Positions 1-64,000 of a stretch of 64,000 nt of DNA are shown here, in pieces. The stretch is taken from NCBI GenBank assembly GCA_017428785.1, contig JAFRQD010000030.1, positions 62,001-126,000 on the forward strand. The letters are read 5' to 3'. A program made the translations under genes and the position numbers. Under the pieces are notes generated by a model that saw only the letters and a list, made by a program, of their open reading frames with translations, was not told the origin of the DNA and made no database searches. The stretch is from Bacteroidaceae bacterium (lineage in GTDB: Bacteria; Bacteroidota; Bacteroidia; Bacteroidales; Bacteroidaceae). Position 1 is the stretch's first letter, and the number at the start of each line of letters is the position of its first letter.

Positions 1-994
1 GCAGTTCCTCGACCTCTTCGGCACAGGACGCACCTTGCTGCAGCAAACCTACGACAGGGTTGCGCAGTTCATCGACCCCTCACACATCTACGTCAGCACA
101 AACGTGGCGTATCTGCCGCTCGTCTATGAGCAGTTGCCCGAGGTGGACGACATGCATATCCTGGAAGAGCCGCTTCGCAGAGGGACGTTGGCTGCTGTGG
201 CTTGGGGTTCCGTGTTCATCGCAAAGCAGAACCCGCAGTCAACGCTGTTCGTCACGCCTTCCGACCAGATTATCCTCAAAGAGGAGCAGTACCGGCAGGA
301 CGTGCTCGACGGACTCGATTTCGTCAGCGAGAACGACGGGCTCCTCGTGATGGGCATCACGCCGTCGCGACCCGAGACGGGCTACGGCTACATCCAGATG
401 AACGATGACCAGCCGCTCAGCCACGACATCTTCCCCGTGAAGTCGTTCACCGAGAAACCCGACGCCGAGTTTGCCGGCATCTTCCTTCAGGAAGGCAACT
501 TCCTTTGGAACACCGGTTTGCTGTGCTTCAACACTCGCGTCATGCTCGACAATCTCTTCATGCTTGTGCCAGAGTATCGCATCGAGATACCCAAGATGAT
601 GGCAGAAGCCGAGAGCGAAGACCCGAAGCTGGTGCCCGAGAGCTTCAACGTGCTGCCCAACTATAACATGGACGTCAGCATCCTGGAGCGAAGCGAGCAC
701 GTCTTTGTGCAACGCGGGCACTTCGGCTGGGCCGACCTCGGCACGTGGGCAAGCATCGGGCAGGACGCTCCGAGCGACAACGATGGCAATGTCCTGATGG
801 GCACCAACGCGTATCTCTACGAATGCCAGGGCAACATCATACGCCTGCCCGAAGGTCACACGGCCGTCATAAAAGGCTTGAAAGACTATGTGGTGGCAGA
901 GGAAGGAGAGTTCCTCATGATATGTCCGCGCCAGGATGATGCAGCGATGCGCCGCATGCACACCGACACTAAGTTTGGCGACCCGAAGAGCTAA
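1..994 (+). CDS. manC: Mannose-1-phosphate guanylyltransferase, 5' truncated by window edge
   Basis: The frame is open from base 2, so the true start lies upstream; an internal TTG at 35 is not the start. The first visible residues QFLDLFGTGRTLLQ match the segment after the nucleotide-binding loop of GDP-mannose pyrophosphorylases. Further family motifs are PSDQ, GYGYIQ, the FTEKP signature, WNTGLL, and FGWADLGTW near the substrate pocket. The family makes GDP-mannose from GTP and mannose-1-phosphate in the cytoplasm, for glycan and LPS synthesis. There is no fused isomerase domain: the protein stops about 75 residues after FGWADLGTW, as in the short Bacteroidetes form. The last 26 bases overlap the convergent DUF2027 gene. 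Identification is firm; the role in a specific surface glycan is not visible here. Confidence 0.93.
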   Translation, partial: QFLDLFGTGRTLLQQTYDRVAQFIDPSHIYVSTNVAYLPLVYEQLPEVDDMHILEEPLRRGTLAAVAWGSVFIAKQNPQSTLFVTPSDQIILKEEQYRQDVLDGLDFVSENDGLLVMGITPSRPETGYGYIQMNDDQPLSHDIFPVKSFTEKPDAEFAGIFLQEGNFLWNTGLLCFNTRVMLDNLFMLVPEYRIEIPKMMAEAESEDPKLVPESFNVLPNYNMDVSILERSEHVFVQRGHFGWADLGTWASIGQDAPSDNDGNVLMGTNAYLYECQGNIIRLPEGHTAVIKGLKDYVVAEEGEFLMICPRQDDAAMRRMHTDTKFGDPKS

Positions 995-1724
995 GCGCTT
1001 CCTTCACCTGTTCGGCATCCACAAAGACGCCCCGGACAGGTTTGTCGTCACGGATAACATCTTCCGTCCAGTTGGGTTCATTAAAGAACTCATTCGGGCG
1101 GAAGATGTGTAGTTTATAGAACTTTGTCAGATTGAGGCGAAGCTCAGTTGTTATGGCAGGCTTCAAGGCAAACGGCTTGTCCTGCTTCCAGGCGATTGCC
1201 TGCACGCAGAGGCGTTCCAGGTCGTTGACCTGCGAGCGGTCGAAGGCCTCGACAAAAAGTTTGCTGTTGGGCTCTATGATGCCGCAGAAGCGCAAACGCC
1301 AGCTGGCGCCTTCCGCACTCATCAGCGAGACCTGCATGAAGTAGTTGCTGTCGTTCACGAGATAGGACTCGAAGCCTGTGCTGGAGATTTCCTTCACTTC
1401 GTCGGGCAGGAAGGACAGATAGAGGTTGAGCCGTTCGCCTTCCCTGCGTTCGAGGGGCTTCGGCTTGAACGTGACGGGTTTCTCCTCAGGCTCTTCCGAT
1501 TCCCTTGCCTTCAAGGAAGAGCTGGGCAGAGGCTTGTCCCTCTCTATCGTTTTCACCTTCCCGATGTCGTAGTCATCGTTGCCGACCACCACGACGTCTT
1601 GTTTCATCATCGGTATCTCGAAACCGTCCTCATCCTCCACGAGGACGATGTTCTTCCCTTGGAAGCCACTCACTCTGCCGCCTCCCACTTCGGAGAGGAA
1701 GCGCACCTGGTCGCCTATCTTCAT
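969..1724 (-). CDS. DUF2027 family protein lacking the usual Smr domain
   Basis: The N-terminus (MKIGDQVRFLSEVGGGRVSG) is the SH3-like start of DUF2027 proteins, followed by a charged linker (residues about 65-95) and a beta-rich middle domain. Family members in Bacteroidetes are usually about 340 residues and end in an Smr (MutS2-like) nuclease domain introduced by a basic segment. This one ends at residue 251, soon after the VFVDAEQVKEAL segment, so the Smr part is missing. The stop lies inside the 3' end of the convergent manC gene, so loss of the domain by deletion next to manC is a possible history. A strong promoter sits just upstream. The molecular function of the family is not established. 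Confidence 0.8.
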   Translation of the reverse strand: MKIGDQVRFLSEVGGGRVSGFQGKNIVLVEDEDGFEIPMMKQDVVVVGNDDYDIGKVKTIERDKPLPSSSLKARESEEPEEKPVTFKPKPLERREGERLNLYLSFLPDEVKEISSTGFESYLVNDSNYFMQVSLMSAEGASWRLRFCGIIEPNSKLFVEAFDRSQVNDLERLCVQAIAWKQDKPFALKPAITTELRLNLTKFYKLHIFRPNEFFNEPNWTEDVIRDDKPVRGVFVDAEQVKEALSSSGRQT

Positions 1725-1752
1725 AGCATCTGTGTATTACTGTTTGCGGCCA

Positions 1753-1783
1753 CAAAGGTACGAAAAAAAGCGAGAAGGACAAA
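1753..1783 (-). promoter_or_regulatory. Bacteroidetes-type promoter for the DUF2027 gene
   Basis: On the minus strand TTTG (1780-1783) is followed after exactly 19 bases by TACCTTTG (1753-1760), the -33/-7 consensus of the Bacteroidetes primary sigma factor. The start codon is 29 bases further on. Confidence 0.85.
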
Positions 1784-1984
1784 GCGTGGGGCGAGGAAAA
1801 ATGCATCATCGCTCCCCTATTTCTCATCCGCCGCCATGCTCCATCTTTTCTCTTTCGCCTGCAAAAATACAAATAAAAAGCGAAAAAGCCCATTTCATCG
1901 CGTTTCAATGTGTTTCACAGCCTGCAGAATCCGCATTTTCCGCATGGCGAATACACACTTTCAGGCTTCGGACTGCTTCATACG

Positions 1985-2060
1985 CAGGCTGCGAATACAG
2001 AGACACAGGCTGCGTTTCTGCGTATGCAAGTTGCGAATCTGCATACACAGGCTGCAAATG
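1985..2060. repeat. 21-base tandem array, CAGGCTGCGAA type
   Basis: The motif CAGGCTGCG and its variants start at 1985, 2006, 2027 and 2048, a spacing of exactly 21 bases. The intervening bases vary (AATACAGAGACA, TTTCTGCGTATG, AATCTGCATACA). Looser copies continue to the left to about 1925. Confidence 0.75.
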
Positions 2061-2188
2061 AAGTTCGTCGCAGTCCGGAAACGACATTTCTCCTGCCTCT
2101 GCACAGGTTTGCAGGCTATGGAAAGGGACTTTGCAGGCCTCAGGAATTGGCGCTCCCGAGGGGCTTGGGACGCCCCAAAGGGGCATAA

Positions 2189-2360
2189 AGCTGTCAGCCC
2201 AGGGCAACGCCCTGGGTACAGGGCGTATGGGAAATGTTCGCCCTGAAAGGGGAAAAGCACTATAACACAAAGCTATTGCCCTTTCAGGGCGCATTCTCTT
2301 TCTGCATCATTAACCCAGGGCGCTGCCCTGGGCTGACAGCTTAATGCCCTTTCAGGGCGA
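2189..2360. repeat. REP-like nested inverted-repeat element
   Basis: A 29-base segment beginning AGCTGTCAGCCCAGGGC (2189-2217) recurs in inverted form at 2313-2341, and each copy is itself a hairpin (CCCAGGGC/GCCCTGGG). Between and after them, CGCCCTGAAAGG (2240) pairs with CCTTTCAGGGCG (2280), and a third copy stands at 2347-2360. Nested short palindromes of this kind resemble the REP sequences mobilised by Y1-type RAYT transposases, but no transposase gene lies in the window. Confidence 0.7.
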
Positions 2361-2499
2361 ATTTACCGGACACCAATAATTATGGAACGGGAAGGGGCGG
2401 AGCGGAAAGCGCCGTTCGCTCCTTTCCACTCCACCCCTCGGTTCGCTTTGCCCCTCCACTTACAGGGACGGGCGATTGTAAACAACGCCAGCCCCGGGC

Positions 2500-3363
2500 T
2501 TAGAGCTCGGCGTCGCTGCACTGGAAGGTGGTGCCCTTCGTGATGTCGCCCGTCTGGAGGCCCAGCTTGAGCCACTTCATGCGCTGCTTGCTGGTGCCGT
2601 GGGTGAATGTCTCGGGCTGAGAATAGCCGCGGGCCTTCTCCTGCAGGTAGTTGTCGCCGATGACCTGGGCGCAGTTGATGGCCTCCTCGAGGTCGCCGTC
2701 TTCCAGGCTGCCGAACATCTTGTTGTCGTGGTAAGCCCAGACGCCTGCATAGAAGTCGGCAAGGAGCTCCAGGCGCACGCTCAACTTGTTGGCCTCAGTG
2801 GAGTTGAGCCTCGACATCTGCTGATGCACCTTGCCCAGCGTGCCGAGCAGGTACTCCACATGGTGACCGACCTCATGCGCAATGACGTAGGCGTATGCGA
2901 AGTCGCCGTCGGCACCCAGTTGCTGCTTCATGGAAGTGAAGAACGAGAGGTCGATGTAAAGGCATTGGTCTGCAGAGCAATAGAAGGGGCCCATGCTTGC
3001 CGAGCCGTTGCCGCAGCCTGTCTGCACTGCGCCCGTGTAGAGCACCATCTTTGGAGGCTCGTATGTGCGCCCGAGCTTCTTGAACTCCTCTGTCCAGACG
3101 TCTTCCGTACCGGCAAGGATCTGCTTCGAGAACGTGGCAAGCGCCTGTTCTTCTTCGGTGAACTCGCGACCGCCTTCGGCCTGTTCGGTGATGTTGCCCA
3201 GCATGCCCGCATTGGTCAGCATGTCGAGAGGGTTGCTGCCCGTGATGAACGAGATAATCAGGGCGATGATGATGCCGCCGATGCCTAAGCCGCCAGCCTT
3301 GGCCGCAGTCATGCCGCGACGGTCGTCCACGTTTGTGCTTTCTCTTCTTCCTGTCAGTTTCAT
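2500..3363 (-). CDS. ypfJ: YpfJ-type neutral zinc metallopeptidase
   Basis: The 287-residue protein has the features of the YpfJ/KPN_01854 zinc peptidase family. A basic N-terminus is followed by one membrane segment (about 25-41, GGIIIALIISFI). The zinc-binding HEVGH stands at residues 163-167, and the C-terminal half carries the third ligand region (ELLADFYAGVWA) and the TFTHGTSKQR segment. It is probably anchored in the inner membrane with its catalytic domain outside. Substrate is unknown for the family. It is divergent from queA, and the intergenic region holds promoter-like boxes for both genes. Family assignment is strong; the gene name is by similarity only. Confidence 0.88.
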   Translation of the reverse strand: MKLTGRRESTNVDDRRGMTAAKAGGLGIGGIIIALIISFITGSNPLDMLTNAGMLGNITEQAEGGREFTEEEQALATFSKQILAGTEDVWTEEFKKLGRTYEPPKMVLYTGAVQTGCGNGSASMGPFYCSADQCLYIDLSFFTSMKQQLGADGDFAYAYVIAHEVGHHVEYLLGTLGKVHQQMSRLNSTEANKLSVRLELLADFYAGVWAYHDNKMFGSLEDGDLEEAINCAQVIGDNYLQEKARGYSQPETFTHGTSKQRMKWLKLGLQTGDITKGTTFQCSDAEL

Positions 3364-3411
3364 AGCTTTCTGAGTTAATGGGTTTTGTGTGTAATTATAT
3401 TATTTGTGCTG

Positions 3412-3419
3412 CAAATATA
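3412..3419 (-). promoter_or_regulatory. -7 box TATATTTG for the metallopeptidase gene
   Basis: TATATTTG on the minus strand fits TAnnTTTG and lies about 50 bases ahead of the start codon. No clear -33 TTTG is seen. Confidence 0.5.
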
Positions 3420-3463
3420 GTGATTTTTTCTTGAACGATGAACTCTTTTTACATTTTTCTTTG

Positions 3464-3471
3464 TAATTTTG
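3464..3471 (+). promoter_or_regulatory. -7 box TAATTTTG directly ahead of queA
   Basis: TAATTTTG fits TAnnTTTG and ends only 10 bases before the queA ATG at 3482. If it is used, the transcript would have a leader of a few bases or none. Confidence 0.55.
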
Positions 3472-3481
3472 CAGCCGTTTT

Positions 3482-4909
3482 ATGGACACTAAGCACATAC
3501 AAATACGCGACTACGACTACGCTCTGCCTGAAGAGCGCATTGCGAAGTTCCCATTGCCGGAACGCGACAGCAGCAAATTGCTTGTCTATGACAAGGGACG
3601 CATCAGCGAGACTCGGTTCCGCTCACTGCCTTCGCTGCTGCCCGAAGGAGCCCTCATGGTCTTCAACAACACGCGGGTCATCCAGGCGAGGCTGCATTTC
3701 CGGAAAAGCAAAGCCTCCCCCGTCCCCTCCAAAGGAGAGGGGAACCATCAACTGAACGAGACAACAGACAAAATCTCCCCTTCTTTGGAGGGGACAGGGG
3801 AGGCTCTCGGCGCTCTCATCGAAGTGTTCCTCCTGGAGCCGGCGGAGCCTGTGGAGTATCAGGAGAACTTCGCCAGGAAGGGTTCCTGCTCGTGGTATTG
3901 CCTGGTGGGGAACCTGAAGAAGTGGAAGGAAGGGTGTCTGAAGCGGACATTCAGCATTGGCCATTCAACATTGACCATTACTGCGGAGCGCAAGGACACT
4001 CACGGCACGAGCCAACTCATTGAGTTCCGATGGTGGACAGACGAGGAGGGCAACGGACAACAGACAACGGACAACGGTCAACGGACAACGGACAACGAAC
4101 AATGTTCAATGACATTTGCCGAAGTCCTCGATGCCATCGGCGAGCTTCCCATCCCGCCATACCTCAACCGCAAGACCGAGGAGAGCGACAAGACAACGTA
4201 CCAGACGGTCTATTCGAAGATAAAGGGTTCGGTGGCGGCGCCTACGGCGGGACTGCATTTCACGCAGCGTGTCCTCCAGGACATCGATGCCCGCGGCATA
4301 GAGCGGGAGGAGGTGACGCTGCATGTGGGTGCCGGCACGTTCCGACCCGTCAAGAGCGAGGACATAGGCGGGCACGACATGCACACCGAGCACATTGCCG
4401 TACATCGCCATACCATCGAGCGGCTCCTGGCCCACGGGGGTGAGGCGATTGCCGTCGGCACAACCAGCGTCCGCACCCTCGAAAGCCTGTATTATATGGG
4501 AGTATTGGCAGCCTCCCCCATCCCCTCCAAAGGAGGGGTGAACTGCGACGATACTCCCTCTCCTCTGGAGAGGGTTGGGGAGAAGCTTTCTCTTCTTCAC
4601 GTCCCCCAGTGGATGCCGTATGAATATGACAATTCGCTCTCGACGACGGAGGCGCTCACTGCCCTGCTCCGCTATATGGACGAGCGGGGAGAGGAGGTGC
4701 TGCACGCCAGCACGCAGATCATCATTGCCCCGGGCTACAAATACCACATCGTGCGCCGCATGATTACCAACTTCCACCAACCGCAGAGCACCTTGCTGCT
4801 TTTGGTTGGCGCCTTTATCGGTGAGGCATGGCACGATGTCTATGACTACGCCCTCGCACACGACTTCCGCTTCCTCAGCTACGGAGACAGCTCGTTGCTC
4901 ATTCCCTGA
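3482..4909 (+). CDS. queA: S-adenosylmethionine:tRNA ribosyltransferase-isomerase with repeat-derived insertions
   Basis: QueA transfers and isomerises the ribose of SAM onto preQ1 in tRNA, the penultimate-stage step of queuosine synthesis. Family landmarks are present: YALPEERIAKFP at the start, VFNNTRVI, the core PTAGLHFT, VTLHVGAGTFRPV, TTSVRTLESL, and ITNFHQPQSTLLLLV near the end. The protein is 475 residues against about 345-350 normally. The excess is mostly in three places: residues about 78-108 and 343-368, each encoded by a CT-rich inverted repeat, and about 190-211 (rich in NGQ and TTDN), encoded by a 7-base array. A further 7-base array encodes about residues 155-167. All are in frame, so the enzyme may well be active. 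There is no clear ribosome-binding site, and the promoter box is very close. Confidence 0.93.
   Translation: MDTKHIQIRDYDYALPEERIAKFPLPERDSSKLLVYDKGRISETRFRSLPSLLPEGALMVFNNTRVIQARLHFRKSKASPVPSKGEGNHQLNETTDKISPSLEGTGEALGALIEVFLLEPAEPVEYQENFARKGSCSWYCLVGNLKKWKEGCLKRTFSIGHSTLTITAERKDTHGTSQLIEFRWWTDEEGNGQQTTDNGQRTTDNEQCSMTFAEVLDAIGELPIPPYLNRKTEESDKTTYQTVYSKIKGSVAAPTAGLHFTQRVLQDIDARGIEREEVTLHVGAGTFRPVKSEDIGGHDMHTEHIAVHRHTIERLLAHGGEAIAVGTTSVRTLESLYYMGVLAASPIPSKGGVNCDDTPSPLERVGEKLSLLHVPQWMPYEYDNSLSTTEALTALLRYMDERGEEVLHASTQIIIAPGYKYHIVRRMITNFHQPQSTLLLLVGAFIGEAWHDVYDYALAHDFRFLSYGDSSLLIP
3713..3804. repeat. CT-rich inverted repeat inside queA (copy 1)
   Basis: The left arm at 3713 (GCCTCCCCCGTCCCCTCC) and the right arm ending at 3804 (GGAGGGGACAGGGGAGGC) are near-perfect inverted copies around a 35-base centre. 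The element is read in frame as a Ser/Pro/Gly-rich peptide between HFRK and GALIEV, which adjoin each other in ordinary QueA. Confidence 0.85.
3947..3981. repeat. 7-base degenerate array inside queA
   Basis: Five 7-base units with the form nCATTnn (ACATTCA, GCATTGG, CCATTCA, ACATTGA, CCATTAC) run without interruption through the coding frame. Confidence 0.7.
4052..4114. repeat. 7-base array AACGGAC inside queA
   Basis: Nine consecutive 7-base units, mostly AACGGAC with single-base variants, encode the NGQ/TTDN-rich peptide before MTFAEVLDAIGE. Seven is not a multiple of three, so gain or loss of one unit would shift the frame. Confidence 0.85.
4511..4586. repeat. CT-rich inverted repeat inside queA (copy 2)
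   Basis: Arms GCCTCCCCCATCCCCTCC and GGAGAGGGTTGGGGAG flank a short centre; this is the same element type as at 3713. It is read in frame between YYMGVL and the LHVPQWMPYEY segment. Confidence 0.8.
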
Positions 4910-5004
4910 AACATAGAAGGGCTGCTGGCCTTAACAAGAGCCTCAGCCCGTGAATCCCGTTTCCTGCAGGCGGAACGGACGGCTCCCGCAGCGACGTCAG
5001 CCAA

Positions 5005-5092
5005 CGCCGCACGCGAAGTTCATTGATTTGTCATGATGCAGCAATTGATTCATCATGATGCAGCAATTGATTTATCATGATGCAGCAACGAA
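5005..5092. repeat. Four-unit 22-base array, ATGATGCAGCA type with one GC unit
   Basis: Four 22-base units start at 5005, 5027, 5049 and 5071. The first is a GC unit (CGCCGCACGCG...) and the next three carry TCATGATGCAGCAA. The array ends exactly at the stop codon of the helix-hairpin-helix gene. AGTTCATTG (5018) and CAACGAACT (5087) form an imperfect bracketing inverted repeat. The rest of the queA-5093 gap (4910-5004) shows nothing else clear. Confidence 0.85.
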
Positions 5093-6034
5093 CTACTCGA
5101 ACGAAAGATAGGGACGGAGCCTGTCGATATCGGTGTTTCGGAAGCCTTTGAGGAGCGACACCTCGTCGAGGGAATGCAAATCTCCCTTGTTGCGGCGGTG
5201 CTCGTCGATGGCTTTGGCCTGATAGAAATTGAGGTAGGGATGCTTCATCAACTGCTGGACAGAGAGCTTGTTGATATTTATCTTTGTGATTTCGACGGGC
5301 GACAATGTCATGTATTTCAGCACGGAGTCGGGCATTTCGATGGCTTCCATTGCCTGCTCGACGCTGACGAATCCTCCGAGCGACCTGCGATAGGCCACGA
5401 TTCGGGCAGCCCGCTTCGAGGCGATGCCTGGTATCATCTTCAGCTGCGCCGTGTCGGCCGTGTTGATGTCGATGGTCTGACCCGGGCGTATCTTCACTTG
5501 ACGATAGAGAGTGTCGTGCAGGGCGGCGTACGACATACCCAGTTTCTCTTCAATTTCCTCCATTTCATCGACAGATTCCTGGTACGACTGCTTCGATTCC
5601 ACATACTGGAAGTCGGAAGCAATCCTTATGTGAGGCATCAGCCTTTCCCACTGTTCGTTGGTCAGGCCAGGCACCCGCTTGAAGTCATCGGGCTTGTGAT
5701 AACGCCCATGTTTGGCTCTGTAGTGATAGATGCTCCTGACCTGCCAGGGAGAGAGCCCCAGGCGGCGCAAGGTGGCACTGTCGGCCGTATTGGGGTCGAA
5801 CGGGAAGGTCTCGACTGGTTGCTCCTTGGGGAGAGAAGAGCCGCCGCCGGCTTCGGCCTCCTTTATGCCTCCCCGCAAAGAGGACGCTTTCTGCTCCTTG
5901 TTCTCCCCATTCACAGGGGAATCGGAGGGGCTCCACTTCCAAATGGAAAAGGCTATGACGCCTATCAGCAGAACCCACTCGATGACAAGCAGGGCTCGGC
6001 GTTGACCGGGAGTAAGTGTGGGCAGGCGTTTCAT
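5093..6034 (-). CDS. Membrane-anchored helix-hairpin-helix (ComEA-like) protein
   Basis: The 313-residue protein starts with a basic stretch and one membrane segment (about 17-33, ALLVIEWVLLIGVIAFSIW), then a low-complexity linker (about 40-75). Three helix-hairpin-helix modules follow: FDPNTADSATLRRLGL, DINTADTAQLKMIPGI with ASKRAARIVAYR, and ININKLSVQQLMKHPYL. ComEA-type proteins use such modules to bind DNA outside the cytoplasmic membrane during uptake, but Bacteroidetes homologues have not been tied to competence as far as I know. Its 5' end overlaps the stop of the downstream-strand symporter gene by four bases, so they are probably co-transcribed. Confidence 0.82.
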   Translation of the reverse strand: MKRLPTLTPGQRRALLVIEWVLLIGVIAFSIWKWSPSDSPVNGENKEQKASSLRGGIKEAEAGGGSSLPKEQPVETFPFDPNTADSATLRRLGLSPWQVRSIYHYRAKHGRYHKPDDFKRVPGLTNEQWERLMPHIRIASDFQYVESKQSYQESVDEMEEIEEKLGMSYAALHDTLYRQVKIRPGQTIDINTADTAQLKMIPGIASKRAARIVAYRRSLGGFVSVEQAMEAIEMPDSVLKYMTLSPVEITKININKLSVQQLMKHPYLNFYQAKAIDEHRRNKGDLHSLDEVSLLKGFRNTDIDRLRPYLSFE

Positions 6035-7383
6035 GAAAGTATCTCTTGCAGGAAGACTGCCGCGATGGCCAGCGGAGCCACATAGCGGATGATGAAATAG
6101 TAGATGCGGAACAGCTTGAAGCGTAGCTTGCCCTGGTTCGTCAGCTCACTCTCCACAAGCTTCCTGTCGAGATACCAGCCAGTGAAGAGACATATAATGA
6201 TGCCGCCGATGGGAAGGATTATCTTGGAAGCCGTGAAGTCGAACAGCTCGAAGATGTTCATGTCGAAGAGCTTCAGGTCTCCCAACAGGCCGAACGACAA
6301 CGAGCAGACTATGCCGAGCGTCATGCACGCGATGGACACGGCTGCAGCTGCCCTCTTTCGGGAGAGGGAGAAGGCTTCGAGGACGTATGCCGTCACACTC
6401 TCGTGCAGGGAAATCGCGCTGGTGAGAGCCGCAAGCAGCAACAGCAGATAGAAGAACGCGGAGAAGATGTAGCCGATGATCGGCACATGATGGAAGGCGA
6501 TGTTGAACACGCTGGGAAGTGTGATGAAGACCAGTCCCGGTCCGGCATCCACGCTGACGCCATCCACGCTGAACACGGCGGGGAAGATGATGAAACCGCT
6601 CAGTATGGCCACCACCGTGTCGATGACGCTCACGCCCACAGCCGTCTTCGGCAGGTTGGTGTCCGCCCTGAAATAAGACGCATAGGTGCAAAGGCAACCC
6701 ATGGCAAGGCTGAGCGAGAAGAAGGCCTGCCCAACCGCACTGAGAATCACGTCGGCCGTCAGCTTCGAGAAGTCGGGCTTCAGCAGGAAGCTCAGCCCTT
6801 TCGACGAGCCAGGCATGCCGAACGAACACACCACGAGTATGCCGATGATAAAGAGCAGCAGCGGCATCATCAGTTTCGACGACTTCTCGATACCCGATTG
6901 CACACCCCTCGCTATGATGAAATGCGTGAAGGCCATGAAGGCGACGCCAGCCAGGACAGGCATCCAGGGGTTGCTCACAAAGTTGTTGAACACGTCGCTG
7001 TAGTCTCTGTCGGCTTGCAGCTTGCCTCCCACAGACTCGATGAGATAGAAGAGCGTCCAGCCGCTGATGACAATATAATAGGAGAGGATGAGGAAGGCTA
7101 CGAACACGCCCGCAATGCCCTCGATGCGCCACCACTTGCCCGGGGCAAGCTTGGCAAAGGCCGAGATAGTGTTGGTGTGCGTATGCCTGCCGATAAGAAA
7201 CTCGCTCATCATCACGGGAATGCCTATGAAGGCAATGCAAAGAAGATAGATGAAGATGAAGGCCGCGCCGCCGTTGTTGCCCACCTCCGTCGGGAAACGC
7301 CAGACATTGCCCAGCCCTACTGCCGAGCCTGCGGATGCCAACACCGCTCCTATCTTGCTGCCAAAGTCGTGTCTTGTTTCCAT
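6031..7383 (-). CDS. Sodium-dependent neurotransmitter-symporter family transporter
   Basis: The start is typical of bacterial NSS/SNF transporters: KIGAVLASAGSAVGLGNVWRFP, the unwound first helix that binds sodium and substrate, then GGAAFIFIYLL and IPVMMSEFLIGR. About eleven to twelve membrane helices follow over 450 residues, as in LeuT-like proteins that import amino acids with sodium. Substrate cannot be read from the sequence. It lies 7 bases after a paralogue (7391-8788) and overlaps the helix-hairpin-helix gene, so the three form a likely operon. Identification of the family is firm. Confidence 0.92.
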   Translation of the reverse strand: METRHDFGSKIGAVLASAGSAVGLGNVWRFPTEVGNNGGAAFIFIYLLCIAFIGIPVMMSEFLIGRHTHTNTISAFAKLAPGKWWRIEGIAGVFVAFLILSYYIVISGWTLFYLIESVGGKLQADRDYSDVFNNFVSNPWMPVLAGVAFMAFTHFIIARGVQSGIEKSSKLMMPLLLFIIGILVVCSFGMPGSSKGLSFLLKPDFSKLTADVILSAVGQAFFSLSLAMGCLCTYASYFRADTNLPKTAVGVSVIDTVVAILSGFIIFPAVFSVDGVSVDAGPGLVFITLPSVFNIAFHHVPIIGYIFSAFFYLLLLLAALTSAISLHESVTAYVLEAFSLSRKRAAAAVSIACMTLGIVCSLSFGLLGDLKLFDMNIFELFDFTASKIILPIGGIIICLFTGWYLDRKLVESELTNQGKLRFKLFRIYYFIIRYVAPLAIAAVFLQEILS

Positions 7384-7390
7384 AGCGTTG

Positions 7391-8788
7391 TTATATGAAA
7401 ATGCCTATGAGTTCGTTGATGAAGATGACAAGGATTCCGGCAGGCGCAACCCAGCGGATGAGGAACAGCAGCGGGCGCATCGTGCGGACAGGGATGCGGC
7501 CGTCGTTGGTCAGCTGCCGCTCCACGAGGCTGCGGCCAAGGCTCCATCCCACGAAAAGCGTCATCATGAGACCGCCCAAGGGCATCAGGAATTTCGTCAC
7601 AGTAAAGTCGAAGAGGTCGAAGATGCCGCGGTCGAGGAGCGTCACGTCCTTCCACGGACCGAAGGAGAGCGAGCAGAAAGCGCCAAGCACGAGGCAGACG
7701 ATGGTCACTATGACTGCGGCGGTACGGCGGCTCTTGCTGAAGTGCTCGGAGATGAAGGCTGTGCAGATCTCGTGCATGCTGATGCTGCTTGTCAGTGCCG
7801 CCAGCAGTAGCAGCACATAAAACAGCAGGGCAAAGACATAGCCTGCAACGGGCATCTCGCTGAAGGTCAGCAGGAAGACATTAGGCAGGGTGATGAAAAC
7901 CAGACCCGGGCCTGCGTCGGGAGCGATGCCCACACTGAAGACCGTCGGGAAGATGATGAAGCCACTCAGCACAGCCACCATGGTGTCGATGATGCAGACG
8001 TTCATGGCGGACTTCACCAGCCTGGTCTCTTTACTGAAATAGGACGCGTAGGTCACCAGGCAACCCAGCCCGACGCTCAAGGAGAAGAAGGCTTGTCCCA
8101 TCGCACCGAGCACCACATCGGGCGTCACCTCACTCAGGTCGGGCTGCAGGAGGAAGCTGACTCCTTCGGCAGCGCCTGGCATAGTCAGCGAGAAAGCCAC
8201 CAGCAGCACGATTATCGCCAGCAGCATGGGCATCATCAGCTTGGAGTAGCGCTCGATGCCGTGCTGTATGCCGCGAGCCACGACGAGATGCGTCAGCAAG
8301 AGGAACAGGGTGAGATAGACGACAGGCTGCCAGGGATTGGACACAAAGGCGTTGAAGGCCGCTGCGAAGTCTGTTGCCTGTTGTCCGTTGTCGGCTGTCT
8401 GAAGTCCCTGTAGCTGTCCGAGAGCCGCTTGGATGGTGTAGTGCAACGTCCATCCTGCCACGACAGAATAGAAGGAGAGCACGAGGAATCCGCCCAAGAC
8501 GCCCATGATGCCGGCTGCTACCCACGGCTTGCCGGGCGAGAGCTTCTGGAAGGCTCCTATGGCGTTGCTGCGTGCGGAGCGTCCGATGACGAACTCGCTT
8601 ATCATGACCGGCATGGCGAACAGGAAGATGAAGCACAGATAGATGAGGATGAAGGCTGCTCCCCCACCCTTTCCCACCTCGGTCGGGAAGCGCCAGATGT
8701 TGCCCAAGCCAACGGCCGAGCCTGCCGACGCCAAGATGACTCCCAGCTGACTTCCGAAACTTCCTCTTGCTGCGTTACCTGAATTCAT
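7391..8788 (-). CDS. Sodium-dependent symporter (NSS family), tandem paralogue
   Basis: It has the same fold and motifs as its neighbour (VILASAGSAVGLGNIWRFP, GGAAFILIYL, MPVMISEFVIGR), and similar sequence throughout, so the pair arose by duplication. The 465-residue length exceeds the neighbour's mainly through a segment around residues 128-140 (LQTADNGQQATDF) in the loop after helix 3, which is encoded by a 7-base array at 8371-8405. That loop faces outward in the family and tolerates length change. It is the first gene of the three-gene minus-strand operon. The upstream region shares its space with the divergent VanZ-like gene. Confidence 0.92.
   Translation of the reverse strand: MNSGNAARGSFGSQLGVILASAGSAVGLGNIWRFPTEVGKGGGAAFILIYLCFIFLFAMPVMISEFVIGRSARSNAIGAFQKLSPGKPWVAAGIMGVLGGFLVLSFYSVVAGWTLHYTIQAALGQLQGLQTADNGQQATDFAAAFNAFVSNPWQPVVYLTLFLLLTHLVVARGIQHGIERYSKLMMPMLLAIIVLLVAFSLTMPGAAEGVSFLLQPDLSEVTPDVVLGAMGQAFFSLSVGLGCLVTYASYFSKETRLVKSAMNVCIIDTMVAVLSGFIIFPTVFSVGIAPDAGPGLVFITLPNVFLLTFSEMPVAGYVFALLFYVLLLLAALTSSISMHEICTAFISEHFSKSRRTAAVIVTIVCLVLGAFCSLSFGPWKDVTLLDRGIFDLFDFTVTKFLMPLGGLMMTLFVGWSLGRSLVERQLTNDGRIPVRTMRPLLFLIRWVAPAGILVIFINELIGIFI
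8371..8405. repeat. 7-base degenerate array inside the symporter gene
   Basis: Five units (CTGTTGC, CTGTTGT, CCGTTGT, CGGCTGT, CTGAAGT) are, on the coding strand, the same ACAACGG-type motif as in queA at 4052-4114. Confidence 0.7.
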
Positions 8789-8813
8789 GTAGCGAAGTTA
8801 TTTTCGAAAAACG

Positions 8814-8845
8814 TTGCAAATATACATAAAAAAGCCGTATCTTTG
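8814..8845 (+). promoter_or_regulatory. Promoter for the VanZ-like gene
   Basis: TTGC (8814-8817) and TATCTTTG (8838-8845) are spaced 20 bases apart. Because the -7 box lies downstream of the longest possible start at 8814, the gene must begin later, at 8874. Confidence 0.75.
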
Positions 8846-8873
8846 CAGCGAAATATCCAAAAAGAGTCCTTAT

Positions 8874-9254
8874 ATGCTTCGTCTGTACCTCCGCCGCTAT
8901 GCTCTTGCACTTCTTGTGGCTGTCGTCATTGTCCTTCTCTCCCTTCTGCCGATGCCGGACATGAAGGTCGGGGTTGAGGTGCCGCTTGCCGACAAATGGA
9001 CACACATGGTGATGTATGGTGTCCTGACGCTTGTCATCTGGTTTGAGTACCAACGCTCTCACAACCAATGGGACATAGGGAAGCTGCTGCTGTTCGCTTT
9101 CCTGGCTCCCATCGCGATGGGCGGCGCCTTGGAACTCATGCAGGCACACCTCACCACCTGCCGTAGCGGAGAGTGGCTCGACTTTGTGGCCAACACGATT
9201 GGTGTTTGCCTGGGTACGCTTGCAGGACTGGCGATGAAAAAGGTGAAAAGGTGA
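8874..9254 (+). CDS. VanZ-like membrane protein
   Basis: The 126-residue protein (start MLRLYLRRYALA) has the VanZ-family pattern: a first membrane helix (ALALLVAVVIVLLSLLP), the ADKWTHMVMYGVLTLVIW segment with the conserved Lys and His, a further helix, ALELMQAHL, and a last helix after EWLDFVANTIG. VanZ confers low teicoplanin resistance in enterococci; most homologues have no known role. The ATG at 8874 was chosen because a promoter box ends at 8845. The gene stands alone between divergent and convergent neighbours. Confidence 0.82.
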   Translation: MLRLYLRRYALALLVAVVIVLLSLLPMPDMKVGVEVPLADKWTHMVMYGVLTLVIWFEYQRSHNQWDIGKLLLFAFLAPIAMGGALELMQAHLTTCRSGEWLDFVANTIGVCLGTLAGLAMKKVKR

Positions 9255-9392
9255 AAAAGTAAAAAGGTAAAAAGGGGAAAGACTAAGCCCCGCTTTTCAA
9301 CTTTTCAACTCTTCACCTTTTCAACTTTCACGTCCCGCTTTTCAATTTTTCAACTTTTCAACTCTTCACCTTTTCTTTTCACCTTTTCAACA
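9236..9392. repeat. 8-base arrays in inverted orientation between convergent genes
   Basis: The left side repeats AGGTGAAA/AAGTAAAA with period 8 (about 9236-9280). The right side repeats the complement CTTTTCAA/CTCTTCAC (about 9292-9392). Together they can fold into a long A/U-rich hairpin between the 3' ends of the VanZ-like and VanX-like genes, and could end transcription from both sides. Confidence 0.7.
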
Positions 9393-10170
9393 TTTCCACC
9401 GGGAAGTTGAAGTAGGTGTCGGGGAAGGGCTCGTCCTTTAATGTGAAGTGCCACCATTCTGTGGGGAAGGGCTTGAAGCCGTGACGCATCATCGCTTCGC
9501 GGAGTATCATGCGGTTGCAGAACTGCTCGGATGTGATGCTGCGACCGGCAGGGCTTTTGCTATTGTCGCCCGTAAACGCTTGCGTCTCGGGGTCTCCGCA
9601 GAAATCGGGATGGCTCTCGGGGCCGAACCAATCGAATGTCCCGCCCATATCCAACTCCTTTTCCTTCTGCATGTCGAAGAGTGTGAGGTCAACGGTAGAG
9701 CCTCTCGTATGCCCGCTCTTCGCACAGATGTACTCTTGATCAAAGAGAACGCTCTTGTCGAGGTCGGGATAGAAGAACTGCCGCATCAAGGTGTCCGGCA
9801 GGTTTTCCGCCCAACGGACGAAGTGGTCGACGGCCTGCTGCGGACGGTAGGCGTCGTAAATCTTCAGGCGATACCCCAGGGCCTTCAAGTCGTCGCTGAC
9901 TACCCTGAGACTGTCTGCCGCCTCTTTCGTCAGGAGAGCCGTGGGCTCGAGGTAGCCGTCGATGCGTGTCCCCACGAAGTTGTAGGTGCTGAAGTAGCGT
10001 ATCTCGAGGATGGCATCGGGCACGGCGTCGGTGAGCGTCACGAACTGGCTGGCGTCTTCCTCGGGGCAGGTCGGACGATTCCGAAGGTATTCATTGAGAT
10101 AACGGCCGCCAATAACGCCGCCTACAATCGGTGCGATGACCGCCAAAAACAACAGGATTGTTTTCTTCAT
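9379..10170 (-). CDS. VanX/DdpX-type D-Ala-D-Ala dipeptidase
   Basis: This is an M15D peptidase. The zinc site is complete: SGHTRGSTVD gives H154 and D161, and TEWWHF gives E238 and H241. The transition-state arginine is R109 in IYDAYRP. The N-terminus (MKKTILLFLAVIAPIVGGVIGG) is a signal anchor or signal peptide, so the enzyme acts in the periplasm, cleaving D-Ala-D-Ala or related dipeptides from wall turnover rather than giving glycopeptide resistance. No vanH or vanA genes are nearby. It follows the GH76 gene on the same strand, with a 22-base-unit element in the gap. Confidence 0.9.
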   Translation of the reverse strand: MKKTILLFLAVIAPIVGGVIGGRYLNEYLRNRPTCPEEDASQFVTLTDAVPDAILEIRYFSTYNFVGTRIDGYLEPTALLTKEAADSLRVVSDDLKALGYRLKIYDAYRPQQAVDHFVRWAENLPDTLMRQFFYPDLDKSVLFDQEYICAKSGHTRGSTVDLTLFDMQKEKELDMGGTFDWFGPESHPDFCGDPETQAFTGDNSKSPAGRSITSEQFCNRMILREAMMRHGFKPFPTEWWHFTLKDEPFPDTYFNFPVEMLKR

Positions 10171-10206
10171 AGCATAGGGATTTTTAATGCCTCAAGAGGG
10201 GGTCTC

Positions 10207-10297
10207 AAACGCCGCGTGCGGGGATTGCCATCGCCGCAGCCGGAGATTGCCATCGCCGCACGCGGGGATTTCCAACGCCGCACGCGGCGTTTTTCAT
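10207..10297. repeat. Four-unit 22-base GC element, copy 1
   Basis: Units start at 10210, 10232, 10254 and 10276, each beginning CGCCGC and containing a short palindrome (CCGCGTGCGG, CCGCAGCCGG, CCGCACGCGG), followed by GGATTGCCAT or a variant. AAACGCCGC on the left and GCGGCGTTTTT on the right are inverted copies, so both ends look like terminator hairpins. Confidence 0.9.
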
Positions 10298-10316
10298 TGC
10301 CCCTGGAGGAGATGTC

Positions 10317-11768
10317 TTATTTGACTAACACCTTCTTTTTCTGGAAGATATAGAGACCGCTGTCGAGCTGATGAACTTGCTCGGGTGTGGCAGCCTTCAT
10401 GACCAGTTTGCCCTCGAGAGTATAGACGTCCGACGGGCCGTCTGTCTTCTGAGCGGCAACATTGTTTACAGGCGTAGCGCTGTCGCCCACGGGGAACATC
10501 AGCATGAGTGCGGGCATACCGCTGGCTCCGTAGCTCTCCACCACATCGGTCTCCTTAGTGTTCCTCGCAAAGTTTCCAATCTGGATGCCTCGGGTCTTAT
10601 CCATCGCAACGAATGCCCTCTGGATGTTTTTCTTTATGTGTTCCAGATAAGTGTTTGCAGTTCCTTCGCTCAGGCCACAGTCATAGACCAGCAGCTTGAT
10701 GTACTGTGCATAGATGGCGGCATAGATGCCTTGCTCGTAGCCCGATTCATACTTGAGGATGCCTGTGTTGCCGCACATATTGTTCATCACATAATCTGCA
10801 CCCTTCAATGCCTTCGTCAGGTAGTTGATGTCCTGGGTGAGCTGATAGAGCAGGCAGCTGGCTCCGATGTAGGTGGCCTGATTGTAGAGATGGTCCGTGA
10901 ACTCGGGTCCTCCGCCATGGATGCCGTCGGCCACACGGCCGTTGCTGTTGACCAGCGTGGCGTCGGCCCAGGCATAGATTTCCTTCGCCTTCTCCAGATA
11001 CCACTCCTTGGTCTGCCTTACAGGACGAGTGGCAGTGGGAGTCGGCCTGCCTTCGGGCACCAGACGATGGAGCAGGCATGCAGCGATGACGGTGGGGAAG
11101 TTGATGCAGGCCGAGCGGAAATCGCCGGGCTGATGCGGCTTCGCCTTTTCGATGGGCTGCCATTCCCAGAACATGCCGCCGCCGTACTTGCCTTCGAAGC
11201 GGGCCGGATCGGCATACGAGCCGTCGTCGCCCACCTTGGATGAGCCGTACCATACGCGACAGAAGCTCTTCTCGGAATAGTTGAGGTAGTCCAAAACATT
11301 GAATGTCTCGTAGGCTCGTGCCAAGGCACACGTCCACCACATGATGTCGTCATAGACGAACCAGCCGTTGTTCGTGTCGGGGTTGTGGAAGTCGAAGTTG
11401 ACATAATGTGCCTTCTCGCCTTTGTAGATAGCGTCGTGCAGCGTCTTGTACTTCTCCATGCGCGTGGCATCCTTCTCCTTCTGAGCGCGGTTGTAGGCAT
11501 TGACGACCATGTCGTACATGATGGCCTGGCACCAGATAGCGGCAGCACAGCCCGACTCATCTCCGTCGCGATAGCCGTTGCCGCGGTGGTCGGCACTCGG
11601 CTGCTTCGTGTCGGCCATATAGATGTTGCGTTTTTTGTCAAGGAAAACCTCGTTGAAGTCATCGTAGGCTTTCCATTGTGCAGAGTCTGTGTAGGTGATC
11701 TTCACTTCGGCTCCGGCATCGCAGAAGCATGCCATCAGGCACAGGATAAGGAGTGACAGTTTTTTCAT
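10317..11768 (-). CDS. Secreted glycoside hydrolase family 76, alpha-1,6-mannanase type
   Basis: A signal peptide (MKKLSLLILCLMACFCDAGA) precedes a single alpha-helical catalytic domain. The features are of GH76: ESGCAAAIWCQA, the adjacent acidic pair in FVYDDIMWW, GGGMFWEW, then NGRVADGI and the FTDHLYNQATYIGA segment. The family hydrolyses alpha-1,6-mannan backbones. The last 40 residues form a short beta domain ending GLYIFQKKKVLVK, common on exported Prevotella proteins. It lies downstream of GH92 on the same strand with 70 bases between, so both would act on the same alpha-mannan. It lacks a lipobox, so it is probably periplasmic or secreted. Confidence 0.87.
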   Translation of the reverse strand: MKKLSLLILCLMACFCDAGAEVKITYTDSAQWKAYDDFNEVFLDKKRNIYMADTKQPSADHRGNGYRDGDESGCAAAIWCQAIMYDMVVNAYNRAQKEKDATRMEKYKTLHDAIYKGEKAHYVNFDFHNPDTNNGWFVYDDIMWWTCALARAYETFNVLDYLNYSEKSFCRVWYGSSKVGDDGSYADPARFEGKYGGGMFWEWQPIEKAKPHQPGDFRSACINFPTVIAACLLHRLVPEGRPTPTATRPVRQTKEWYLEKAKEIYAWADATLVNSNGRVADGIHGGGPEFTDHLYNQATYIGASCLLYQLTQDINYLTKALKGADYVMNNMCGNTGILKYESGYEQGIYAAIYAQYIKLLVYDCGLSEGTANTYLEHIKKNIQRAFVAMDKTRGIQIGNFARNTKETDVVESYGASGMPALMLMFPVGDSATPVNNVAAQKTDGPSDVYTLEGKLVMKAATPEQVHQLDSGLYIFQKKKVLVK

Positions 11769-11838
11769 CGTTTCGTGTGTTTGATGAAAGGCCCTGAGAT
11801 CTCAATGTCCCTCAGGGCCTTTCAGGACTTTTTTGACA

Positions 11839-14136
11839 CTATTTCTTTCTCTTTGACTTTGCAGACGGCTTGTACTCCTTGCTGAAAGAATAAGGAGCTG
11901 CCTCGGCACTTGTGCCGCGCTGACGGTTGGGCTGCGACTGCATGGTGTAGTCCATCTTCATGCCGGCAACAAGGTCCGTATGCTTCACATAGTTGACGTT
12001 ATGCTCTGCGCCGTTCACCCTGAGAGCGCCCACATAGCGGTTCTCGTCGCTCTGCTGGGGAGCTGTGATGACCACCTGCTTGCCATTCTCGAGATGGAGT
12101 GTCATCTTCTTGAAGTAAGGCGCACCGAGCACATACTCGCCGCTGCCCGGGCAGACGGGGTAGAAGCCCATAGCCGTGAAGATGTACCAGGCAGATGTCT
12201 GTCCGTTGTCTTCGTCACCGCAATAGCCGTCGGCGTGGGCATTATACATGCGGTTCATCGTCTCGCGCAGCCAGTACTGGCTCTTCCAGGGCTGCCCGCT
12301 GTAAGCATACATATATATCATGTGCTGGATGGGCTGGTTGCCGTGGGCGTAGTTGCCCATGTTCATGATCTGCATCTCGCGTATCTCGTGGATGACGCCG
12401 CCATAGTAGCTGTCGTCGAAGATGGGAGGCAGGATGAACACGCTGTCCAGCATCTGATTGAAGACGTCCTTGCCGCCCATGAGGTCTATCAAACCCTGCG
12501 GATCGTGGAACACGCTCCAGGAGTAGTGCCAGCTGTTGCCCTCGGTGAACGCGTCTCCCCACTTGAAGGGATTGAAGTTGGGCGCCCACTCGCCGTTGGC
12601 AAGCTTGCCGCGCATCAGGTTGTGGCTCTTGTCGAAGAGGTTCTTGTAGTTGAAAGCGCGTTCGGCATACACCTTGATTTCCTTCTCCGGTTTGCCGAGA
12701 GCCTGACCGAGTTTGTAGATGCTCCAGTCGTCGAAGGCATACTCGAGGGTGCGGGCTGCGCTCTCGTTGATGCTGTCGTAGGGAACATAGCCCAGCTTGT
12801 TGTAGGTCTGCCACTGCTTGCGGCCGCTCGTCGTGCGGGGCAGGTCGGCATTGGCACCGTGCTTCACGGCTTCCCAAAGCGCATCGATGTCGTAACCGCG
12901 GATTCCCTTGAGGTAAGCGTCGGCCACAACAGAGGCAGAGTTGTTGCCCACCATGCAGGCACGATGACCCGGCGCGCTCCATTCGGGCAGGAAGCCGCTC
13001 TCCTTATATGCATTCGCCCAGCCTTCCTGCATCTTCTGGCTCATGCTGGGATACATCAGGTTGACGAGGGGGAAGAGCGCACGGAAGGTGTCCCAGAAGC
13101 CCGTGTCGGCAAAGAGATAACCCGGCAGCACCTGCCCGTTGTAGGGGCTGTAGTGCACCACCTCGCCCTTCGCGTTAATCTCAAAGAAACTGCGAGGGAA
13201 GAGGGTGCTGCGGTAAAGACAACTGTAGAAGGTGCGCAAGCGGTCAACATCGCTCATATCCTCCACATCGATGACGCTCAGCACGCGGTTCCACTCCTGA
13301 CGGCCGGCCTCGGAAATCTCCTCGAGGCTCTTGCTGCCAAGCTCCTTGAGGTTCTGCTCGGCCTGCTCAATGCTGATGAATGAGCTGGCGACACGGACAT
13401 TGATCTGCTCGCCGCGCTTTGTCTGGAAGCCGACTGCTGCAGCAGCATGCTTGCTCTTCATCTCGAGGTTCTTGCCCTCTCTGCCTTCGTCGGCAGTCGA
13501 TGTGTAGATAAACGGGCGGTCGAACTGCAATACAAAGTAGTTCTTGAAGTCTTTGGGCACGCCGCCGCTGTTGCGAGTCGTGTAGCCCACCACTTTGTTC
13601 TCACTCGGAATGACCTTCACATAAGAGCCGCGGTCGAAGGCATCGACGATAACGAAGTTCTTTCCCTCGGGCATCGTGAAGCGGAAGATGGCAGCGCGGC
13701 TTGTGGGCGCTATCTCGGTGGTGATGTCATAGTCTGCGAGATAGACCTTGTAGTAATGCGGCTTGCTGACCTCTGCCTTGTGGCTGAACCAACTGGCACG
13801 TTTGTCTTGGTCGTAAATGGGCGCGTCGCCTGCCTCGGGCATGATGTTGAACATGGCGTAGTCGTTCATCCAAGGGCTGGGCTGGTGAGTCTGCTTGAAG
13901 CCGCGTATCTTCTCGGCATCGTAGGTGTAGCACCATCCGTCGCCCATCTTGCCTGTCTGCGGCGTCCAGAAGTTCATGCCCCAGGGCACAGCGATGGCTG
14001 GATAGGTGTTGCCTGTGGAGAGACCGCCGGTGGAATGTGAGCCGACGAGCGGGTTGACATACTGCACAGGGTCGTCGATGGCGTAAGTGCTTACGCAAAG
14101 GAATGTGGCAAAGGCTGCCAGAAAGAGTCTTTTCAT
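11839..14136 (-). CDS. Secreted GH92 alpha-mannosidase
   Basis: After a signal peptide (MKRLFLAAFATFLCVSTYA) come the GH92 landmarks: VNPLVGSHSTGG, TYPAIAVPWGMNFWTPQTG, GFKQTHQPSPWMNDY, ADTGFWDTFRALFPL, HGNQPIQHMIYMY, and YCGDEDNGQTSAWYIFTAMGFYP. The family comprises calcium-dependent, inverting exo-alpha-mannosidases. The 765-residue length and domain order are normal. GH76 follows and DUF1080 precedes it on the same strand. The gap to DUF1080 holds a 10-base CCTAGG array. Linkage preference (1,2 / 1,3 / 1,6) cannot be read from the sequence. Confidence 0.95.
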   Translation of the reverse strand: MKRLFLAAFATFLCVSTYAIDDPVQYVNPLVGSHSTGGLSTGNTYPAIAVPWGMNFWTPQTGKMGDGWCYTYDAEKIRGFKQTHQPSPWMNDYAMFNIMPEAGDAPIYDQDKRASWFSHKAEVSKPHYYKVYLADYDITTEIAPTSRAAIFRFTMPEGKNFVIVDAFDRGSYVKVIPSENKVVGYTTRNSGGVPKDFKNYFVLQFDRPFIYTSTADEGREGKNLEMKSKHAAAAVGFQTKRGEQINVRVASSFISIEQAEQNLKELGSKSLEEISEAGRQEWNRVLSVIDVEDMSDVDRLRTFYSCLYRSTLFPRSFFEINAKGEVVHYSPYNGQVLPGYLFADTGFWDTFRALFPLVNLMYPSMSQKMQEGWANAYKESGFLPEWSAPGHRACMVGNNSASVVADAYLKGIRGYDIDALWEAVKHGANADLPRTTSGRKQWQTYNKLGYVPYDSINESAARTLEYAFDDWSIYKLGQALGKPEKEIKVYAERAFNYKNLFDKSHNLMRGKLANGEWAPNFNPFKWGDAFTEGNSWHYSWSVFHDPQGLIDLMGGKDVFNQMLDSVFILPPIFDDSYYGGVIHEIREMQIMNMGNYAHGNQPIQHMIYMYAYSGQPWKSQYWLRETMNRMYNAHADGYCGDEDNGQTSAWYIFTAMGFYPVCPGSGEYVLGAPYFKKMTLHLENGKQVVITAPQQSDENRYVGALRVNGAEHNVNYVKHTDLVAGMKMDYTMQSQPNRQRGTSAEAAPYSFSKEYKPSAKSKRKK

Positions 14137-14150
14137 TGTGTTTTGCTTTT

Positions 14151-14203
14151 TAGGATGTCCTAGGCTTTCCTAGGAAGACCTAGGCTTTCCTAGGAAGACC
14201 TAG
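14151..14203. repeat. 10-base CCTAGG array between GH92 and DUF1080 genes
   Basis: Units CCTAGGCTTT and CCTAGGAAGA alternate from 14159 to 14203. The same decamers recur on the other side of the DUF1080 gene at 14992-15035. Confidence 0.85.
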
Positions 14204-14205
14204 TG

Positions 14206-14967
14206 TTACAGTTCCTTTATCTTTACGTTCTTGAACCAAACCTCGTTGCCGTGGTCCTGCAACAGGATGCGTCCGTCGCGGTTTCCGAAGTCGGGCCAGT
14301 TCTTGTACTTGCTGTAGGCAACCAGGGCGTTCCACTCCTGGTTGTTGCGCTCGTACTCCAGCATCTTCACGCCGTTGAGCCAGTGCTCCACATGGCTGCC
14401 CTTGACGATAACCATTGCTGTGTTCCACGCTGTGATGTCGAAAGGCTTCTGTTCGGGAGCGGGGATGAGGTCGTAGAGAGAGGCGAGCTTGCGGTTGCCC
14501 TTCACGCCGAGCTTGGCATCGGGATGACGCAGGTCGTCGAGTATCTGGAACTCGCAGCCGATGGCACTTCCCTCGCCCTGATTCATGTCGGGGTCAACAA
14601 AGTACTTGATGCCGCTGTTGGCGCCCTCGGTTATCTTGAAGTCCACCTTCAGGATGAAGTTATGGTAGGTCTTGTCGGTCACGATGTCGCCGCCGTTGCC
14701 GCTCTCGGCTCCGTTGGCAGCCTCAACCTTGAGCACACCGTCCTCTATGCGCCAGCCCTTCTCGGGGAAGGTCTGGAGCTTTGCGCCTCGCCAGCCGTTC
14801 GTTGTCTTGCCGTCCCAAAGGAGCTTCCAACCCTCGCGCTGTTCCTGCTCAGAGAGCACGTTGTCTGTTGTAGGAACGGGAGCAGGCTGCTGGGCTACTG
14901 TCTTCTTTACTTTTGCTGATGCAGGCAGGATGGCCAGCATCGCCAGGGCTAATACTATCTTTTTCAT
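14206..14967 (-). CDS. Secreted DUF1080 (3-keto-disaccharide hydrolase family) protein
   Basis: A signal peptide ([18 protein letters not shown]) is followed by the concanavalin-like DUF1080 fold: [61 protein letters not shown] and GRILLQDHG. Members of this family, studied in Bacteroides thetaiotaomicron, act with Gfo/Idh oxidoreductases in a route that oxidises a sugar at C3 and then cleaves the glycosidic bond by elimination. The Gfo/Idh gene immediately upstream on the same strand supports that role here. Substrate unknown. The gene is bracketed on both sides by the same CCTAGG decamer array. Confidence 0.85.
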
Positions 14968-14991
14968 TGTGTTTGTTTTATTTATAGGAGA

Positions 14992-15035
14992 CCCTAGGAA
15001 GTCCTAGGCTTTCCTAGGGAGTCCTAGGTTTTCCT
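14992..15035. repeat. 10-base CCTAGG array upstream of DUF1080
   Basis: CCTAGGAAGT, CCTAGGCTTT, CCTAGGGAGT and CCTAGGTTTT follow one another with period 10, between the Gfo/Idh stop and the DUF1080 start. Confidence 0.85.
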
Positions 15036-15038
15036 CGT

Positions 15039-16466
15039 TTAGTCAATCTTGTAGAACTCTTCCCAGCCGCGGCGTGGGGGCATGCCGGTGAGCATGGCGT
15101 TGGCGAACTCGTTGTTTGTGAACTTCTTTGTCCTCGGGTCGAAGAAGAGCTGGGTGTTGAGGCGCTGTGCGATGACACCGAGGCAGAACACCTGGCAGAG
15201 CACGCCGGCTATCTGGAAGGGCGAACGCGTCTTCTCTTCTCCCTTGCAGGCACGCAGGAAGTTGACATAGTGGTTGCTCGGGCTCTTGGGCACCTGCGGC
15301 AGCTTGTCCTTCATGGCCTCTGCCTTCTCCTTCGGGATGATTTCGAGCGTGCTGCCATGGCTTGCGCCCTTGAAGGTGAGGTCGCGCCCGTAGATGATCT
15401 TTCCGGGGTTGATCTTCTGCTGCGTGTACTCGCCCTGACCGCTTGCGGGGATGCCGTCGGCCAGTTTGCTCTCGCCGTAGCCCTCGGGCAGTGGCGGCAG
15501 GTTGTCGGTGCCGTCGTACCAGATGACGTCGCATGGAGGCATGTTGCCGCGAGCGCCGAAGCGGAACTCTATGGTGCTCGAGAAGGGATAGAAGAACTCG
15601 TTGTGGTTCTTCGCGTACTTCATGTTAATCTCGTAAGGCAGTCCGAGGTTGAGGAACTCGTGCACCGTGTCGAGCAGATGAGCGCCCCAGTCACCGAGAG
15701 CTCCCATGCCGAAGTCGTACCAGCTGCGCCAGTCGCCTTGATGGTAGAGCTTGCTGAAGTTATGGTAGCGGATGCCGCCGTGCCAGGTGTCGTAGTCCAT
15801 GCCTTCGGGGATGGGATCGCCCTCCGGCATCTTCGTCATGTTCCAGTCGTACTTGTGCCAACGGCGGTCGTTGTTCATGTGAGCCACCACCTTCGTCACA
15901 TCCTTGATGATGCCGGCTTCCTGCCATGCCTTGAACTGGAAGTAGTTGGCCTCGGAGTGTCCCTGGTTGCCCACCTGAGTGGCGAGTTCGGGATGACGGT
16001 TTGCCATCTCGATGAGGATTTCGCCCTCTTGGAAGGTACGGATGAGGGGCTTCTCGCAATAGACGTGCTTGCCGTGCTTCATGGCAGCCATGCAGACGAA
16101 GAAATGCGTGTGGTCGGGCACGCTGACTGCCACAGCGTCGAACTTGTCGCTGTACTCGTCAAAGAGCTTGCGGAAGTCGGTGAACCTCTTTGCGTCGGGG
16201 TACATGTTCAGCACCTTCTGGCACTGCTTGCCCTGCAGGTCGACGTCGCAAAGCGCCACCACATCCACCATGTTCGTCTTCGCGAACTCGTCGATGTTCT
16301 GCTGACCGCGGTTGCCGATACCGATGTAGGCAATCTTCACTTTCTCACTCTTGGGCGCTGCAGCAGGCTGCTGTTTCTTCTTGGCAGCCAACATCTCGCC
16401 GGGAGCAAAAGCCATGCCGGCTGTTGCCATTCCCATTCCTTTTAGAAAATCTCTTCTTGTTGACAT
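15039..16466 (-). CDS. Exported Gfo/Idh/MocA family oxidoreductase
   Basis: The N-terminus STRRDFLKGMGMATAGMAF has the twin-arginine pattern, so the protein is probably exported folded with its nicotinamide cofactor. The dinucleotide-binding loop is IAYIGIGNRGQQNI; the EKP motif follows in HGKHVYCEKPL. A C-terminal beta-sheet domain completes the 475 residues. In the 3-keto-glycoside route, such enzymes oxidise the sugar at C3 for the neighbouring DUF1080 lyase or hydrolase. It is the first gene of the glycan block and has an excellent promoter. Family certain; pathway inferred from the pairing. Confidence 0.9.
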   Translation of the reverse strand: MSTRRDFLKGMGMATAGMAFAPGEMLAAKKKQQPAAAPKSEKVKIAYIGIGNRGQQNIDEFAKTNMVDVVALCDVDLQGKQCQKVLNMYPDAKRFTDFRKLFDEYSDKFDAVAVSVPDHTHFFVCMAAMKHGKHVYCEKPLIRTFQEGEILIEMANRHPELATQVGNQGHSEANYFQFKAWQEAGIIKDVTKVVAHMNNDRRWHKYDWNMTKMPEGDPIPEGMDYDTWHGGIRYHNFSKLYHQGDWRSWYDFGMGALGDWGAHLLDTVHEFLNLGLPYEINMKYAKNHNEFFYPFSSTIEFRFGARGNMPPCDVIWYDGTDNLPPLPEGYGESKLADGIPASGQGEYTQQKINPGKIIYGRDLTFKGASHGSTLEIIPKEKAEAMKDKLPQVPKSPSNHYVNFLRACKGEEKTRSPFQIAGVLCQVFCLGVIAQRLNTQLFFDPRTKKFTNNEFANAMLTGMPPRRGWEEFYKID

Positions 16467-16507
16467 AATAATTGCTTTTTATTGTTGTATTTCGTATTTT
16501 CTGCGCA

Positions 16508-16538
16508 CAAAGTTAGCAAAAATAATCGCATCATCAAA
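16508..16538 (-). promoter_or_regulatory. Promoter of the glycan block
   Basis: On the minus strand TTTG (16535-16538), exactly 19 bases, TAACTTTG (16508-16515); the start codon is about 40 bases on. It is the only strong promoter seen for the genes from 16466 down to 11839. Confidence 0.87.
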
Positions 16539-16607
16539 GGTTTTGCAGTCAAAAGATGTACAATGCCGCTTATTTCGTTAATTTATAGGGTTTACGGGCA
16601 TAAAAAA

Positions 16608-16695
16608 CGCCGCCTGCGGAAATGGCAAACGCCGCAGCCGGGGATTGCCATCGCCGCACGCGGGGATTGCCAACGCCGCACGCGGCGTTTTGCAT
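16608..16695. repeat. Four-unit 22-base GC element, copy 2
   Basis: Units start at 16608, 16630, 16652 and 16674. The left end reads AAAAAACGCCGCC and the right end GCGGCGTTTT. It lies between the promoter of the glycan block and the terminator of the next gene pair. Confidence 0.9.
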
Positions 16696-16732
16696 CCCCC
16701 TACAGCCCCATAAAAAAGCCCATACAGATAAC

Positions 16733-16764
16733 AAAAAAGCAGGAGGTGCAACAACACCTCCTGC
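16733..16764 (-). terminator. Rho-independent terminator
   Basis: A perfect 10-base stem (GCAGGAGGTG/CACCTCCTGC, 16739-16748 with 16755-16764) and a 6-base loop are followed on the minus strand by six T. It ends the transcript carrying the large secreted protein and the small protein. Confidence 0.93.
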
Positions 16765-16792
16765 TCTCTTTATCGAACTGACAAACAGCAGA

Positions 16793-16963
16793 TTACCATT
16801 CGTCGCTCCAAATGTTCTTGTCTGTAATCACATTGTTGTTCTCTTCCTTCGCCCAACCGCCATTACCGCCTTCAACCGTAGTTTCTGACATGTTAATGAG
16901 AAGACTTTCATTAATTTGTATCTTTATGACGAGAGCCTCAGGGCTTTGATATGTTTTCTTCAT
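16793..16963 (-). CDS. Small MKKxYxxPE protein, 56 residues, unknown function
   Basis: This short frame runs ATG (16963) to TAA (16793), 40 bases after the large secreted protein gene and just before a strong terminator. It begins MKKTYQSPEALVIKIQI, then ESLLINMS, a Gly/Asn-rich middle (EGGNGGWAKEENNN), and an acidic aromatic end (NIWSDEW). There is no signal peptide. The layout is shared with the 60-residue protein at 58967-59149, also directly after a large secreted protein. Proteins of this shape are common in Prevotella-like genomes but I know no function. A precursor of a modified peptide, or a partner of the upstream protein, are guesses. Confidence 0.75.
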   Translation of the reverse strand: MKKTYQSPEALVIKIQINESLLINMSETTVEGGNGGWAKEENNNVITDKNIWSDEW

Positions 16964-17003
16964 TTCTTTAGGGAATTAAGAGTTCTTACTATCATAAACA
17001 TTC

Positions 17004-20000
17004 TCACTTCACGACAATCTTCTTGCCGTTCATAATGTTGATGCCCTTCTGCATCTTGCTGATGCGCTGTCCGGCGAGATTGAAGATAAGGCCGTTAGAG
17101 TCCTTCAGGTCATTAAGGTCCTTAATGGCGGTTGCATCGTCGTCGAAGTTGAGCGCAAAGCCCTTGACACCACTGCCACTGCCTGCGATATAAGCACGGT
17201 TGGCATTCAGTTTGGTGCCTGCCCAGTGGTAGAAGCCCACATTGTCGCCGTCCTTACCGAGGACATAATTGGCTGCACCGTCGAAGTTAGCGATTTCAAG
17301 ATAGGTGCCAGTGAGAGCAGTGCCTGATACAGGTGTGGTAGTATAGTTAGTGCCAATCGTTGCCGTTGCAGAACCGCTTGTGCCAACAAGCAGAACAGGA
17401 GTGCCAGCATCAACTGCTTCGGTGATAGCAGACATAGTAAGCTCTGTTCCCTCGCCCCTGTCAAGTGTGTAAGCTGTAGTAGCATCGTCAAGCGTCACAT
17501 CGAATGGAACGCAGAAAGTAGCATAGTAGCTGCCACCAACACCATTGAGAGGAATGGTGAAAGTCTCGGCCTCTTCGAATATCCATTGTGCTGTAGCAGC
17601 TGTAGATGCACTACCTACAACTTGATTGCTTTCATTGACAGAATAGTAAGAATAAGGTAAGTACACAGCATTACTACCTTCACCATTGCCAAGACAGTGA
17701 GCAAAAGCAACCTGACCTGGAACTGTGATGCTAAAGTGAGCATATTTACCAGCGCCTGCAGCATCTAACAAAGCAGCATAAGAAGCGGTATAACACCAGC
17801 CCAATTCCAATCCCTGAGTTGCAAAATAAGTTTTGCTATCACGAACTATAGCTTGAACGATTGAACCAGCCACAGGTGCATCAACATCAGCATAAATACC
17901 ACCAGCAGACTTTACATTCAGGTACTTGTTGTTGCTAACATTCTTGATAACATAGAACTTACCATTTTCAGGGTAAATAATACCTGCATCCTTTGCAGAA
18001 ACGATGTCTTGATATTCTTGGTAGGTGAAAGTCTGGGCAGAAAGCTGCGAGGCATAGGTCTGAACAATAGCTGCTGCTGTTTCTTGTTTGATACCGAAAG
18101 GCTTGCCAATGGTTTCTGAAGGTTCACTTTGAGCAAGGTCTTCTGTATTGGCAAAGATGTATGGCAGAGCCTCAGCCTTCACGAAATCATAATAGTTGTC
18201 AACAACATCTTCTACACGGAAGGTCGAACCGTTGTCTGCTGCAGCACTAGCATTATCCCAGAACTTCAAGGTGCTGTTTACGTCATTTACATAGGTGTTA
18301 TCTGTACCTGTCACCTTCAGAGTGAAACCATCGTTATTTTTGCAGAGTGTCCATGTGTATGAGCCACTACGCATCACAGCATTTTCGCCATCTTTGGTCA
18401 GTGTATTGCCATTTCCGGATGCCTTGTTATAAACAACCAATGCATAGGGATTACCAGAGAATGCCCAACGATAATTATCTTCATTCTTCTGTTCAATAGT
18501 GGCAGTTCCTAAGGAGTAAGGCTCCGAGTCACCTTTTGATACATATTTAGTGCCACGAATGCTCATGTTATACCATGTTGCTTCATCATAGCTTGGCGAC
18601 AAGACGAATGGCAGGCCTGAATATGTTGCAGTAAACTCAACGGTCGTACTAGGCTGACTAATGGTAACATCAACAGAGTTGTATGTGCAGAAGTCACGCT
18701 TAAATTCAGCAGGAAGAGTAGTTATGTTAGCACCCAATTCTGTACCAATAGGTTCAGAAGTGAAGAGGACATTGCCAGAGACATCCTTTACTTTGTAAGT
18801 AACCGTGTAAGAGGGGTGGAAGAACTCTTCAAGGGCTGCCAAAGCTGCTGTCGGGTCGAAAGCCTCAGCCTCTTCAATGGTGTATTGGCAACCATCGTCC
18901 CATTGGCTGGAACTTGCTCCCCAAGTATTGAAGACCAAACCATAAGGATAGGCTTGACTATTGGAAGCATTGAAGATTTTACTGGTACTTCCGTCAAAAC
19001 GAATCTCATACAAAGGACTAGTTGTTAAAGAGAATACGATGCGGTCTCTGGTGCCTGTTACTGTATTGGCTAAAGGTGCCTCCGTGCTAACACCTGCATA
19101 TGTGACAAACTTTGCATCGTCAACGCTGTAGAGATAATTGTTGCCTTCATAGTTGATGATGGCAAACTTCTTGGCAGAAATATTCAAACTGCTCTTGACA
19201 ACAGCTGCCAAATATGTGGTTTCGCCACTTGTATATGTTGAGAGTTCGTAACGCTTGTTCTCGCGTGTCTTGATGTAATAGGACTTGTTATTGTTTAAGC
19301 CAGTGAGAGGATTAACAATGTTTGCATTCTTCAGGGTGCGTGTCACCTTGATGGTGCAGTCCGTTGTTCCAATAGTTCCCTCTGTTGTATAGTTGTAATA
19401 GTAGTCATACCTAAGCGAAGAAGGAATGTTAACTGCACTACTAGGTTCTTGAGATACAGTTTCACTGCTTACAGACGTTGTACCGTCACTTTCGTACAGA
19501 TTGTAAGTTACATTTATCATTGAAACAGACGAGGTCAAAGTTGCCTTGTAATATGGCCACCATGTACCACCTCCAGAATACGAACAACCAGGTGCATAGG
19601 TACCATAGTCTGTGTGATTAAGAGCAACACGCCCTGCGCCAACAGGGTATGCACCATTAGTGGGAGTGTTTGAAGTTAGGAAAACAATATAATAAGTTGT
19701 TCCACCTGTTAATGTAACCGTATTATCAAAAGTATAGGTATACAATTGTACTGCGCTGGGAGTAATACTATTATTAGATACAGCCACAACATCAGCTTCA
19801 TTTAGTGTGGTCGTTGAATAACTGGTAGCTATTGCGATGTAGCGTACCATGCTAGTATTCACCTCATGCATAATTTGGAATTCAGTTAATGTAAATTCCG
19901 TAGTTGTTGAACCTGGTGTCGTAGCACCAAACCATTCGAGACCTGCCTTACCGCCAGATGCTTGTGTCCATCCTGATTTACTTTCCCAGGTGATTGTCTC

Positions 20001-20060
20001 TGCCCAAGCCCCAATAGTTGCAACGAGAGCGAGGAGAAATAAAGATAGTTTTTTCTTCAT
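17004..20060 (-). CDS. Large secreted protein with C-terminal GQR tail
   Basis: The 1018-residue protein has a clean signal peptide (MKKKLSLFLLALVATIGAWA). The next 150 residues are Ser/Thr/Tyr-rich and beta-type (TYYIVFLTSNTPTNGAYP), then several repeated modules of the kind NKSYYIKTRENKRYELS, FYVIKNVSNNKYLNV and YYATFCVPFDVTL, and a final tail GLIFNLAGQRISKMQKGIN with GKKIVVK. The tail is nearly the same as that of the protein at 55377-58967, and may be an export or anchoring signal. No catalytic motif is recognised. The gene is visibly richer in A+T than its neighbours. The small MKKxY protein follows at once. Probably a surface or secreted adhesin-like protein; function unknown. Confidence 0.75.
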   Translation of the reverse strand: MKKKLSLFLLALVATIGAWAETITWESKSGWTQASGGKAGLEWFGATTPGSTTTEFTLTEFQIMHEVNTSMVRYIAIATSYSTTTLNEADVVAVSNNSITPSAVQLYTYTFDNTVTLTGGTTYYIVFLTSNTPTNGAYPVGAGRVALNHTDYGTYAPGCSYSGGGTWWPYYKATLTSSVSMINVTYNLYESDGTTSVSSETVSQEPSSAVNIPSSLRYDYYYNYTTEGTIGTTDCTIKVTRTLKNANIVNPLTGLNNNKSYYIKTRENKRYELSTYTSGETTYLAAVVKSSLNISAKKFAIINYEGNNYLYSVDDAKFVTYAGVSTEAPLANTVTGTRDRIVFSLTTSPLYEIRFDGSTSKIFNASNSQAYPYGLVFNTWGASSSQWDDGCQYTIEEAEAFDPTAALAALEEFFHPSYTVTYKVKDVSGNVLFTSEPIGTELGANITTLPAEFKRDFCTYNSVDVTISQPSTTVEFTATYSGLPFVLSPSYDEATWYNMSIRGTKYVSKGDSEPYSLGTATIEQKNEDNYRWAFSGNPYALVVYNKASGNGNTLTKDGENAVMRSGSYTWTLCKNNDGFTLKVTGTDNTYVNDVNSTLKFWDNASAAADNGSTFRVEDVVDNYYDFVKAEALPYIFANTEDLAQSEPSETIGKPFGIKQETAAAIVQTYASQLSAQTFTYQEYQDIVSAKDAGIIYPENGKFYVIKNVSNNKYLNVKSAGGIYADVDAPVAGSIVQAIVRDSKTYFATQGLELGWCYTASYAALLDAAGAGKYAHFSITVPGQVAFAHCLGNGEGSNAVYLPYSYYSVNESNQVVGSASTAATAQWIFEEAETFTIPLNGVGGSYYATFCVPFDVTLDDATTAYTLDRGEGTELTMSAITEAVDAGTPVLLVGTSGSATATIGTNYTTTPVSGTALTGTYLEIANFDGAANYVLGKDGDNVGFYHWAGTKLNANRAYIAGSGSGVKGFALNFDDDATAIKDLNDLKDSNGLIFNLAGQRISKMQKGINIMNGKKIVVK

Positions 20061-20170
20061 AATTTTATAAAAGGGTTAATTAATAATGATGTCGTCTTTT
20101 GGGGGTAGCAGAGGCTGCTTTATAATAAATAATAATTGTACGCGCGCGATAAGACACACGCGAGTGGCGA

Positions 20171-20178
20171 CAAAGGTA
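20171..20178 (-). promoter_or_regulatory. -7 box TACCTTTG for the large secreted protein gene
   Basis: TACCTTTG on the minus strand, about 110 bases ahead of the start codon. The -33 region is weak. The implied leader is long and contains an alternating GCGCGCG stretch. Confidence 0.6.
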
Positions 20179-20306
20179 AATGTTTTATGTGCACTCCCCG
20201 CAACTTTATGCGTTAAAGTTTGTTAATCGTTCGCGTTTTGAACAAACGAAGGACAATTAGGCGATGCATGGCGCAGCCGAAAACCCTATATGTCTAATTG
20301 GCAAGC

Positions 20307-20438
20307 AACACGCATGCAGCTTGAAAAATCCTCATGTGAACTTCGCGAAATCCTCATGTGAACTTTGCCAAATCCACATGTGAACTTTGCCAAATCCACG
20401 CGTGCTTTTCAAGCTATCCACATATCGTCTTCAAACAG
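20307..20438. repeat. 22-base array, TCCACATGTGAAC type, bracketed by an inverted repeat
   Basis: Units start at 20329, 20351, 20373, 20395 and 20417; 20307-20328 is a diverged leading unit. Three central units carry TCCTCATGTGAACTT or TCCACATGTGAACTT. AGCTTGAAAA (20318-20327) and TTTTCAAGCT (20406-20415) are perfect inverted copies enclosing the array. It fills the gap downstream of trpS; the rest of 20061-20306 shows only the promoter box. Confidence 0.88.
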
Positions 20439-20453
20439 AACCTCTTACAGCTC

Positions 20454-21610
<1,157 letters not shown>

Positions 21611-21616
<6 letters not shown>

Positions 21617-23449
21617 AAACATCTTATCTATTTGCTCCTGCTGGAGGATGGTGAGTATTGTCTTTCCGTTGGGTGTGAGGTTAGGATTGCTGCATTGGAA
21701 GAGGTCGCCGATGAGTGTCTCCATCTGCACTGTTGTAAGCACTTCGCCCACTTCGATGGCATTGCTGCGGGCCAAGACAAGGGCCAGCTGGTGGTGAAGG
21801 GCGTCGGCATGTGCGCCGTCCTGCTGCTTGACAGATTCCACCATCTGCTGCACCACAGCCACAGGGTTGGCTTGTCCCGAAGGTGTTCCCACGATGGAGA
21901 AACTGCTGCCACCAAGCGGCGTGATGTCGAAACCAAGTGCCTTTACATCGTCGAGGATGCCTGTCAGGAGGGCGGCATCGGATGGCGAGAGCTCCAACAA
22001 CTCAGGGAAGAGAAGGCCTTGTGTGGCTGTGTTGTGCTCTTGCATCTGCTTCATGTAACGCTCATAGAGGATGCGTATGTGGGCTCGTCGCTGGTCGACC
22101 ATCATCAAGCCCGATTGCACAGCGGTCAGGATGTACTGGCCTTTGTACTGATAGTGCTGCGAGCTGATTTCCTGGCTCTCTTGGAAAAGAGAAGAGGCAG
22201 GGAGCGAGGGGCAGAGGGCAAGAGGATTACCCTGAAGGTCTGAAGTCTTCTGGTATTCTCTTGCCCCTTGCTCCTTGCCCCCTGCCCCCTCGAAAAGCTT
22301 CTCCCACTGACGGGCTGGCTTGCTTCTCTCGCTGTGGCTGCTGAAGGGATTGTAGGAGGGATTGACCTGTACCCTGGGCACCTTTACATCGCTAAGACCT
22401 CTCGCATCGTAGGTCGGAATATCGGGACGCCCCTCCACATCGAAGTCGATGGTGGGCACCGCGTTGAACTTGCCCAAGGCATCGCGTACAGCAGCAAGAA
22501 TAATGCTCCATATCTCCTGCTCGTTCTCGAACTTTATTTCTGTCTTCGTGGGATGGATGTTCACGTCGATGTTGGCAGGGTCCACCTGGAAGAAGATGAA
22601 GTACGGCACTTGGTCGCCTTCGGGGATAAGATGGCTGAAGGCCTCCATCACAGCATAATGGAAGCGAGGGTGACGCATGAAGCGTCCGTTGACAAAGAGA
22701 TACTGCGAGGCACCCTTCTTGCGTGCAGCCTCGGGTTTGCCCACGAAGCCGCTTATCTTCACTAGCGACGTCTCCACTTGCAATGGCAACAGCTGTTCGC
22801 TGAGTCTCTTGCCAAAGATGCCTACGATGCGCTGCAAGCTTCCGCCAGCCGGCAACTGCATCAGCCTGTTGCCGTTACTCGAAAGCGTGAACGCCACGGA
22901 GGGATTGACCAGGGCAATGCGCTCGAAGTCCTGTATGATGTTGTTCAGTTCTGTCTGGTTCGACTTGAGGAACTTCCTTCGTGCCGGCACATTGAAGAAG
23001 AGGTTGCTGACCTCGAAGTTGGCTCCCACGGGACACGAGCAAACCTCTTGCGAGACGACACGCGAGCCCTCGAGACACAACTGCACGCCCAACTCCTGCT
23101 CTGCCGTTCGGGTCGTGAGCTTGACTTGCGACACAGCGGCAATGGAGGGCAAAGCCTCGCCGCGAAAGCCCATTGTCTGGAGCGTGAAGAGGTCCTCAGC
23201 CTTCGCTATCTTCGATGTCGCATGCCGCTCGAACGCCATTCGGGCATCCGTCTCGGTCATGCCCTTGCCATCGTCGATAACCTGTATGGACGTACGACCC
23301 GCATCCTGCACCAGCACATCGACCGTAGAGGCACCGGCATCGATGGCATTCTCCATCAGTTCCTTGATGACGGATGCCGGGCGCTGCACCACCTCGCCAG
23401 CTGCTATCTGGTTGGCAACGGAATCAGGAAGAAGGTGTATGATGTCCAC
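21611..23449 (-). CDS. mutL: DNA mismatch repair protein MutL
   Basis: The GHKL ATPase motifs are intact: ELMENAIDAGA (E33, N34), DDGKGM (59-64), GFRGEALPSIA (94-104). The MutL-specific fold continues to about residue 330; a variable linker (about 340-430) leads to the C-terminal dimerisation domain. The endonuclease-type motif DQHA..E is degenerate (VDQRRAHIR), so nicking activity is doubtful. Residues about 384-417 of the linker are encoded by two facing 7-base arrays (22197-22295). At 612 residues the length is normal. It works with MutS in mismatch repair. Confidence 0.96.
22197..22295. repeat. Facing 7-base arrays inside mutL
   Basis: GGCAGGG, AGCGAGG, GGCAGAG, GGCAAGA (22197-22224) faces TTGCCCC, TTGCTCC, TTGCCCC, CTGCCCC (22261-22288). 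The arms are near-complementary and enclose about 36 bases. They are read in frame as a linker peptide. Confidence 0.8.
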
Positions 23450-23490
23450 GGAAACTATTTACGATTTAATAATTGACTATTTACTATCTC

Positions 23491-23784
23491 TTATCTCACG
23501 CCCGTCAGCAGGAAGCGCCATAGGATTATCAGAGCAAAGACAAGCGCGATGACTATCGGCCATCCCAGCTTCGAACCATGCTCCTTATGTCTTTGGGCAC
23601 GAGGAGTATAGTTGATGAATGTGCCGCGGAACTTGTCGGGATCATAAGGAGCATCGTTCGCCGGTGCTTCACCCTGCTCACGCTTCACCTCATCGACCAG
23701 TTTCTGCAAACGGTCGCGCGATTCATCCGTATAGATGCTTACCCTGCGGAAGCTGCGTGGCTTCCTCGTACTGAACAGATTCAT
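23491..23784 (-). CDS. Small conserved protein with C-terminal membrane segment
   Basis: A 97-residue protein: a basic N-terminus (RKPRSFRRVSIYTDE), a charged helix (about 22-38), and one membrane helix near the end (WPIVIALVFALIILWRFLL). No enzyme motif. It starts one base before the OstA stop codon region and lies 41 bases ahead of mutL, so it is translated with the envelope genes. The place beside ostA is typical for Bacteroidales, which suggests an envelope role, but this is inference. Confidence 0.75.
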   Translation of the reverse strand: MNLFSTRKPRSFRRVSIYTDESRDRLQKLVDEVKREQGEAPANDAPYDPDKFRGTFINYTPRAQRHKEHGSKLGWPIVIALVFALIILWRFLLTGVR

Positions 23785-23785
23785 T

Positions 23786-25561
23786 TTATTGGTTTTGTGG
23801 GTTTAATGGGACATCTTGTACTTCAGGAGTTTCGGGCACTTCGGGAACCTCTGACGTTTCTTGAACATCTGAAGCTTCCGGGCTCTTATCTACGATGCCT
23901 CTCTGTTTCTTGATATCGGTGAGCGTCTGCTTTGGTGCAGAATGGCGCACACTTTTCTTGAGCTCCGTTCCTGATTGTTTAGGGCGCCATTCGAAGAGGT
24001 CGAACCTGTCTCGCGGCCTTATATAGTCAAACCATGCGAAGTTCTGCAGATAGAGTTTGTCGGGAGGAATAAGCGGAATGGGATACATGATGCCAGTAGC
24101 AGCAGGCATCCAGATATGGTCCACATTCCTTTTGTTCACATACATCTTGAGCAGGGATGTCTCGGTATAGTTCAACTCTATCATTATGCTGTCCTCGTCG
24201 AAGGGATAGTAATTGACAAAGACGTTGCCTTCGGAAGTAGAAAGGTACAACTCGCCGTCCTTGAAGTAGGAGTGCATCTCGTGCCCCGTCACCTGGTTGT
24301 AATGGATGTCGTCTATCTTCTCTACAGAGAGCGCCTGCCGCAGCACGAGCGTACTGTCGATATTGTCGCCGCTGAAGAAGATGCGTATCTCCTCTCCCAG
24401 CTGCTGCTGCCCTTGTTGCCAGAGGATAGGGTCGCGATACATGTAGAGCACGCTGTCGCGAGTATCATAGACCAGCGAATCGCAGACTGCCTGGAGGTCG
24501 TTGCGGAAAGCACGCATGTGGTAATAAGCATGCACCACACGATAAATGGAGTCAGTATCTATATTATAGGTAAAGACCTTGATGGTATCGGCATGTGCGT
24601 ACATCGTGTCCTGCTGACTGTAGTCGATGGCAAGAGCGCTGTCTGTAGCCATGACATAGCCTGTGCTGTCCTCGTAGTAGCAATACTCACCAGTGAAGAT
24701 GTTCTTGTTGACCACATCAGTATAGACGACATTGCCAAAGGCCTCGGCGATAGCGACATCGTCATTCCAGACCACACTGTCGCCCACAAGGCGCTTGCCG
24801 TTGTTCGTCAGGATACTGCGGTCCAGCAGATGCGAGTGCTTGGCCTGTGTGTCGTAATAGCCGAGTTCGGAGTAGATGTGGCTCTCGCCGTTCTCTATGT
24901 TCGACGGGCCGACGATATGGGCGATGGCTGTCTGGTTGTTGTAATGAAGCGTGTCGGAGATGAGCACCGTCTCGGGCTTGGCAGGCGGAGCAGGATTGAC
25001 AAGACGGACATTATAGTTGAAGACTGCCTCATGTGTGGGAGGACTGTACTCGCCCCAGTCGCTTGTCAGTTGATTATCGTGGTCAAGAACCTTTCCTCCT
25101 TCAAAGAAATAACCGAGTTCGTAAAGGCGGTCGTAGTCGAGGCTGTCGGTATAGATAGTCATAGTGCCGTGCTTGAGCACCACATCATAACGCGCCCTTG
25201 CCAAGCGGTCGAGGCCATTATAATAGAGGACCTCACTGTTCAGGTGGAGCGTGTCGCCCTGATTCATGCGGACATTGCCAAAGGCATCGAACGAGTTGGT
25301 GGATTCGTAGTAGAGGGCGCTGTCGCAATACATGAGCACTCCTTCGTGGCTGAATCGCACGTCGCCCACCAGGATTTGTGCCGTTTTGTGCAGCCGCTCG
25401 TCGAAATAAAGGCGGTCGGCATGCAGGAGATGCACCTTGCTGTCGGAAGGCGTCCGCTGTTTAGCAGGCTTGCGGTCCGGTGTCACAGCCATAAGCAGGC
25501 AAAAGCAGAAGAACAGGGACGCACAAAGGATGTATAGTCGCCGACTCTTCACTTTATCCAC
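23786..25561 (-). CDS. OstA/LptA-like outer-membrane lipid export protein
   Basis: A signal segment (LYILCASLFFCFCLLMAV) is followed by OstA-like beta repeats: VHLLHADRLYFDERLHKTAQILVGDV, MYCDSALYYESTNSFDAFGNV, HLNSEVLYYNGL. These form the lipopolysaccharide-transport jelly-roll that carries LPS across the periplasm. At 591 residues it is longer than LptA and is the Bacteroidetes form. The last 60 residues are a low-complexity Pro/Glu/Val tail (EVPEVPETPEVQ), encoded by a 9-base array (23820-23881). Its start overlaps the preceding PPIase gene by 13 bases. Confidence 0.85.
   Translation of the reverse strand: MDKVKSRRLYILCASLFFCFCLLMAVTPDRKPAKQRTPSDSKVHLLHADRLYFDERLHKTAQILVGDVRFSHEGVLMYCDSALYYESTNSFDAFGNVRMNQGDTLHLNSEVLYYNGLDRLARARYDVVLKHGTMTIYTDSLDYDRLYELGYFFEGGKVLDHDNQLTSDWGEYSPPTHEAVFNYNVRLVNPAPPAKPETVLISDTLHYNNQTAIAHIVGPSNIENGESHIYSELGYYDTQAKHSHLLDRSILTNNGKRLVGDSVVWNDDVAIAEAFGNVVYTDVVNKNIFTGEYCYYEDSTGYVMATDSALAIDYSQQDTMYAHADTIKVFTYNIDTDSIYRVVHAYYHMRAFRNDLQAVCDSLVYDTRDSVLYMYRDPILWQQGQQQLGEEIRIFFSGDNIDSTLVLRQALSVEKIDDIHYNQVTGHEMHSYFKDGELYLSTSEGNVFVNYYPFDEDSIMIELNYTETSLLKMYVNKRNVDHIWMPAATGIMYPIPLIPPDKLYLQNFAWFDYIRPRDRFDLFEWRPKQSGTELKKSVRHSAPKQTLTDIKKQRGIVDKSPEASDVQETSEVPEVPETPEVQDVPLNPQNQ
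23820..23881. repeat. 9-base array encoding the OstA C-terminal tail
   Basis: Units of nine (ACTTCAGGA, GTTTCGGGC, ACTTCGGGA, ACCTCTGAC, GTTTCTTGA, ACATCTGAA) give a tail of repeated S/T-E-V-P-like triplets. Unlike the 7-base arrays, period 9 keeps frame. Confidence 0.7.
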
Positions 25562-26904
25562 CCCTTGTATTGGAAGTCGCAGTCTCTCCAGTCTGGATTG
25601 ATGCGAATATAAGTACTCTGTTGTTTCTCCTTTATCCAGTTAAGGATAGCTTCCTCTCCCTTCTTGTTCTTCACAATATCCTTCATCACTTGGAAGTCCT
25701 CGGTGATGCTGGCACGATGTGTGAGGGTACGGTTCTTGAGACGGGCAATGGCACAGACGGTCTTGCCCTTTGTGTTGATCATCGTGAAGGGCTTCGATAT
25801 CTCGCCCACCTGAAGTGTATCGACCGTGCGGGCCAGTTCAGGCGAGAGGGCAGAGAGCTCGCTCATCTCGAAGCGTGTGGATGTCTCGCCTGTCTCCATG
25901 TTGTTGTTGGACAGGATGCCGTGATTGTTGCGTGTGTCCTTGTCATCGGAAGCATAGCGTGCGGCATCCTCGAACGAGATCTTGCCTCCCAGGATGTCCG
26001 ACTTTATGGAGTCGAGGACAATGAGTGCGCTGTCGATATCTGCCTGTGCCACTTCGGGACGCTTCAGGATGTGGCGGCACTTCATCTTGTCACCGCGCTT
26101 GTCGATGAGCTGAATGATGTGATAGCCGAACTCGCTCTGCGCAATCTTGCTCACCTTCTTGGTGTCCGTCAGGCTGAATGCCACATTGGCAAAGCCCGGG
26201 TCGAGCTCTCCCTTGCCCATATACGGCATCTCGCCGCCTTGGCGTGCAGAGCCAGGGTCTTCGCTATAAAGGCGAGCCAAAGTGGAGAAGGATGTCGAGC
26301 CGCTGTTGACACGCTCAGCATAATCGCGCAGCAGCTCTTTGACACGTTCTATCTCTGTTTGCGGGATGCGCGGCTGCAGCACAAGTATCTGCACCTCGAC
26401 CTGTGTGGGGATGAGCGGCAGGCTGTCCTCCGGGATGTCCTTGAAGTAGCGTCGCACTTCGGCAGGCGTCACCTTGATGTCGGACATCAGCTGCTCACGC
26501 ATACGCATTGCTATCATCTCGGCCTTAATCATATCGAACATCTCTTCACGAATCTGCACCATTGGCAGTTTCATGTACTCTTCGAGCTTTTCCTTGGAGC
26601 CTGCCAGCAGGATTCTCTCGTTGAGCTTCTCCTCGACATATTGGTTGACATCCGCATCGCTGACATCAACGCTGTCGATAACCGCCTGATGGAGGAAAAG
26701 CTTCTGTATGGCGAGCTGTTCGGGGATGACGCAATAGGGATTGCCCTTCAGCTGCGAGCCGTATTCCAAGCGGCGCTTCTCGACATCGGAGCGCAGTATG
26801 GCTTCATCGCCTACAACCCACACCACCTCGTCTATGACATTCTTCTGTGCCATAGAGAACAGGCTGAAGAGCGCTGCAAAGAGACAGAGCGTGTATTTTC
26901 TCAT
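25549..26904 (-). CDS. SurA-like periplasmic peptidyl-prolyl isomerase
   Basis: A signal peptide (MRKYTLCLFAALFSLFSMA) precedes a SurA-like N-terminal helical chaperone region (VIDEVVWVVGDEAILRSDVEK) and parvulin-type domains. The first carries VQILVLQPRIP, LYSEDPGSARQGGEMPYMGKGEL and FGYHIIQLIDKRGDK; a second, more diverged one follows (KCRHILKRPEV). SurA helps outer-membrane proteins fold in the periplasm. Overlap with ostA and the neighbouring paralogue give an envelope-biogenesis operon. Confidence 0.9.
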   Translation of the reverse strand: MRKYTLCLFAALFSLFSMAQKNVIDEVVWVVGDEAILRSDVEKRRLEYGSQLKGNPYCVIPEQLAIQKLFLHQAVIDSVDVSDADVNQYVEEKLNERILLAGSKEKLEEYMKLPMVQIREEMFDMIKAEMIAMRMREQLMSDIKVTPAEVRRYFKDIPEDSLPLIPTQVEVQILVLQPRIPQTEIERVKELLRDYAERVNSGSTSFSTLARLYSEDPGSARQGGEMPYMGKGELDPGFANVAFSLTDTKKVSKIAQSEFGYHIIQLIDKRGDKMKCRHILKRPEVAQADIDSALIVLDSIKSDILGGKISFEDAARYASDDKDTRNNHGILSNNNMETGETSTRFEMSELSALSPELARTVDTLQVGEISKPFTMINTKGKTVCAIARLKNRTLTHRASITEDFQVMKDIVKNKKGEEAILNWIKEKQQSTYIRINPDWRDCDFQYKGWIK

Positions 26905-26947
26905 GGGAACTTATGGGAGTTATGGGAACAATGAGACGGTGGGAGGA

Positions 26948-28366
26948 TTAGTGGTTGTTTACCGTTGCGAGGGCTGCCTTGTCTATCTCCACCGTGTAGC
27001 GCTTGCGCAGTTCTGCCACGAACTCGTCTTCCTTGAGGCGCTGGTAGTCGCTGACCACCTGATTGCTTACATCTGTCCACTCAGCAGGGCCTTTCTTGAG
27101 GACCTTGCCGAAGACGCCGACATAGGGGAAGTTCTTGACAGGTTTCAGCTCGGCATCCTTTACCTTGAAGGCCATCTTGTCGATATTGACATTGTCGCCC
27201 TTCTTGAAGACACGACGCTCCACGCGAACCATGACGCTGTCCTTGTTGAAGGTCTCGCGTATGGTGTTCATCCACTTGTCTTGCGGCAGTTTCTTGACAA
27301 GCTTCTGGACAGCCTTGATGTCGGCTTCGTTCTTGCAGTAATAGACCATTCCGCTATAATGGGGCTCGTCCCAAGCATACTGTTTCTTGTTCTTCTTGAA
27401 GTAATTGGTCAGGGCAAGGGTATCCTTGGCTGCAGGCTCCCATACCTTGCTGTTGCACTCTTCGAAGAGGAGCAGGCCGTCGTGGTATTCCTGCACGAGA
27501 TACTTCAGTTCATTGTCCTTGGCACAGAACTCTGCTGTCTTCTCGTCGAGAATCTGTTCTACGGTCTTCTGGCTTTGTCCTGCAATGGAGTCGAGGAACT
27601 GTTGGGCAAGCTGGTTCTCTATGCCTTGCCCTTCGAGGTATTGCTGTATCTTGTCGTGCAGCTCTTCATAAGACTCGAGGTCTTTCTTGTCCAGCAGCTT
27701 GACGATGTCGTAGCCGAAAGGCATGAGGAAAGGTTCACTCATTTCGCCCTTCTCGAGCGAATAGGCCACATCCTCGAACTCCTTCACCACCTGATTGGGT
27801 CCGATCCAGGGCAACATGCCGCCACGGGAAGCGGAACCAGGATCCTGCGACACCTGTTTGGCCAGTTCGGCGAAGTCGGCTCCGTCTTTCAGGGCTTGAT
27901 AGACGGAATCTATCCTCACCTTGGCTGCAGCTTTCTGCTCGTCGGTAGCGTCCTGCTTCAGATGAATCAGGATGTGTGCAGGCTGTATGAGTTGCTTGCC
28001 TTCGAGGCGTTCGAGCAGGCCGTCGTAGTAAGTGCGCACCTCTTTCTCCTTGGCGCCTTCGGGCACGAGGAGGGGACGTATCTGCTGGTCGCGGTACTGG
28101 CGGAACTCCTTCTGATAGCTGGAAAGGGTGTCAAGGTGGTCATCGAGAGCTGCCTGCACCTTGAGCTTGTAGTTCACGAAGAGGTCGGCATATTCCTCGA
28201 CATTCTTCTTGTCGATGACGCCTTCGGAGTTGTTTTTGTTGTAATTGTATTCGAACTCACTTCGAGTGACGGGCACACCGTTGATGCGCATCACGATGGG
28301 GTCTTCCTGTGCGGCAGCTGTCATTGCAAGCGCTGCCAAAGCAAAACTAACAAGTATCTTTTTCAT
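26948..28366 (-). CDS. Second periplasmic parvulin-type isomerase
   Basis: A signal peptide (MKKILVSFALAALAMTAAA) leads a SurA/PrsA-like protein of 472 residues. The parvulin domain has QPAHILIHLKQDATDEQ, SQDPGSASRGGMLPWIG and PFGYDIVKLLDKKDL; a C-terminal region is more variable. Role as for the neighbour: folding of exported proteins. It lies between guaB and the other PPIase; a 9-base CTGAGT array separates it from guaB. Confidence 0.88.
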   Translation of the reverse strand: MKKILVSFALAALAMTAAAQEDPIVMRINGVPVTRSEFEYNYNKNNSEGVIDKKNVEEYADLFVNYKLKVQAALDDHLDTLSSYQKEFRQYRDQQIRPLLVPEGAKEKEVRTYYDGLLERLEGKQLIQPAHILIHLKQDATDEQKAAAKVRIDSVYQALKDGADFAELAKQVSQDPGSASRGGMLPWIGPNQVVKEFEDVAYSLEKGEMSEPFLMPFGYDIVKLLDKKDLESYEELHDKIQQYLEGQGIENQLAQQFLDSIAGQSQKTVEQILDEKTAEFCAKDNELKYLVQEYHDGLLLFEECNSKVWEPAAKDTLALTNYFKKNKKQYAWDEPHYSGMVYYCKNEADIKAVQKLVKKLPQDKWMNTIRETFNKDSVMVRVERRVFKKGDNVNIDKMAFKVKDAELKPVKNFPYVGVFGKVLKKGPAEWTDVSNQVVSDYQRLKEDEFVAELRKRYTVEIDKAALATVNNH

Positions 28367-28378
28367 TTCTTCTTTTTT

Positions 28379-28423
28379 TCTGAGTATTCTGAGTGTTCTG
28401 AATAATCTGAGTTATCTGATAGT
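28379..28423. repeat. 9-base TCTGAGTNT array between guaB and PPIase genes
   Basis: TCTGAGTAT, TCTGAGTGT, TCTGAATAA, TCTGAGTTA, TCTGATAGT: five units of nine fill nearly the whole 61-base gap. Confidence 0.85.
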
Positions 28424-28427
28424 GATT

Positions 28428-29951
<1,524 letters not shown>

Positions 29952-30053
29952 TTAGGTTGTATTTTGCAAGGCAGGATTTTTTCCCTTATTTTACCTTATT
30001 TTATAATAACTGGCTCTTACCTTGAAAATCGCGCTGTGAGGGGGTGAAAAATT

Positions 30054-30141
30054 CCGCGTGCGGCGATGGCAATCCCCGCGTGCGGCGATGACCATTTCCG
30101 CGTGCGGCGTTGCCAATCCCCGCACGCGGCGTTTTTCACTC
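30054..30141. repeat. Four-unit 22-base GC element, copy 3
   Basis: Units start at 30054, 30076, 30098 and 30120, in the opposite orientation to copies 1 and 2. The right end is GCGGCGTTTTT. It lies in a divergent gap, upstream of both guaB and the iron-sulfur gene, so it cannot simply be a 3'-end terminator there. Confidence 0.9.
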
Positions 30142-30226
30142 CCCTGTACGGCCATTTTTATCCTTCTGCCCGACATCTGCTTCTTCACCCCACAAAAATA
30201 TCTTTTTTCGTAAAAATATGCGGTTT

Positions 30227-30261
30227 TTTGCATGGCCGTATACTATTTTTTATTATTTTTG
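30227..30261 (+). promoter_or_regulatory. Promoter for the iron-sulfur protein gene
   Basis: TTTG (30227-30230) and TATTTTTG (30254-30261), 23 bases apart, 36 bases before the ATG. Confidence 0.6.
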
Positions 30262-30297
30262 CAGCGGAAAGTACACACTCTATAATCATTTTCATTT

Positions 30298-31869
30298 ATG
30301 ATTCGAAACATTCGTTTGACACTCGCCATCATCTTCTGGGTGCTGATAACCTGGCTCTTGGTGGACTTCACGGGAACGGCTCACGCCTATCTCGGATGGA
30401 TGGCCAAAATCCAATTCATTCCGGCTCTGCTGGCGCTGAACATCGGAGCCCTGCTCTTCGTCGTCACGCTCACCCTGCTGATGGGACGCATCTACTGCTC
30501 CGTCATCTGTCCGCTGGGTGTGATGCAGGACGCCATCGCATGGCTGCGGAAAAAGAAGAACAAGTACAGCTACTCGCCCGAACGCACCGTGCTTCGCTAT
30601 ACCGTACTGGTCGTGGCCTGCGCCTCGCTGGCTCTGGGCGTGGCCTGGCTGGGCGGACTCATCTTCCCCTACAGCACTTACGGCCGCATCGTATCGACCA
30701 TCGTGGCTCCCATCTACAAGCTTGCGAACAACGGACTCGCGGCGCTCGCGGCGCACTACGGCAGCTATGCGTTCTACGAGGTTGATGTCTGGCTCAAGAG
30801 CGTCTCGGCCCTGATTGTCGCCCTGCTCACTTGGGGCATCATCGCTGTGCTGGCCTGGAAAGGAGGACGCACGTGGTGCAACACCATCTGCCCCGTCGGC
30901 ACTCTGCTCGGCCTCATCAGCAGACACTCGCTCTTCAAGATGACCATCGACGCAGACAAGTGCAAGAACTGCCGCAAGTGCGAACGCAACTGCAAGGCTT
31001 CCTGCATAAATATCGACACACACACCATCGACTACTCCCGCTGCGTGGTCTGCGGCAATTGCGAGGGGCAGTGTACATTCGACGCCATGCACTTCACCAG
31101 CCTCTCCAAAGGAAAGGGGGCATCTTCAGCCTTGGGTTCGCCGTTCACCCCTCCTTTGGAGGGGACGGGGGAGGCTGGAGTTGGCCGTCGCGCCGTGTTG
31201 ACGAGTGTTGCTCTCCTTGCCGGAACGGCTCTCGCAAAGGCGCAAAGCAAGGTGGAACCCAAGACTACAGACGGCGGCCTGGCCGACATCATAAAGAAGA
31301 AGAGGCCAAAGCGTGAGAAACTCATCACGCCTCCGGGTTCGCTCTCCATCAGGAATCTCCGCTCGCACTGCACGGCCTGCCAGCTTTGCATCGACGCATG
31401 TCCCAACGACGTGCTGCGCCCAAGCAGCAGCCTCGACCGCTTCATGCAACCCGAGGTGAGCTACGAACGCGGCTACTGCCGTCCCGAGTGCAATCGCTGC
31501 TCGCAGGTCTGCCCGACGTCGGCCATCCAGCCTGTTTCCGTGGAAGAGAGGACTGCCATTCAGGTCGGCCACGCCGTATGGACGCGCGACCTCTGCATCC
31601 CCGTCAAGGACGAGAAGCCTTGCGGTCTCTGCGCCCGTAAGTGCCCGGCCCAGGCCATACAGATGGTGCCTCTGCAGGCCGGCGTGCATCAAGACGGCTG
31701 GCGCTGGCGCGATGCCGACAACCAAGAAATACCGAGGGAGAAGGTGCTGCTCATTCCCGTCGTCAACGAAGAGAAGTGCATCGGCTGCGGAGCATGCGAG
31801 AACCTCTGCCCGTCGAACCCCATCAGCGCCATCCACGTCGAGGGTCACGAGGTGCATCGGGAGATTTAG
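30298..31869 (+). CDS. Polytopic 4Fe-4S ferredoxin-type membrane protein with repeat insertion
   Basis: The first 200 residues hold about five membrane helices with NapH/MauN-like cysteine motifs (YCSVICPLGVMQ, WCNTICPVGTLLG). Ferredoxin motifs follow: CKNCRKCERNC, CVVCGNCEGQC, CTACQLCIDACP, CNRCSQVCP, CGLCARKCP and CIGCGACENLCP. It probably passes electrons across or along the inner membrane. Residues about 268-294 (rich in S, G and P) sit between two cluster domains and come from a CT-rich inverted repeat at 31098-31178. The next gene, an exported iron-sulfur aldo/keto reductase, is a likely electron partner. Donor and acceptor unknown. Confidence 0.88.
   Translation: MIRNIRLTLAIIFWVLITWLLVDFTGTAHAYLGWMAKIQFIPALLALNIGALLFVVTLTLLMGRIYCSVICPLGVMQDAIAWLRKKKNKYSYSPERTVLRYTVLVVACASLALGVAWLGGLIFPYSTYGRIVSTIVAPIYKLANNGLAALAAHYGSYAFYEVDVWLKSVSALIVALLTWGIIAVLAWKGGRTWCNTICPVGTLLGLISRHSLFKMTIDADKCKNCRKCERNCKASCINIDTHTIDYSRCVVCGNCEGQCTFDAMHFTSLSKGKGASSALGSPFTPPLEGTGEAGVGRRAVLTSVALLAGTALAKAQSKVEPKTTDGGLADIIKKKRPKREKLITPPGSLSIRNLRSHCTACQLCIDACPNDVLRPSSSLDRFMQPEVSYERGYCRPECNRCSQVCPTSAIQPVSVEERTAIQVGHAVWTRDLCIPVKDEKPCGLCARKCPAQAIQMVPLQAGVHQDGWRWRDADNQEIPREKVLLIPVVNEEKCIGCGACENLCPSNPISAIHVEGHEVHREI
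31098..31178. repeat. CT-rich inverted repeat inside the iron-sulfur gene
   Basis: CCAGCCTCTCCAAAGGAAAG on the left and CCTTTGGAGGGGACGGGG then GAGGCTGG on the right are inverted copies. It is the same type as the two copies in queA, and is again read in frame. Confidence 0.85.
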
Positions 31870-31943
31870 CTCCGGCATAGAGAATCAAACTCCTACCGCT
31901 ATCCCGTAATATCGCCATAACGTAACAACGAAATACAAAGGAA

Positions 31944-33335
31944 ATGAAAAAACATATCGACAGAAGAGACTTCCTGAAAGTCACGGGAACAACTGCAGCA
32001 ACGGCGGCTCTGGCATCGTGCGGCGTACAAGGCGGCACAGATGACGAAGTGGACTACATGGGACATCACGAGGGGCCCGTTCCTACCGACAAGATGACCT
32101 ACCGCACCAACCCCAAGCAAGGCGACAAGGTCAGCCTGCTCGGCTACGGATGGATGCGGTTGCCAAACACAAAGGACGAGGATGGCCGCGACGTCATCGA
32201 CCAGGAGCAGGTGAACCGCCTTTGCAAGTACGCGCTCGACCACGGCGTGAACTACTTCGACACGTCGCCGGCATATTGTCGCGGCAAGAGCGAAGAGAGC
32301 CTCGGCATTGCCCTGGAAGCCAGCGGCTACAAGCGAGAAGACTATTTCATCGCGACGAAGATGTCCAACTTCTCGCCCTCGCAATACGATTTCGAAGAGG
32401 GAAAGGCGATGTTCGAGCGCAGCCTCGAATTCCTCAAGACAGACTACATCGACTATCTCCTCTTGCACAGCATCGGCGGCGGAGGCATGAACCCAGTCCA
32501 CCAACGCTACCTCGACAATGGCCTCCTCGACTGGCTTGTGGAGCAGCGAGAGGCAGGACGCATCCGCAACCTCGGCTTCTCCTTCCACGGCGATGTGGCC
32601 GTCTTCGACTGGGCCATGGCGCATCATGAGGAATATCACTGGGATTTCGTCCAGATACAGGCCAACTATGTCGATTGGGAGAACGAAAACGACAAGGGGC
32701 GCTCGGGAAAGTACCTCTATGGGGAGTTGGAGAAGCGAGGCATCCCCGTTGTCATCATGGAACCGCTGCTGGGAGGCCGACTCTCGAAGGTGCCCGACCA
32801 TGTTGTGGCGCACTTCAAGCAGCGCAAGCCGGAGGACAGCGTGGCCTCCTGGGCCTTCCGATACATCGGTTCAAAGCCCGCGGTGCTCACCGTCCTGAGC
32901 GGCATGACCTACATGGAGCACCTGGAGGACAACCTGCGCACCTACTCTCCGCTCGAACCCCTTTCTGAGGAAGAACAGCAGTGGCTCGAGAAAGAGACGG
33001 CAACGCTCATCAAGAGCTATCCCACCATCGACTGCAACGACTGCAACTACTGTATGCCCTGCCCCTACGGCCTCAACATACCGGCCATATTCGTACATTA
33101 TAATAAATGTGTCAACAAAGGCAATGTGCCCGAGAGCCAGCAGGCGAAGAACTACCAGAAGGCGAGGCGGGCTTTCCTCGTCGGCTACGACCGCAGCGTG
33201 CCCAAACTCCGCCAGGCCAACCACTGCATCCAGTGCCGCGAATGCGTGAGCCATTGTCCGCAACAAATCGACATCCCACGCGAGATGCAACGCATCGACG
33301 ACTTTGTCGAGAAACTCAAGCAAAACAAACTCTAA
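31944..33335 (+). CDS. Exported aldo/keto reductase with C-terminal iron-sulfur motifs
   Basis: The N-terminus (KKHIDRRDFLKVTGTTAATAALASCG) combines a twin-arginine pattern with a cysteine, so it may be a Tat-exported lipoprotein. The reductase barrel has GYGWMRLP, GVNYFDTSPAYCRGKSEESLG, IATKMSN and DYIDYLLLHSIGG. The C-terminus has CNDCNYCMPCPYGLNIP and CIQCRECVSHCP cluster motifs. Such proteins probably reduce an unknown substrate with electrons from clusters rather than, or as well as, NADPH. It follows the membrane ferredoxin by 74 bases, a likely two-gene unit. Confidence 0.88.
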   Translation: MKKHIDRRDFLKVTGTTAATAALASCGVQGGTDDEVDYMGHHEGPVPTDKMTYRTNPKQGDKVSLLGYGWMRLPNTKDEDGRDVIDQEQVNRLCKYALDHGVNYFDTSPAYCRGKSEESLGIALEASGYKREDYFIATKMSNFSPSQYDFEEGKAMFERSLEFLKTDYIDYLLLHSIGGGGMNPVHQRYLDNGLLDWLVEQREAGRIRNLGFSFHGDVAVFDWAMAHHEEYHWDFVQIQANYVDWENENDKGRSGKYLYGELEKRGIPVVIMEPLLGGRLSKVPDHVVAHFKQRKPEDSVASWAFRYIGSKPAVLTVLSGMTYMEHLEDNLRTYSPLEPLSEEEQQWLEKETATLIKSYPTIDCNDCNYCMPCPYGLNIPAIFVHYNKCVNKGNVPESQQAKNYQKARRAFLVGYDRSVPKLRQANHCIQCRECVSHCPQQIDIPREMQRIDDFVEKLKQNKL

Positions 33336-33372
33336 AGACATTGTGAATCAACCCCTTAGGTGACACCCAAAA

Positions 33373-33460
33373 CGCCGCCTGCGGGGATTGCAAACGCCGC
33401 ACGCGGAAATGGTCATCGCCGCACGCGGGGATTGCCAACGCCGCAGCCGGGGATTTTAAC
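33373..33460. repeat. Four-unit 22-base GC element, copy 4
   Basis: Units start at 33373, 33395, 33417 and 33439. The left end is closed by AAAACGCCGCC; the right unit ends GGGGATTTT rather than GGCGTTTT. It lies between convergent genes, just ahead of a clear terminator. Confidence 0.9.
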
Positions 33461-33489
33461 TCCCTGCTGAGGCATTGTAAAACAACAAA

Positions 33490-33524
33490 AAAACCCCTTC
33501 CCGGAATCCCGAGAAGGGGTTTTT
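33490..33524. terminator. Bidirectional terminator
   Basis: AAAACCCCTTC and GAAGGGGTTTT form an 11-base stem with runs of A and T on either side, between the convergent aldo/keto reductase and GH92 genes. Confidence 0.93.
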
Positions 33525-33535
33525 CGTATAGCCTG

Positions 33536-35773
33536 CTATTTCTTTTCGCTCATCGTGAAGTCGAGGGTGCCGCCTGCTATGAGCTGTTTGTGCGTGAGCT
33601 TCCAGTCGGTGATTTTCTTGCCGTTGAGCTTCACGCCCTTCACATAGATGGCTTTGTCCGACTTGCGCGGCGCATTGATGGTCAGGTCGTTGCCGCCAGG
33701 CATGTGGAGCACGGCGCGACGGAACAGCGGTGTGCCGATGACGTACTCTGCCGAGCCGGCATTGAAGGGATAGAAGCCGAGGGACGAGAAGATGTACCAG
33801 GCCGACATCTGTCCGCAGTCGTCGTTGCCGGCATAGCCGCAGGGCGTGGCGTTGTAGAACGTACTGCGCACCTGCTCAACCAGCTCCTGGGTGCGCCAAG
33901 GCTGACCTGCGAAGTTATAGAGGTAAACAGTGTGGTGGCTCGGCTCATTGCCGTGGGCATACTGACCGATGAAGCCGCTGGCATTGCCGTTCACCTCGCC
34001 GCTTGTCTCCGTCAGCGTGAAGTTCTCGTCGAGCTTCTTGATGAAAGGCTTCACGCCGCCAAAGAGGTCGATGAGGCCCTGCGGGTTCTGCGGCACGAAC
34101 CACATGTACTGCCATGCGTTGCCCTCTACGAAACAAGGATTCTCGTAGCTCAGCGGGTCGAAAGGCTCCAGCCAGTTGCCCTTGTCGTCCTTGGGTTGGA
34201 AGAAGCCCGTGGCAGGGTTGAAGAGGTTACGATAGTACTCGCTGCGCTTGATGAAGCGCTCGTAGTCTTGCTGTTTGCCGAGCTTCTTTGCCACAGCCGC
34301 CACGCACCAGTCGTCGAAAGCCTGCTCCATAGTGATGCTGACGCTGACGTTCTGCCGGTTCTGAGGCATGTAGCCGTACTCCTCCCACACCTCGAAGGGA
34401 CTGTTGGGGTGCGTGCGGGTGCTGCTCTCCACCATAGCCTTGTAAGCACGCTCCACGTCGAGACCGGGCAGCTCGGACAGGATGGCGTCGGCCACAACGG
34501 GGATGGCGTGGTTGCCTATCATGCAGTAGTTGTCCTGCCCCCAGAGGTCCCAGATGGGCAGATAGCCGTATGTTTCGTGGTGCAGCACCATGTCGCGGAC
34601 GAACTGGGCTGCGATGTCGGGATATAGCAAAGTGTAGAGAGGATGGGCTGCGCGGAAGGTGTCCCAGAGACTGAAGGTGCTGTGATATGCCTGTCCCTTC
34701 GGCATCTGCTTGATCTCGAAGTTGGTGTCCATGTAGCGGCCGTCCACATCGCTCATCGTGTTGGGCTGCATGAGGACATGATACAGGCCGGTATAGAAGA
34801 TAGTCTTCTGGGCATCGGTGCCTTCTATGTCGATGGTGGCGAGTTCCTTCTCCCAGGCATCGTGGGCAGCCTTGGTGTAGTAGCTGAAGTCGAAGGACTG
34901 CGCTTCCGCCTTCATGTTCCTGCGGGCACCGTCGTTGTCAACGGCAGAAATGGCCACCTTTGCCAATACATCTTTATTATTATTAGGGAAACGCAATGCG
35001 GCACGCAGGGTGCGACCGTTCACCACATCGCTCTTTCCTGCATCTCGGCCGCCGTCCATCAGGATGCGGCTCTCGAAGGGACGGGAGAACTCTATGCGGA
35101 AATACACTTTGCGCAGCTTAGCCCAGCCGGTCACGACGCGGAAACCCTCGATGGTCTTGTCGTCGAGGATGCGTATCTGGCTCTGGATAATCTGATAGGC
35201 GCGGCGGCCCGTGTAATAGGCATCGCCCCGGAAGGTCATTCTGTCGAGGTCGAGGATGACGGTCTGCTCTTTGCCTTGGGGGAACTCGTACCTGTGGATG
35301 CCTGCATGAACGGTAGCCGATAGCTCGACCTTTATGTTCTCTCCGCCAAGGAGGTTGACCATATAATAGCCCGGAGCAGCGCTTTCCTGGTCGTGCTTAA
35401 AGGGGAGCGCGAAGATACCCTTGCGGAGCAGTTCGGGCGTGACGTGCTTGGTGGTAGGCATCAGGGAGATGTCGATGAGGTCGGTGCAGCCCGTCCCGCT
35501 GAGGTGCGTGTGGGTGAAGCCGAAGATGGAGTCGCGGTTGTAGTCGTAGCCGCAGCAAGGGTCCCATGTGACATACTGCTCCGTCTCGGGAGCCAGCTGC
35601 ACCATGCCCTGGGGCATCGTGGGGCCCGGGAACGTGCTGCCGCTCAGGGCGCCAGTGTCGTCGGTCTGTGTGCCGATGAACGGGTTGACATACTTGGTAT
35701 AATCGGTCGCCACGCTGCCCAATGCAACACTGGCGGCAAGGCAAACAAGTGCTATGCGTTTTGTGGAGAACAT
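33536..35773 (-). CDS. Second secreted GH92 alpha-mannosidase
   Basis: The start was placed at MFSTKRIALVCLAASVALGSVA, a good signal peptide; an ATG nine codons earlier would spoil it. GH92 landmarks: YVNPFIGTQTDD, TFPGPTMPQGMVQLAPETEQ, FTHTHLSGTGCTDL, FSLWDTFRAAHPLYTL, AHGNEPSHHTVYLYNFAG and YAGNDDCGQMSAWYIFSSLGFYPF. It is only distantly similar to the GH92 at 11839-14136, so linkage preference probably differs. It stands alone, away from the mannan block. Confidence 0.94.
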   Translation of the reverse strand: MFSTKRIALVCLAASVALGSVATDYTKYVNPFIGTQTDDTGALSGSTFPGPTMPQGMVQLAPETEQYVTWDPCCGYDYNRDSIFGFTHTHLSGTGCTDLIDISLMPTTKHVTPELLRKGIFALPFKHDQESAAPGYYMVNLLGGENIKVELSATVHAGIHRYEFPQGKEQTVILDLDRMTFRGDAYYTGRRAYQIIQSQIRILDDKTIEGFRVVTGWAKLRKVYFRIEFSRPFESRILMDGGRDAGKSDVVNGRTLRAALRFPNNNKDVLAKVAISAVDNDGARRNMKAEAQSFDFSYYTKAAHDAWEKELATIDIEGTDAQKTIFYTGLYHVLMQPNTMSDVDGRYMDTNFEIKQMPKGQAYHSTFSLWDTFRAAHPLYTLLYPDIAAQFVRDMVLHHETYGYLPIWDLWGQDNYCMIGNHAIPVVADAILSELPGLDVERAYKAMVESSTRTHPNSPFEVWEEYGYMPQNRQNVSVSITMEQAFDDWCVAAVAKKLGKQQDYERFIKRSEYYRNLFNPATGFFQPKDDKGNWLEPFDPLSYENPCFVEGNAWQYMWFVPQNPQGLIDLFGGVKPFIKKLDENFTLTETSGEVNGNASGFIGQYAHGNEPSHHTVYLYNFAGQPWRTQELVEQVRSTFYNATPCGYAGNDDCGQMSAWYIFSSLGFYPFNAGSAEYVIGTPLFRRAVLHMPGGNDLTINAPRKSDKAIYVKGVKLNGKKITDWKLTHKQLIAGGTLDFTMSEKK

Positions 35774-35837
35774 AATAAAAGGTGTTAATATTTGCTGCAA
35801 AGTTCGGGATTTCTTTTGTCATTTACAAAAAAAGCCC

Positions 35838-35845
35838 TACTTTTG
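35838..35845 (+). promoter_or_regulatory. -7 box TACTTTTG
   Basis: TACTTTTG lies 23 bases before the ATG at 35869 and shows that longer open frames starting at 35782 are not the real gene. Confidence 0.65.
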
Positions 35846-35868
35846 TGCCGAAAAAGACAACGAAAAGA

Positions 35869-36282
35869 ATGAAACGCCTCCTCATTTTGATGTTCGCTGC
35901 GCTTCCTTTCGGCACACTTTCTGCCCAGTTGCGCGACTCCGCTCGTGTCGACACATTGCGTGAAGTGGAGGTGCGAGGCGACTCTTCCCTGCGCGTCAAC
36001 GAGGCCATTCGCCGCTCGATAGGCAATGAGAAGGCCACCCGCATCGGCTATCCCTCCGTGAGCGATGTGCTCGGTCCCAGGATAACGGACAAAATCATGC
36101 ACCCCTTTGCCGTAAAGGACCGCAAGCGGGACAAGAAGCATGCCCGCGACCGCAAGATATTGGAGGAGTACGAAGAGCTGTATCGCGTGAAGAGCTTCGA
36201 GGAACTCCTCGACGAAGCCATCCGCCAGCAAGCCATCGAAGACGGCAAGGAGCCGCCTGCCCGCTCCGGAAAGAAGAAGTGA
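35869..36282 (+). CDS. Small exported protein, unknown function
   Basis: A 137-residue protein with a signal peptide (MKRLLILMFAALPFGTLSA). The middle has LREVEVRGDSSLRVNEAIRR, which resembles a TonB-box/plug-like start, then a very basic charged region (KDRKRDKKHARDRK) and an acidic helix. No catalytic residues recognised. A deaminase gene follows after 67 bases of 9-base array. Likely periplasmic; function not known. Confidence 0.7.
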   Translation: MKRLLILMFAALPFGTLSAQLRDSARVDTLREVEVRGDSSLRVNEAIRRSIGNEKATRIGYPSVSDVLGPRITDKIMHPFAVKDRKRDKKHARDRKILEEYEELYRVKSFEELLDEAIRQQAIEDGKEPPARSGKKK

Positions 36283-36289
36283 GCTTTGC

Positions 36290-36349
36290 TCCCCCCAACT
36301 CCCATCCATCCCCATCTCTCCCATTAAGCCCATTAAACCCATACCATCC
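36290..36349. repeat. 9-base C-rich array between exported protein and deaminase genes
   Basis: CCCCCAACT, CCCATCCAT, CCCCATCTC, TCCCATTAA, GCCCATTAA, ACCCATACC: period 9 across the gap, reaching the start of the deaminase gene. Confidence 0.75.
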
Positions 36350-36823
36350 ATGACCAGACAAGACAAGCGCTTCATGCAGCTCGCCATCGACCTGAGCATC
36401 GACAACGTGGCCAACGGCGGCGGACCCTTCGGTGCAGTCATCGTAAAGGACGGCGAAGTGATAGCTACCGGCACGAACCGCGTGACTGCCAACAACGACC
36501 CGACTGCTCATGCCGAGGTCACGGCCATCAGAGCCGCCTGCCAGAAAAAGGACAATTTCAAGCTCGAAGGCTGCACCATATACACTTCATGCGAGCCCTG
36601 CCCCATGTGCCTGAGCGCCATCTACTGGGCAGGCATCAGCCGCATTTGCTTTGCCAACACAAAACAGGACGCCGAGGACATCCATTTCGGCGACAAATTC
36701 ATCTACGAAGAGATAGAGCGTCCCATCCCGGAACGCACCATCCCGACAGAGAACTTCATGCGCGAGGAGGCACTGCAGGCTTTCCGCGATTGGGAGGCCA
36801 AAACAGACAAGGTGGAATACTGA
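36350..36823 (+). CDS. guaD: Nucleoside/guanine deaminase
   Basis: A 157-residue cytidine-deaminase-fold enzyme. Zinc ligands are H54 in PTAHAEVTAIR with the catalytic E56, and C84 and C87 in CEPCPMCLSAIYW. The NGGGPFGAVIV start and the DIHFGDKFIYEEI end match guanine deaminases of the GuaD type rather than tRNA adenosine deaminases. It deaminates guanine (to xanthine) or a related base in the cytoplasm. Substrate inferred from motif likeness only. Confidence 0.85.
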   Translation: MTRQDKRFMQLAIDLSIDNVANGGGPFGAVIVKDGEVIATGTNRVTANNDPTAHAEVTAIRAACQKKDNFKLEGCTIYTSCEPCPMCLSAIYWAGISRICFANTKQDAEDIHFGDKFIYEEIERPIPERTIPTENFMREEALQAFRDWEAKTDKVEY

Positions 36824-36843
36824 GCCGGCGGCATCGAAAATCC

Positions 36844-36931
36844 CCGGCTGCGGCGATGCCAATCCCCGCACGCGGCGATGCCAATCCCCGGCTGCGGCGA
36901 TGACCAATTCCGCACGCGGCGTTTCAACACC
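36844..36931. repeat. Four-unit 22-base GC element, copy 5
   Basis: Units start at 36844, 36866, 36888 and 36910, alternating CCGGCTGCGG and CCGCACGCGG cores. The right end is GCGGCGTTT. It lies between two plus-strand genes. Confidence 0.9.
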
Positions 36932-36968
36932 CCCGCAGCCCTATGAAAAAAGCCCCACAGGAGCATCC

Positions 36969-37003
36969 CCCATTTTTAATTTTTAATTTTTATTTTTTAT
37001 TTT
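36969..37003. repeat. 7-base T-rich array reaching the start codon of the CPBP gene
   Basis: TTTTTAA, TTTTTAA, TTTTTAT, TTTTTAT, TTTGAGA: period 7. The TTG start at 37002 is part of the last unit. Confidence 0.7.
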
Positions 37004-37886
37004 GAGAAAGTTCACTCCCGCCATCCTGACCCTGCTGATATTCCTGCTGGCACAAGGAATCGGCTCACTCCTGCTCTTCGGAACCGGCATGCTGATCTCA
37101 CCGGAGTTCAACACCGCACTCCGAGCCTACTTCAGCGGCGAGGCCCCAAGCCTCCCATTGCTCGAGTTGCTGCCCGTCTCGCTCTTCTCAATTAGCCTGA
37201 TGGCCACAAACATCCTCGCCATACTGGCCTGCTGCCTCCTCCTGCACAACATCCGCTTCGTCACAGCCCCCGACATCAGAGCCATCAACTGGCGAACAGG
37301 CGCTATTGCCGTGGCAGCAGGCATCCTGGGAGCCATCAGCATCTCCATCATGACAGAAACAGTGGAGCTGCCCGACATCATGAAGCAGATGTCGCTCGAG
37401 ATGTCGCACGACTTCTGGGGCATGCTCGCACTCGTCATCATAGGCCCCATCACCGAAGAACTGCTCTTCCGCGAAGCCATCGAAGGCGAAATGCTGCGTC
37501 GCGGAGCAAACCCATGGACAGCAATCATCGTCTCGGCCCTCGCCTTCAGCATCGTACATCTCAACCTCGCACAAGGACTCTATGCACTGCCCCTCGCCAT
37601 CATCTTCGGCATCATATACTATAAGACCGGAAACATCGTGCTGACATCCATCCTGCACATCATCAACAACGGCATCGCAGCCATACAGCTCTACACCTTC
37701 GGCACAGACATCGAGGACATCTCCTATGCCGACTGGTTTGGCGGAAAAACACAAGCCTACACCGCCATGCTGATAACCGGGATACTATGCCTCACTCTGA
37801 CAAAGATTTTCTGGGACAAATATCAACCACCCAAAGAAACAAAAAAACACGAGCCTCTGGCAGAAAATGCCAAAAACCCGTGTTAA
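37002..37886 (+). CDS. CPBP-family intramembrane metalloprotease
   Basis: About seven to eight membrane helices in 294 residues. The family motifs are complete: PITEELLFREAI (E152, E153, R157), AFSIVHLNL (H186), and HIINNGIAA (fourth helix ligand). Homologues are CAAX-like or bacteriocin-immunity (Abi) proteases. The only start in reach is TTG at 37002; there is no ribosome-binding site, and the upstream bases are a 7-base T-rich array, so expression could depend on that array. Substrate unknown. Confidence 0.85.
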   Translation: MRKFTPAILTLLIFLLAQGIGSLLLFGTGMLISPEFNTALRAYFSGEAPSLPLLELLPVSLFSISLMATNILAILACCLLLHNIRFVTAPDIRAINWRTGAIAVAAGILGAISISIMTETVELPDIMKQMSLEMSHDFWGMLALVIIGPITEELLFREAIEGEMLRRGANPWTAIIVSALAFSIVHLNLAQGLYALPLAIIFGIIYYKTGNIVLTSILHIINNGIAAIQLYTFGTDIEDISYADWFGGKTQAYTAMLITGILCLTLTKIFWDKYQPPKETKKHEPLAENAKNPC

Positions 37887-37944
37887 ATTTATTAAACGAC
37901 CATCAGAATATGTTAATTTTGCTTAAATGCCACTTGCCGCACGC

Positions 37945-37973
37945 TTGTATTCCCTAATTGTGTTGTACCTTTG
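37945..37973 (+). promoter_or_regulatory. Promoter of the coiled-coil lipoprotein gene
   Basis: TTG (37945-37947) and TACCTTTG (37966-37973), 18 bases apart. The implied leader is about 85 bases and very A-rich, as in strongly expressed Bacteroidetes genes. Confidence 0.75.
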
Positions 37974-38065
37974 TGCTGAATTTATCCGCAAAAGGCCAAA
38001 CTATGTTAAGAAACGAAACGTAAAAAAGGAACTACATTATTTATTAATTAATAACTTTTTAACAA

Positions 38066-41000
38066 ATGAAAAAGAAACTCTTTCAAATCATCATGCTGCT
38101 GGTAGCTACAGTCAGCGTGGGTTCGTTTGTATCTTGTAAGGATACCAACGAGGATCTCTACAACGAGTTGCGTGTACAGACTCTTGACGACAATGCCAAG
38201 CTGGCAGATGCTCTTAACGCTCGCATCAAGGATCTGCAAGATCAGATTGACTTGATGAAGAAGTGGGAAGACCAGCTCTGCAAGTGCGATCCCGCCGCTC
38301 TCCTTAAGTCAGCCAACGACTACACCAATGCAGAAATCGCAAAGCTCAAGGCTATTGTTGATGCACTTGGCGACAAGGCAGATGCTGCAACTGTAGCTGA
38401 CTTGACCACCTTGGTTAACAACATCAACGCCCGTCTTGGTATTCTGGAAGGCCAGAACCTCGACAACAGAGTTGCCACTCTCGAGGCTGCCCAGGGTCTT
38501 CTCAAAGAGCAAGTCGATAAGCTGGAAAAAGCTCTTGAAGAAGTAAGAACCGGCACTGATGGCATTCAGAGCATTCTTCAGAGACTGGCTACAGCCGAAG
38601 AGGCTATCAAGAACGGCAAGACTGCCGCTGAACAGCTGGCTGGCCTGATTAATGATGCACAAGGTACTGCCGATGATGCTTTGGCTCTTGCACAAAAGGC
38701 ATTCGACAATGCACAGGAAGCTCTCAAGTTTGCCGACAGAATCGCAGCACTCGAAGCTGGTCTGGACGCAGAAAAGGGTGCTAAGGAACTTGCTAAGGAA
38801 GCTCTCCAAAGGGCTAACGACGCTTACGACCTGGCTACCATTATTCAGGGCACAGCAAACACCAACAAGGAAAATATTGCAACTCTCCAAGGAGATTTGA
38901 AGAAACTCGGCGAACTTGTTGAACAATACAAGGGTACTTTGGATGGTGACATCAGTGACCTCAAGGAAAGAGTCGCTCGTCTTGAAGAACAAGCCAAGAA
39001 CATTGAGAAGAATGCAAATGCTATCAAGGATATCGAGAATCGTCTCGACGGGATTGATGTTAGCATAACTGCAGCTTCTGACAAAGCCAACGACGCATAC
39101 GACAAGGCTGTTGAGGCATTCAACAAAGCTGATGCAAACGAGAAGACTATCAGCGAGTTGAGCAATATCGTCACAGAGAACAAGACCAATATTGGAAACC
39201 TCCAGAAGGATGTTGAGGACCTGCAGGAAGCTGTTAAGCAAATCTCTGTGAACACAACCAACATCAAGAATCTCCAGGACGCTCTGAATACCACAAACGG
39301 AAATGTCTCCAAACTCTCTGAAAAGTATGATGACCTCGAGTCTGAAGTGAGTGATTTGAGGACTGAGCTCGCAACAATAAAGGGTGATTGCGCAAACAAC
39401 CTCCTGCAAGCTAAGCTATATGTTCAGGAAGAGATTGAAGCACTCAAGACTTGGATTACAACCGAGCTCAAGGACTATGTCAAGAAGAGCGACCTCGACG
39501 CTTATGCTACCGATGCCGAGCTGAACAAGGCTGTTTCTGACCTGATTGAGAAGATCAACGCTGGCGACCAGACCCTCGGCCAAGCACTCTCTGACCTCAC
39601 TGACAGAGTTGGTAACAACGAGACAGCTATCTGGTACATCAACGAAGCACTGAAGTATCTTGCAGCCAAGTCCGAAGACTTCGTTTCTGAAGACGACCTG
39701 AAGACATGGGCAGAACTGCTCAAGGCCTCTACTGGCGAACAAGTTGCAAATGCTAAGGCTGACATCCTCAAGGAACTCCTTGACAAACTCGCTGCAACTG
39801 TTGACGCTGCTAAGACAGAGATTAACAACAACATCAACAACAACATCAACATTGCTATCGGCAGTCTCGAGACTGGCGTAACAGAAGCAAGACTCAAAGA
39901 GTTAATCGAGTCAATGTTCGGCACATCAGATCCCGCTGACCTGAAGGATCTCGCTGGCCTCATCGCTCGCGTTACCGCTCTTGAAGCTGCTGACAAGACT
40001 CTTGCCGCAAAGATTCAAGCTAACAAGACCACTCTTGGCGAAGTGAAGTATAAGGTAGAAAAACTCACTGAAAGAGTTGAGAAACTGGAATATGATGTTA
40101 GGGGCTTGACAAAACGCATGGAAAGAGTTGAGTCAAAGCTTACTGAGATTAATACTAAGGTTGAAAAACTCACAAAGGATGTAGCTGCCATTCAGTCATA
40201 TCTCGCTAAGCAGATTACCGGCATCACAATTCAGGGCACAAACAACCCAATGTTCGGTTCCTTCAGCATCCCCGCAAACATCCAGTCCAACATGCTCGTT
40301 GCTTACTATGGCACACCTGCAAATGTTGAATTCCCCACCACCGACGATGCCAAGTACATCCGCAAGGCTGAGGTTCTCACAGCTAAGGATTGGGAGATGA
40401 TTACAATGACTCCCTTCGAGCAATTCAAGTATAGCGGAACCAGAACCCTTGTAAACGAGGACGAAAACGGTAAGGCTTATGCCGGCAAGGTATATGTAAC
40501 TGTTAATCCTACTACTGTTGACGCAACTGGTCTGAACCTCGAAATCGTCAACAGCCAGGATGAGCCTTCACTCATCACACTCTCTCCCCTCAAGAAGAGC
40601 TATGAGACTTTGAAGTTCGGCTTAGAGCCGACACGTGCCGACAATGGCTTCTATGAAGCAAGTGCATTCGTTTCTAAGAAGCAGATTGAGAATGTCGACG
40701 GAATTGAATTCAAGGAAGAGGATCTGACAAACCTCATCGAAGACGCAAGGTCAGAAATCAGAGATATGGTTGAGACCTTCTTCAAGAGCACAGGTGCAAC
40801 AGGCCATCTCGACAAGGTAGCTACCGATATGTATCAGGTACTGCGCAGCTTGAGCCTCGAGCGTAAGGGTCTGAAGTGCCCGTTCAAGGACATCAACGAC
40901 AAAGACCAGGCTATTTACTCTCAGTACAACCTCGCTGCTACAGCTGTCAAGCCTCTCACTTTAGGCTCACTCAAGTTCCTTGAGGACTACGACACATTCC

Positions 41001-42247
41001 CCGGCTTCGAAGATGCTCAAGATTACATCCTGAAAGACTTTGGTGATGCATTAAAGGAATATGTACATGTATACTTCAAGAAATTCGATGAATGCTGGAC
41101 TGTAAGCACTCTTAAGGGCTTCAACTTCGACGGCATAACACTTGTTGCCGATGCCAACAATCTCATCCTGAAATGGGAGGCAAGACTCTCTAGCTTCACA
41201 ATGAATGGCAATGGCTATCGCTTCGACATTCCTGCTTCAGGCAGCGTTGATATCATGTTCGACGAGGGTCTGACAAACAGCGGAGCCGCAGTTACAATTC
41301 CCGATGCATACAAGTTCATTCAGGAGAAGTTCAATGTTAAGAGAACTACTCTTGTAATCAAGGGCGACCTCACAGACGGTCTGACAGCTATGCTCGTTGT
41401 TCCTGCAAGGAGTGATTCCGATGGTCAAATCGCTGCTTATGCAACTGCCGACCTGACCGACACCTTTGTTAACTATGCAGGTGGCGTTATCACCCTCACA
41501 AAGAACACAGGAGCAACTCTTGATATTGCAAGTGTAGCAGCAAATGTACTTAGCACTCTGGCCACAGAAACAGCTCTTGGAAATCTGGAAGGCACAAAGG
41601 GTTCTGTTACCATTCCTGTTGTAACAGAAGTTTCTAAGGACCTCAGAGATCTGATTAAGGGTCAGGACGATGTTATCAAGACACTCACAGCACTCGTTGA
41701 AAACCTGAATCACTTCCTTGGTCAGGTAATGACTTACGAGCCTCTGATTAACTCTAACATCGACGATTTCCTGAATTCAAATCTTATTAAGTACCTGAAG
41801 AAGATTGACCATACCACAATGTGGTTCTTCCAGTCCATCAACCGTCGCTTCGGTCCGTTCATCGTTGCCAGCAACGACAATAAGGGCTTCAAGCGCATGA
41901 GCTTAAGTCCCACTATTCCTACTGAGATGGAGAAGAGTGGATTGAAGCTCTATCCCACCACGAAGAACATGGAGCTCATCGTTCCTATCGCAAGAAAGCA
42001 CGTTGCTGTTACCAATGTCTTCGTTGACGGTGACCTCACAAAGAACGCTCAGGATGGTGATATAGCCTGCATAAAGAAGCTGTCTGCAGCCAACCAGGAC
42101 GATGAACTCAATGTAGTATTGGACGGCACAACACGCTGCGTTCATGTTAACAACATGGATCCAGGCTACATTTACGAGGTTGCTTACTCTGTACTCGACT
42201 TCGAAGGCAACATCTCTACTTACAAGACCTACATCAAGGTTAAGTAA
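38066..42247 (+). CDS. Very long coiled-coil surface lipoprotein
   Basis: The 1393-residue protein begins with a lipoprotein signal (MKKKLFQIIMLLVATVSVGSFVSC); the cysteine at 24 would be lipidated. Residues about 30-740 are almost wholly coiled coil with repeated LEEQ, NIKNLQ and AYDKAVEAFNKAD-like heptads and short breaks (YVKKSDLDAYATDAEL). From about 745 the protein is beta-rich (FSIPANIQSNMLVAYYG) to the end (YEVAYSVLDFEGNISTYKTYIKVK). It looks like a stalk plus head on the outer membrane. Codon use is strongly biased, which suggests high expression. The OmpA gene follows after 33 bases. Function unknown: adhesin, S-layer-like or structural are possible. Confidence 0.8.
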   Translation: MKKKLFQIIMLLVATVSVGSFVSCKDTNEDLYNELRVQTLDDNAKLADALNARIKDLQDQIDLMKKWEDQLCKCDPAALLKSANDYTNAEIAKLKAIVDALGDKADAATVADLTTLVNNINARLGILEGQNLDNRVATLEAAQGLLKEQVDKLEKALEEVRTGTDGIQSILQRLATAEEAIKNGKTAAEQLAGLINDAQGTADDALALAQKAFDNAQEALKFADRIAALEAGLDAEKGAKELAKEALQRANDAYDLATIIQGTANTNKENIATLQGDLKKLGELVEQYKGTLDGDISDLKERVARLEEQAKNIEKNANAIKDIENRLDGIDVSITAASDKANDAYDKAVEAFNKADANEKTISELSNIVTENKTNIGNLQKDVEDLQEAVKQISVNTTNIKNLQDALNTTNGNVSKLSEKYDDLESEVSDLRTELATIKGDCANNLLQAKLYVQEEIEALKTWITTELKDYVKKSDLDAYATDAELNKAVSDLIEKINAGDQTLGQALSDLTDRVGNNETAIWYINEALKYLAAKSEDFVSEDDLKTWAELLKASTGEQVANAKADILKELLDKLAATVDAAKTEINNNINNNINIAIGSLETGVTEARLKELIESMFGTSDPADLKDLAGLIARVTALEAADKTLAAKIQANKTTLGEVKYKVEKLTERVEKLEYDVRGLTKRMERVESKLTEINTKVEKLTKDVAAIQSYLAKQITGITIQGTNNPMFGSFSIPANIQSNMLVAYYGTPANVEFPTTDDAKYIRKAEVLTAKDWEMITMTPFEQFKYSGTRTLVNEDENGKAYAGKVYVTVNPTTVDATGLNLEIVNSQDEPSLITLSPLKKSYETLKFGLEPTRADNGFYEASAFVSKKQIENVDGIEFKEEDLTNLIEDARSEIRDMVETFFKSTGATGHLDKVATDMYQVLRSLSLERKGLKCPFKDINDKDQAIYSQYNLAATAVKPLTLGSLKFLEDYDTFPGFEDAQDYILKDFGDALKEYVHVYFKKFDECWTVSTLKGFNFDGITLVADANNLILKWEARLSSFTMNGNGYRFDIPASGSVDIMFDEGLTNSGAAVTIPDAYKFIQEKFNVKRTTLVIKGDLTDGLTAMLVVPARSDSDGQIAAYATADLTDTFVNYAGGVITLTKNTGATLDIASVAANVLSTLATETALGNLEGTKGSVTIPVVTEVSKDLRDLIKGQDDVIKTLTALVENLNHFLGQVMTYEPLINSNIDDFLNSNLIKYLKKIDHTTMWFFQSINRRFGPFIVASNDNKGFKRMSLSPTIPTEMEKSGLKLYPTTKNMELIVPIARKHVAVTNVFVDGDLTKNAQDGDIACIKKLSAANQDDELNVVLDGTTRCVHVNNMDPGYIYEVAYSVLDFEGNISTYKTYIKVK

Positions 42248-42280
42248 TAACAAATCCACTTTCTGAACTAATAATAAGTA

Positions 42281-43432
42281 ATGAATATGAAACTTAAGAA
42301 GATATTAATGTCAGCTGCCCTGCTTGCCGGATGCCTCACAGCATCCGCGCAGCAGCCGCAGGCTACAGAAGCAAAGCCCTGCGAGGCATTTGCTCCTCAC
42401 TGGTATGTTCAAGCTCAGATTGGCGGACAGTACACCCTGGGCGAAGTAAAATTCAGCGACCTTCTTTCTGGCAACCTCCAGTTCGCAGGCGGCTACAACT
42501 TCACTCCCGTATGGGGTCTGCGTCTTGCTCTTGACACATGGCAGAGCAAGGGTGGTACTGACCTTGGCTATCTTGGTCTTGGCACACAAACCTGGAAGTA
42601 CAACTTCATCGCTCCCACACTCGACGTTACTTGCGACCTGACCAACTGGATTTATGGTTACAAGGCAGACCGTATCTGCAACTTTGGCCTGTTGGCTGGC
42701 TTAGGTGCAAACATCGGTTGGAACAACGACGATGCTGCTGCAGTAAGAAATCTTATCTTTGCTACAGGCGGGACTGCCATGGATCCTGCACACACGATGT
42801 CTCTGCTTTGGGACGGCACAAAGACCCGCTTCGTAGGTCGCTTTGGTGCTTACCTCGACTTCAAGGTTAGCCGTCGCGTTGCTCTCGGCCTCGAGCTGAA
42901 CTGCAATGCTACCTCCGACCACTACAACTCAAAGAAGGCAGGCAATGCCGACTGGTACTTCAACGCACTGGCTGGTGTAAAGGTAAGACTTGGCAAGCTC
43001 GCTCCGAAGAAGGCTCCAGAACCAATCGTAGTAGAGAAGATTGTCGAGAAGATTGTTGAGAAGCCCGTAGAAGTTCCTGTTGTTAAGGAGCCCGAGACTC
43101 CGAAGCGCGAGACTCTGCGTCGCGACATTTTCTTCACACTCCGTGGTTCAGAGGTCAGCAGGACCGAGATGACGAAGGTAGAGGATGTTGTGGCTTACAT
43201 GAACAAGTATCCCGAAGCAAAGGTTTCCGTAACAGGTTACGCTGACAAGGGTACTGGCAATCCTCGCCTCAATGTTGGTTACGCTCAGAGGCGTGCTGAT
43301 GTTATCACCAACATGTTGGTTAACAAGTTTGGCATCAGCCGCAGCCGCATCATTTCAGACAGCAAGGGTGATACCGTTCAGCCCTACGAGCAGAACGACC
43401 TCAACCGTGTAACTATCTGTATTTGCGAGTAA
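42281..43432 (+). CDS. OmpA-family outer-membrane protein
   Basis: A signal peptide (LKKILMSAALLAGCLTASA) is followed by an eight-strand-type barrel (HWYVQAQIGGQYTLGEVKF to YFNALAGVKVRLGKL), a Pro/Val/Glu hinge (VEKIVEKIVEKPVEVPV) and a peptidoglycan-binding OmpA domain from about residue 285 (YPEAKVSVTGYADKGTGNPRLN and AQRRADVITNML). It links outer membrane to wall and is usually abundant. It is co-transcribed with the coiled-coil lipoprotein. A 12-base hairpin follows the stop. Confidence 0.93.
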   Translation: MNMKLKKILMSAALLAGCLTASAQQPQATEAKPCEAFAPHWYVQAQIGGQYTLGEVKFSDLLSGNLQFAGGYNFTPVWGLRLALDTWQSKGGTDLGYLGLGTQTWKYNFIAPTLDVTCDLTNWIYGYKADRICNFGLLAGLGANIGWNNDDAAAVRNLIFATGGTAMDPAHTMSLLWDGTKTRFVGRFGAYLDFKVSRRVALGLELNCNATSDHYNSKKAGNADWYFNALAGVKVRLGKLAPKKAPEPIVVEKIVEKIVEKPVEVPVVKEPETPKRETLRRDIFFTLRGSEVSRTEMTKVEDVVAYMNKYPEAKVSVTGYADKGTGNPRLNVGYAQRRADVITNMLVNKFGISRSRIISDSKGDTVQPYEQNDLNRVTICICE

Positions 43433-43458
43433 CATTTAACTCTATTTAAATACTTAAC

Positions 43459-43499
43459 TTCCCCCCGTCATTCTGCTGCAAGCGTAGTGGCGGGGGGAA
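43459..43499 (+). terminator. Hairpin between the OmpA gene and the next gene
   Basis: TTCCCCCCGTCA and TGGCGGGGGGAA pair over 12 bases with one G-U, with a 17-base loop. There is no T-run after it, and the next ATG is 13 bases on. Partial termination or protection of the ompA message is more likely than a full stop. Confidence 0.65.
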
Positions 43500-43511
43500 T
43501 AATTATCATCA

Positions 43512-44732
43512 ATGAAAAGACTCTACACTTTATTTCTTATAACCTCGCTGAGTTTGGCGAGTGCTATTGCACAGGATAGAGGTACTGGAATCATAGGCAA
43601 CTATTACTATCGTGTCCGTAACTTTGGTCAAGACCGCTATGTTTATGTAAGGGACAACTATGACGAATCTGACATAGCTCGTCAGCAACCAGACTTCGGG
43701 GCTATTGAGTTGTGGAAGGATGCCAGTAAGACTGTTTACGACCCAGGAAGCGTTATCTATATTGTTAAGTTTAATGATGGAACCTACAACCTGAAGGCTC
43801 AAGGCACGGGTGTAAAGGAGCTCACTGGCTATTCCGTCCACATCAAAGGATTGACGGGTGTCACGACAAAGGGGCTTTATGAGGTTTATGTAACGAAGGA
43901 TGGAGTGACCCAATATCTTGACGATGAAAGAACTGTTTCACGAGATGACGGCCAGTTGGGCATACACAACGACGACATAAGATATCGTTACTGGATTGTC
44001 GATAAAATCGAGACCGACCATGCCACCAACTATTTTGGCGTCAAGCCCACGATTCAGTTAAATGGCAAATACTATCGTCCTTTCTATGCAGATTTTCCTT
44101 TCAAGCTTGCTTCTCCAGGCATGCATGTCTATTATGTCAATAGTGTTAAAGGCGACGAGGCCGTATTGAAGGAAGTGGAAGGCGAGATAGCTGCCGGCAC
44201 TCCTGTTGTCATAGAATGTGCATCGGACAATCCCTCCAACAACCGCTTAGAGCTTCTCTACACCAAGCCTGCCAACCTATCGGGCAACAAGCTTGCAGGC
44301 ATCTATTTCTGCAATCAGAATAGAGGCAAGAACTCGAAAGAGGCATATAAGGTGTTCGATGCATCCGCTATGCGAGTCCTCACGATAGCCAACGGCAAAC
44401 TCGTTCTGAGCAACAACGAGAATCAATTGCTCAGCTCAAAGCATTTGCAAGTGGTGAATACCATTGACTGGGATTCCGACGACGAAGACGAAGTCTCTCT
44501 TAATTGCATTCCCGCCAATACATGCTACCTCATGGCAGATGCCGGCACCCCTGCCACACTCAACATCCGCTTCGAGGGCGTAGGCATCGACGAGATTCTT
44601 GCCGAGAAGAAAGACAAGTCTGCAGAAGGCGTCTATACTTTGAGCGGCACACAGCTCCGTGCGACCAACGATGTGCAGGGTCTGCCCGCAGGTCTGTATA
44701 TTGTAGGCGGAGTAAAGTTTGCCATCAAATAG
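43512..44732 (+). CDS. Exported protein with C-terminal sorting-like tail
   Basis: A 406-residue protein with a signal peptide (MKRLYTLFLITSLSLASAIA). Its body is beta-type (NYYYRVRNFGQDRYVYVRD, YSVHIKGLTG) without recognised motifs. The end GVYTLSGTQLRA followed by GLPAGLYIVGGVKFAIK is the Prevotella-type secretion tail (compare GH76 here). It sits within the envelope cluster, so a surface-associated role with the coiled-coil protein and OmpA is plausible but not shown. Confidence 0.72.
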   Translation: MKRLYTLFLITSLSLASAIAQDRGTGIIGNYYYRVRNFGQDRYVYVRDNYDESDIARQQPDFGAIELWKDASKTVYDPGSVIYIVKFNDGTYNLKAQGTGVKELTGYSVHIKGLTGVTTKGLYEVYVTKDGVTQYLDDERTVSRDDGQLGIHNDDIRYRYWIVDKIETDHATNYFGVKPTIQLNGKYYRPFYADFPFKLASPGMHVYYVNSVKGDEAVLKEVEGEIAAGTPVVIECASDNPSNNRLELLYTKPANLSGNKLAGIYFCNQNRGKNSKEAYKVFDASAMRVLTIANGKLVLSNNENQLLSSKHLQVVNTIDWDSDDEDEVSLNCIPANTCYLMADAGTPATLNIRFEGVGIDEILAEKKDKSAEGVYTLSGTQLRATNDVQGLPAGLYIVGGVKFAIK

Positions 44733-44779
44733 CCTCATCCCTACCCTCTCTCCTTTGGGAGGGGGCTGAGGTGGGGGAT
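44733..44779. repeat. Intergenic CT-rich inverted repeat
   Basis: CCTCATCCCTACCCTCTC faces GGGAGGGGGCTGAGGTGGGG. This is an intergenic copy of the element found in frame in queA and the iron-sulfur gene; it also looks like a partial terminator. Confidence 0.7.
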
Positions 44780-44812
44780 TATATACATTATAATATATAA
44801 TACGGTAATAGA

Positions 44813-45988
44813 ATGAAGAAGTTTGGAGTATTCCTTATCGTTTTGTCGCTGACAACAGTCATGCCGGCTCAGGACGAGACAAAAGACAAGCAGTCCATCA
44901 CCTCCCTGATGGCTGAGAAGGGCATTTTGAACCACATGGATATCGGCGTCAACGTCGGCACTTTAGGCATTGGCATTGATGTGGCGATGCCTGTAGGCGA
45001 CTACGTGCGCATCCGTGCCGGCTACAACTATATGCCTCGCATCACTCTCCACTCCAACTTCAACATCGAGACGAGCAACGGCAGTTACAGCAATCTTTTG
45101 TCGAAGGTGGACAAGATCAACGACAAGCTTGCCGAGTATAACATTGACTTGAACACGCCTGGCTATGAGGAATACAAAAAGATGTACGACAAATTCAGCA
45201 AAGTCGAGAAACGCGACTATGTGACGATGGGCCTTAAGCCCAATGTACATCAATTCAAGTTCCTGGTAGATGTATTGCCCTTCAAGAACAACAAGCATTG
45301 GAGCTTCACGGCCGGTTTCTTCGTAGGGCCGTCCGACGTGGGCGATGCTTGCAACCTGGAAAAGGAAACACTTATCCTGGAGGGCATCAACGCATACAAC
45401 TCCATTTACAAGGACTATCCTCAGAACGGCATAAATGGTGCATTCCTGCGTCCCCGAGACCAAGCGCAGGACGACCCCTTCTTCAGGACCGGCCTCGCAG
45501 GCTTCAAGCTCGGCACGTTTGACGATGGAGAAATGGCCATGATGGTTCCGGACAAGAATGCTACCGTGCGTGCTGAAATGTCGGTGAACAAGTTCCGCCC
45601 ATATCTTGGCTTCGGCTACAACACGCACTTGTCGAAGGACAAGAAGTGGAACATGAATGTCGATGCCGGCATCCTGTTCCTTTGCGGCGCTCCCAGCATC
45701 TATGTTGACAATGTCTATAAGATTGACGCAAGCGAGATACGCTTCGACGAAGAAGGCTGGTACAAGGGAGGCATGGGCTTCGACACCGACAATAACTACT
45801 ACGGCGACATCGTGCGCTGGAATCAAGTGGAATGGAGATACGACCCTTGCGGCGAATTGCGGAACCATGTCGACATGGTCCACGACCTGCACGACATCCC
45901 GGGCAAGGTGGGCAACATGGTGCACACCGCCTCCAAGTTCAAGGTCTATCCGAACGCTTCCGTCACTTTCTCGTACAGACTGTTCTAA
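44813..45988 (+). CDS. Outer-membrane beta-barrel protein
   Basis: A signal peptide (MKKFGVFLIVLSLTTVMPAQ) is followed by a protein with alternating strands (VGDYVRIRAGYNYMPRITLH, KHWSFTAGFFVGPSDVG, KFRPYLGFGYNTHLSKDKKWNMN) that ends in aromatic residues (ASVTFSYRLF), as barrels recognised by the BAM machinery do. 391 residues. Last gene of the envelope cluster. No specific function visible. Confidence 0.8.
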   Translation: MKKFGVFLIVLSLTTVMPAQDETKDKQSITSLMAEKGILNHMDIGVNVGTLGIGIDVAMPVGDYVRIRAGYNYMPRITLHSNFNIETSNGSYSNLLSKVDKINDKLAEYNIDLNTPGYEEYKKMYDKFSKVEKRDYVTMGLKPNVHQFKFLVDVLPFKNNKHWSFTAGFFVGPSDVGDACNLEKETLILEGINAYNSIYKDYPQNGINGAFLRPRDQAQDDPFFRTGLAGFKLGTFDDGEMAMMVPDKNATVRAEMSVNKFRPYLGFGYNTHLSKDKKWNMNVDAGILFLCGAPSIYVDNVYKIDASEIRFDEEGWYKGGMGFDTDNNYYGDIVRWNQVEWRYDPCGELRNHVDMVHDLHDIPGKVGNMVHTASKFKVYPNASVTFSYRLF

Positions 45989-46016
45989 GCAACACCTCTC
46001 CTCCATTAGGGGAAGG

Positions 46017-46055
46017 AAAAGCCGCTCCCGAGCATGATCTCAGGAGCGGCTTTTT
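46017..46055. terminator. Bidirectional terminator
   Basis: AAAAGCCGCTCC and GGAGCGGCTTTTT pair with a 14-base loop, between the convergent barrel and smalltalk genes. Confidence 0.92.
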
Positions 46056-46071
46056 GTTTGTGCGGGCTATG

Positions 46072-46182
46072 TCAGAACGGGCCGCAGCCCATGCACGAGG
46101 TGGTGGTGAGTGCCGTGAGGAATGCGGTAAGTGCCGCCACGAGAACCTTCACCACGAGTTCCACGATGTTGTTTTTCTTCAT
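46072..46182 (-). CDS. Smalltalk-family small protein, 36 residues
   Basis: ATG at 46182 to TGA at 46072. The sequence MKKNNIVELVVKVLVAALTA then a Thr-rich stretch and SCMGCGPF has the shape of the smalltalk family: a short basic start, one hydrophobic helix and a Ser-Cys near the end, possibly a minimal lipoprotein. It lies 18 bases after the NPLNIR gene and before a terminator. Smalltalk genes in Bacteroidales usually sit beside HU-like and wall-lytic genes, as here. Function unknown. Confidence 0.85.
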   Translation of the reverse strand: MKKNNIVELVVKVLVAALTAFLTALTTTSCMGCGPF

Positions 46183-46200
46183 AATGTCTGATGTTTAGGG

Positions 46201-46599
46201 TTAAGAGATTTTGTAGAGACAGAAGCCACGGACAATCGTTGCGCTGTCGAGCAGGATGCCACACTCCTGCCGGGCCATGGCACGGACGAGCAGGGGCCAG
46301 TCGCTTTCGCTGAGGAGTTGCTGTCCGCCGAAGCCGGTCCAACGGCACACATTGCGGACATACTGCTCGGTGCCATTCTCGGAAGGCGGTGCCCAACGGC
46401 TGATGATGTCTCTCACGCAGAGCGCATTGTATCTTCGGGCGTAAGTGCGAAGGATGCAGAAGGCGGCTCTCAATCCCCACTCCACGCTATCGAACCGCAC
46501 ATACTTCCTGTCGGTCTGCAACGCCGATTGTCCTATCCATTTAGTACCTGCAACCCGCCGGATGTTCAGCGGGTTGCAGTTTCTGAGTCCTCGATTCAT
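46201..46599 (-). CDS. NPLNIR-type protein (PRD1 P5-like / lytic-domain family)
   Basis: 132 residues beginning RGLRNCNPLNIRR, with YVRFDSVEWGLRAAFCILRTYARRY, ISRWAPPSENGTEQYVRNV and WPLLVRAMARQE. Proteins with this pattern are annotated as structural protein P5 or as muramidase-like in Bacteroidales; their activity is not settled. In smalltalk cassettes the third gene is usually an N-acetylmuramoyl-alanine amidase; here this protein takes its place, which supports a wall-related role. Twenty-seven bases after the HU-like gene, same strand. Confidence 0.78.
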   Translation of the reverse strand: MNRGLRNCNPLNIRRVAGTKWIGQSALQTDRKYVRFDSVEWGLRAAFCILRTYARRYNALCVRDIISRWAPPSENGTEQYVRNVCRWTGFGGQQLLSESDWPLLVRAMARQECGILLDSATIVRGFCLYKIS

Positions 46600-46626
46600 A
46601 GGATGAGAAGGGTCTTTAGGGACAGT

Positions 46627-47088
46627 TTACTCGAGCCCGTGGATGGTGTCGGTGTTCCTGATAACCTCGATGGCATCCCCCTGTGCGGAACGGCTGGGCA
46701 CGAGCTGGAAGGTGGCTTCGGTGCGGAGGTTGGTGAAGTTCTTGCCGGGAGTCCAGCCCACTACGACGTCGTCGATGTTTGCCACGGAGAAGTCGTCGGT
46801 GGTCACGGCACCCGTGGTCCTGAGACGGGGCTGGAAGTCGCCGAGGTCGCCCAGCTTGACGCGCTTGCCCTCGAGCATGAGTTCGCGCAGGCAGCCGACG
46901 GCGATGGTGAGGAGCCCCACGATGTCGCCCTTGTCATAGACGCTGCCGTGGTTGGCGATGTGCTTGGCAAAGGCATTGATGTCGATCACCTCGCTCACCT
47001 GCGCTACACCGTAGGCCTTGGTTTCGGTGATGTTTTCCTTCTTGGTTCCGGGCTTGGTGCCCATAATTGCGATACTGTAGTTAATCAT
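46627..47088 (-). CDS. HU-like DNA-binding domain protein
   Basis: Start chosen at MINYSIAIMGTKPG (47088); the longer frame from 47115 adds residues outside the family pattern. 153 residues: a beta start (TETKAYGVAQVSEVIDINAFAKHIANH), the HU dimer helices (DIVGLLTIAVGCLRELMLEGKRVKLGDLGDFQPRL) and the DNA-arm region (IDDVVVGWTPGKNFTNLR). It belongs to the HU-like family found with smalltalk proteins rather than to the nucleoid HU. First gene of a three-gene cassette. Whether it binds DNA in the cell is not known. Confidence 0.83.
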   Translation of the reverse strand: MINYSIAIMGTKPGTKKENITETKAYGVAQVSEVIDINAFAKHIANHGSVYDKGDIVGLLTIAVGCLRELMLEGKRVKLGDLGDFQPRLRTTGAVTTDDFSVANIDDVVVGWTPGKNFTNLRTEATFQLVPSRSAQGDAIEVIRNTDTIHGLE

Positions 47089-47268
47089 AATAAGTAATGT
47101 TGAAAGGTTAAACAATAAGAGTGTTGAATCTCAGAAGCGCTTCTGTCTATATATACTCTGCTACCTGCCATTTGTTAACCCCAGCATCGTATTTTTCTTA
47201 TGGAAAGAGGAAAAAATTCTGACCCCACATTATAATATATTTAATGCGCCTGCGCGCGTATAGAAACG

Positions 47269-47356
47269 CCGCGTGCGGCGATGACAATCCCCGGCTGCGG
47301 CGATGGCCAATTCCGCGTGCGGCGTTGCCCATCCCCGCACGCGGCGTTTTCGGCCC
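47269..47356. repeat. Four-unit 22-base GC element, copy 6
   Basis: Units start at 47269, 47291, 47313 and 47335. Left end GAAACGCC, right end GCGGCGTTTT. It lies between the start of the HU-like cassette and the 3' end of the HU gene; the gap 47089-47495 also has a 9-base array and a terminator. Confidence 0.9.
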
Positions 47357-47376
47357 CCTCCTGAAGGGTCTTTTTG

Positions 47377-47404
47377 GACCATAAGGTCCTTAAGGACTTT
47401 AAGC
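47377..47404. repeat. Short 9-base GACYTTAAG array
   Basis: GACCATAAG, GTCCTTAAG, GACTTTAAG. Same 9-base motif as 21554-21616. Confidence 0.7.
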
Positions 47405-47449
47405 CTTCGGGAAGAAAAAAGCCCCTTTCCCGCCTTAGGGGAAAGAGGC

Positions 47450-47482
47450 AAAAAAAAGCCCCTCTCTTTCGGAGAGGGGTTT
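47450..47482 (-). terminator. Terminator of the HU gene
   Basis: CCCCTCTC (47459-47466) and GAGAGGGG (47472-47479), loop of five, followed on the minus strand by eight T. A weaker second hairpin lies just beyond (47420-47449). Confidence 0.9.
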
Positions 47483-47495
47483 GAGGTCATGTTTC

Positions 47496-47759
47496 TTAGA
47501 ATGTCAGTTCGGTGCCAGCCTTGAACTTAACCACCTTCTTCTTGGGAATGGTGATGGGCTTCTTTGTTGCAGGGTTGATACCCTTGCGAGCCTTACGCTC
47601 TGTTACATCGAATGTGCCGAAACCAACGAGAGCCACCTTTTCGCTCTTCTTAACGGCCTTCTTGATAGCATCCAGAGTAGCGTCCAGAGCCTTCTTTGCA
47701 TCGACCTTGCTCATGCCAGCGCCTTCAGCGATCTTGGCAACTAATTCAGTTTTGTTCAT
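47496..47759 (-). CDS. hup: HU-family nucleoid DNA-binding protein
   Basis: A canonical 87-residue HU: MNKTELVAKIAEGAGMSK, the dimer core, VALVGFGTF, and the DNA arm with RKARKGINPATKK and PITIPKKKVVKFKAG. It bends and compacts DNA as a dimer. It stands alone with its own perfect promoter and terminator. It is distinct from the HU-like protein at 46627-47088. Confidence 0.97.
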   Translation of the reverse strand: MNKTELVAKIAEGAGMSKVDAKKALDATLDAIKKAVKKSEKVALVGFGTFDVTERKARKGINPATKKPITIPKKKVVKFKAGTELTF

Positions 47760-47825
47760 AAGATAATTGTTAAGTTGTTTGTAATAAGGTTATTTAATAC
47801 ACGGTGTTATTGCACTTTTGCATCA

Positions 47826-47856
47826 CAAATTTAGCGAAACTTGCCCATACTGCAAA
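47826..47856 (-). promoter_or_regulatory. Promoter of the HU gene
   Basis: TTTG (47853-47856), exactly 19 bases, TAAATTTG (47826-47833) on the minus strand. Confidence 0.87.
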
Positions 47857-47938
47857 GATTTTCAGTAAAAAAATGCAATATTTCGTGAAAAATATTGATA
47901 TAACGCCACTTTTAGCCCGTTCTTCGGCCTATTTTTCG

Positions 47939-47946
47939 TATCTTTG
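47939..47946 (+). promoter_or_regulatory. -7 box TATCTTTG for the rhomboid gene
   Basis: TATCTTTG 32 bases before the ATG; no clear -33. Confidence 0.65.
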
Positions 47947-47978
47947 CACGCAAAAACATAATAATACGCATTATAAAG

Positions 47979-48908
47979 ATGAACTCGATACCTCCCGTAA
48001 CGAAAAACCTGCTCATCATCAATGTGCTGTGCTTCTTCGCAAGCCTGGCTTTCCGCTCGCACGGCATAGATTTCGATGAGATGTTCGGCCTGCATTTCTT
48101 CCTCGCCAGCGGATTCCGACCCTGGCAGCTCTTCACCTACATGTTCATGCATGCCAACTGGACACACCTCTTCTTCAACATGTTCGCCGTCTGGATGTTC
48201 GGACGCATCATGGAGCAGACGATGGGCAGGAACCGCTTCCTCTTCTACTACCTCACCTGCGGACTCGGCGCCGGACTCATGCAGGAACTGGTGCAGACGG
48301 TCGAGTACTGGTACTACGGCTTCGGCAGCTTCAGCCAGGTCAATGTGGGCGACGCCATCGTCCCCATGGCCGAATACCTGAACCGCTGGAACACCGTCGG
48401 TGCATCGGGCGCCGTCTATGGTATCCTGCTCTCCTTCGGCATGACGTTCCCCAACGAACGGCTCTTCATCTTCCCCATCCCCGTACCCATCAAGGCCAAG
48501 TACTTCGTCGTGGGCTATGCCGTCATCGAGCTCCTCTCCGCCCTCTCGCAGAACGGCGACGGAGTGGCACACATGGCTCACCTGGGCGGCATGCTCGTCG
48601 GCCTGCTGCTCATCCTCTATTGGCGTGGCGGAGGCGGAAGCGGCAGTCGCGGAGGCTACAGCCACTACGACCGAGGCAGCAACTCTTGGTCGGGCTTCCG
48701 CCAGTGGTTCACCTCCCTCTTCAAGAAGAAAGAGCCGCACATCGATGTCACCTACGGCGGACGCTACAGGCAGGAAGCAGCCTACCGCCAGCAGAAGAAA
48801 GAACAGGAGGAAGAACTCAACCGCATCCTCGACAAAGTGAAGAAGAACGGCTACGACGGCCTCACCCCAGAAGAGAAGCGACGCCTCTTCGACATCACAA
48901 GGAAATGA
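47979..48908 (+). CDS. Rhomboid-family intramembrane serine protease
   Basis: About six membrane helices. Motifs: YMFMHANWTHLFFNMFAVWMFG, the catalytic serine S143 in GASGAVYG, and the catalytic histidine in HMAHLGGMLVG (H201; H198 is nearby). A Gly/Ser-rich linker (about 213-235) leads to a charged cytoplasmic tail ending EEKRRLFDITRK. It cleaves membrane proteins; substrate unknown. An EEP phosphatase gene follows after 30 bases. Confidence 0.93.
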   Translation: MNSIPPVTKNLLIINVLCFFASLAFRSHGIDFDEMFGLHFFLASGFRPWQLFTYMFMHANWTHLFFNMFAVWMFGRIMEQTMGRNRFLFYYLTCGLGAGLMQELVQTVEYWYYGFGSFSQVNVGDAIVPMAEYLNRWNTVGASGAVYGILLSFGMTFPNERLFIFPIPVPIKAKYFVVGYAVIELLSALSQNGDGVAHMAHLGGMLVGLLLILYWRGGGGSGSRGGYSHYDRGSNSWSGFRQWFTSLFKKKEPHIDVTYGGRYRQEAAYRQQKKEQEEELNRILDKVKKNGYDGLTPEEKRRLFDITRK

Positions 48909-48938
48909 CTTTATAGCCCTAAAGACACTTCAATCTTA

Positions 48939-49997
48939 ATGAAAGAACTCTTCAAGCGCTTCTCCATCAGCCTCTTCCTCGGAGCCAACCTTTGCACCAT
49001 CCTGCTGCTGTGGCTTTGCGTGGCACTGACCTATGTCTCGCCCGACCTCATGCCCCGCCTCTCGGTCCTGACGCTCGCATTTCCCGTCTTCCTCGCCGTC
49101 GACCTGCTCTTCATCATCTTCTGGCTCCTTTTCCACGCACGACTGGTGTGGGTTCCCATCCTGGGAGCACTCCTCATAGGCGGCTATGTCCTCGACTACT
49201 GCCCCTTGCACTTCGGCGAAAGCAGCGAAGACAGCGACACAACGCTCACCATCATCTCATACAACGTCGGCACTCTGAAAGACAACGAGCAAAAGGAAGA
49301 GTTCATCCGCTTCATCAACATCGCCGACGCCGACATCGTCTGCTTGCAGGAACTCAGCAAGTCCTTCATCACAAGCCACCAGCAATGGCTCGACTCCTTA
49401 GGCTATGACTACCTGCAGACCAGCACGATTGTCGTCTTTTCGCGTCTGCCCTTCCTGAGCGACACCATACACATCGACTATCCCACCCGCAACAACCACA
49501 GCATGGCCTGCTGGATAGACTGCCGCGGCGACAGCCTCCTCATCATCAACAACCACCTGGAAAGCAACAAGCTGAGCACGGAAGAAAAGGACGGCTACAC
49601 CAACGCCATCATAGAGCCGAACCGAGAAGCCATAAAGAACAGCTCGCATCAGCTTATGGGCAAGCTAAGCAAAGCCGCAGCCTACAGAGGCATTCAGGCC
49701 GACAGCATCCGTGCGCTTGCCGAGCGCAATGCGGACTATCCCGTCATCGTCTGCGGCGACTTCAACGAGACACCCATCTCCTACACCTACCAACGGCTCG
49801 CCCGTCGCCTCTCGTCAGCCTATCGAGAAGCAGGCTTCGGCCCGGGCTTCACATATTCCAGCCGCTCCTTCCCCGTGCGCATTGACCATCTATTCTTCTC
49901 AAAAGACTGGACATGCAGTTCATGCAGCATCGACCGCACTGTTTTGGCTTCCGACCACTACCCGCTCACCGTCCGTTTAAGCAAAAAAGAACGCTAA
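48939..49997 (+). CDS. Membrane endonuclease/exonuclease/phosphatase-family protein
   Basis: Three membrane helices in the first 90 residues precede an EEP domain: ISYNVGTLKD, DADIVCLQELSK, MACWIDCRGDSLLIINNHLESN, VIVCGDFNETPISYTYQ and the final VLASDHYPLTVRL. The Asn, Glu, Asp and His of the active site are all present. It may act on phosphodiester or lipid-phosphate bonds outside the membrane. Co-transcribed with the rhomboid gene. Confidence 0.87.
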   Translation: MKELFKRFSISLFLGANLCTILLLWLCVALTYVSPDLMPRLSVLTLAFPVFLAVDLLFIIFWLLFHARLVWVPILGALLIGGYVLDYCPLHFGESSEDSDTTLTIISYNVGTLKDNEQKEEFIRFINIADADIVCLQELSKSFITSHQQWLDSLGYDYLQTSTIVVFSRLPFLSDTIHIDYPTRNNHSMACWIDCRGDSLLIINNHLESNKLSTEEKDGYTNAIIEPNREAIKNSSHQLMGKLSKAAAYRGIQADSIRALAERNADYPVIVCGDFNETPISYTYQRLARRLSSAYREAGFGPGFTYSSRSFPVRIDHLFFSKDWTCSSCSIDRTVLASDHYPLTVRLSKKER

Positions 49998-50027
49998 TCT
50001 TTCCTATAAGAAGAAAAAAATCTCTCT

Positions 50028-50062
50028 TTTGTGCGCTGTTTAAGGAAAAAGTCGTATCTTTG
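50028..50062 (+). promoter_or_regulatory. Promoter for secDF
   Basis: TTTG (50028-50031) and TATCTTTG (50055-50062), 23 bases apart, about 60 bases before the ATG. Confidence 0.65.
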
Positions 50063-50122
50063 CACGCTTTTATGTCTAAAAAGGAAATAACTTAAACAAA
50101 ATATTAAATAAATCTATTAACA

Positions 50123-53100
50123 ATGCAAAACAAAGGATTTGTAAAGGTTTTCGCGGTTCTGCTGACACTCGTGTGCCTCTTCTATCTGAGCTTCTCCGTC
50201 GTGACCAATCACTTCGAGGATAAAGCCGAGAAGCTCGCCGAAACAGAAGGTCAGGCCGCTGCCGACCGCTACTTGGATTCTCTGCTCAACAACAAGGTGT
50301 ACTGCAATGTATGGACATTGAAGGAATGCCGCGAGATGGGCATTGGTCTGGGTCTCGACCTCAAGGGCGGCATGAATGTCATTCTCGAAGTCAGCGTGCC
50401 TGACGTTATCAAGGCACTTGCCGACCACAAGGAAGAAACCGACGAAAGCTTCCGCAAGGCCGTTGAACAGGCCACAAAAGAGGCTGCTGCCAGCCAAAGT
50501 GACTTTATTACCTTATTCGTCAAGGACTACAAGGCTCTGGAGCCCAACAAGGCTCTCGCCGAACTCTTTGCCACTCAACAACTGCGCGACAAGGTGACCA
50601 CCAAGAGCACAGACAAGGAAGTGGAGAATGTGCTTCGCGCCGAAGTAAAGAGTGCCATTGACAACTCCTACAACGTGCTCCGCACACGTATCGACCGCTT
50701 CGGCGTCGTGCAGCCCAACATCCAGGCTCTCGAAGGTCAGGAAGGCCGCATCATGGTGGAAATGCCCGGCGTGAAGGAGCCCGAGCGCGTACGTAAGTTG
50801 CTGCAAGGCAGTGCCAACCTCGAGTTCTGGGAGACCTACAACACTCAGGAGATCGTTCCCTTCCTCGTCAACCTCGACTCGAAGCTTGCTGCTGCATTGA
50901 GCGGCATCAAGGACGAGGCAACTGCCGACAGCACAGAGACCGTTGCTACTGCCGACGAGCAGAAGGTTGAAGCACCTGCCGACACAACTAAAGCTGCGGC
51001 CGACCTCGCTTCTGCTGTTGCTGAGAACAGCGACGAAGAGACCACAACAGCCCTCTCTGCTGAAGAAATCGAGAAGGCACATAAGCAGCATCCCTTGCTG
51101 AGCCGCTTGCAGCTCGCACAGGGCGCTTATGGTTGCGTAGTTGGCTTTGCCAGCAAGCGCGACATGGACGACATCGACGAACTTCTCGCTTCTCCCGAAG
51201 CAAAGGAAGTGCTTCCTTCTGACCTCCGCCTCAAATGGGGCGTCAAGGGCATGGGCGAAGGTGCTGGCGCCAACATCTACGAGCTCTATGCCATCAAGGT
51301 TACAGAGCGCAACGGCCGTGCTCCTCTTGAGGGCGACGTTGTGACTGATGCCAGCGACTCTTTCGACCAATCAGGCCGTCCTTGCGTAAGCATGAAGATG
51401 AATGTCGACGGTGCACGCCGCTGGGCTGCCCTCACAAAGGCTAACCTCAAACGCAGCGTTGCCATCGTGCTCGATGATAATGTTTACAGCGCTCCCACCG
51501 TACAGAGCGAGATTACCGGCGGTAACTCCGAGATTACCGGTCACTTCACTGCAGAAGACACTCGCGACCTCGCAAACGTGCTGAAGTCAGGTAAGATGCC
51601 TGCTCCCGCTAAGATTGTCAGCGAGGAAATCGTTGGTCCTTCTCTCGGTGCAGAGTCTATCCGTCAAGGCATCTGGAGCTGTGTTATCGCATTTGTCATC
51701 TTGATGGTCTACATGATCACGATGTACGGCTTCATTCCTGGCATGGTTGCAAACTGCGCTCTTATCTTGAACCTCTTCTTCACGGTCGGCATCCTGACAA
51801 GTTTCCAGGCAGCCCTGACCATGAGCGGTATCGCAGGTATGGTGCTGTCGCTTGGTATGGCAGTGGATGCCAATGTGCTCATCTACGAGCGTACGAAGGA
51901 AGAAATGAAGGCAGGCAAGAAGGTACGCGAGGCTCTTTCTGCTGGTTACAGCAACGCCTTTAGCGCCATCTTCGACTCTAACCTGACATCAGTCATCACG
52001 GCCATCATCCTTTACTACTTCGGTACAGGTCCAATCCGCGGATTCGCAACGACCTTGCTGATCGGTATCTGCGTCAGCTTCTTCACCGCAGTGTTCCTGA
52101 CACGCGTCGTTTACACTCAGGTAATGGACAAGGACAAGTGGCTCAACCTCACATTCCGCACCGCTATTGGCGACAAGATTTCCTTCCAGAATCCTGCCTT
52201 CAAGTTCATGAGCCAATACAAGAAGAGCTTCGCCATCTTCGGCACACTGGCAGTCATCAGCATCTGCTTCATGCTCACTCGTGGCTTCAGCAAGAGTATC
52301 GACTTCACAGGCGGTCGCAACTTCGTGGTTATGTTCGAGAACGAGGTACAGCCCGAGACCATTCGCGGTCTGTTGGCTGAGGCCTTCCCTGAAAGCAACA
52401 CCAGCGCCATCGCACTCGGTACAGAGGGCAAGACCATCCGTATCTCTACGAACTATCGTATCGAGGAGGACGACATTGAAGTTGACAACGAGATTGAAAG
52501 CAAACTCTTCGAAACATTGAAGGGCGGCAACCTGCTGGCAGGCGACCTCACACTGGAGAACTTCATCAACCGCGACGAGCGTGCCGGCGGCTCTATCATC
52601 AGCAGCCAGAAGGTAGGTCCTTCCGTAGCATCTGACATCACCAAGGGTGCCATCTGGAGCGTCATCCTGGCCTTCATCGCCATCTTCGTCTACATCTTTA
52701 TCCGCTTCCGCAACCTGTCGTTCTCTATCGGCGCCATCACTGCACTGATTGTGGACATCATCCTCATTCTGGGTATGTACAGCATGTGCTGGGGCTGGAT
52801 GCCATTCTCTCTCGAGATAGACCAGACGTTCATCGGCGCTGTGCTGACCGCTATCGGTTACTCCATCAACGACAAGGTGGTTGTCTTCGACCGCATTCGC
52901 GAGTTCCTCCACCTGCACCCGAAGCGTGACAAGCAAGAACTCTTCAACGACTCTCTGAACAGCACCTTGAACCGTACCATCAACACCTCTGTATCTACGT
53001 TCATCGTACTTGCAGTCATCTTCTGCCTCGGCGGTGCCAGCATCCGCAGCTTCGCCTTCGCAATGATTCTGGGTGTCGTATTCGGTACGCTGTCTTCTAT

Positions 53101-53170
53101 CTTCATTGCAGCTCCCACAGCTTACCTCACCAGAGGCAAGAACATCGTGGAAGAGCCTGAGAAGAAGTAA
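50123..53170 (+). CDS. secDF: Fused protein translocase subunit SecDF
   Basis: A 1015-residue fusion. The SecD half has a first membrane helix, GLDLKGGMNVILEV, the P1 periplasmic domain, and GMAVDANVLIYERTKEEM. The SecF half begins about residue 695 (KSFAIFGTLAVISICFML), with SIDFTGGRNFVVMF and GYSINDKVVVFDRIREFL. It uses proton flow to complete export through SecYEG. The periplasmic part has an acidic Ala/Thr-rich insertion (about residues 265-315) with no known role. Own promoter; a terminator follows. Confidence 0.96.
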   Translation: MQNKGFVKVFAVLLTLVCLFYLSFSVVTNHFEDKAEKLAETEGQAAADRYLDSLLNNKVYCNVWTLKECREMGIGLGLDLKGGMNVILEVSVPDVIKALADHKEETDESFRKAVEQATKEAAASQSDFITLFVKDYKALEPNKALAELFATQQLRDKVTTKSTDKEVENVLRAEVKSAIDNSYNVLRTRIDRFGVVQPNIQALEGQEGRIMVEMPGVKEPERVRKLLQGSANLEFWETYNTQEIVPFLVNLDSKLAAALSGIKDEATADSTETVATADEQKVEAPADTTKAAADLASAVAENSDEETTTALSAEEIEKAHKQHPLLSRLQLAQGAYGCVVGFASKRDMDDIDELLASPEAKEVLPSDLRLKWGVKGMGEGAGANIYELYAIKVTERNGRAPLEGDVVTDASDSFDQSGRPCVSMKMNVDGARRWAALTKANLKRSVAIVLDDNVYSAPTVQSEITGGNSEITGHFTAEDTRDLANVLKSGKMPAPAKIVSEEIVGPSLGAESIRQGIWSCVIAFVILMVYMITMYGFIPGMVANCALILNLFFTVGILTSFQAALTMSGIAGMVLSLGMAVDANVLIYERTKEEMKAGKKVREALSAGYSNAFSAIFDSNLTSVITAIILYYFGTGPIRGFATTLLIGICVSFFTAVFLTRVVYTQVMDKDKWLNLTFRTAIGDKISFQNPAFKFMSQYKKSFAIFGTLAVISICFMLTRGFSKSIDFTGGRNFVVMFENEVQPETIRGLLAEAFPESNTSAIALGTEGKTIRISTNYRIEEDDIEVDNEIESKLFETLKGGNLLAGDLTLENFINRDERAGGSIISSQKVGPSVASDITKGAIWSVILAFIAIFVYIFIRFRNLSFSIGAITALIVDIILILGMYSMCWGWMPFSLEIDQTFIGAVLTAIGYSINDKVVVFDRIREFLHLHPKRDKQELFNDSLNSTLNRTINTSVSTFIVLAVIFCLGGASIRSFAFAMILGVVFGTLSSIFIAAPTAYLTRGKNIVEEPEKK

Positions 53171-53203
53171 ACGTCAGACTATACATTATATATAATATAT
53201 AAG

Positions 53204-53240
53204 AAGGGCATGTCGCATCAAAGGCGTCGTGCCCTTTTTA
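53204..53240 (+). terminator. Terminator of secDF
   Basis: AAGGGCA (53204-53210) pairs with TGCCCTT (53230-53236), then a T-run. Confidence 0.85.
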
Positions 53241-53284
53241 TTTATCCATACTCCGGAAACACGGCACACATAGGGCGGGAAAAC

Positions 53285-53372
53285 TTCATGTGTGGAGTTC
53301 GCACAATCCACACGAGGATTTCACTGAATCCACACGAGGATTTTGAAAAATCCACACGAGGATTTGAGGAAG
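53285..53372. repeat. Four-unit 22-base array, TCCACACGAGGATTT type
   Basis: Units start at 53285, 53307, 53329 and 53351. Three share TCCACACGAGGATTT exactly and differ in the last seven bases (CACTGAA, TGAAAAA, GAGGAAG). The first unit holds the inverted motif CATGTGTGGA. AAATCC and GGATTT within a unit can pair. The rest of 53171-53606 holds only the terminator and promoter. Confidence 0.9.
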
Positions 53373-53478
53373 TCGACCGGTGCCGGACAAAACCCACTTG
53401 TTATATGGGAATAACGACATCATAAGCCGACTTATTGTTCAACGAGAATAGCAATTTGACACAAATCGGCTAAATCTT

Positions 53479-53509
53479 TTTGCTTATTGACACATTTTTT
53501 GTAACTTTG
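53479..53509 (+). promoter_or_regulatory. Promoter of the exported-protein pair
   Basis: TTTG (53479-53482), exactly 19 bases, TAACTTTG (53502-53509). The leader is about 90 bases and A-rich. Confidence 0.85.
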
Positions 53510-53606
53510 TCGCGTTTTCGCATTTATATACGCTTTCATAGCATACAAAGAAAAGAGAAAAACCATATCAAGAGCAAAAAACAATAACCCTATATCACTA
53601 AGAAAG

Positions 53607-55301
53607 ATGAAAAGAAATCTATTACTTGTTGCGCAGACACTGCTGGCTGCCTTGTTTTGTTTGCCAATCAACGCACAAGACATCAAGTTGAAAGGCATCG
53701 GCCACAACAACCGCTACGACGACGGCGACCAAATGAAAACAACCTATGTCGGTTGGAACAACGAATTGGGCAAAGCCATCTTCATCGTGGACAACGGCAT
53801 CTATGCCATGAACTACGATGGCACGGCGCTCAGCACACCTGTGAAAGAGCCCGCAGTGAACGACGCAGAAGTGCGTGCAGACAGCGACAAGCAACTCTGG
53901 GCCACGAACTTCAACCTCATGTATGGCAACTCGGGCGCCGTCTATGTTGACGGCCAGCTGGTGACGGTCTACTCTCGCGACGAGTCATCTACCGTCGACG
54001 AAGAGCTGTTCCAAGTATGCAAGTGGAATGCCACGACGGGCGAACTGCTGAGCAGAGAGACACGTCCGAAGTCCGACCACTTGGAGTCTGCAGGTATGTC
54101 CTACAATCCGAAGGACGGCAAGGTCTATGGCCTCTTCTACCTGACAGGTCAGGACTTGCCTGATGAAATAACGAGCGACCCCGACTACTTTGAGGACCAG
54201 GATGCCGACATGACCGACGGCGATGCTGGCTATTGCCTCTGCACCGTCGACCTGGCTACCATGAAGGTAACGCCCATCACTCCGGGCCTCTACTACTATA
54301 ACTTCGTCACCTTCGCCATCAACAGCGAGGGCCGTGCCTTTGCCCTGACCAGCGGAGGCGCCAGTGGCGTTATCGACGATGACGGCAAGATGCGCAACAT
54401 CGACGGGAACCTCGTTGGCGCACAGCTTTGGGAGTTCGACCTGACAACAGGCCTCATGAAGACAAAAGCTGTTGAGAAAGTGGACCAGGACGGCGAGACA
54501 TACACCGACTACGAACCTCTGGTGCCTGCCACAGGCTACTGCTCTCAGTACAAGCGTCAGGCCGCCTGCTTCGCCATGAGCACACCCGGCAAGATGTATT
54601 GGGTGGGCTATTACAATAGCGGCAAAGGCATCAACGACTGGGGTTCGTGGGCTTCTCTTAGCGACAAGGAATGGCGCACCAACGGCAAGTACGACACAGC
54701 ACTTTACGAGATTGACGTCAACACAGGCGAGACCACACAGGTCACAAAGGTAGCCAATCGCTGGATTTTCTCTGCCCTTTGGATTGAGGGCGACGACGCA
54801 AGCGACGGCGCAGGCATCGATGTAAACCCCGCACCTACGACAGAAGCCTACATCGCCCTGTCAACAACCGACAACGGCGCCATCCTGCAGCAAGTGGAGA
54901 AAGGCAACCAATACACCTACATGCTGGAGCCCGCCATCGGCTGGCAAGTGCACAGCGTGACATTCAACAACGAAGACATCACCAGCCAAGTCACCGAGAC
55001 AGGTAAGATTACCACACCTGTCATCGACAGCGACTACTCCACACTCTTCGTCACCTTCGAGCAAATCACTCCTGATGCCGTGCAAAACCTGAAGCAGTCG
55101 AGCGACATAAGAGTCCTGGGCAAGACAGGCGGCATCAGCGTACAGAACGCCAAGGCAGGCGACACGCTCAACATCTATTCCGTCGACGGACGCCTCTTGC
55201 AGTCGCAAAAGCTCAGCTCCAGTCAGGCAGAAATAGCACTTGATGGCAAGGCACTCTACATCATCAAAGTTGCCGACAAAGTTGTGAAGGTAAGACTTTG
55301 A
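53607..55301 (+). CDS. Exported protein with C-terminal sorting-like domain
   Basis: A 564-residue protein with a signal peptide (MKRNLLLVAQTLLAALFCLPINA). The body has propeller-like repeats (NGIYAMNYDGTALS, DGKVYGLFYLTGQ, LYEIDVNTGETTQVTKV), then a beta domain and a C-terminal domain (LNIYSVDGRLLQSQKL and ALYIIKVADKVVKVRL) of the T9SS type A-like pattern. It probably reaches the cell surface. Two genes downstream, the small MKKxY protein ends the unit. Function not recognised. Confidence 0.75.
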   Translation: MKRNLLLVAQTLLAALFCLPINAQDIKLKGIGHNNRYDDGDQMKTTYVGWNNELGKAIFIVDNGIYAMNYDGTALSTPVKEPAVNDAEVRADSDKQLWATNFNLMYGNSGAVYVDGQLVTVYSRDESSTVDEELFQVCKWNATTGELLSRETRPKSDHLESAGMSYNPKDGKVYGLFYLTGQDLPDEITSDPDYFEDQDADMTDGDAGYCLCTVDLATMKVTPITPGLYYYNFVTFAINSEGRAFALTSGGASGVIDDDGKMRNIDGNLVGAQLWEFDLTTGLMKTKAVEKVDQDGETYTDYEPLVPATGYCSQYKRQAACFAMSTPGKMYWVGYYNSGKGINDWGSWASLSDKEWRTNGKYDTALYEIDVNTGETTQVTKVANRWIFSALWIEGDDASDGAGIDVNPAPTTEAYIALSTTDNGAILQQVEKGNQYTYMLEPAIGWQVHSVTFNNEDITSQVTETGKITTPVIDSDYSTLFVTFEQITPDAVQNLKQSSDIRVLGKTGGISVQNAKAGDTLNIYSVDGRLLQSQKLSSSQAEIALDGKALYIIKVADKVVKVRL

Positions 55302-55303
55302 AG

Positions 55304-55348
55304 AAGTAAAAAGGTGAAAAAGTAAAAAAGTGAAAGGGTAAAAAGAAG
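55304..55348. repeat. 8-base AAGTAAAA array between the exported-protein genes
   Basis: AAGTAAAA, AGGTGAAA, AAGTAAAA, AAGTGAAA, GGGTAAAA: period 8, same type as at 9236-9280. Confidence 0.8.
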
Positions 55349-55376
55349 CAATACATTATTAATTATAAACAACAAC

Positions 55377-58300
55377 ATGAGAAAAATTACAATTCTATTT
55401 GCCGCATTGCTCTCCCTGGTGGGAACAACAATGAAGGCTGAAACTCTGACTGCTAATTTTAACAGTGGCCTTCCGGAAGGCTGGAGCATCGTTGGAGACT
55501 TGACAAGAGACTCGGATCGTGCCCGCAGTGGTTCCGGCGTTTGGACATCGTCCAAGTCCGACAACGCCAACTATCTTATCACAGAGGCCGTAGAAGGCTC
55601 CATTACTTTCTATGCAAGAGCCTACAACAAGAGCTCAAACTCTTATGTTTTCATCTATGAATACAATGGTTCTGCACTTGGAGACCAGATATATGTAACA
55701 CCAAACATGAAAACCAGCTCAACCCCCAGCTGGAGTTCATACACAGCCAGCTTGGGCAGCTACAAAGGTCAAGTTGCCATCGCACTGAACTATGCAGCCA
55801 TCGATGATGTAACCTACACGCAGATGGAAGTAGCCGAAGGTCCCGCCCTCAGTGTAAAGGACGGAGAAACGAAGCTTACCTCTCCTTATACTTATGACTT
55901 CGGTCTGACTGTTGCAGGCACAGAGAAGGTCTTCACACTGAGCAACCCAGGCACAGCAGCAATTGGCGTCTCTGTTTCTAAGACCGGCAGCTTCGGTGCC
56001 ACACTCTCTGCCACAACGATTGCCGCTGGTGACGAAGAAACACTCACCGTCACCATGCCCAGCACATCTGGCAGCGGCACCGTTACCATCACGCCCGACG
56101 CAACAGGCATCGACCCCTTCGTCATCAACGTAAGCGGCACAGTTCGCGACCCCAAGAAGGTTTACCTTGACTTCGCCGACGGACAGATGCCCGAAGGCTG
56201 GACTTCTGTTGGATTGGGTTCTTACACAAGCGACAGCTATGCATGGACAGCAAGCGTTGGTTATGTTAGCACTTCCGCCTCAAGTTCATATTACAATCAG
56301 GCATTCACCTCTCCCAAGCTTGTCTTTGCCAAGGATGAGAAGATTTTCTTCGAAACCTCAAAATATGGTAGCAGCACTTATTATTCTCCTTCTATTACTG
56401 TAGAGTACTCTCTCGACGGAACAATATGGACAGCCATTGGTTCTGCCTTCACGGACGACGTCAACGGCACATGGACTTCCCGCAACGTAACCATTCCTGT
56501 TGAGGGCGTGAAGTACATCCGCTTCAATGGCTGGTACATCAACCTCCGCAACATCTACGGCGGCGAAGTGCCCAACGAACCTAACATGAAGGTGACACAG
56601 CCTGCTTCTCTCAGCTATGGCATGGTTTCTGCAGAAGCCACTAAGACCTTCACCATTGCCAATACAGGCATAGCTACCCTCGAGGGCATCAATGTGACAT
56701 CAAGTAACGCAGCCTTCGCCGTAACAGGTGCTCCCACAAGCCTTGAGGCTGGCGCAAGCGCAGAAGTGACTATCACGATGGCTGCCACCGCCACAGGCGC
56801 ACAGAGCAGCGACATCACTGTCAGCGCTACAGACATGGAGACCGTGCAGTTCACCGTTAATGGTTATGTGCTCGACACCGATGCCATCATTGTTCAGTTC
56901 ACAGGCAACACCGTTCCAGAAGGTTGGGTCAATAATGGCTTCACCGTGCAGAACAACGAACTCACTATCGGCTACAGCTACAGCGCAAGCACCCTGACCT
57001 CTCCTGCCATCACAGTTGCCGAGGGCCAGACACTTGCCATCTACGCAAAAGGTAACAGTACAAGCCAATACTCGGGCGCTTCCCTGACCGTTAAATACTC
57101 AACAGACAACGGAGCAACATGGACAACAGCCAAGGAGTTCACCAGCGAGTTGCGCGTCAACACGACAGACTATGTCGTTCTCGTTGTTGACAATATTGCC
57201 GCCGGAAACTACAAGCTCCAGTTCGAGGGCAGATATGTCGCAATCAACACCATCAACGGCTACAGCTACGACATGAACGCTCCCCAGATGAGCTTCACGG
57301 CTGAGGACTTCGTGGCAGGCAAGGTGACTGCCAATGCCAGCAAGACCTATACCGTCAGCAACACAGGCACAGGCACACTGACCGTCAACATTGCTTCCGA
57401 CAGCGAGAAGTTCACCGTAGAGCCTGCACAGCTTGTCATCACAGACGAGCCCAAGGACTTTACCGTTACCTTCAACTATGATGCAAGCGACTTTGGCAAG
57501 TTCAATGCCAACATCACCGTCACCCCGACTTACGACGAGAGCGCAGCCGTCACCTTCGCTGCTTCCGCACAGGTTGTTAACCCCAACCTTTGGGAAGAAG
57601 ACTTCGAGGAAGGCACGCTGCCACAAGGTTGGGTTGCCAACAACTGGACGATCGGCACATACAGCAGCTACGAGAACGATACCTACATGGCACTTGCTCC
57701 CAGCACCTACAACACAGTCGGCACTCTGACTACGCCGTGCCTCACAGCCAAGGAAGGCGATGTGCTGACTTGGGATGCATACTTCAGGTTTGACGACGAG
57801 GCACTGAAGGTTGAGTGGTTAAGCGACAACCAGGAAACCTGGACAGAACTGTACAACTATACAGCAGCATCGGAAAGCCTTGGCAACAATAGCCACAAGG
57901 AGATGAGCTTCACTGCTCCTGCCGACGGCGAATACTATCTGCGCTTCACCTCTACCTACAGCAATGGCGTGGACAACTTCCAAGGCTTCAAGCTGGCTCA
58001 GAAAGAGCATGAGATGAATATCACGGCTTCCAACATTCCTGCCACTGGCAGCCAGTATGTTGCCTACACTGCCACCGTCACCGTGAAGGAGCTGGCGGGC
58101 AAGGAAGAAGATGTGTCGGCTGTTTTGTTAATTGCTGGCGCGGAAGTGGCTACCGCTAATGAGACTGTCGAGGCCAACGGCTCGAAGGTGCTTTCGCTGA
58201 CCTTCACGCCTGAGGAGGCTTTGGAAGGTCATGAGACAAAGATTGTCGTTACTTACGCTGGCGGCACACTTGAGACTGAGGCTACAAACCTGACCATCAC

Positions 58301-58967
58301 TGCCGCTCCTACGCTCGACGAGGAGACTGGTTCGCTGGATGACTTCGAGAACTTCGCCAGCTATCCCGTCGTAGCCATGAAGTACTCGCTGAAGGCTGGT
58401 TGGAACACCATCATCCTGCCCTTCGCCTATAGCGACCTGAGTGTGTTCGGCGAAGATGCTGAGGCATTCCAGCTCAACAGCTATGCCGACGGCGTGCTGA
58501 ACTTCAGCAAAACAACCACGCTCAATCCACAGACTCCCTATGTCATCTATGCCACTGAGGCTAAGAGCGAGTTGATATTCACAGACGTTACAAACTTCCG
58601 CACCTCAACCGATGCCGACGACCTCTATGCAAGGATTTCCAGCTCGGGCATCAAGTTCCAGGGCACATACGCTCCCATTGCTGCAGGCGAATGGAATGCA
58701 AGCGGCACTGTCTATGGTGTGACCACCACCGGCTACATCCAGAAGGCTGGCGAAAATGCAAGCATCAAGGGCTTCCGCGCTTACTTCGATGTAACCGACG
58801 CATCGGAAGTCAAGGCAATCAACTTCGAGGGCAATGATGCCACAGGCATCGCCAACCTTAAAGACCTTAAGGACGCCGACGACCTTATTTACAATATAGC
58901 CGGTCAGCGCCTGCAGAAGATGCAAAAGGGTATCAACATTATTAACGGCAAAAAGGTATTGAAGTAA
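55377..58967 (+). CDS. Large modular secreted protein with lectin-like and Ig-like repeats
   Basis: After a signal peptide (MRKITILFAALLSLVGTTMKA) come four copies of a jelly-roll module marked by PEGW or PQGW (near residues 35, 270, 515 and 748; for example GLPEGWSIVG, TVPEGWVNNG), alternating with Ig/ASH-like modules (KTFTIANTGIATLEGINVTS, KTYTVSNTGTGTLTVNIAS). The end has a module with WNTIILPFAYSDL and a tail IYNIAGQRLQKMQKGINIIN nearly the same as that of the protein at 17004-20060. It is probably a surface adhesin or glycan-binding protein. The stop codon overlaps the next ATG by one base (TAATG), so the small protein is translationally coupled. Confidence 0.8.
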   Translation: MRKITILFAALLSLVGTTMKAETLTANFNSGLPEGWSIVGDLTRDSDRARSGSGVWTSSKSDNANYLITEAVEGSITFYARAYNKSSNSYVFIYEYNGSALGDQIYVTPNMKTSSTPSWSSYTASLGSYKGQVAIALNYAAIDDVTYTQMEVAEGPALSVKDGETKLTSPYTYDFGLTVAGTEKVFTLSNPGTAAIGVSVSKTGSFGATLSATTIAAGDEETLTVTMPSTSGSGTVTITPDATGIDPFVINVSGTVRDPKKVYLDFADGQMPEGWTSVGLGSYTSDSYAWTASVGYVSTSASSSYYNQAFTSPKLVFAKDEKIFFETSKYGSSTYYSPSITVEYSLDGTIWTAIGSAFTDDVNGTWTSRNVTIPVEGVKYIRFNGWYINLRNIYGGEVPNEPNMKVTQPASLSYGMVSAEATKTFTIANTGIATLEGINVTSSNAAFAVTGAPTSLEAGASAEVTITMAATATGAQSSDITVSATDMETVQFTVNGYVLDTDAIIVQFTGNTVPEGWVNNGFTVQNNELTIGYSYSASTLTSPAITVAEGQTLAIYAKGNSTSQYSGASLTVKYSTDNGATWTTAKEFTSELRVNTTDYVVLVVDNIAAGNYKLQFEGRYVAINTINGYSYDMNAPQMSFTAEDFVAGKVTANASKTYTVSNTGTGTLTVNIASDSEKFTVEPAQLVITDEPKDFTVTFNYDASDFGKFNANITVTPTYDESAAVTFAASAQVVNPNLWEEDFEEGTLPQGWVANNWTIGTYSSYENDTYMALAPSTYNTVGTLTTPCLTAKEGDVLTWDAYFRFDDEALKVEWLSDNQETWTELYNYTAASESLGNNSHKEMSFTAPADGEYYLRFTSTYSNGVDNFQGFKLAQKEHEMNITASNIPATGSQYVAYTATVTVKELAGKEEDVSAVLLIAGAEVATANETVEANGSKVLSLTFTPEEALEGHETKIVVTYAGGTLETEATNLTITAAPTLDEETGSLDDFENFASYPVVAMKYSLKAGWNTIILPFAYSDLSVFGEDAEAFQLNSYADGVLNFSKTTTLNPQTPYVIYATEAKSELIFTDVTNFRTSTDADDLYARISSSGIKFQGTYAPIAAGEWNASGTVYGVTTTGYIQKAGENASIKGFRAYFDVTDASEVKAINFEGNDATGIANLKDLKDADDLIYNIAGQRLQKMQKGINIINGKKVLK

Positions 58968-59149
58968 TGAAAAAGGCATATATCACACCACAGGAGACTG
59001 TTGTACATATACAATGCACGAAGCTGGTGGCAGCCAGTGCATCAGACAGATTCAACCAGAACCTGAACGAGCAGGACATCTTTTTTACCGATGATGAGTT
59101 CGACGGAGAGTTCTCCGTAAAGGAATTCTCCTTCGACGACAGCTTCTGA
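58967..59149 (+). CDS. Small MKKxYxxPE protein, 60 residues, unknown function
   Basis: It starts in the TAATG overlap with the large secreted protein gene. The sequence begins MKKAYITPQETVVHIQ, then KLVAASASD, an acidic, aromatic second half (EQDIFFTDDEFDGEF) and a FSFDDSF end. There is no signal peptide. It matches the 56-residue protein at 16793-16963 in start, length, acidic aromatic end and place. Function unknown. Confidence 0.82.
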   Translation: MKKAYITPQETVVHIQCTKLVAASASDRFNQNLNEQDIFFTDDEFDGEFSVKEFSFDDSF

Positions 59150-59174
59150 AGACTGCTTCTGAAGCAGACCAGCC

Positions 59175-59212
59175 ACAATCCCGCGTTGTTCGTAAGAATG
59201 GCGCGGGATTGT
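59175..59212 (+). terminator. Hairpin after the small protein gene
   Basis: ACAATCCCGCG and CGCGGGATTGT pair perfectly over 11 bases with a 16-base loop. There is no T-run. Confidence 0.65.
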
Positions 59213-59278
59213 CGTATCCTGCGGAGCGACCGCCCTCGGCACGCCCTATCGCCCGCCACGACACGCCTCGCGCCTCAT

Positions 59279-59388
59279 CGTCGCCTGTCTGGTTCATTGA
59301 TTTATCATGATGCAGCAATTGATTATTCATGATGCAGCAATTGATTATTCATGATGCAGCAACGAACTCCGCATGCGGCGTTTTGCAA
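59279..59388. repeat. 22-base array, ATGATGCAGCA type ending in a GC unit
   Basis: Units start at 59279, 59301, 59323, 59345 and 59367. Three carry TCATGATGCAGCAA; the last is a GC unit (CCGCATGCGGCGTTTT), joined in register. This is the second copy of the 5005-5092 type. Confidence 0.88.
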
Positions 59389-59410
59389 CACAGGCGGCCA
59401 GGCGGAGCAA

Positions 59411-59695
59411 CGCCGACTGAGATATTGACTATTTTGACCTGCGATGCTGACTTTTGTTTATTGCTGTCCGGTAAAAAATCTGCCTCGGGCTTCCCCCACT
59501 CCCCTCCCATTCCCTGAAGGGGAGGGGAAGAGCGAAGCGAGGGGTGGGGCTGGAATGGAAGCTTTTAATGCACGGAGCAGGCCTTTTTACCAGACAACAA
59601 TGACTTTTTTGCACGACATACTGACTTTTTGGGCATGAAATGACAAGTTTCCCGGTCTGAGATACTGACTTTTTTGGCCTGCGGCGTTTTTTGTA
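59411..59695. repeat. CTGACTTTT-type units split by a CT-rich inverted repeat
   Basis: TGACT-containing units lie at about 22-base spacing at 59427-59450 and again at 59601, 59622 and 59666 (spacing 19-25). The last unit ends GCGGCGTTTTTT like the GC elements. Between them, 59489-59549 is a CT-rich inverted repeat (CCCCTCCCATTCCC and GGGGAGGGGAAG). Confidence 0.6.
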
Positions 59696-59705
59696 CAAGG
59701 ACATG

Positions 59706-59743
59706 ATAATTTTCAATTATCAATTTTCAATTATCAATTAAAA
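59706..59743. repeat. 7-base TTTTCAA/TTATCAA array
   Basis: TTTTCAA, TTATCAA, TTTTCAA, TTATCAA: period 7, ending just before the -7 box of the next gene, so it occupies the -33 position. Confidence 0.75.
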
Positions 59744-59747
59744 GTCG

Positions 59748-59755
59748 TACCTTTG
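59748..59755 (+). promoter_or_regulatory. -7 box TACCTTTG for the serine acetyltransferase gene
   Basis: TACCTTTG, 31 bases before the ATG; the -33 region is taken by the 7-base array. Confidence 0.7.
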
Positions 59756-59786
59756 CACCATTATTTATTGTAAAGCACTCAAAGCC

Positions 59787-60716
59787 ATGAGTCCAAACGA
59801 ACTCAACGAGCAGCTGAAGCAGACCGTCAGCCAGCTCTCGGAGCCCGAATCGCTGCACGGCCTTTTCCGCGAAGTCAGCGAGGGCGACCCACTTCCATCA
59901 GCCCCTGCACTGGCTGAAATTATCGACCTTTGCCGTGCCATCATTTTCCCCGGCTTCTACGGCAAGTCCCTCCTCAGTCGTGAAACACTCCCCTATCACA
60001 TCGGCGTCAGTCTGGACCGCCTTAGCCACCTGCTCACGCAACAGGTTTTGGCAGGCCTCTGTTTCCAAAGAACCGAGCCGGTGGAGACGTGCAAACTCAC
60101 CGAAAAGGCACAGACGATTACCGGCGAGTTCATCGCTTGGCTGCCAGAACTGCGCCAGATACTGGCCACCGATGTCGAAGCAGCCTACAACGGCGACCCG
60201 GCTGCCGATTCGTATGGTGAGATTATCAGTTGCTATCCTGTCATCAAGGCACTTACCTGCTACCGGATTGCCCATGAGTTATTGCTCTTGGACGTGCCCT
60301 TGATACCTCGCATCATTACCGAAATGGCACACAGCGAAACGGGCATCGACATCCATCCGGGTGCCAAGATCGGTCATCACTTTACCATCGACCACGGAAC
60401 CGGCGTGGTGATCGGAGCGACTTGCATCATCGGGAACTATGTCAAACTGTATCAGGGTGTTACACTTGGTGCGAAGAGCTTCACGCTCGACGACAACGGG
60501 CATCCCGTCAAAGGCATTCCCCGTCACCCAATCCTCGAGGACAATGTCATCGTCTACAGTAATGCGACGGTGCTCGGCCGCATCACCCTGGCCAAAGGCA
60601 CCGTGATAGGCGGCAACGTCTGGGTAACCGAAAGCACCAAGCCAGGCGAGCAAATCGTCCAAGCCAAAAAGCGAAAGAGCCAGCTGGTGCGTCCCGAAGA
60701 CTGGGGATGCCTGTAG
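59787..60716 (+). CDS. cysE: Serine O-acetyltransferase
   Basis: A 309-residue protein of the EpsC/SatA type. The N-terminal helical domain (about 1-180) is followed by a left-handed beta-helix of hexapeptide repeats: ETGIDIHPGAKIGHHFTIDH, GTGVVIGATCIIGNYVKLYQ, LEDNVIVYSNATVLGRITL. The catalytic His lies in the HPGAKIGHHFTIDHGTG segment. It makes O-acetylserine from serine and acetyl-CoA for cysteine synthesis. It precedes the methyltransferase gene by 50 bases. Confidence 0.93.
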   Translation: MSPNELNEQLKQTVSQLSEPESLHGLFREVSEGDPLPSAPALAEIIDLCRAIIFPGFYGKSLLSRETLPYHIGVSLDRLSHLLTQQVLAGLCFQRTEPVETCKLTEKAQTITGEFIAWLPELRQILATDVEAAYNGDPAADSYGEIISCYPVIKALTCYRIAHELLLLDVPLIPRIITEMAHSETGIDIHPGAKIGHHFTIDHGTGVVIGATCIIGNYVKLYQGVTLGAKSFTLDDNGHPVKGIPRHPILEDNVIVYSNATVLGRITLAKGTVIGGNVWVTESTKPGEQIVQAKKRKSQLVRPEDWGCL

Positions 60717-60719
60717 GAG

Positions 60720-60751
60720 AATTGAAAGTTGAAAATTGAAAATTGAAAGTT
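60720..60751. repeat. 7-base AATTGAA array between cysE and the methyltransferase gene
   Basis: AATTGAA, AGTTGAA, AATTGAA, AATTGAA, AGTTATA: period 7; nearly the complement of the array at 59706-59743, so the two flank cysE in inverted orientation. Confidence 0.8.
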
Positions 60752-60766
60752 ATATAACGCCAAACA

Positions 60767-62188
60767 ATGGAAAACCCTAAGTGGAAGACTCCCGCGACAA
60801 ATGCCGGAGAAGAGTTCGAGATGATAGCCAAGACCTTCCAAGGCCTTGAGACAGTGCTGGCTACGGAGCTGATAGACCTCGGCGCCAACAACATCCAGAT
60901 AGGACGCCGCATGGTCAGCTTCACCGGCAACAAGGAGATGCTCTATCGCGCAAACTTCCAACTGCGCACAGCCATCAAGGTGCTGAAACCCATCAAGCAC
61001 TTCCGAGCCACCTCTGCCGACGAGGTGTATGAGGCAGTGCAGCAGATTGACTGGACCGAGTTCCTGACCAACGAGACAACCTTCGCCGTGGACAGCGTGG
61101 TCTTCAGCCAAGAGTTCCGCCACTCCAAGTTTGTGGCCTATAAGGTCAAGGACGCCATTGTGGACCAGATGCGGGAGCGGACAGGAAGCAGGCCGAACAT
61201 CCGCGTCACCAACCCCGACCTGCAGCTCCACATCCACATCGCAGAGTACGACTGCACGCTCTCGCTCGACAGCAGCGGAGAGAGCCTGCATCGTCGCGGC
61301 TACAGGCAAGAGACGGTGGAGGCGCCGCTGAACGAAGTGCTGGCGGCCGGCATCATCATGCTGACAGGCTGGAAGGGCGACTGCGACCTCATCGACCCGA
61401 TGTGCGGCAGCGGCACCATACCCATCGAGGCAGCCCTTATAGCCAGGGGCATCGCTCCCGGCGTCTATCGCAAGGAATATGCCTTCGAGAAATGGCCCGA
61501 CTTCGACAAGGAACTCTTCGACAGCATATACGAGGATGACTCACGAGAGCACGACTTCGAGCACCACATCTATGGCTACGATATCAACCACAACGCGGTC
61601 AGCATAGCCACAACAAACGTCAAGGCAGCCGGTCTGAGCAAGGAAATCAGCATCCAGCAGCAGGACTTCGCCAACTTCAAGCAGCCCGCAGAGAAGAGCA
61701 TCATCATCACCAATCCCCCCTACGGCGAGCGCATCTCGGCGCCCGACCTGCTCGGCCTCTACAAGATGATAGGCAGCAAGTTCAAACACGAGTTCACGGG
61801 AGGCGACGCGTGGGTGCTCAGCTATCGCGAGGAATGCTTCGACCAGATAGGACTCAAGCCGTCGCTCCGCACACCGCTCTACAACGGAAGCCTCGAGTGC
61901 GAACTCCGCAAGTACCAGATGTTCAGCGGGAAGTTCAACGACTTGCGTGCCGGAGGCGGCGACATCAAGACCGCTCAGGAGCGCCGCATGATGGCCGACC
62001 GCAAGAGATTCAAGCAGCACCGCGACTTCAAGGACAAGCTCGAGGACGACCCCCGCGAGCGCTTCACCCGAAAGAAGGACAGGGAAGACTATCGCAAAGA
62101 GAACAAGCGGGGCGACTTCCGCAAGCCCTTCGACAAGAATAAACCAGGAAAGAAATATGGCAAGAAACGCTACGATGATGAAGACTAA
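60767..62188 (+). CDS. rlmL: THUMP-domain class I RNA methyltransferase (RlmL-like)
   Basis: N-terminal THUMP region (EMIAKTFQGLETVLATELIDLGA to about residue 170) and a Rossmann methyltransferase with LIDPMCGSGTIPIEAALIA (SAM loop) and IIITNPPYGERIS (catalytic NPPY). The family methylates a guanine in 23S rRNA. The last 70 residues are a very basic, low-complexity tail (RKENKRGDFRKPFDKNKPGK), which probably binds RNA. It overlaps the start of the peptidase gene by 14 bases. Confidence 0.9.
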   Translation: MENPKWKTPATNAGEEFEMIAKTFQGLETVLATELIDLGANNIQIGRRMVSFTGNKEMLYRANFQLRTAIKVLKPIKHFRATSADEVYEAVQQIDWTEFLTNETTFAVDSVVFSQEFRHSKFVAYKVKDAIVDQMRERTGSRPNIRVTNPDLQLHIHIAEYDCTLSLDSSGESLHRRGYRQETVEAPLNEVLAAGIIMLTGWKGDCDLIDPMCGSGTIPIEAALIARGIAPGVYRKEYAFEKWPDFDKELFDSIYEDDSREHDFEHHIYGYDINHNAVSIATTNVKAAGLSKEISIQQQDFANFKQPAEKSIIITNPPYGERISAPDLLGLYKMIGSKFKHEFTGGDAWVLSYREECFDQIGLKPSLRTPLYNGSLECELRKYQMFSGKFNDLRAGGGDIKTAQERRMMADRKRFKQHRDFKDKLEDDPRERFTRKKDREDYRKENKRGDFRKPFDKNKPGKKYGKKRYDDED

Positions 62189-64000
62189 ACACCTCATACT
62201 GTCGCTCCTCATGCTCACCACAACAGGTTCACTCTTCGCCCAAAAGCTCTTCACACTCGAAGAACTCAACTTCGGCGGCAAGAATGCCTCGCAGTTCACG
62301 CCCGAACGATGGAAGCTGCGCTGGGACGGCGACCGTCTCCTCGATGCCGACGAGAAACCGGCTATCGTCATAGACCGCGTCACAGGCAAGACTATCGAAG
62401 GCGATACAGTGGACCTCGACGCACAGAAGCGCTCGCCGCACGATGGCGAACTGGAGTACTGCAAGGCTTCCGGCGCCGTCGCCTTCCTCCGCAACAGCAA
62501 TCTCTGGGTCGCTTCGGCAGAAGGAAAGGAATATCAGCTGTCGAGCGACGGCTCACGCGAAATAGTGTACGGACAAAGGGTGCATCGCGACGAGTTCGGC
62601 ATCTACAAGGGCACCTTCTGGAGCCCCGACGGGCAGCAGCTCGCCTTCTATCGCATGGACCAAAGCATGGTGGCCGATTATCCGCAGGTCAACACGTTCG
62701 AGCGCGAGGCGACACTCGCTCCGGACAAATACCCGATGGCCGGCATGACCTCGCACAAAGTGACGGTCGGCATCTTCTCGCTCGTGACAGAAAAGACCAT
62801 CTACCTCGACCTCGGCGACCCCACCGACCGATACTTCACGAACCTGGCTTGGGCGCCGGACGGCAAGACACTCTATCTCTACGAACTCAACCGCGACCAG
62901 GACCAGACTTACCTCGACGCCTACGATACTGCAACAGGCCGCAAAGTCCGCACCCTCCGCGAGGAGTTCTCGGACAAGTACGTCGAACCGCTCCACCCCA
63001 TCACCTTCCTGCCCTGGGACGACAGCAAGTTCATCTATTGGAGCTGGAAGGACGGCTATAAGCACCTGTACCTCATGAACACAGATGGCAAGGAGCTCGG
63101 GCAACTGACCAGCGGCAAGTGGGTAGTCAAGGAGCTCGTCGGCTTCTGTCCCGCCACAAAGAGCGCCATCATCATCACAAAGGAAGCAGGCGACTTGCAA
63201 CGCAACATCTACCGCCTCGACCTGAAGACAAAGAAGCGCACGCTGCTCGACAACGGCCGCGGCTGCCACTCCGCACAGCTCTCCGCCGACGGGCAATACC
63301 TCATCGACACTTGGCAGGAACCGACCGTGCCGCGTGCCTGCGCCGTGACCGACACAAGAACCGGCAAACAGAGCTTGCTTCGGACAGCAAAGGACCCGTG
63401 GGAAGGTTGGTATCAGCCCATATTCGAACAGGGCACCATCCTCGCTGCAGATGGCGAGACAACACTCTACTGGCGCATGGTCAAGCCGATGGACTTCGAC
63501 GCGTCGAAGAAGTACCCGACCGTCGTCTATGTCTATGGCGGCCCGCACGCCCACAACGTCGAGGCCTCGTGGCATTGGGGCTCGCGTTCCTGGGAAACCT
63601 ATATGGCCCAGAAAGGCTACATCCTCTTCATCCTCGACAACAGGGGAAGCGAGGACAGGGGCAGGGACTTCGAGCAGGTCACCTTCCGCCATCTCGGTCA
63701 GGAAGAGATGAAAGACCAGATGCAGGGCGTGGCGTTCCTGAAGTCGCTGCCCTATGTGGACAGCAACAGGCTGGGCGTACATGGCTGGAGCTACGGCGGC
63801 TTCATGACCACATCGCTCATGACCACCTATCCCGACGCCTTCAAGGTGGGCGTAGCAGGCGGCCCGGTCATCGACTGGAAGTGGTACGAGGTGATGTACG
63901 GCGAGCGATACATGGACACGCCGCAGCAGAACCCCGAAGGCTACGAGCAGACAAGCTGCATCAATAAAGCCAAGAACCTGAAGGGCAAGCTGCAGATCAT
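62175..64000 (+). CDS. DPP4-type S9 family peptidase, 3' truncated by window edge
   Basis: The frame is open to the last base. A signal peptide (MKTKHLILSLLMLTTTGSLFA) leads a beta-propeller (FWSPDGQQLAFYRMD, NLAWAPDGKTLYLYELN) and an alpha/beta-hydrolase domain with the nucleophile S539 in HGWSYGGFMT; the Asp and His lie beyond the window. DPP4 enzymes release X-Pro dipeptides in the periplasm; the DNRGSEDRGRDFEQ segment is typical. It starts inside the end of the methyltransferase gene (ATGATG at 62175), so it is translationally coupled. Confidence 0.92.
   Translation, partial: MMKTKHLILSLLMLTTTGSLFAQKLFTLEELNFGGKNASQFTPERWKLRWDGDRLLDADEKPAIVIDRVTGKTIEGDTVDLDAQKRSPHDGELEYCKASGAVAFLRNSNLWVASAEGKEYQLSSDGSREIVYGQRVHRDEFGIYKGTFWSPDGQQLAFYRMDQSMVADYPQVNTFEREATLAPDKYPMAGMTSHKVTVGIFSLVTEKTIYLDLGDPTDRYFTNLAWAPDGKTLYLYELNRDQDQTYLDAYDTATGRKVRTLREEFSDKYVEPLHPITFLPWDDSKFIYWSWKDGYKHLYLMNTDGKELGQLTSGKWVVKELVGFCPATKSAIIITKEAGDLQRNIYRLDLKTKKRTLLDNGRGCHSAQLSADGQYLIDTWQEPTVPRACAVTDTRTGKQSLLRTAKDPWEGWYQPIFEQGTILAADGETTLYWRMVKPMDFDASKKYPTVVYVYGGPHAHNVEASWHWGSRSWETYMAQKGYILFILDNRGSEDRGRDFEQVTFRHLGQEEMKDQMQGVAFLKSLPYVDSNRLGVHGWSYGGFMTTSLMTTYPDAFKVGVAGGPVIDWKWYEVMYGERYMDTPQQNPEGYEQTSCINKAKNLKGKLQI

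Follow-up and report, generated by a model that had tools for sequence, protein, structure and literature searches.

A Bacteroidaceae bacterium (genome G000) carries a small non-coding element, F1, made of four 22-base near-palindromes, and F1 is one family among several that make up a broader class of 22-base arrays in a rumen Bacteroidales genus. Copies of F1 and of a second family, F2, consist of near-identical 22-base quasi-palindromes with a family-typical unit number (four for F1 in this genome and three for F2 in two genomes), and a relative can have a repeat unit of different sequence and equal period at comparable sites. Neither a simple terminator nor a REP transposase explains F1. 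Tentatively, it may well be an interspersed non-coding repeat of the BIME or BOX sort, homogenised per genome and probably a DNA-level array of putative dimer-binding sites two helical turns apart.

Copies and anatomy of F1

The F1 core is CCGCnnGCGG, or a CCGCAGCCGG variant in either strand. In the window, the 64,000-nucleotide stretch of DNA that was analysed, first cores start at 10212, 16610, 30054, 33375, 36844 and 47269, with three more following each at exactly 22-base steps. All six four-unit arrays of a preliminary description are thus recovered, at most 10 bases from where it had placed them, and its claim that all are intergenic holds against independently made gene calls (the gene boundaries around the arrays are calls from our own script).

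Table 1. Arrays of 22-base period, and one neighbouring hairpin, in the window
Positions	Strand	Feature	Context and remarks
5018..5093		F2, three 22-base units around TCATGA	ends GTTCATTG and CAACGAAC; GC dyad GCCGCACGCG just outside left
10206..10293	+	F1, four units	co-oriented gap, M15 D-Ala-D-Ala peptidase gene / GH76 gene, both -
16604..16691	+	F1, four units	co-oriented gap by our gene calls
20313..20421		F3, 22-base units of type AAATCCTCATGTGAACTTTGCC	between AGCTTGAAAA and TTTTCAAGCT
30048..30135	-	F1, four units	divergent gap, IMP dehydrogenase (-) / 4Fe-4S protein (+)
33369..33456	+	F1, four units	convergent gap, aldo/keto reductase (+) / GH92 (-)
33487..33523		terminator-like hairpin with A and T runs, separate from F1	beside the F1 array at 33369-33456
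36838..36925	-	F1, four units	co-oriented gap, deaminase / CAAX-protease-like gene
47263..47350	-	F1, four units	co-oriented gap by our gene calls
53291..53377		F3-like, 22-base units AATCCACACGAGGATTT plus variable bases	period-22 array
59292..59367		F2, three units	GC dyad CCGCATGCGG just outside right

A two-unit F1 pattern has 190 matches in this genome versus none for a reversed-pattern control, and the genome-wide number of copies is estimated at about 160. Strict cores, counted at any run length in a 437 kb sample, give 32 runs of four and 12 singles, runs of two, three or five all being absent. When cores are read slightly more loosely and only runs of at least three are tallied, four units are present in 48 of 50 distinct copies from the sample and the search loci, a few degenerate relatives (for instance L048 13930 and L050 9785) being left out of the count. 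The two odd copies have three units (C24:138531, degenerate and outside the window) and five (L026).

In its second half (ATTGCCAT, ATTGCAAT) the unit has a weak dyad of its own, and dyad centres consequently recur every 11 bases. As a period-22 array of palindromes is necessarily palindromic half a period away, this alternation was dropped as a separate finding. Of 48 copies, 42 have GT or CT at the centre of the first unit and 39 have ACG or AGG at that of the last, so the two ends of F1 are for the most part inverted versions of one another. A further degenerate dyad (CCnCnnnGnGGGG) is centred 22 bases beyond the end cores, and going outward conservation fades along the 22-base grid with no sharp end. 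Outer dyads centred 22 bases out are found with both F1 and F2, and this extension of the grid past the array counts in favour of phased sites on DNA.

Other families and the dominance of period 22

Period 22 accounts for 66 arrays in the 437 kb sample, and no other period between 12 and 39 has more than 9; none of five first-order Markov resamplings of the sample contained a period-22 array. In 244 kb from 21 genus-like syntenic loci there are 24, the next most frequent being 16 at period 21. F2 and F3, both also of period 22, are present in the same window as F1 and were absent from the preliminary description. A distance of exactly three units separates the F2 ends in 22 of the 23 double-ended copies of G000 and in 18 of the 19 of the relative RUG12391 (G114), together 40 of 42, with single ends (11 and 18 respectively) set aside. 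The earlier idea that 22 bases reflects two helical turns gains strength from this sharing of one period by unrelated families.

Both F1 and other arrays contain the motif TTG(S)CAA at 7-8 per kb; intergenic DNA of our sample that has no array contains it at 0.7 per kb. Units of the non-F1 arrays have a dyad score of 13.8 out of 22 versus 11.2 for shuffled units. Several observations weigh against the array of dimer sites. F2 arrays have no TTGCAA excess; the unit-dyad test is significant (p<0.05) for only 9 of 33 F1 and 24 of 74 other arrays, and arrays of period 27 (22%) and period 18 (13%) also exceed 5% in it. Covariation between dyad arms, assessed per locus, is weak, with p 0.11 for the outer unit of F1, and for that of F2 p 0.04 in G000, 0.92 in G114 and 0.33 for the two together.

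Presence, absence and unit replacement in relatives

The F1 pattern has 106 matches in G114, 18 in G146 and 0-2 in each of the remaining 136 of the 139 genomes that represent the genus. The relatives sampled have 22-base arrays with other sequences, some of them in the same gaps as F1. In the gap at 29907-30297, 11 of the 21 genomes compared have a period-22 array, which belongs to the F1 type in three and differs in sequence in eight.

That the unit number is never three or five, as the preliminary description had it, is nearly true of G000 and untrue of G114, where three- and four-core copies were read, some with one 21-base spacing, which counts against phased dimer sites. A looser automatic count in G114 finds 7 arrays with 3 cores, 14 with 4 and 2 with 5, its pattern being one that can probably slip by two bases. 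Wide variation in unit number or loose spacing, taken at the outset as what would make the constant four a coincidence, is not a property of G000 and is in part one of G114. Irregular spacings in G146 were set aside as probable slips of a loose core pattern.

In G114, four compared F2 gaps hold three-unit arrays of a different unit, F2-prime, with ACATGT in place of TCATGA. At C24:4598 the two genomes have a common 18-base run in the left flank, after which every unit differs; three more compared gaps likewise have F2-prime arrays, both flanks being close in only two of the four comparisons, one of them from loci chosen for F2-prime. At one further F2-like site the array was of another family. 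For F1, two of 11 comparable gaps on C24 are array-free in G114 and one more has its copy across a gene, the flanks being too diverged for junctions to be read. The latter is C24:127559, where the same gap in G114 lacks an array and an F1 copy lies beyond the neighbouring gene; flank included, about 147 bp of it can be aligned. A copy whose gap has changed between two genomes is as a mobile element would behave, and counts against a purely site-based account; because of it, some mobility of F1 is likely.

Position relative to genes

In the sample the midpoint of every F1 array (33 of 33) is between called genes. Where flanking genes are co-oriented, F1 is closer to the upstream stop in 18 of 21 gaps (p 0.0015); in a normalised test the bias has p 0.053, and mere avoidance of promoters could account for it, which again weakens the case for a DNA-level site. 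Non-F1 arrays have no significant bias (13 of 18, p 0.10). The hairpin with a T-run, strand-consistently 3′ of genes, that would mark an intrinsic terminator is not the arrangement found: with respect to the transcribing gene, F1 has the same orientation in 9 cases and the opposite in 12, and 4 copies are mid-way in divergent gaps. The gap at 33336-33535 contains an F1 array together with a separate terminator-like hairpin, and a similar hairpin is present in array-free relatives such as L071 (G114), L074 and L082, none of which has an array in this gap. Since copies occupy divergent gaps, in both orientations, and a separate hairpin is at hand, the earlier judgement that simple termination is insufficient is borne out. 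A possible direct repeat, CATTGT, flanks the array at 33369 by eye; nothing comparable emerged from the target-duplication comparison described below.

A phased array of sites and its alternatives

Each 22-base unit could be the site for a homodimeric DNA-binding protein, so that four (or three) dimers would line up along one face of the DNA at two-turn intervals. The contact common to families would be the TTGCAA/TTGGCAA dyad that recurs in many spacers, and the family-specific contact the variable palindrome. Copies of one class may overwrite one another within a genome, whether by gene conversion or by re-insertion into existing copies; a new unit would sweep through the class by such overwriting, while selection would hold spacing, dyad symmetry and unit number. 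By analogy with what has been proposed for BIMEs, a likely role would be the marking or buffering of transcription-unit borders. A bolder extension, which we regard as speculative and somewhat doubtful, is that there are several classes of chromosomal 22-base palindrome array genus-wide, each with its own unit number and its own putative dimeric reader, and that the palindrome changes throughout the genome together with the specificity of the protein while position, period and number persist. Centromere DNA and recombination hotspots turn over in eukaryotes and offer a comparison for such exchange.

Alternatively, F1 could be a non-autonomous transposable element, a MITE with inverted ends AAAACGCCGCnTGCGG and internal repeats bound by a transposase encoded elsewhere, a possibility of some weight though on the unlikely side. 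The preliminary description had raised a mobile element, and the number of copies, their abundance in a few species, the array-free gaps in G114, the inverted first and last units, which amount to terminal inverted repeats, and the one copy across a gene bear it out to that extent. On the other hand, target duplication was not above that of shuffled pairings at lengths of 2-6, 8 and 9, with boundaries 2-49 bases out and three shuffles each; the ends fade on the 22-base grid; and comparable sites may hold arrays of a different unit rather than being just empty or filled. A 301-base F1 query had no match in plasmid or phage records; F1 has one match in IMG/VR viral contigs. An origin from virus, plasmid or phage was rejected, there being just that one F1 match among 2.9 million viral contigs and none for F2 or F3; the notion that the viral match is host flank beside a tRNA was also discarded, as ARAGORN finds no tRNA there.

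A hairpin transcribed at mRNA 3′ ends, as terminator or stabiliser, is unlikely. Strong folds are predicted for the four F1 strands tested (z -2.9 to -4.0), the ends are AAAACG...CGTTTT and copies are near upstream stops; in 24 of 39 arrays (p 0.13) it is the transcribed strand that folds lower, and G-T mismatches number 82 versus 61 for A-C (p 0.094). The balanced orientations, the divergent-gap copies and the separate hairpin beside one array all argue against it, as does the absence of association between mirror positions: across 48 F1 copies the strongest column associations are between neighbouring columns, and the two flanks of an element resemble each other no more closely than flanks taken from different elements do, for which reasons a long RNA hairpin was rejected as the main constraint. 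With no strand preference of significance, and Rfam giving no match at gathering score anywhere in the window, the structured RNA once suggested is not favoured. A neutral minisatellite, its slippage products surviving by chance between genes, is quite improbable. These genomes do have arrays of 7, 8, 9, 10 and 18 bases, and one gap differs between L090 and L092 by exactly 22 bases (445 and 423); yet slippage predicts broad ranges of unit number and period, and what is found is near-fixed unit numbers for F1 and F2, one dominant period and units common to distant copies.

As to a REP transposase, a family search found Y1_Tnp matches in 22 of 61 genomes (G146 not among them), and they do not follow F1. 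G000 has one, in a 3.3 kb locus with neither F1 core nor period-22 array, and F1-rich G114, its genome about 89% complete, has none. Three of six fetched Y1_Tnp loci have a period-22 array of other sequence, versus an expectation of about 0.5 per locus at the density of G000.

Relation to known repeats

Iteron and TnsB-site arrays have binding sites of about 22 bp in a short array at replication origins or transposon ends, whereas F1 is scattered at chromosomal gene borders. F1, with its intergenic arrays in high copy number, resembles the REP/BIME elements of enterobacteria, Pseudomonas and Stenotrophomonas, which are species-specific extragenic palindromes of high copy number, regularly arrayed and in some cases hybrid, with binding of gyrase and IHF reported for BIMEs (PMC2817692). 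It differs in having contiguous 22-base direct repeats rather than REPs of alternating orientation with spacer segments, in a near-fixed unit number per family, and in that no cognate RAYT was seen. BOX of Streptococcus pneumoniae is likewise a composite intergenic repeat with outer modules and tandem inner ones, but boxB varies in number, for 67 to 637 bp overall (PMC3049150), unlike the fixed 22-base grid of F1; a boxA-boxB(n)-boxC plan with variable n is not that of F1, the two being set apart here by description and not by sequence. The BrickBuilt MITE of Porphyromonas gingivalis is likewise from Bacteroidales, intergenic, and composed of a short tandem repeat with small inverted ends; its unit is 23 nt long and present 1 to 22.8 times, the element has 19 copies in ATCC 33277, and it has leader and tail segments with IS5-family-like inverted repeats (PMC4596501), a plan from which F1 departs with its 22-base unit and nearly invariant four. 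A full-text literature search, with most subscription papers outside its reach, found no description of fixed-number 22-base arrays in Bacteroidales.

Significance

Unrelated families of one genome have one period, two of them are near-constant in unit number, and at comparable sites the unit can be exchanged as a set. Together these make a constraint measurable, one in which the sequence of the unit is free and its spacing is not. If a protein is found and the sampled pattern holds, the many natural arrays of the genus would be a ready-made set of co-evolved sites. Selfish arrays, too, would be of note, since the exchange of every unit at fixed sites would be an unusual way for bacterial repeats to evolve.

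Unit number, anatomy and location of F1

The six F1 elements, intergenic arrays of 22-base palindromic units, are real, each with four palindromic unit centres (cores) spaced exactly 22 bases apart. A constant four, as the preliminary description had it, holds for 48 of the 50 distinct copies from the sample and the pattern-search loci (looser cores, runs of three or more), the others being one with three units and one with five. In the sample itself, 437 kb comprising the window (C24:62001-126000) and 20 further stretches of a 2.98 Mb genome (G000; 71 contigs, 84% complete), strict cores gave 32 runs of four, 12 singles and no run of any other length, while looser cores in runs of at least three gave 33 arrays, 32 with four cores and one a degenerate three-core array. 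In this genome the F1 pattern matches 113 times forward and 77 times in reverse, the reversed-pattern control not at all; extrapolated from the sample, the whole genome would have about 160 arrays.

F1 units read CGCCGCACGCGG-RRATTGCCAT. A GT or CT centre marks the first unit in 42 of 48 copies and an ACG or AGG centre the last in 39 of 48, so that the ends are largely inverted copies of each other. Information content declines outward yet keeps to the 22-base grid, with a degenerate C-rich/G-rich dyad whose centre lies 22 bases beyond the end cores; the three-unit family F2 (TCATGA units) also has an outer dyad 22 bases out, of the F1-like GC type. F1 variants differ block by block (GG or AA; ACG or AGC), a pattern more like a swapping of unit types than point mutation.

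All 33 F1 arrays of the sample are intergenic by midpoint, bearing out the between-gene location first proposed, with 21 in co-oriented, 8 in convergent and 4 in divergent gaps. Among gaps of at least 130 bases, F1 occupies 20/84 co-oriented, 6/21 convergent and 4/33 divergent, the lower divergent share being non-significant (p 0.15). Of the 21 co-oriented F1 arrays, 18 lie closer to the upstream stop (p 0.0015; median 29 bases; p 0.053 when normalised for promoter space), as do 13 of 18 non-F1 arrays (p 0.10). Nine F1 arrays point the same way as the upstream gene and 12 the opposite way.

A wider class of period-22 arrays

When the 437 kb were scanned for local periodicity, period 22 stood out with 66 arrays, no other period between 12 and 39 exceeding nine; five runs of Markov-resampled sequence gave none at period 22. 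Half of the set (33/66) is not F1, the clearest other families being F2 (TCATGATGCAGCAATTGATTTA) and F3 (AAATCCACACGTGAACTTTGCC), both present in the window. Spacers of unrelated families repeatedly contain a further dyad, TTGCAA or TTG(S)CAA, present in 27 of 65 ‘other’ arrays against a mean of 6.2 and a maximum of 11 in 100 shuffles; F2 is without it.

The genus is known here from metagenome-derived genomes, a good number of which carry labels naming the rumen or gut of ruminants; judged by one protein, the closest named record is the MAG RUG12391 (93% identity). Of 139 genus genomes, own included, six match the F1 pattern (190 matches in G000, 106 in the near relative G114, 18 in G146, 1 or 2 in each of three others); none of 114 genomes from the family's other genera does, nor any of 16 from other families in the order. 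F2 matches are found in 20 of the 139, with 22 to 95 forward matches in six. With at most 20 kb sampled per genome, period-22 arrays are present in 5 of 13 same-genus and 0 of 7 other same-order genomes. Syntenic loci of relatives hold 24 in 244 kb at 21 genus-like loci, and 8 at the remaining 21, from more distant Bacteroidales, where period 22 is less prominent. The divergent gap 29907-30297 was compared in 21 genomes, three duplicates having been taken out. A period-22 array, at a threshold of at least 29/44 matches, is present there in 11: those of the window, L071 and L117 are of F1 type, those of eight further genomes differ in sequence, and ten genomes show weaker repeats or none.

Arrays of other periods and further repeats are included in the table. 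Period-22 arrays also adjoin Y1 transposase-like genes at L139 and L141.

Array sites in contigs C24 and C33 with their G114 counterparts, and other repeats
Feature	Position	Counterpart or remark
F1 array	C24:72212	F1 type
F1 array	C24:78610	F1 type
F1 array	C24:92054	F1 type
F1 array	C24:98844	F1 type
F1 array	C24:109269	F1 type
F1 array	C24:138531	F1 type; degenerate in both genomes
F1 array	C24:19918	Different 22-base array
F1 array	C24:151618	Different 22-base array; gap has F2-prime end
F1 array	C24:10078	No array
F1 array	C24:95375	No array
F1 array	C24:127559	Gap empty; copy across neighbouring gene
Region of the F1 copy and neighbouring gene	C24:126180-127700	G114 C1:143566-145104
F2 array	C24:4598	Three-unit array of different units
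F2 array	C24:67018	F2-prime; only right flank close
F2 array	C24:121292	F2-prime; only right flank close
F2 array	C33:7052	F2-prime; both flanks agree
F2-like site	C24:58189	Unrelated 22-base array
10-base CCTAGG array, intergenic	window 14139-14215	Orthologous, layout unchanged
10-base CCTAGG array, intergenic	window 14975-15045	
Arrays resembling the CCTAGG ones	gap 33336-33535	In L076, L078, L085
9-base CTTAAG array	window 21550-21616	Shorter counterpart
9-base CTTAAG array	window 47367-47412	
8-base array, AAAAGGTG	window 9237-9390	
7-base array, CAACGGA	window 4041-4118	Inside called gene 3482-4909
Long intergenic block: inverted repeat AGCAAATCAGCCGATTTGCT, then degenerate F1 array	L035 about 11929-13004 (C24:137929-139004)	By eye, G114 and the 726-base gap of L078, L085, L115 have blocks similar in part
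Roughly nine-unit 22-base array, GCCATAAGCTCACGAGTCATCG	L142 1029-1228	Same locus as Y1 transposase-like gene of G013
F1 pattern match	L144 4835-4930	Near end of stretch retrieved

Proposed concerted replacement and movement between near relatives

Contig C24 has 14 F1 arrays, 11 of them in gaps compared by eye with G114 (29024, 37663 and 144669 were left out). The matching gap holds an F1-type array in six cases, a different 22-base array in two and no array in two. In the last, the F1 copy follows a gene in G000 and precedes that gene in G114, alignable over ~147 bp including flank and carrying along ~40 bases of similar right flank, which suggests that some movement takes place.

The F2 comparison took in five gaps, C24:22847 being left out. 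The two genomes share 18 consecutive bases of left flank at C24:4598, beyond which G000 has three TCATGATGCAGCAATTGATT-type units and G114 three ACATGTATGTATAATTGTAG-type units; the C33:7052 locus came from a set chosen for F2-prime, the G114 counterpart with ACATGT units, and so is not an unbiased draw. In G114 the F2 pattern has no match and the F2-prime end pattern 56. Among double-ended copies, 22 of 23 in G000 and 18 of 19 in G114 have ends separated by exactly three units, the exceptions being shorter, by one unit and by two. From these comparisons and distances, the F2 unit differs between the genomes, with unit number and ends kept.

Relation to known systems and a possible mechanism

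That simple termination does not suffice is upheld by the gap 33336-33535, which has a separate terminator-like hairpin, with one of similar kind in array-free relatives. Strand preference is not significant in folding (24/39, p 0.13) or in wobble pairs (82 vs 61, p 0.094), and the window has no Rfam match. Neither target duplication nor mirror covariation was found for F1; the Y1 transposase has no match in F1-rich G114, and one query had none in plasmid and phage records. A single IMG/VR contig, L144, matches the F1 pattern; a tRNA 3′ end judged by eye to precede the match was rejected, ARAGORN finding no tRNA.

F1 is like BIMEs (PMC2817692) and BOX elements (PMC3049150) in working and like BrickBuilt (PMC4596501) in host group and location, but it lacks a tested defining feature of each. 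F1 is classed as a variant of interspersed intergenic repeats, outside all three.

The arrays combine a fixed period, a near-fixed unit number (F1 in this genome, F2 in two), palindromic cores, intergenic location and differing units at comparable sites. For DNA in living cells ~11 bp per turn has been reported, by which 22 bases would make two turns, and a putative homodimer would sit on each unit, two turns from the next; weak per-locus dyad covariation is a main weakness of this reading. Copies of such a family would spread, and become homogenised, by exchange or re-insertion among themselves.
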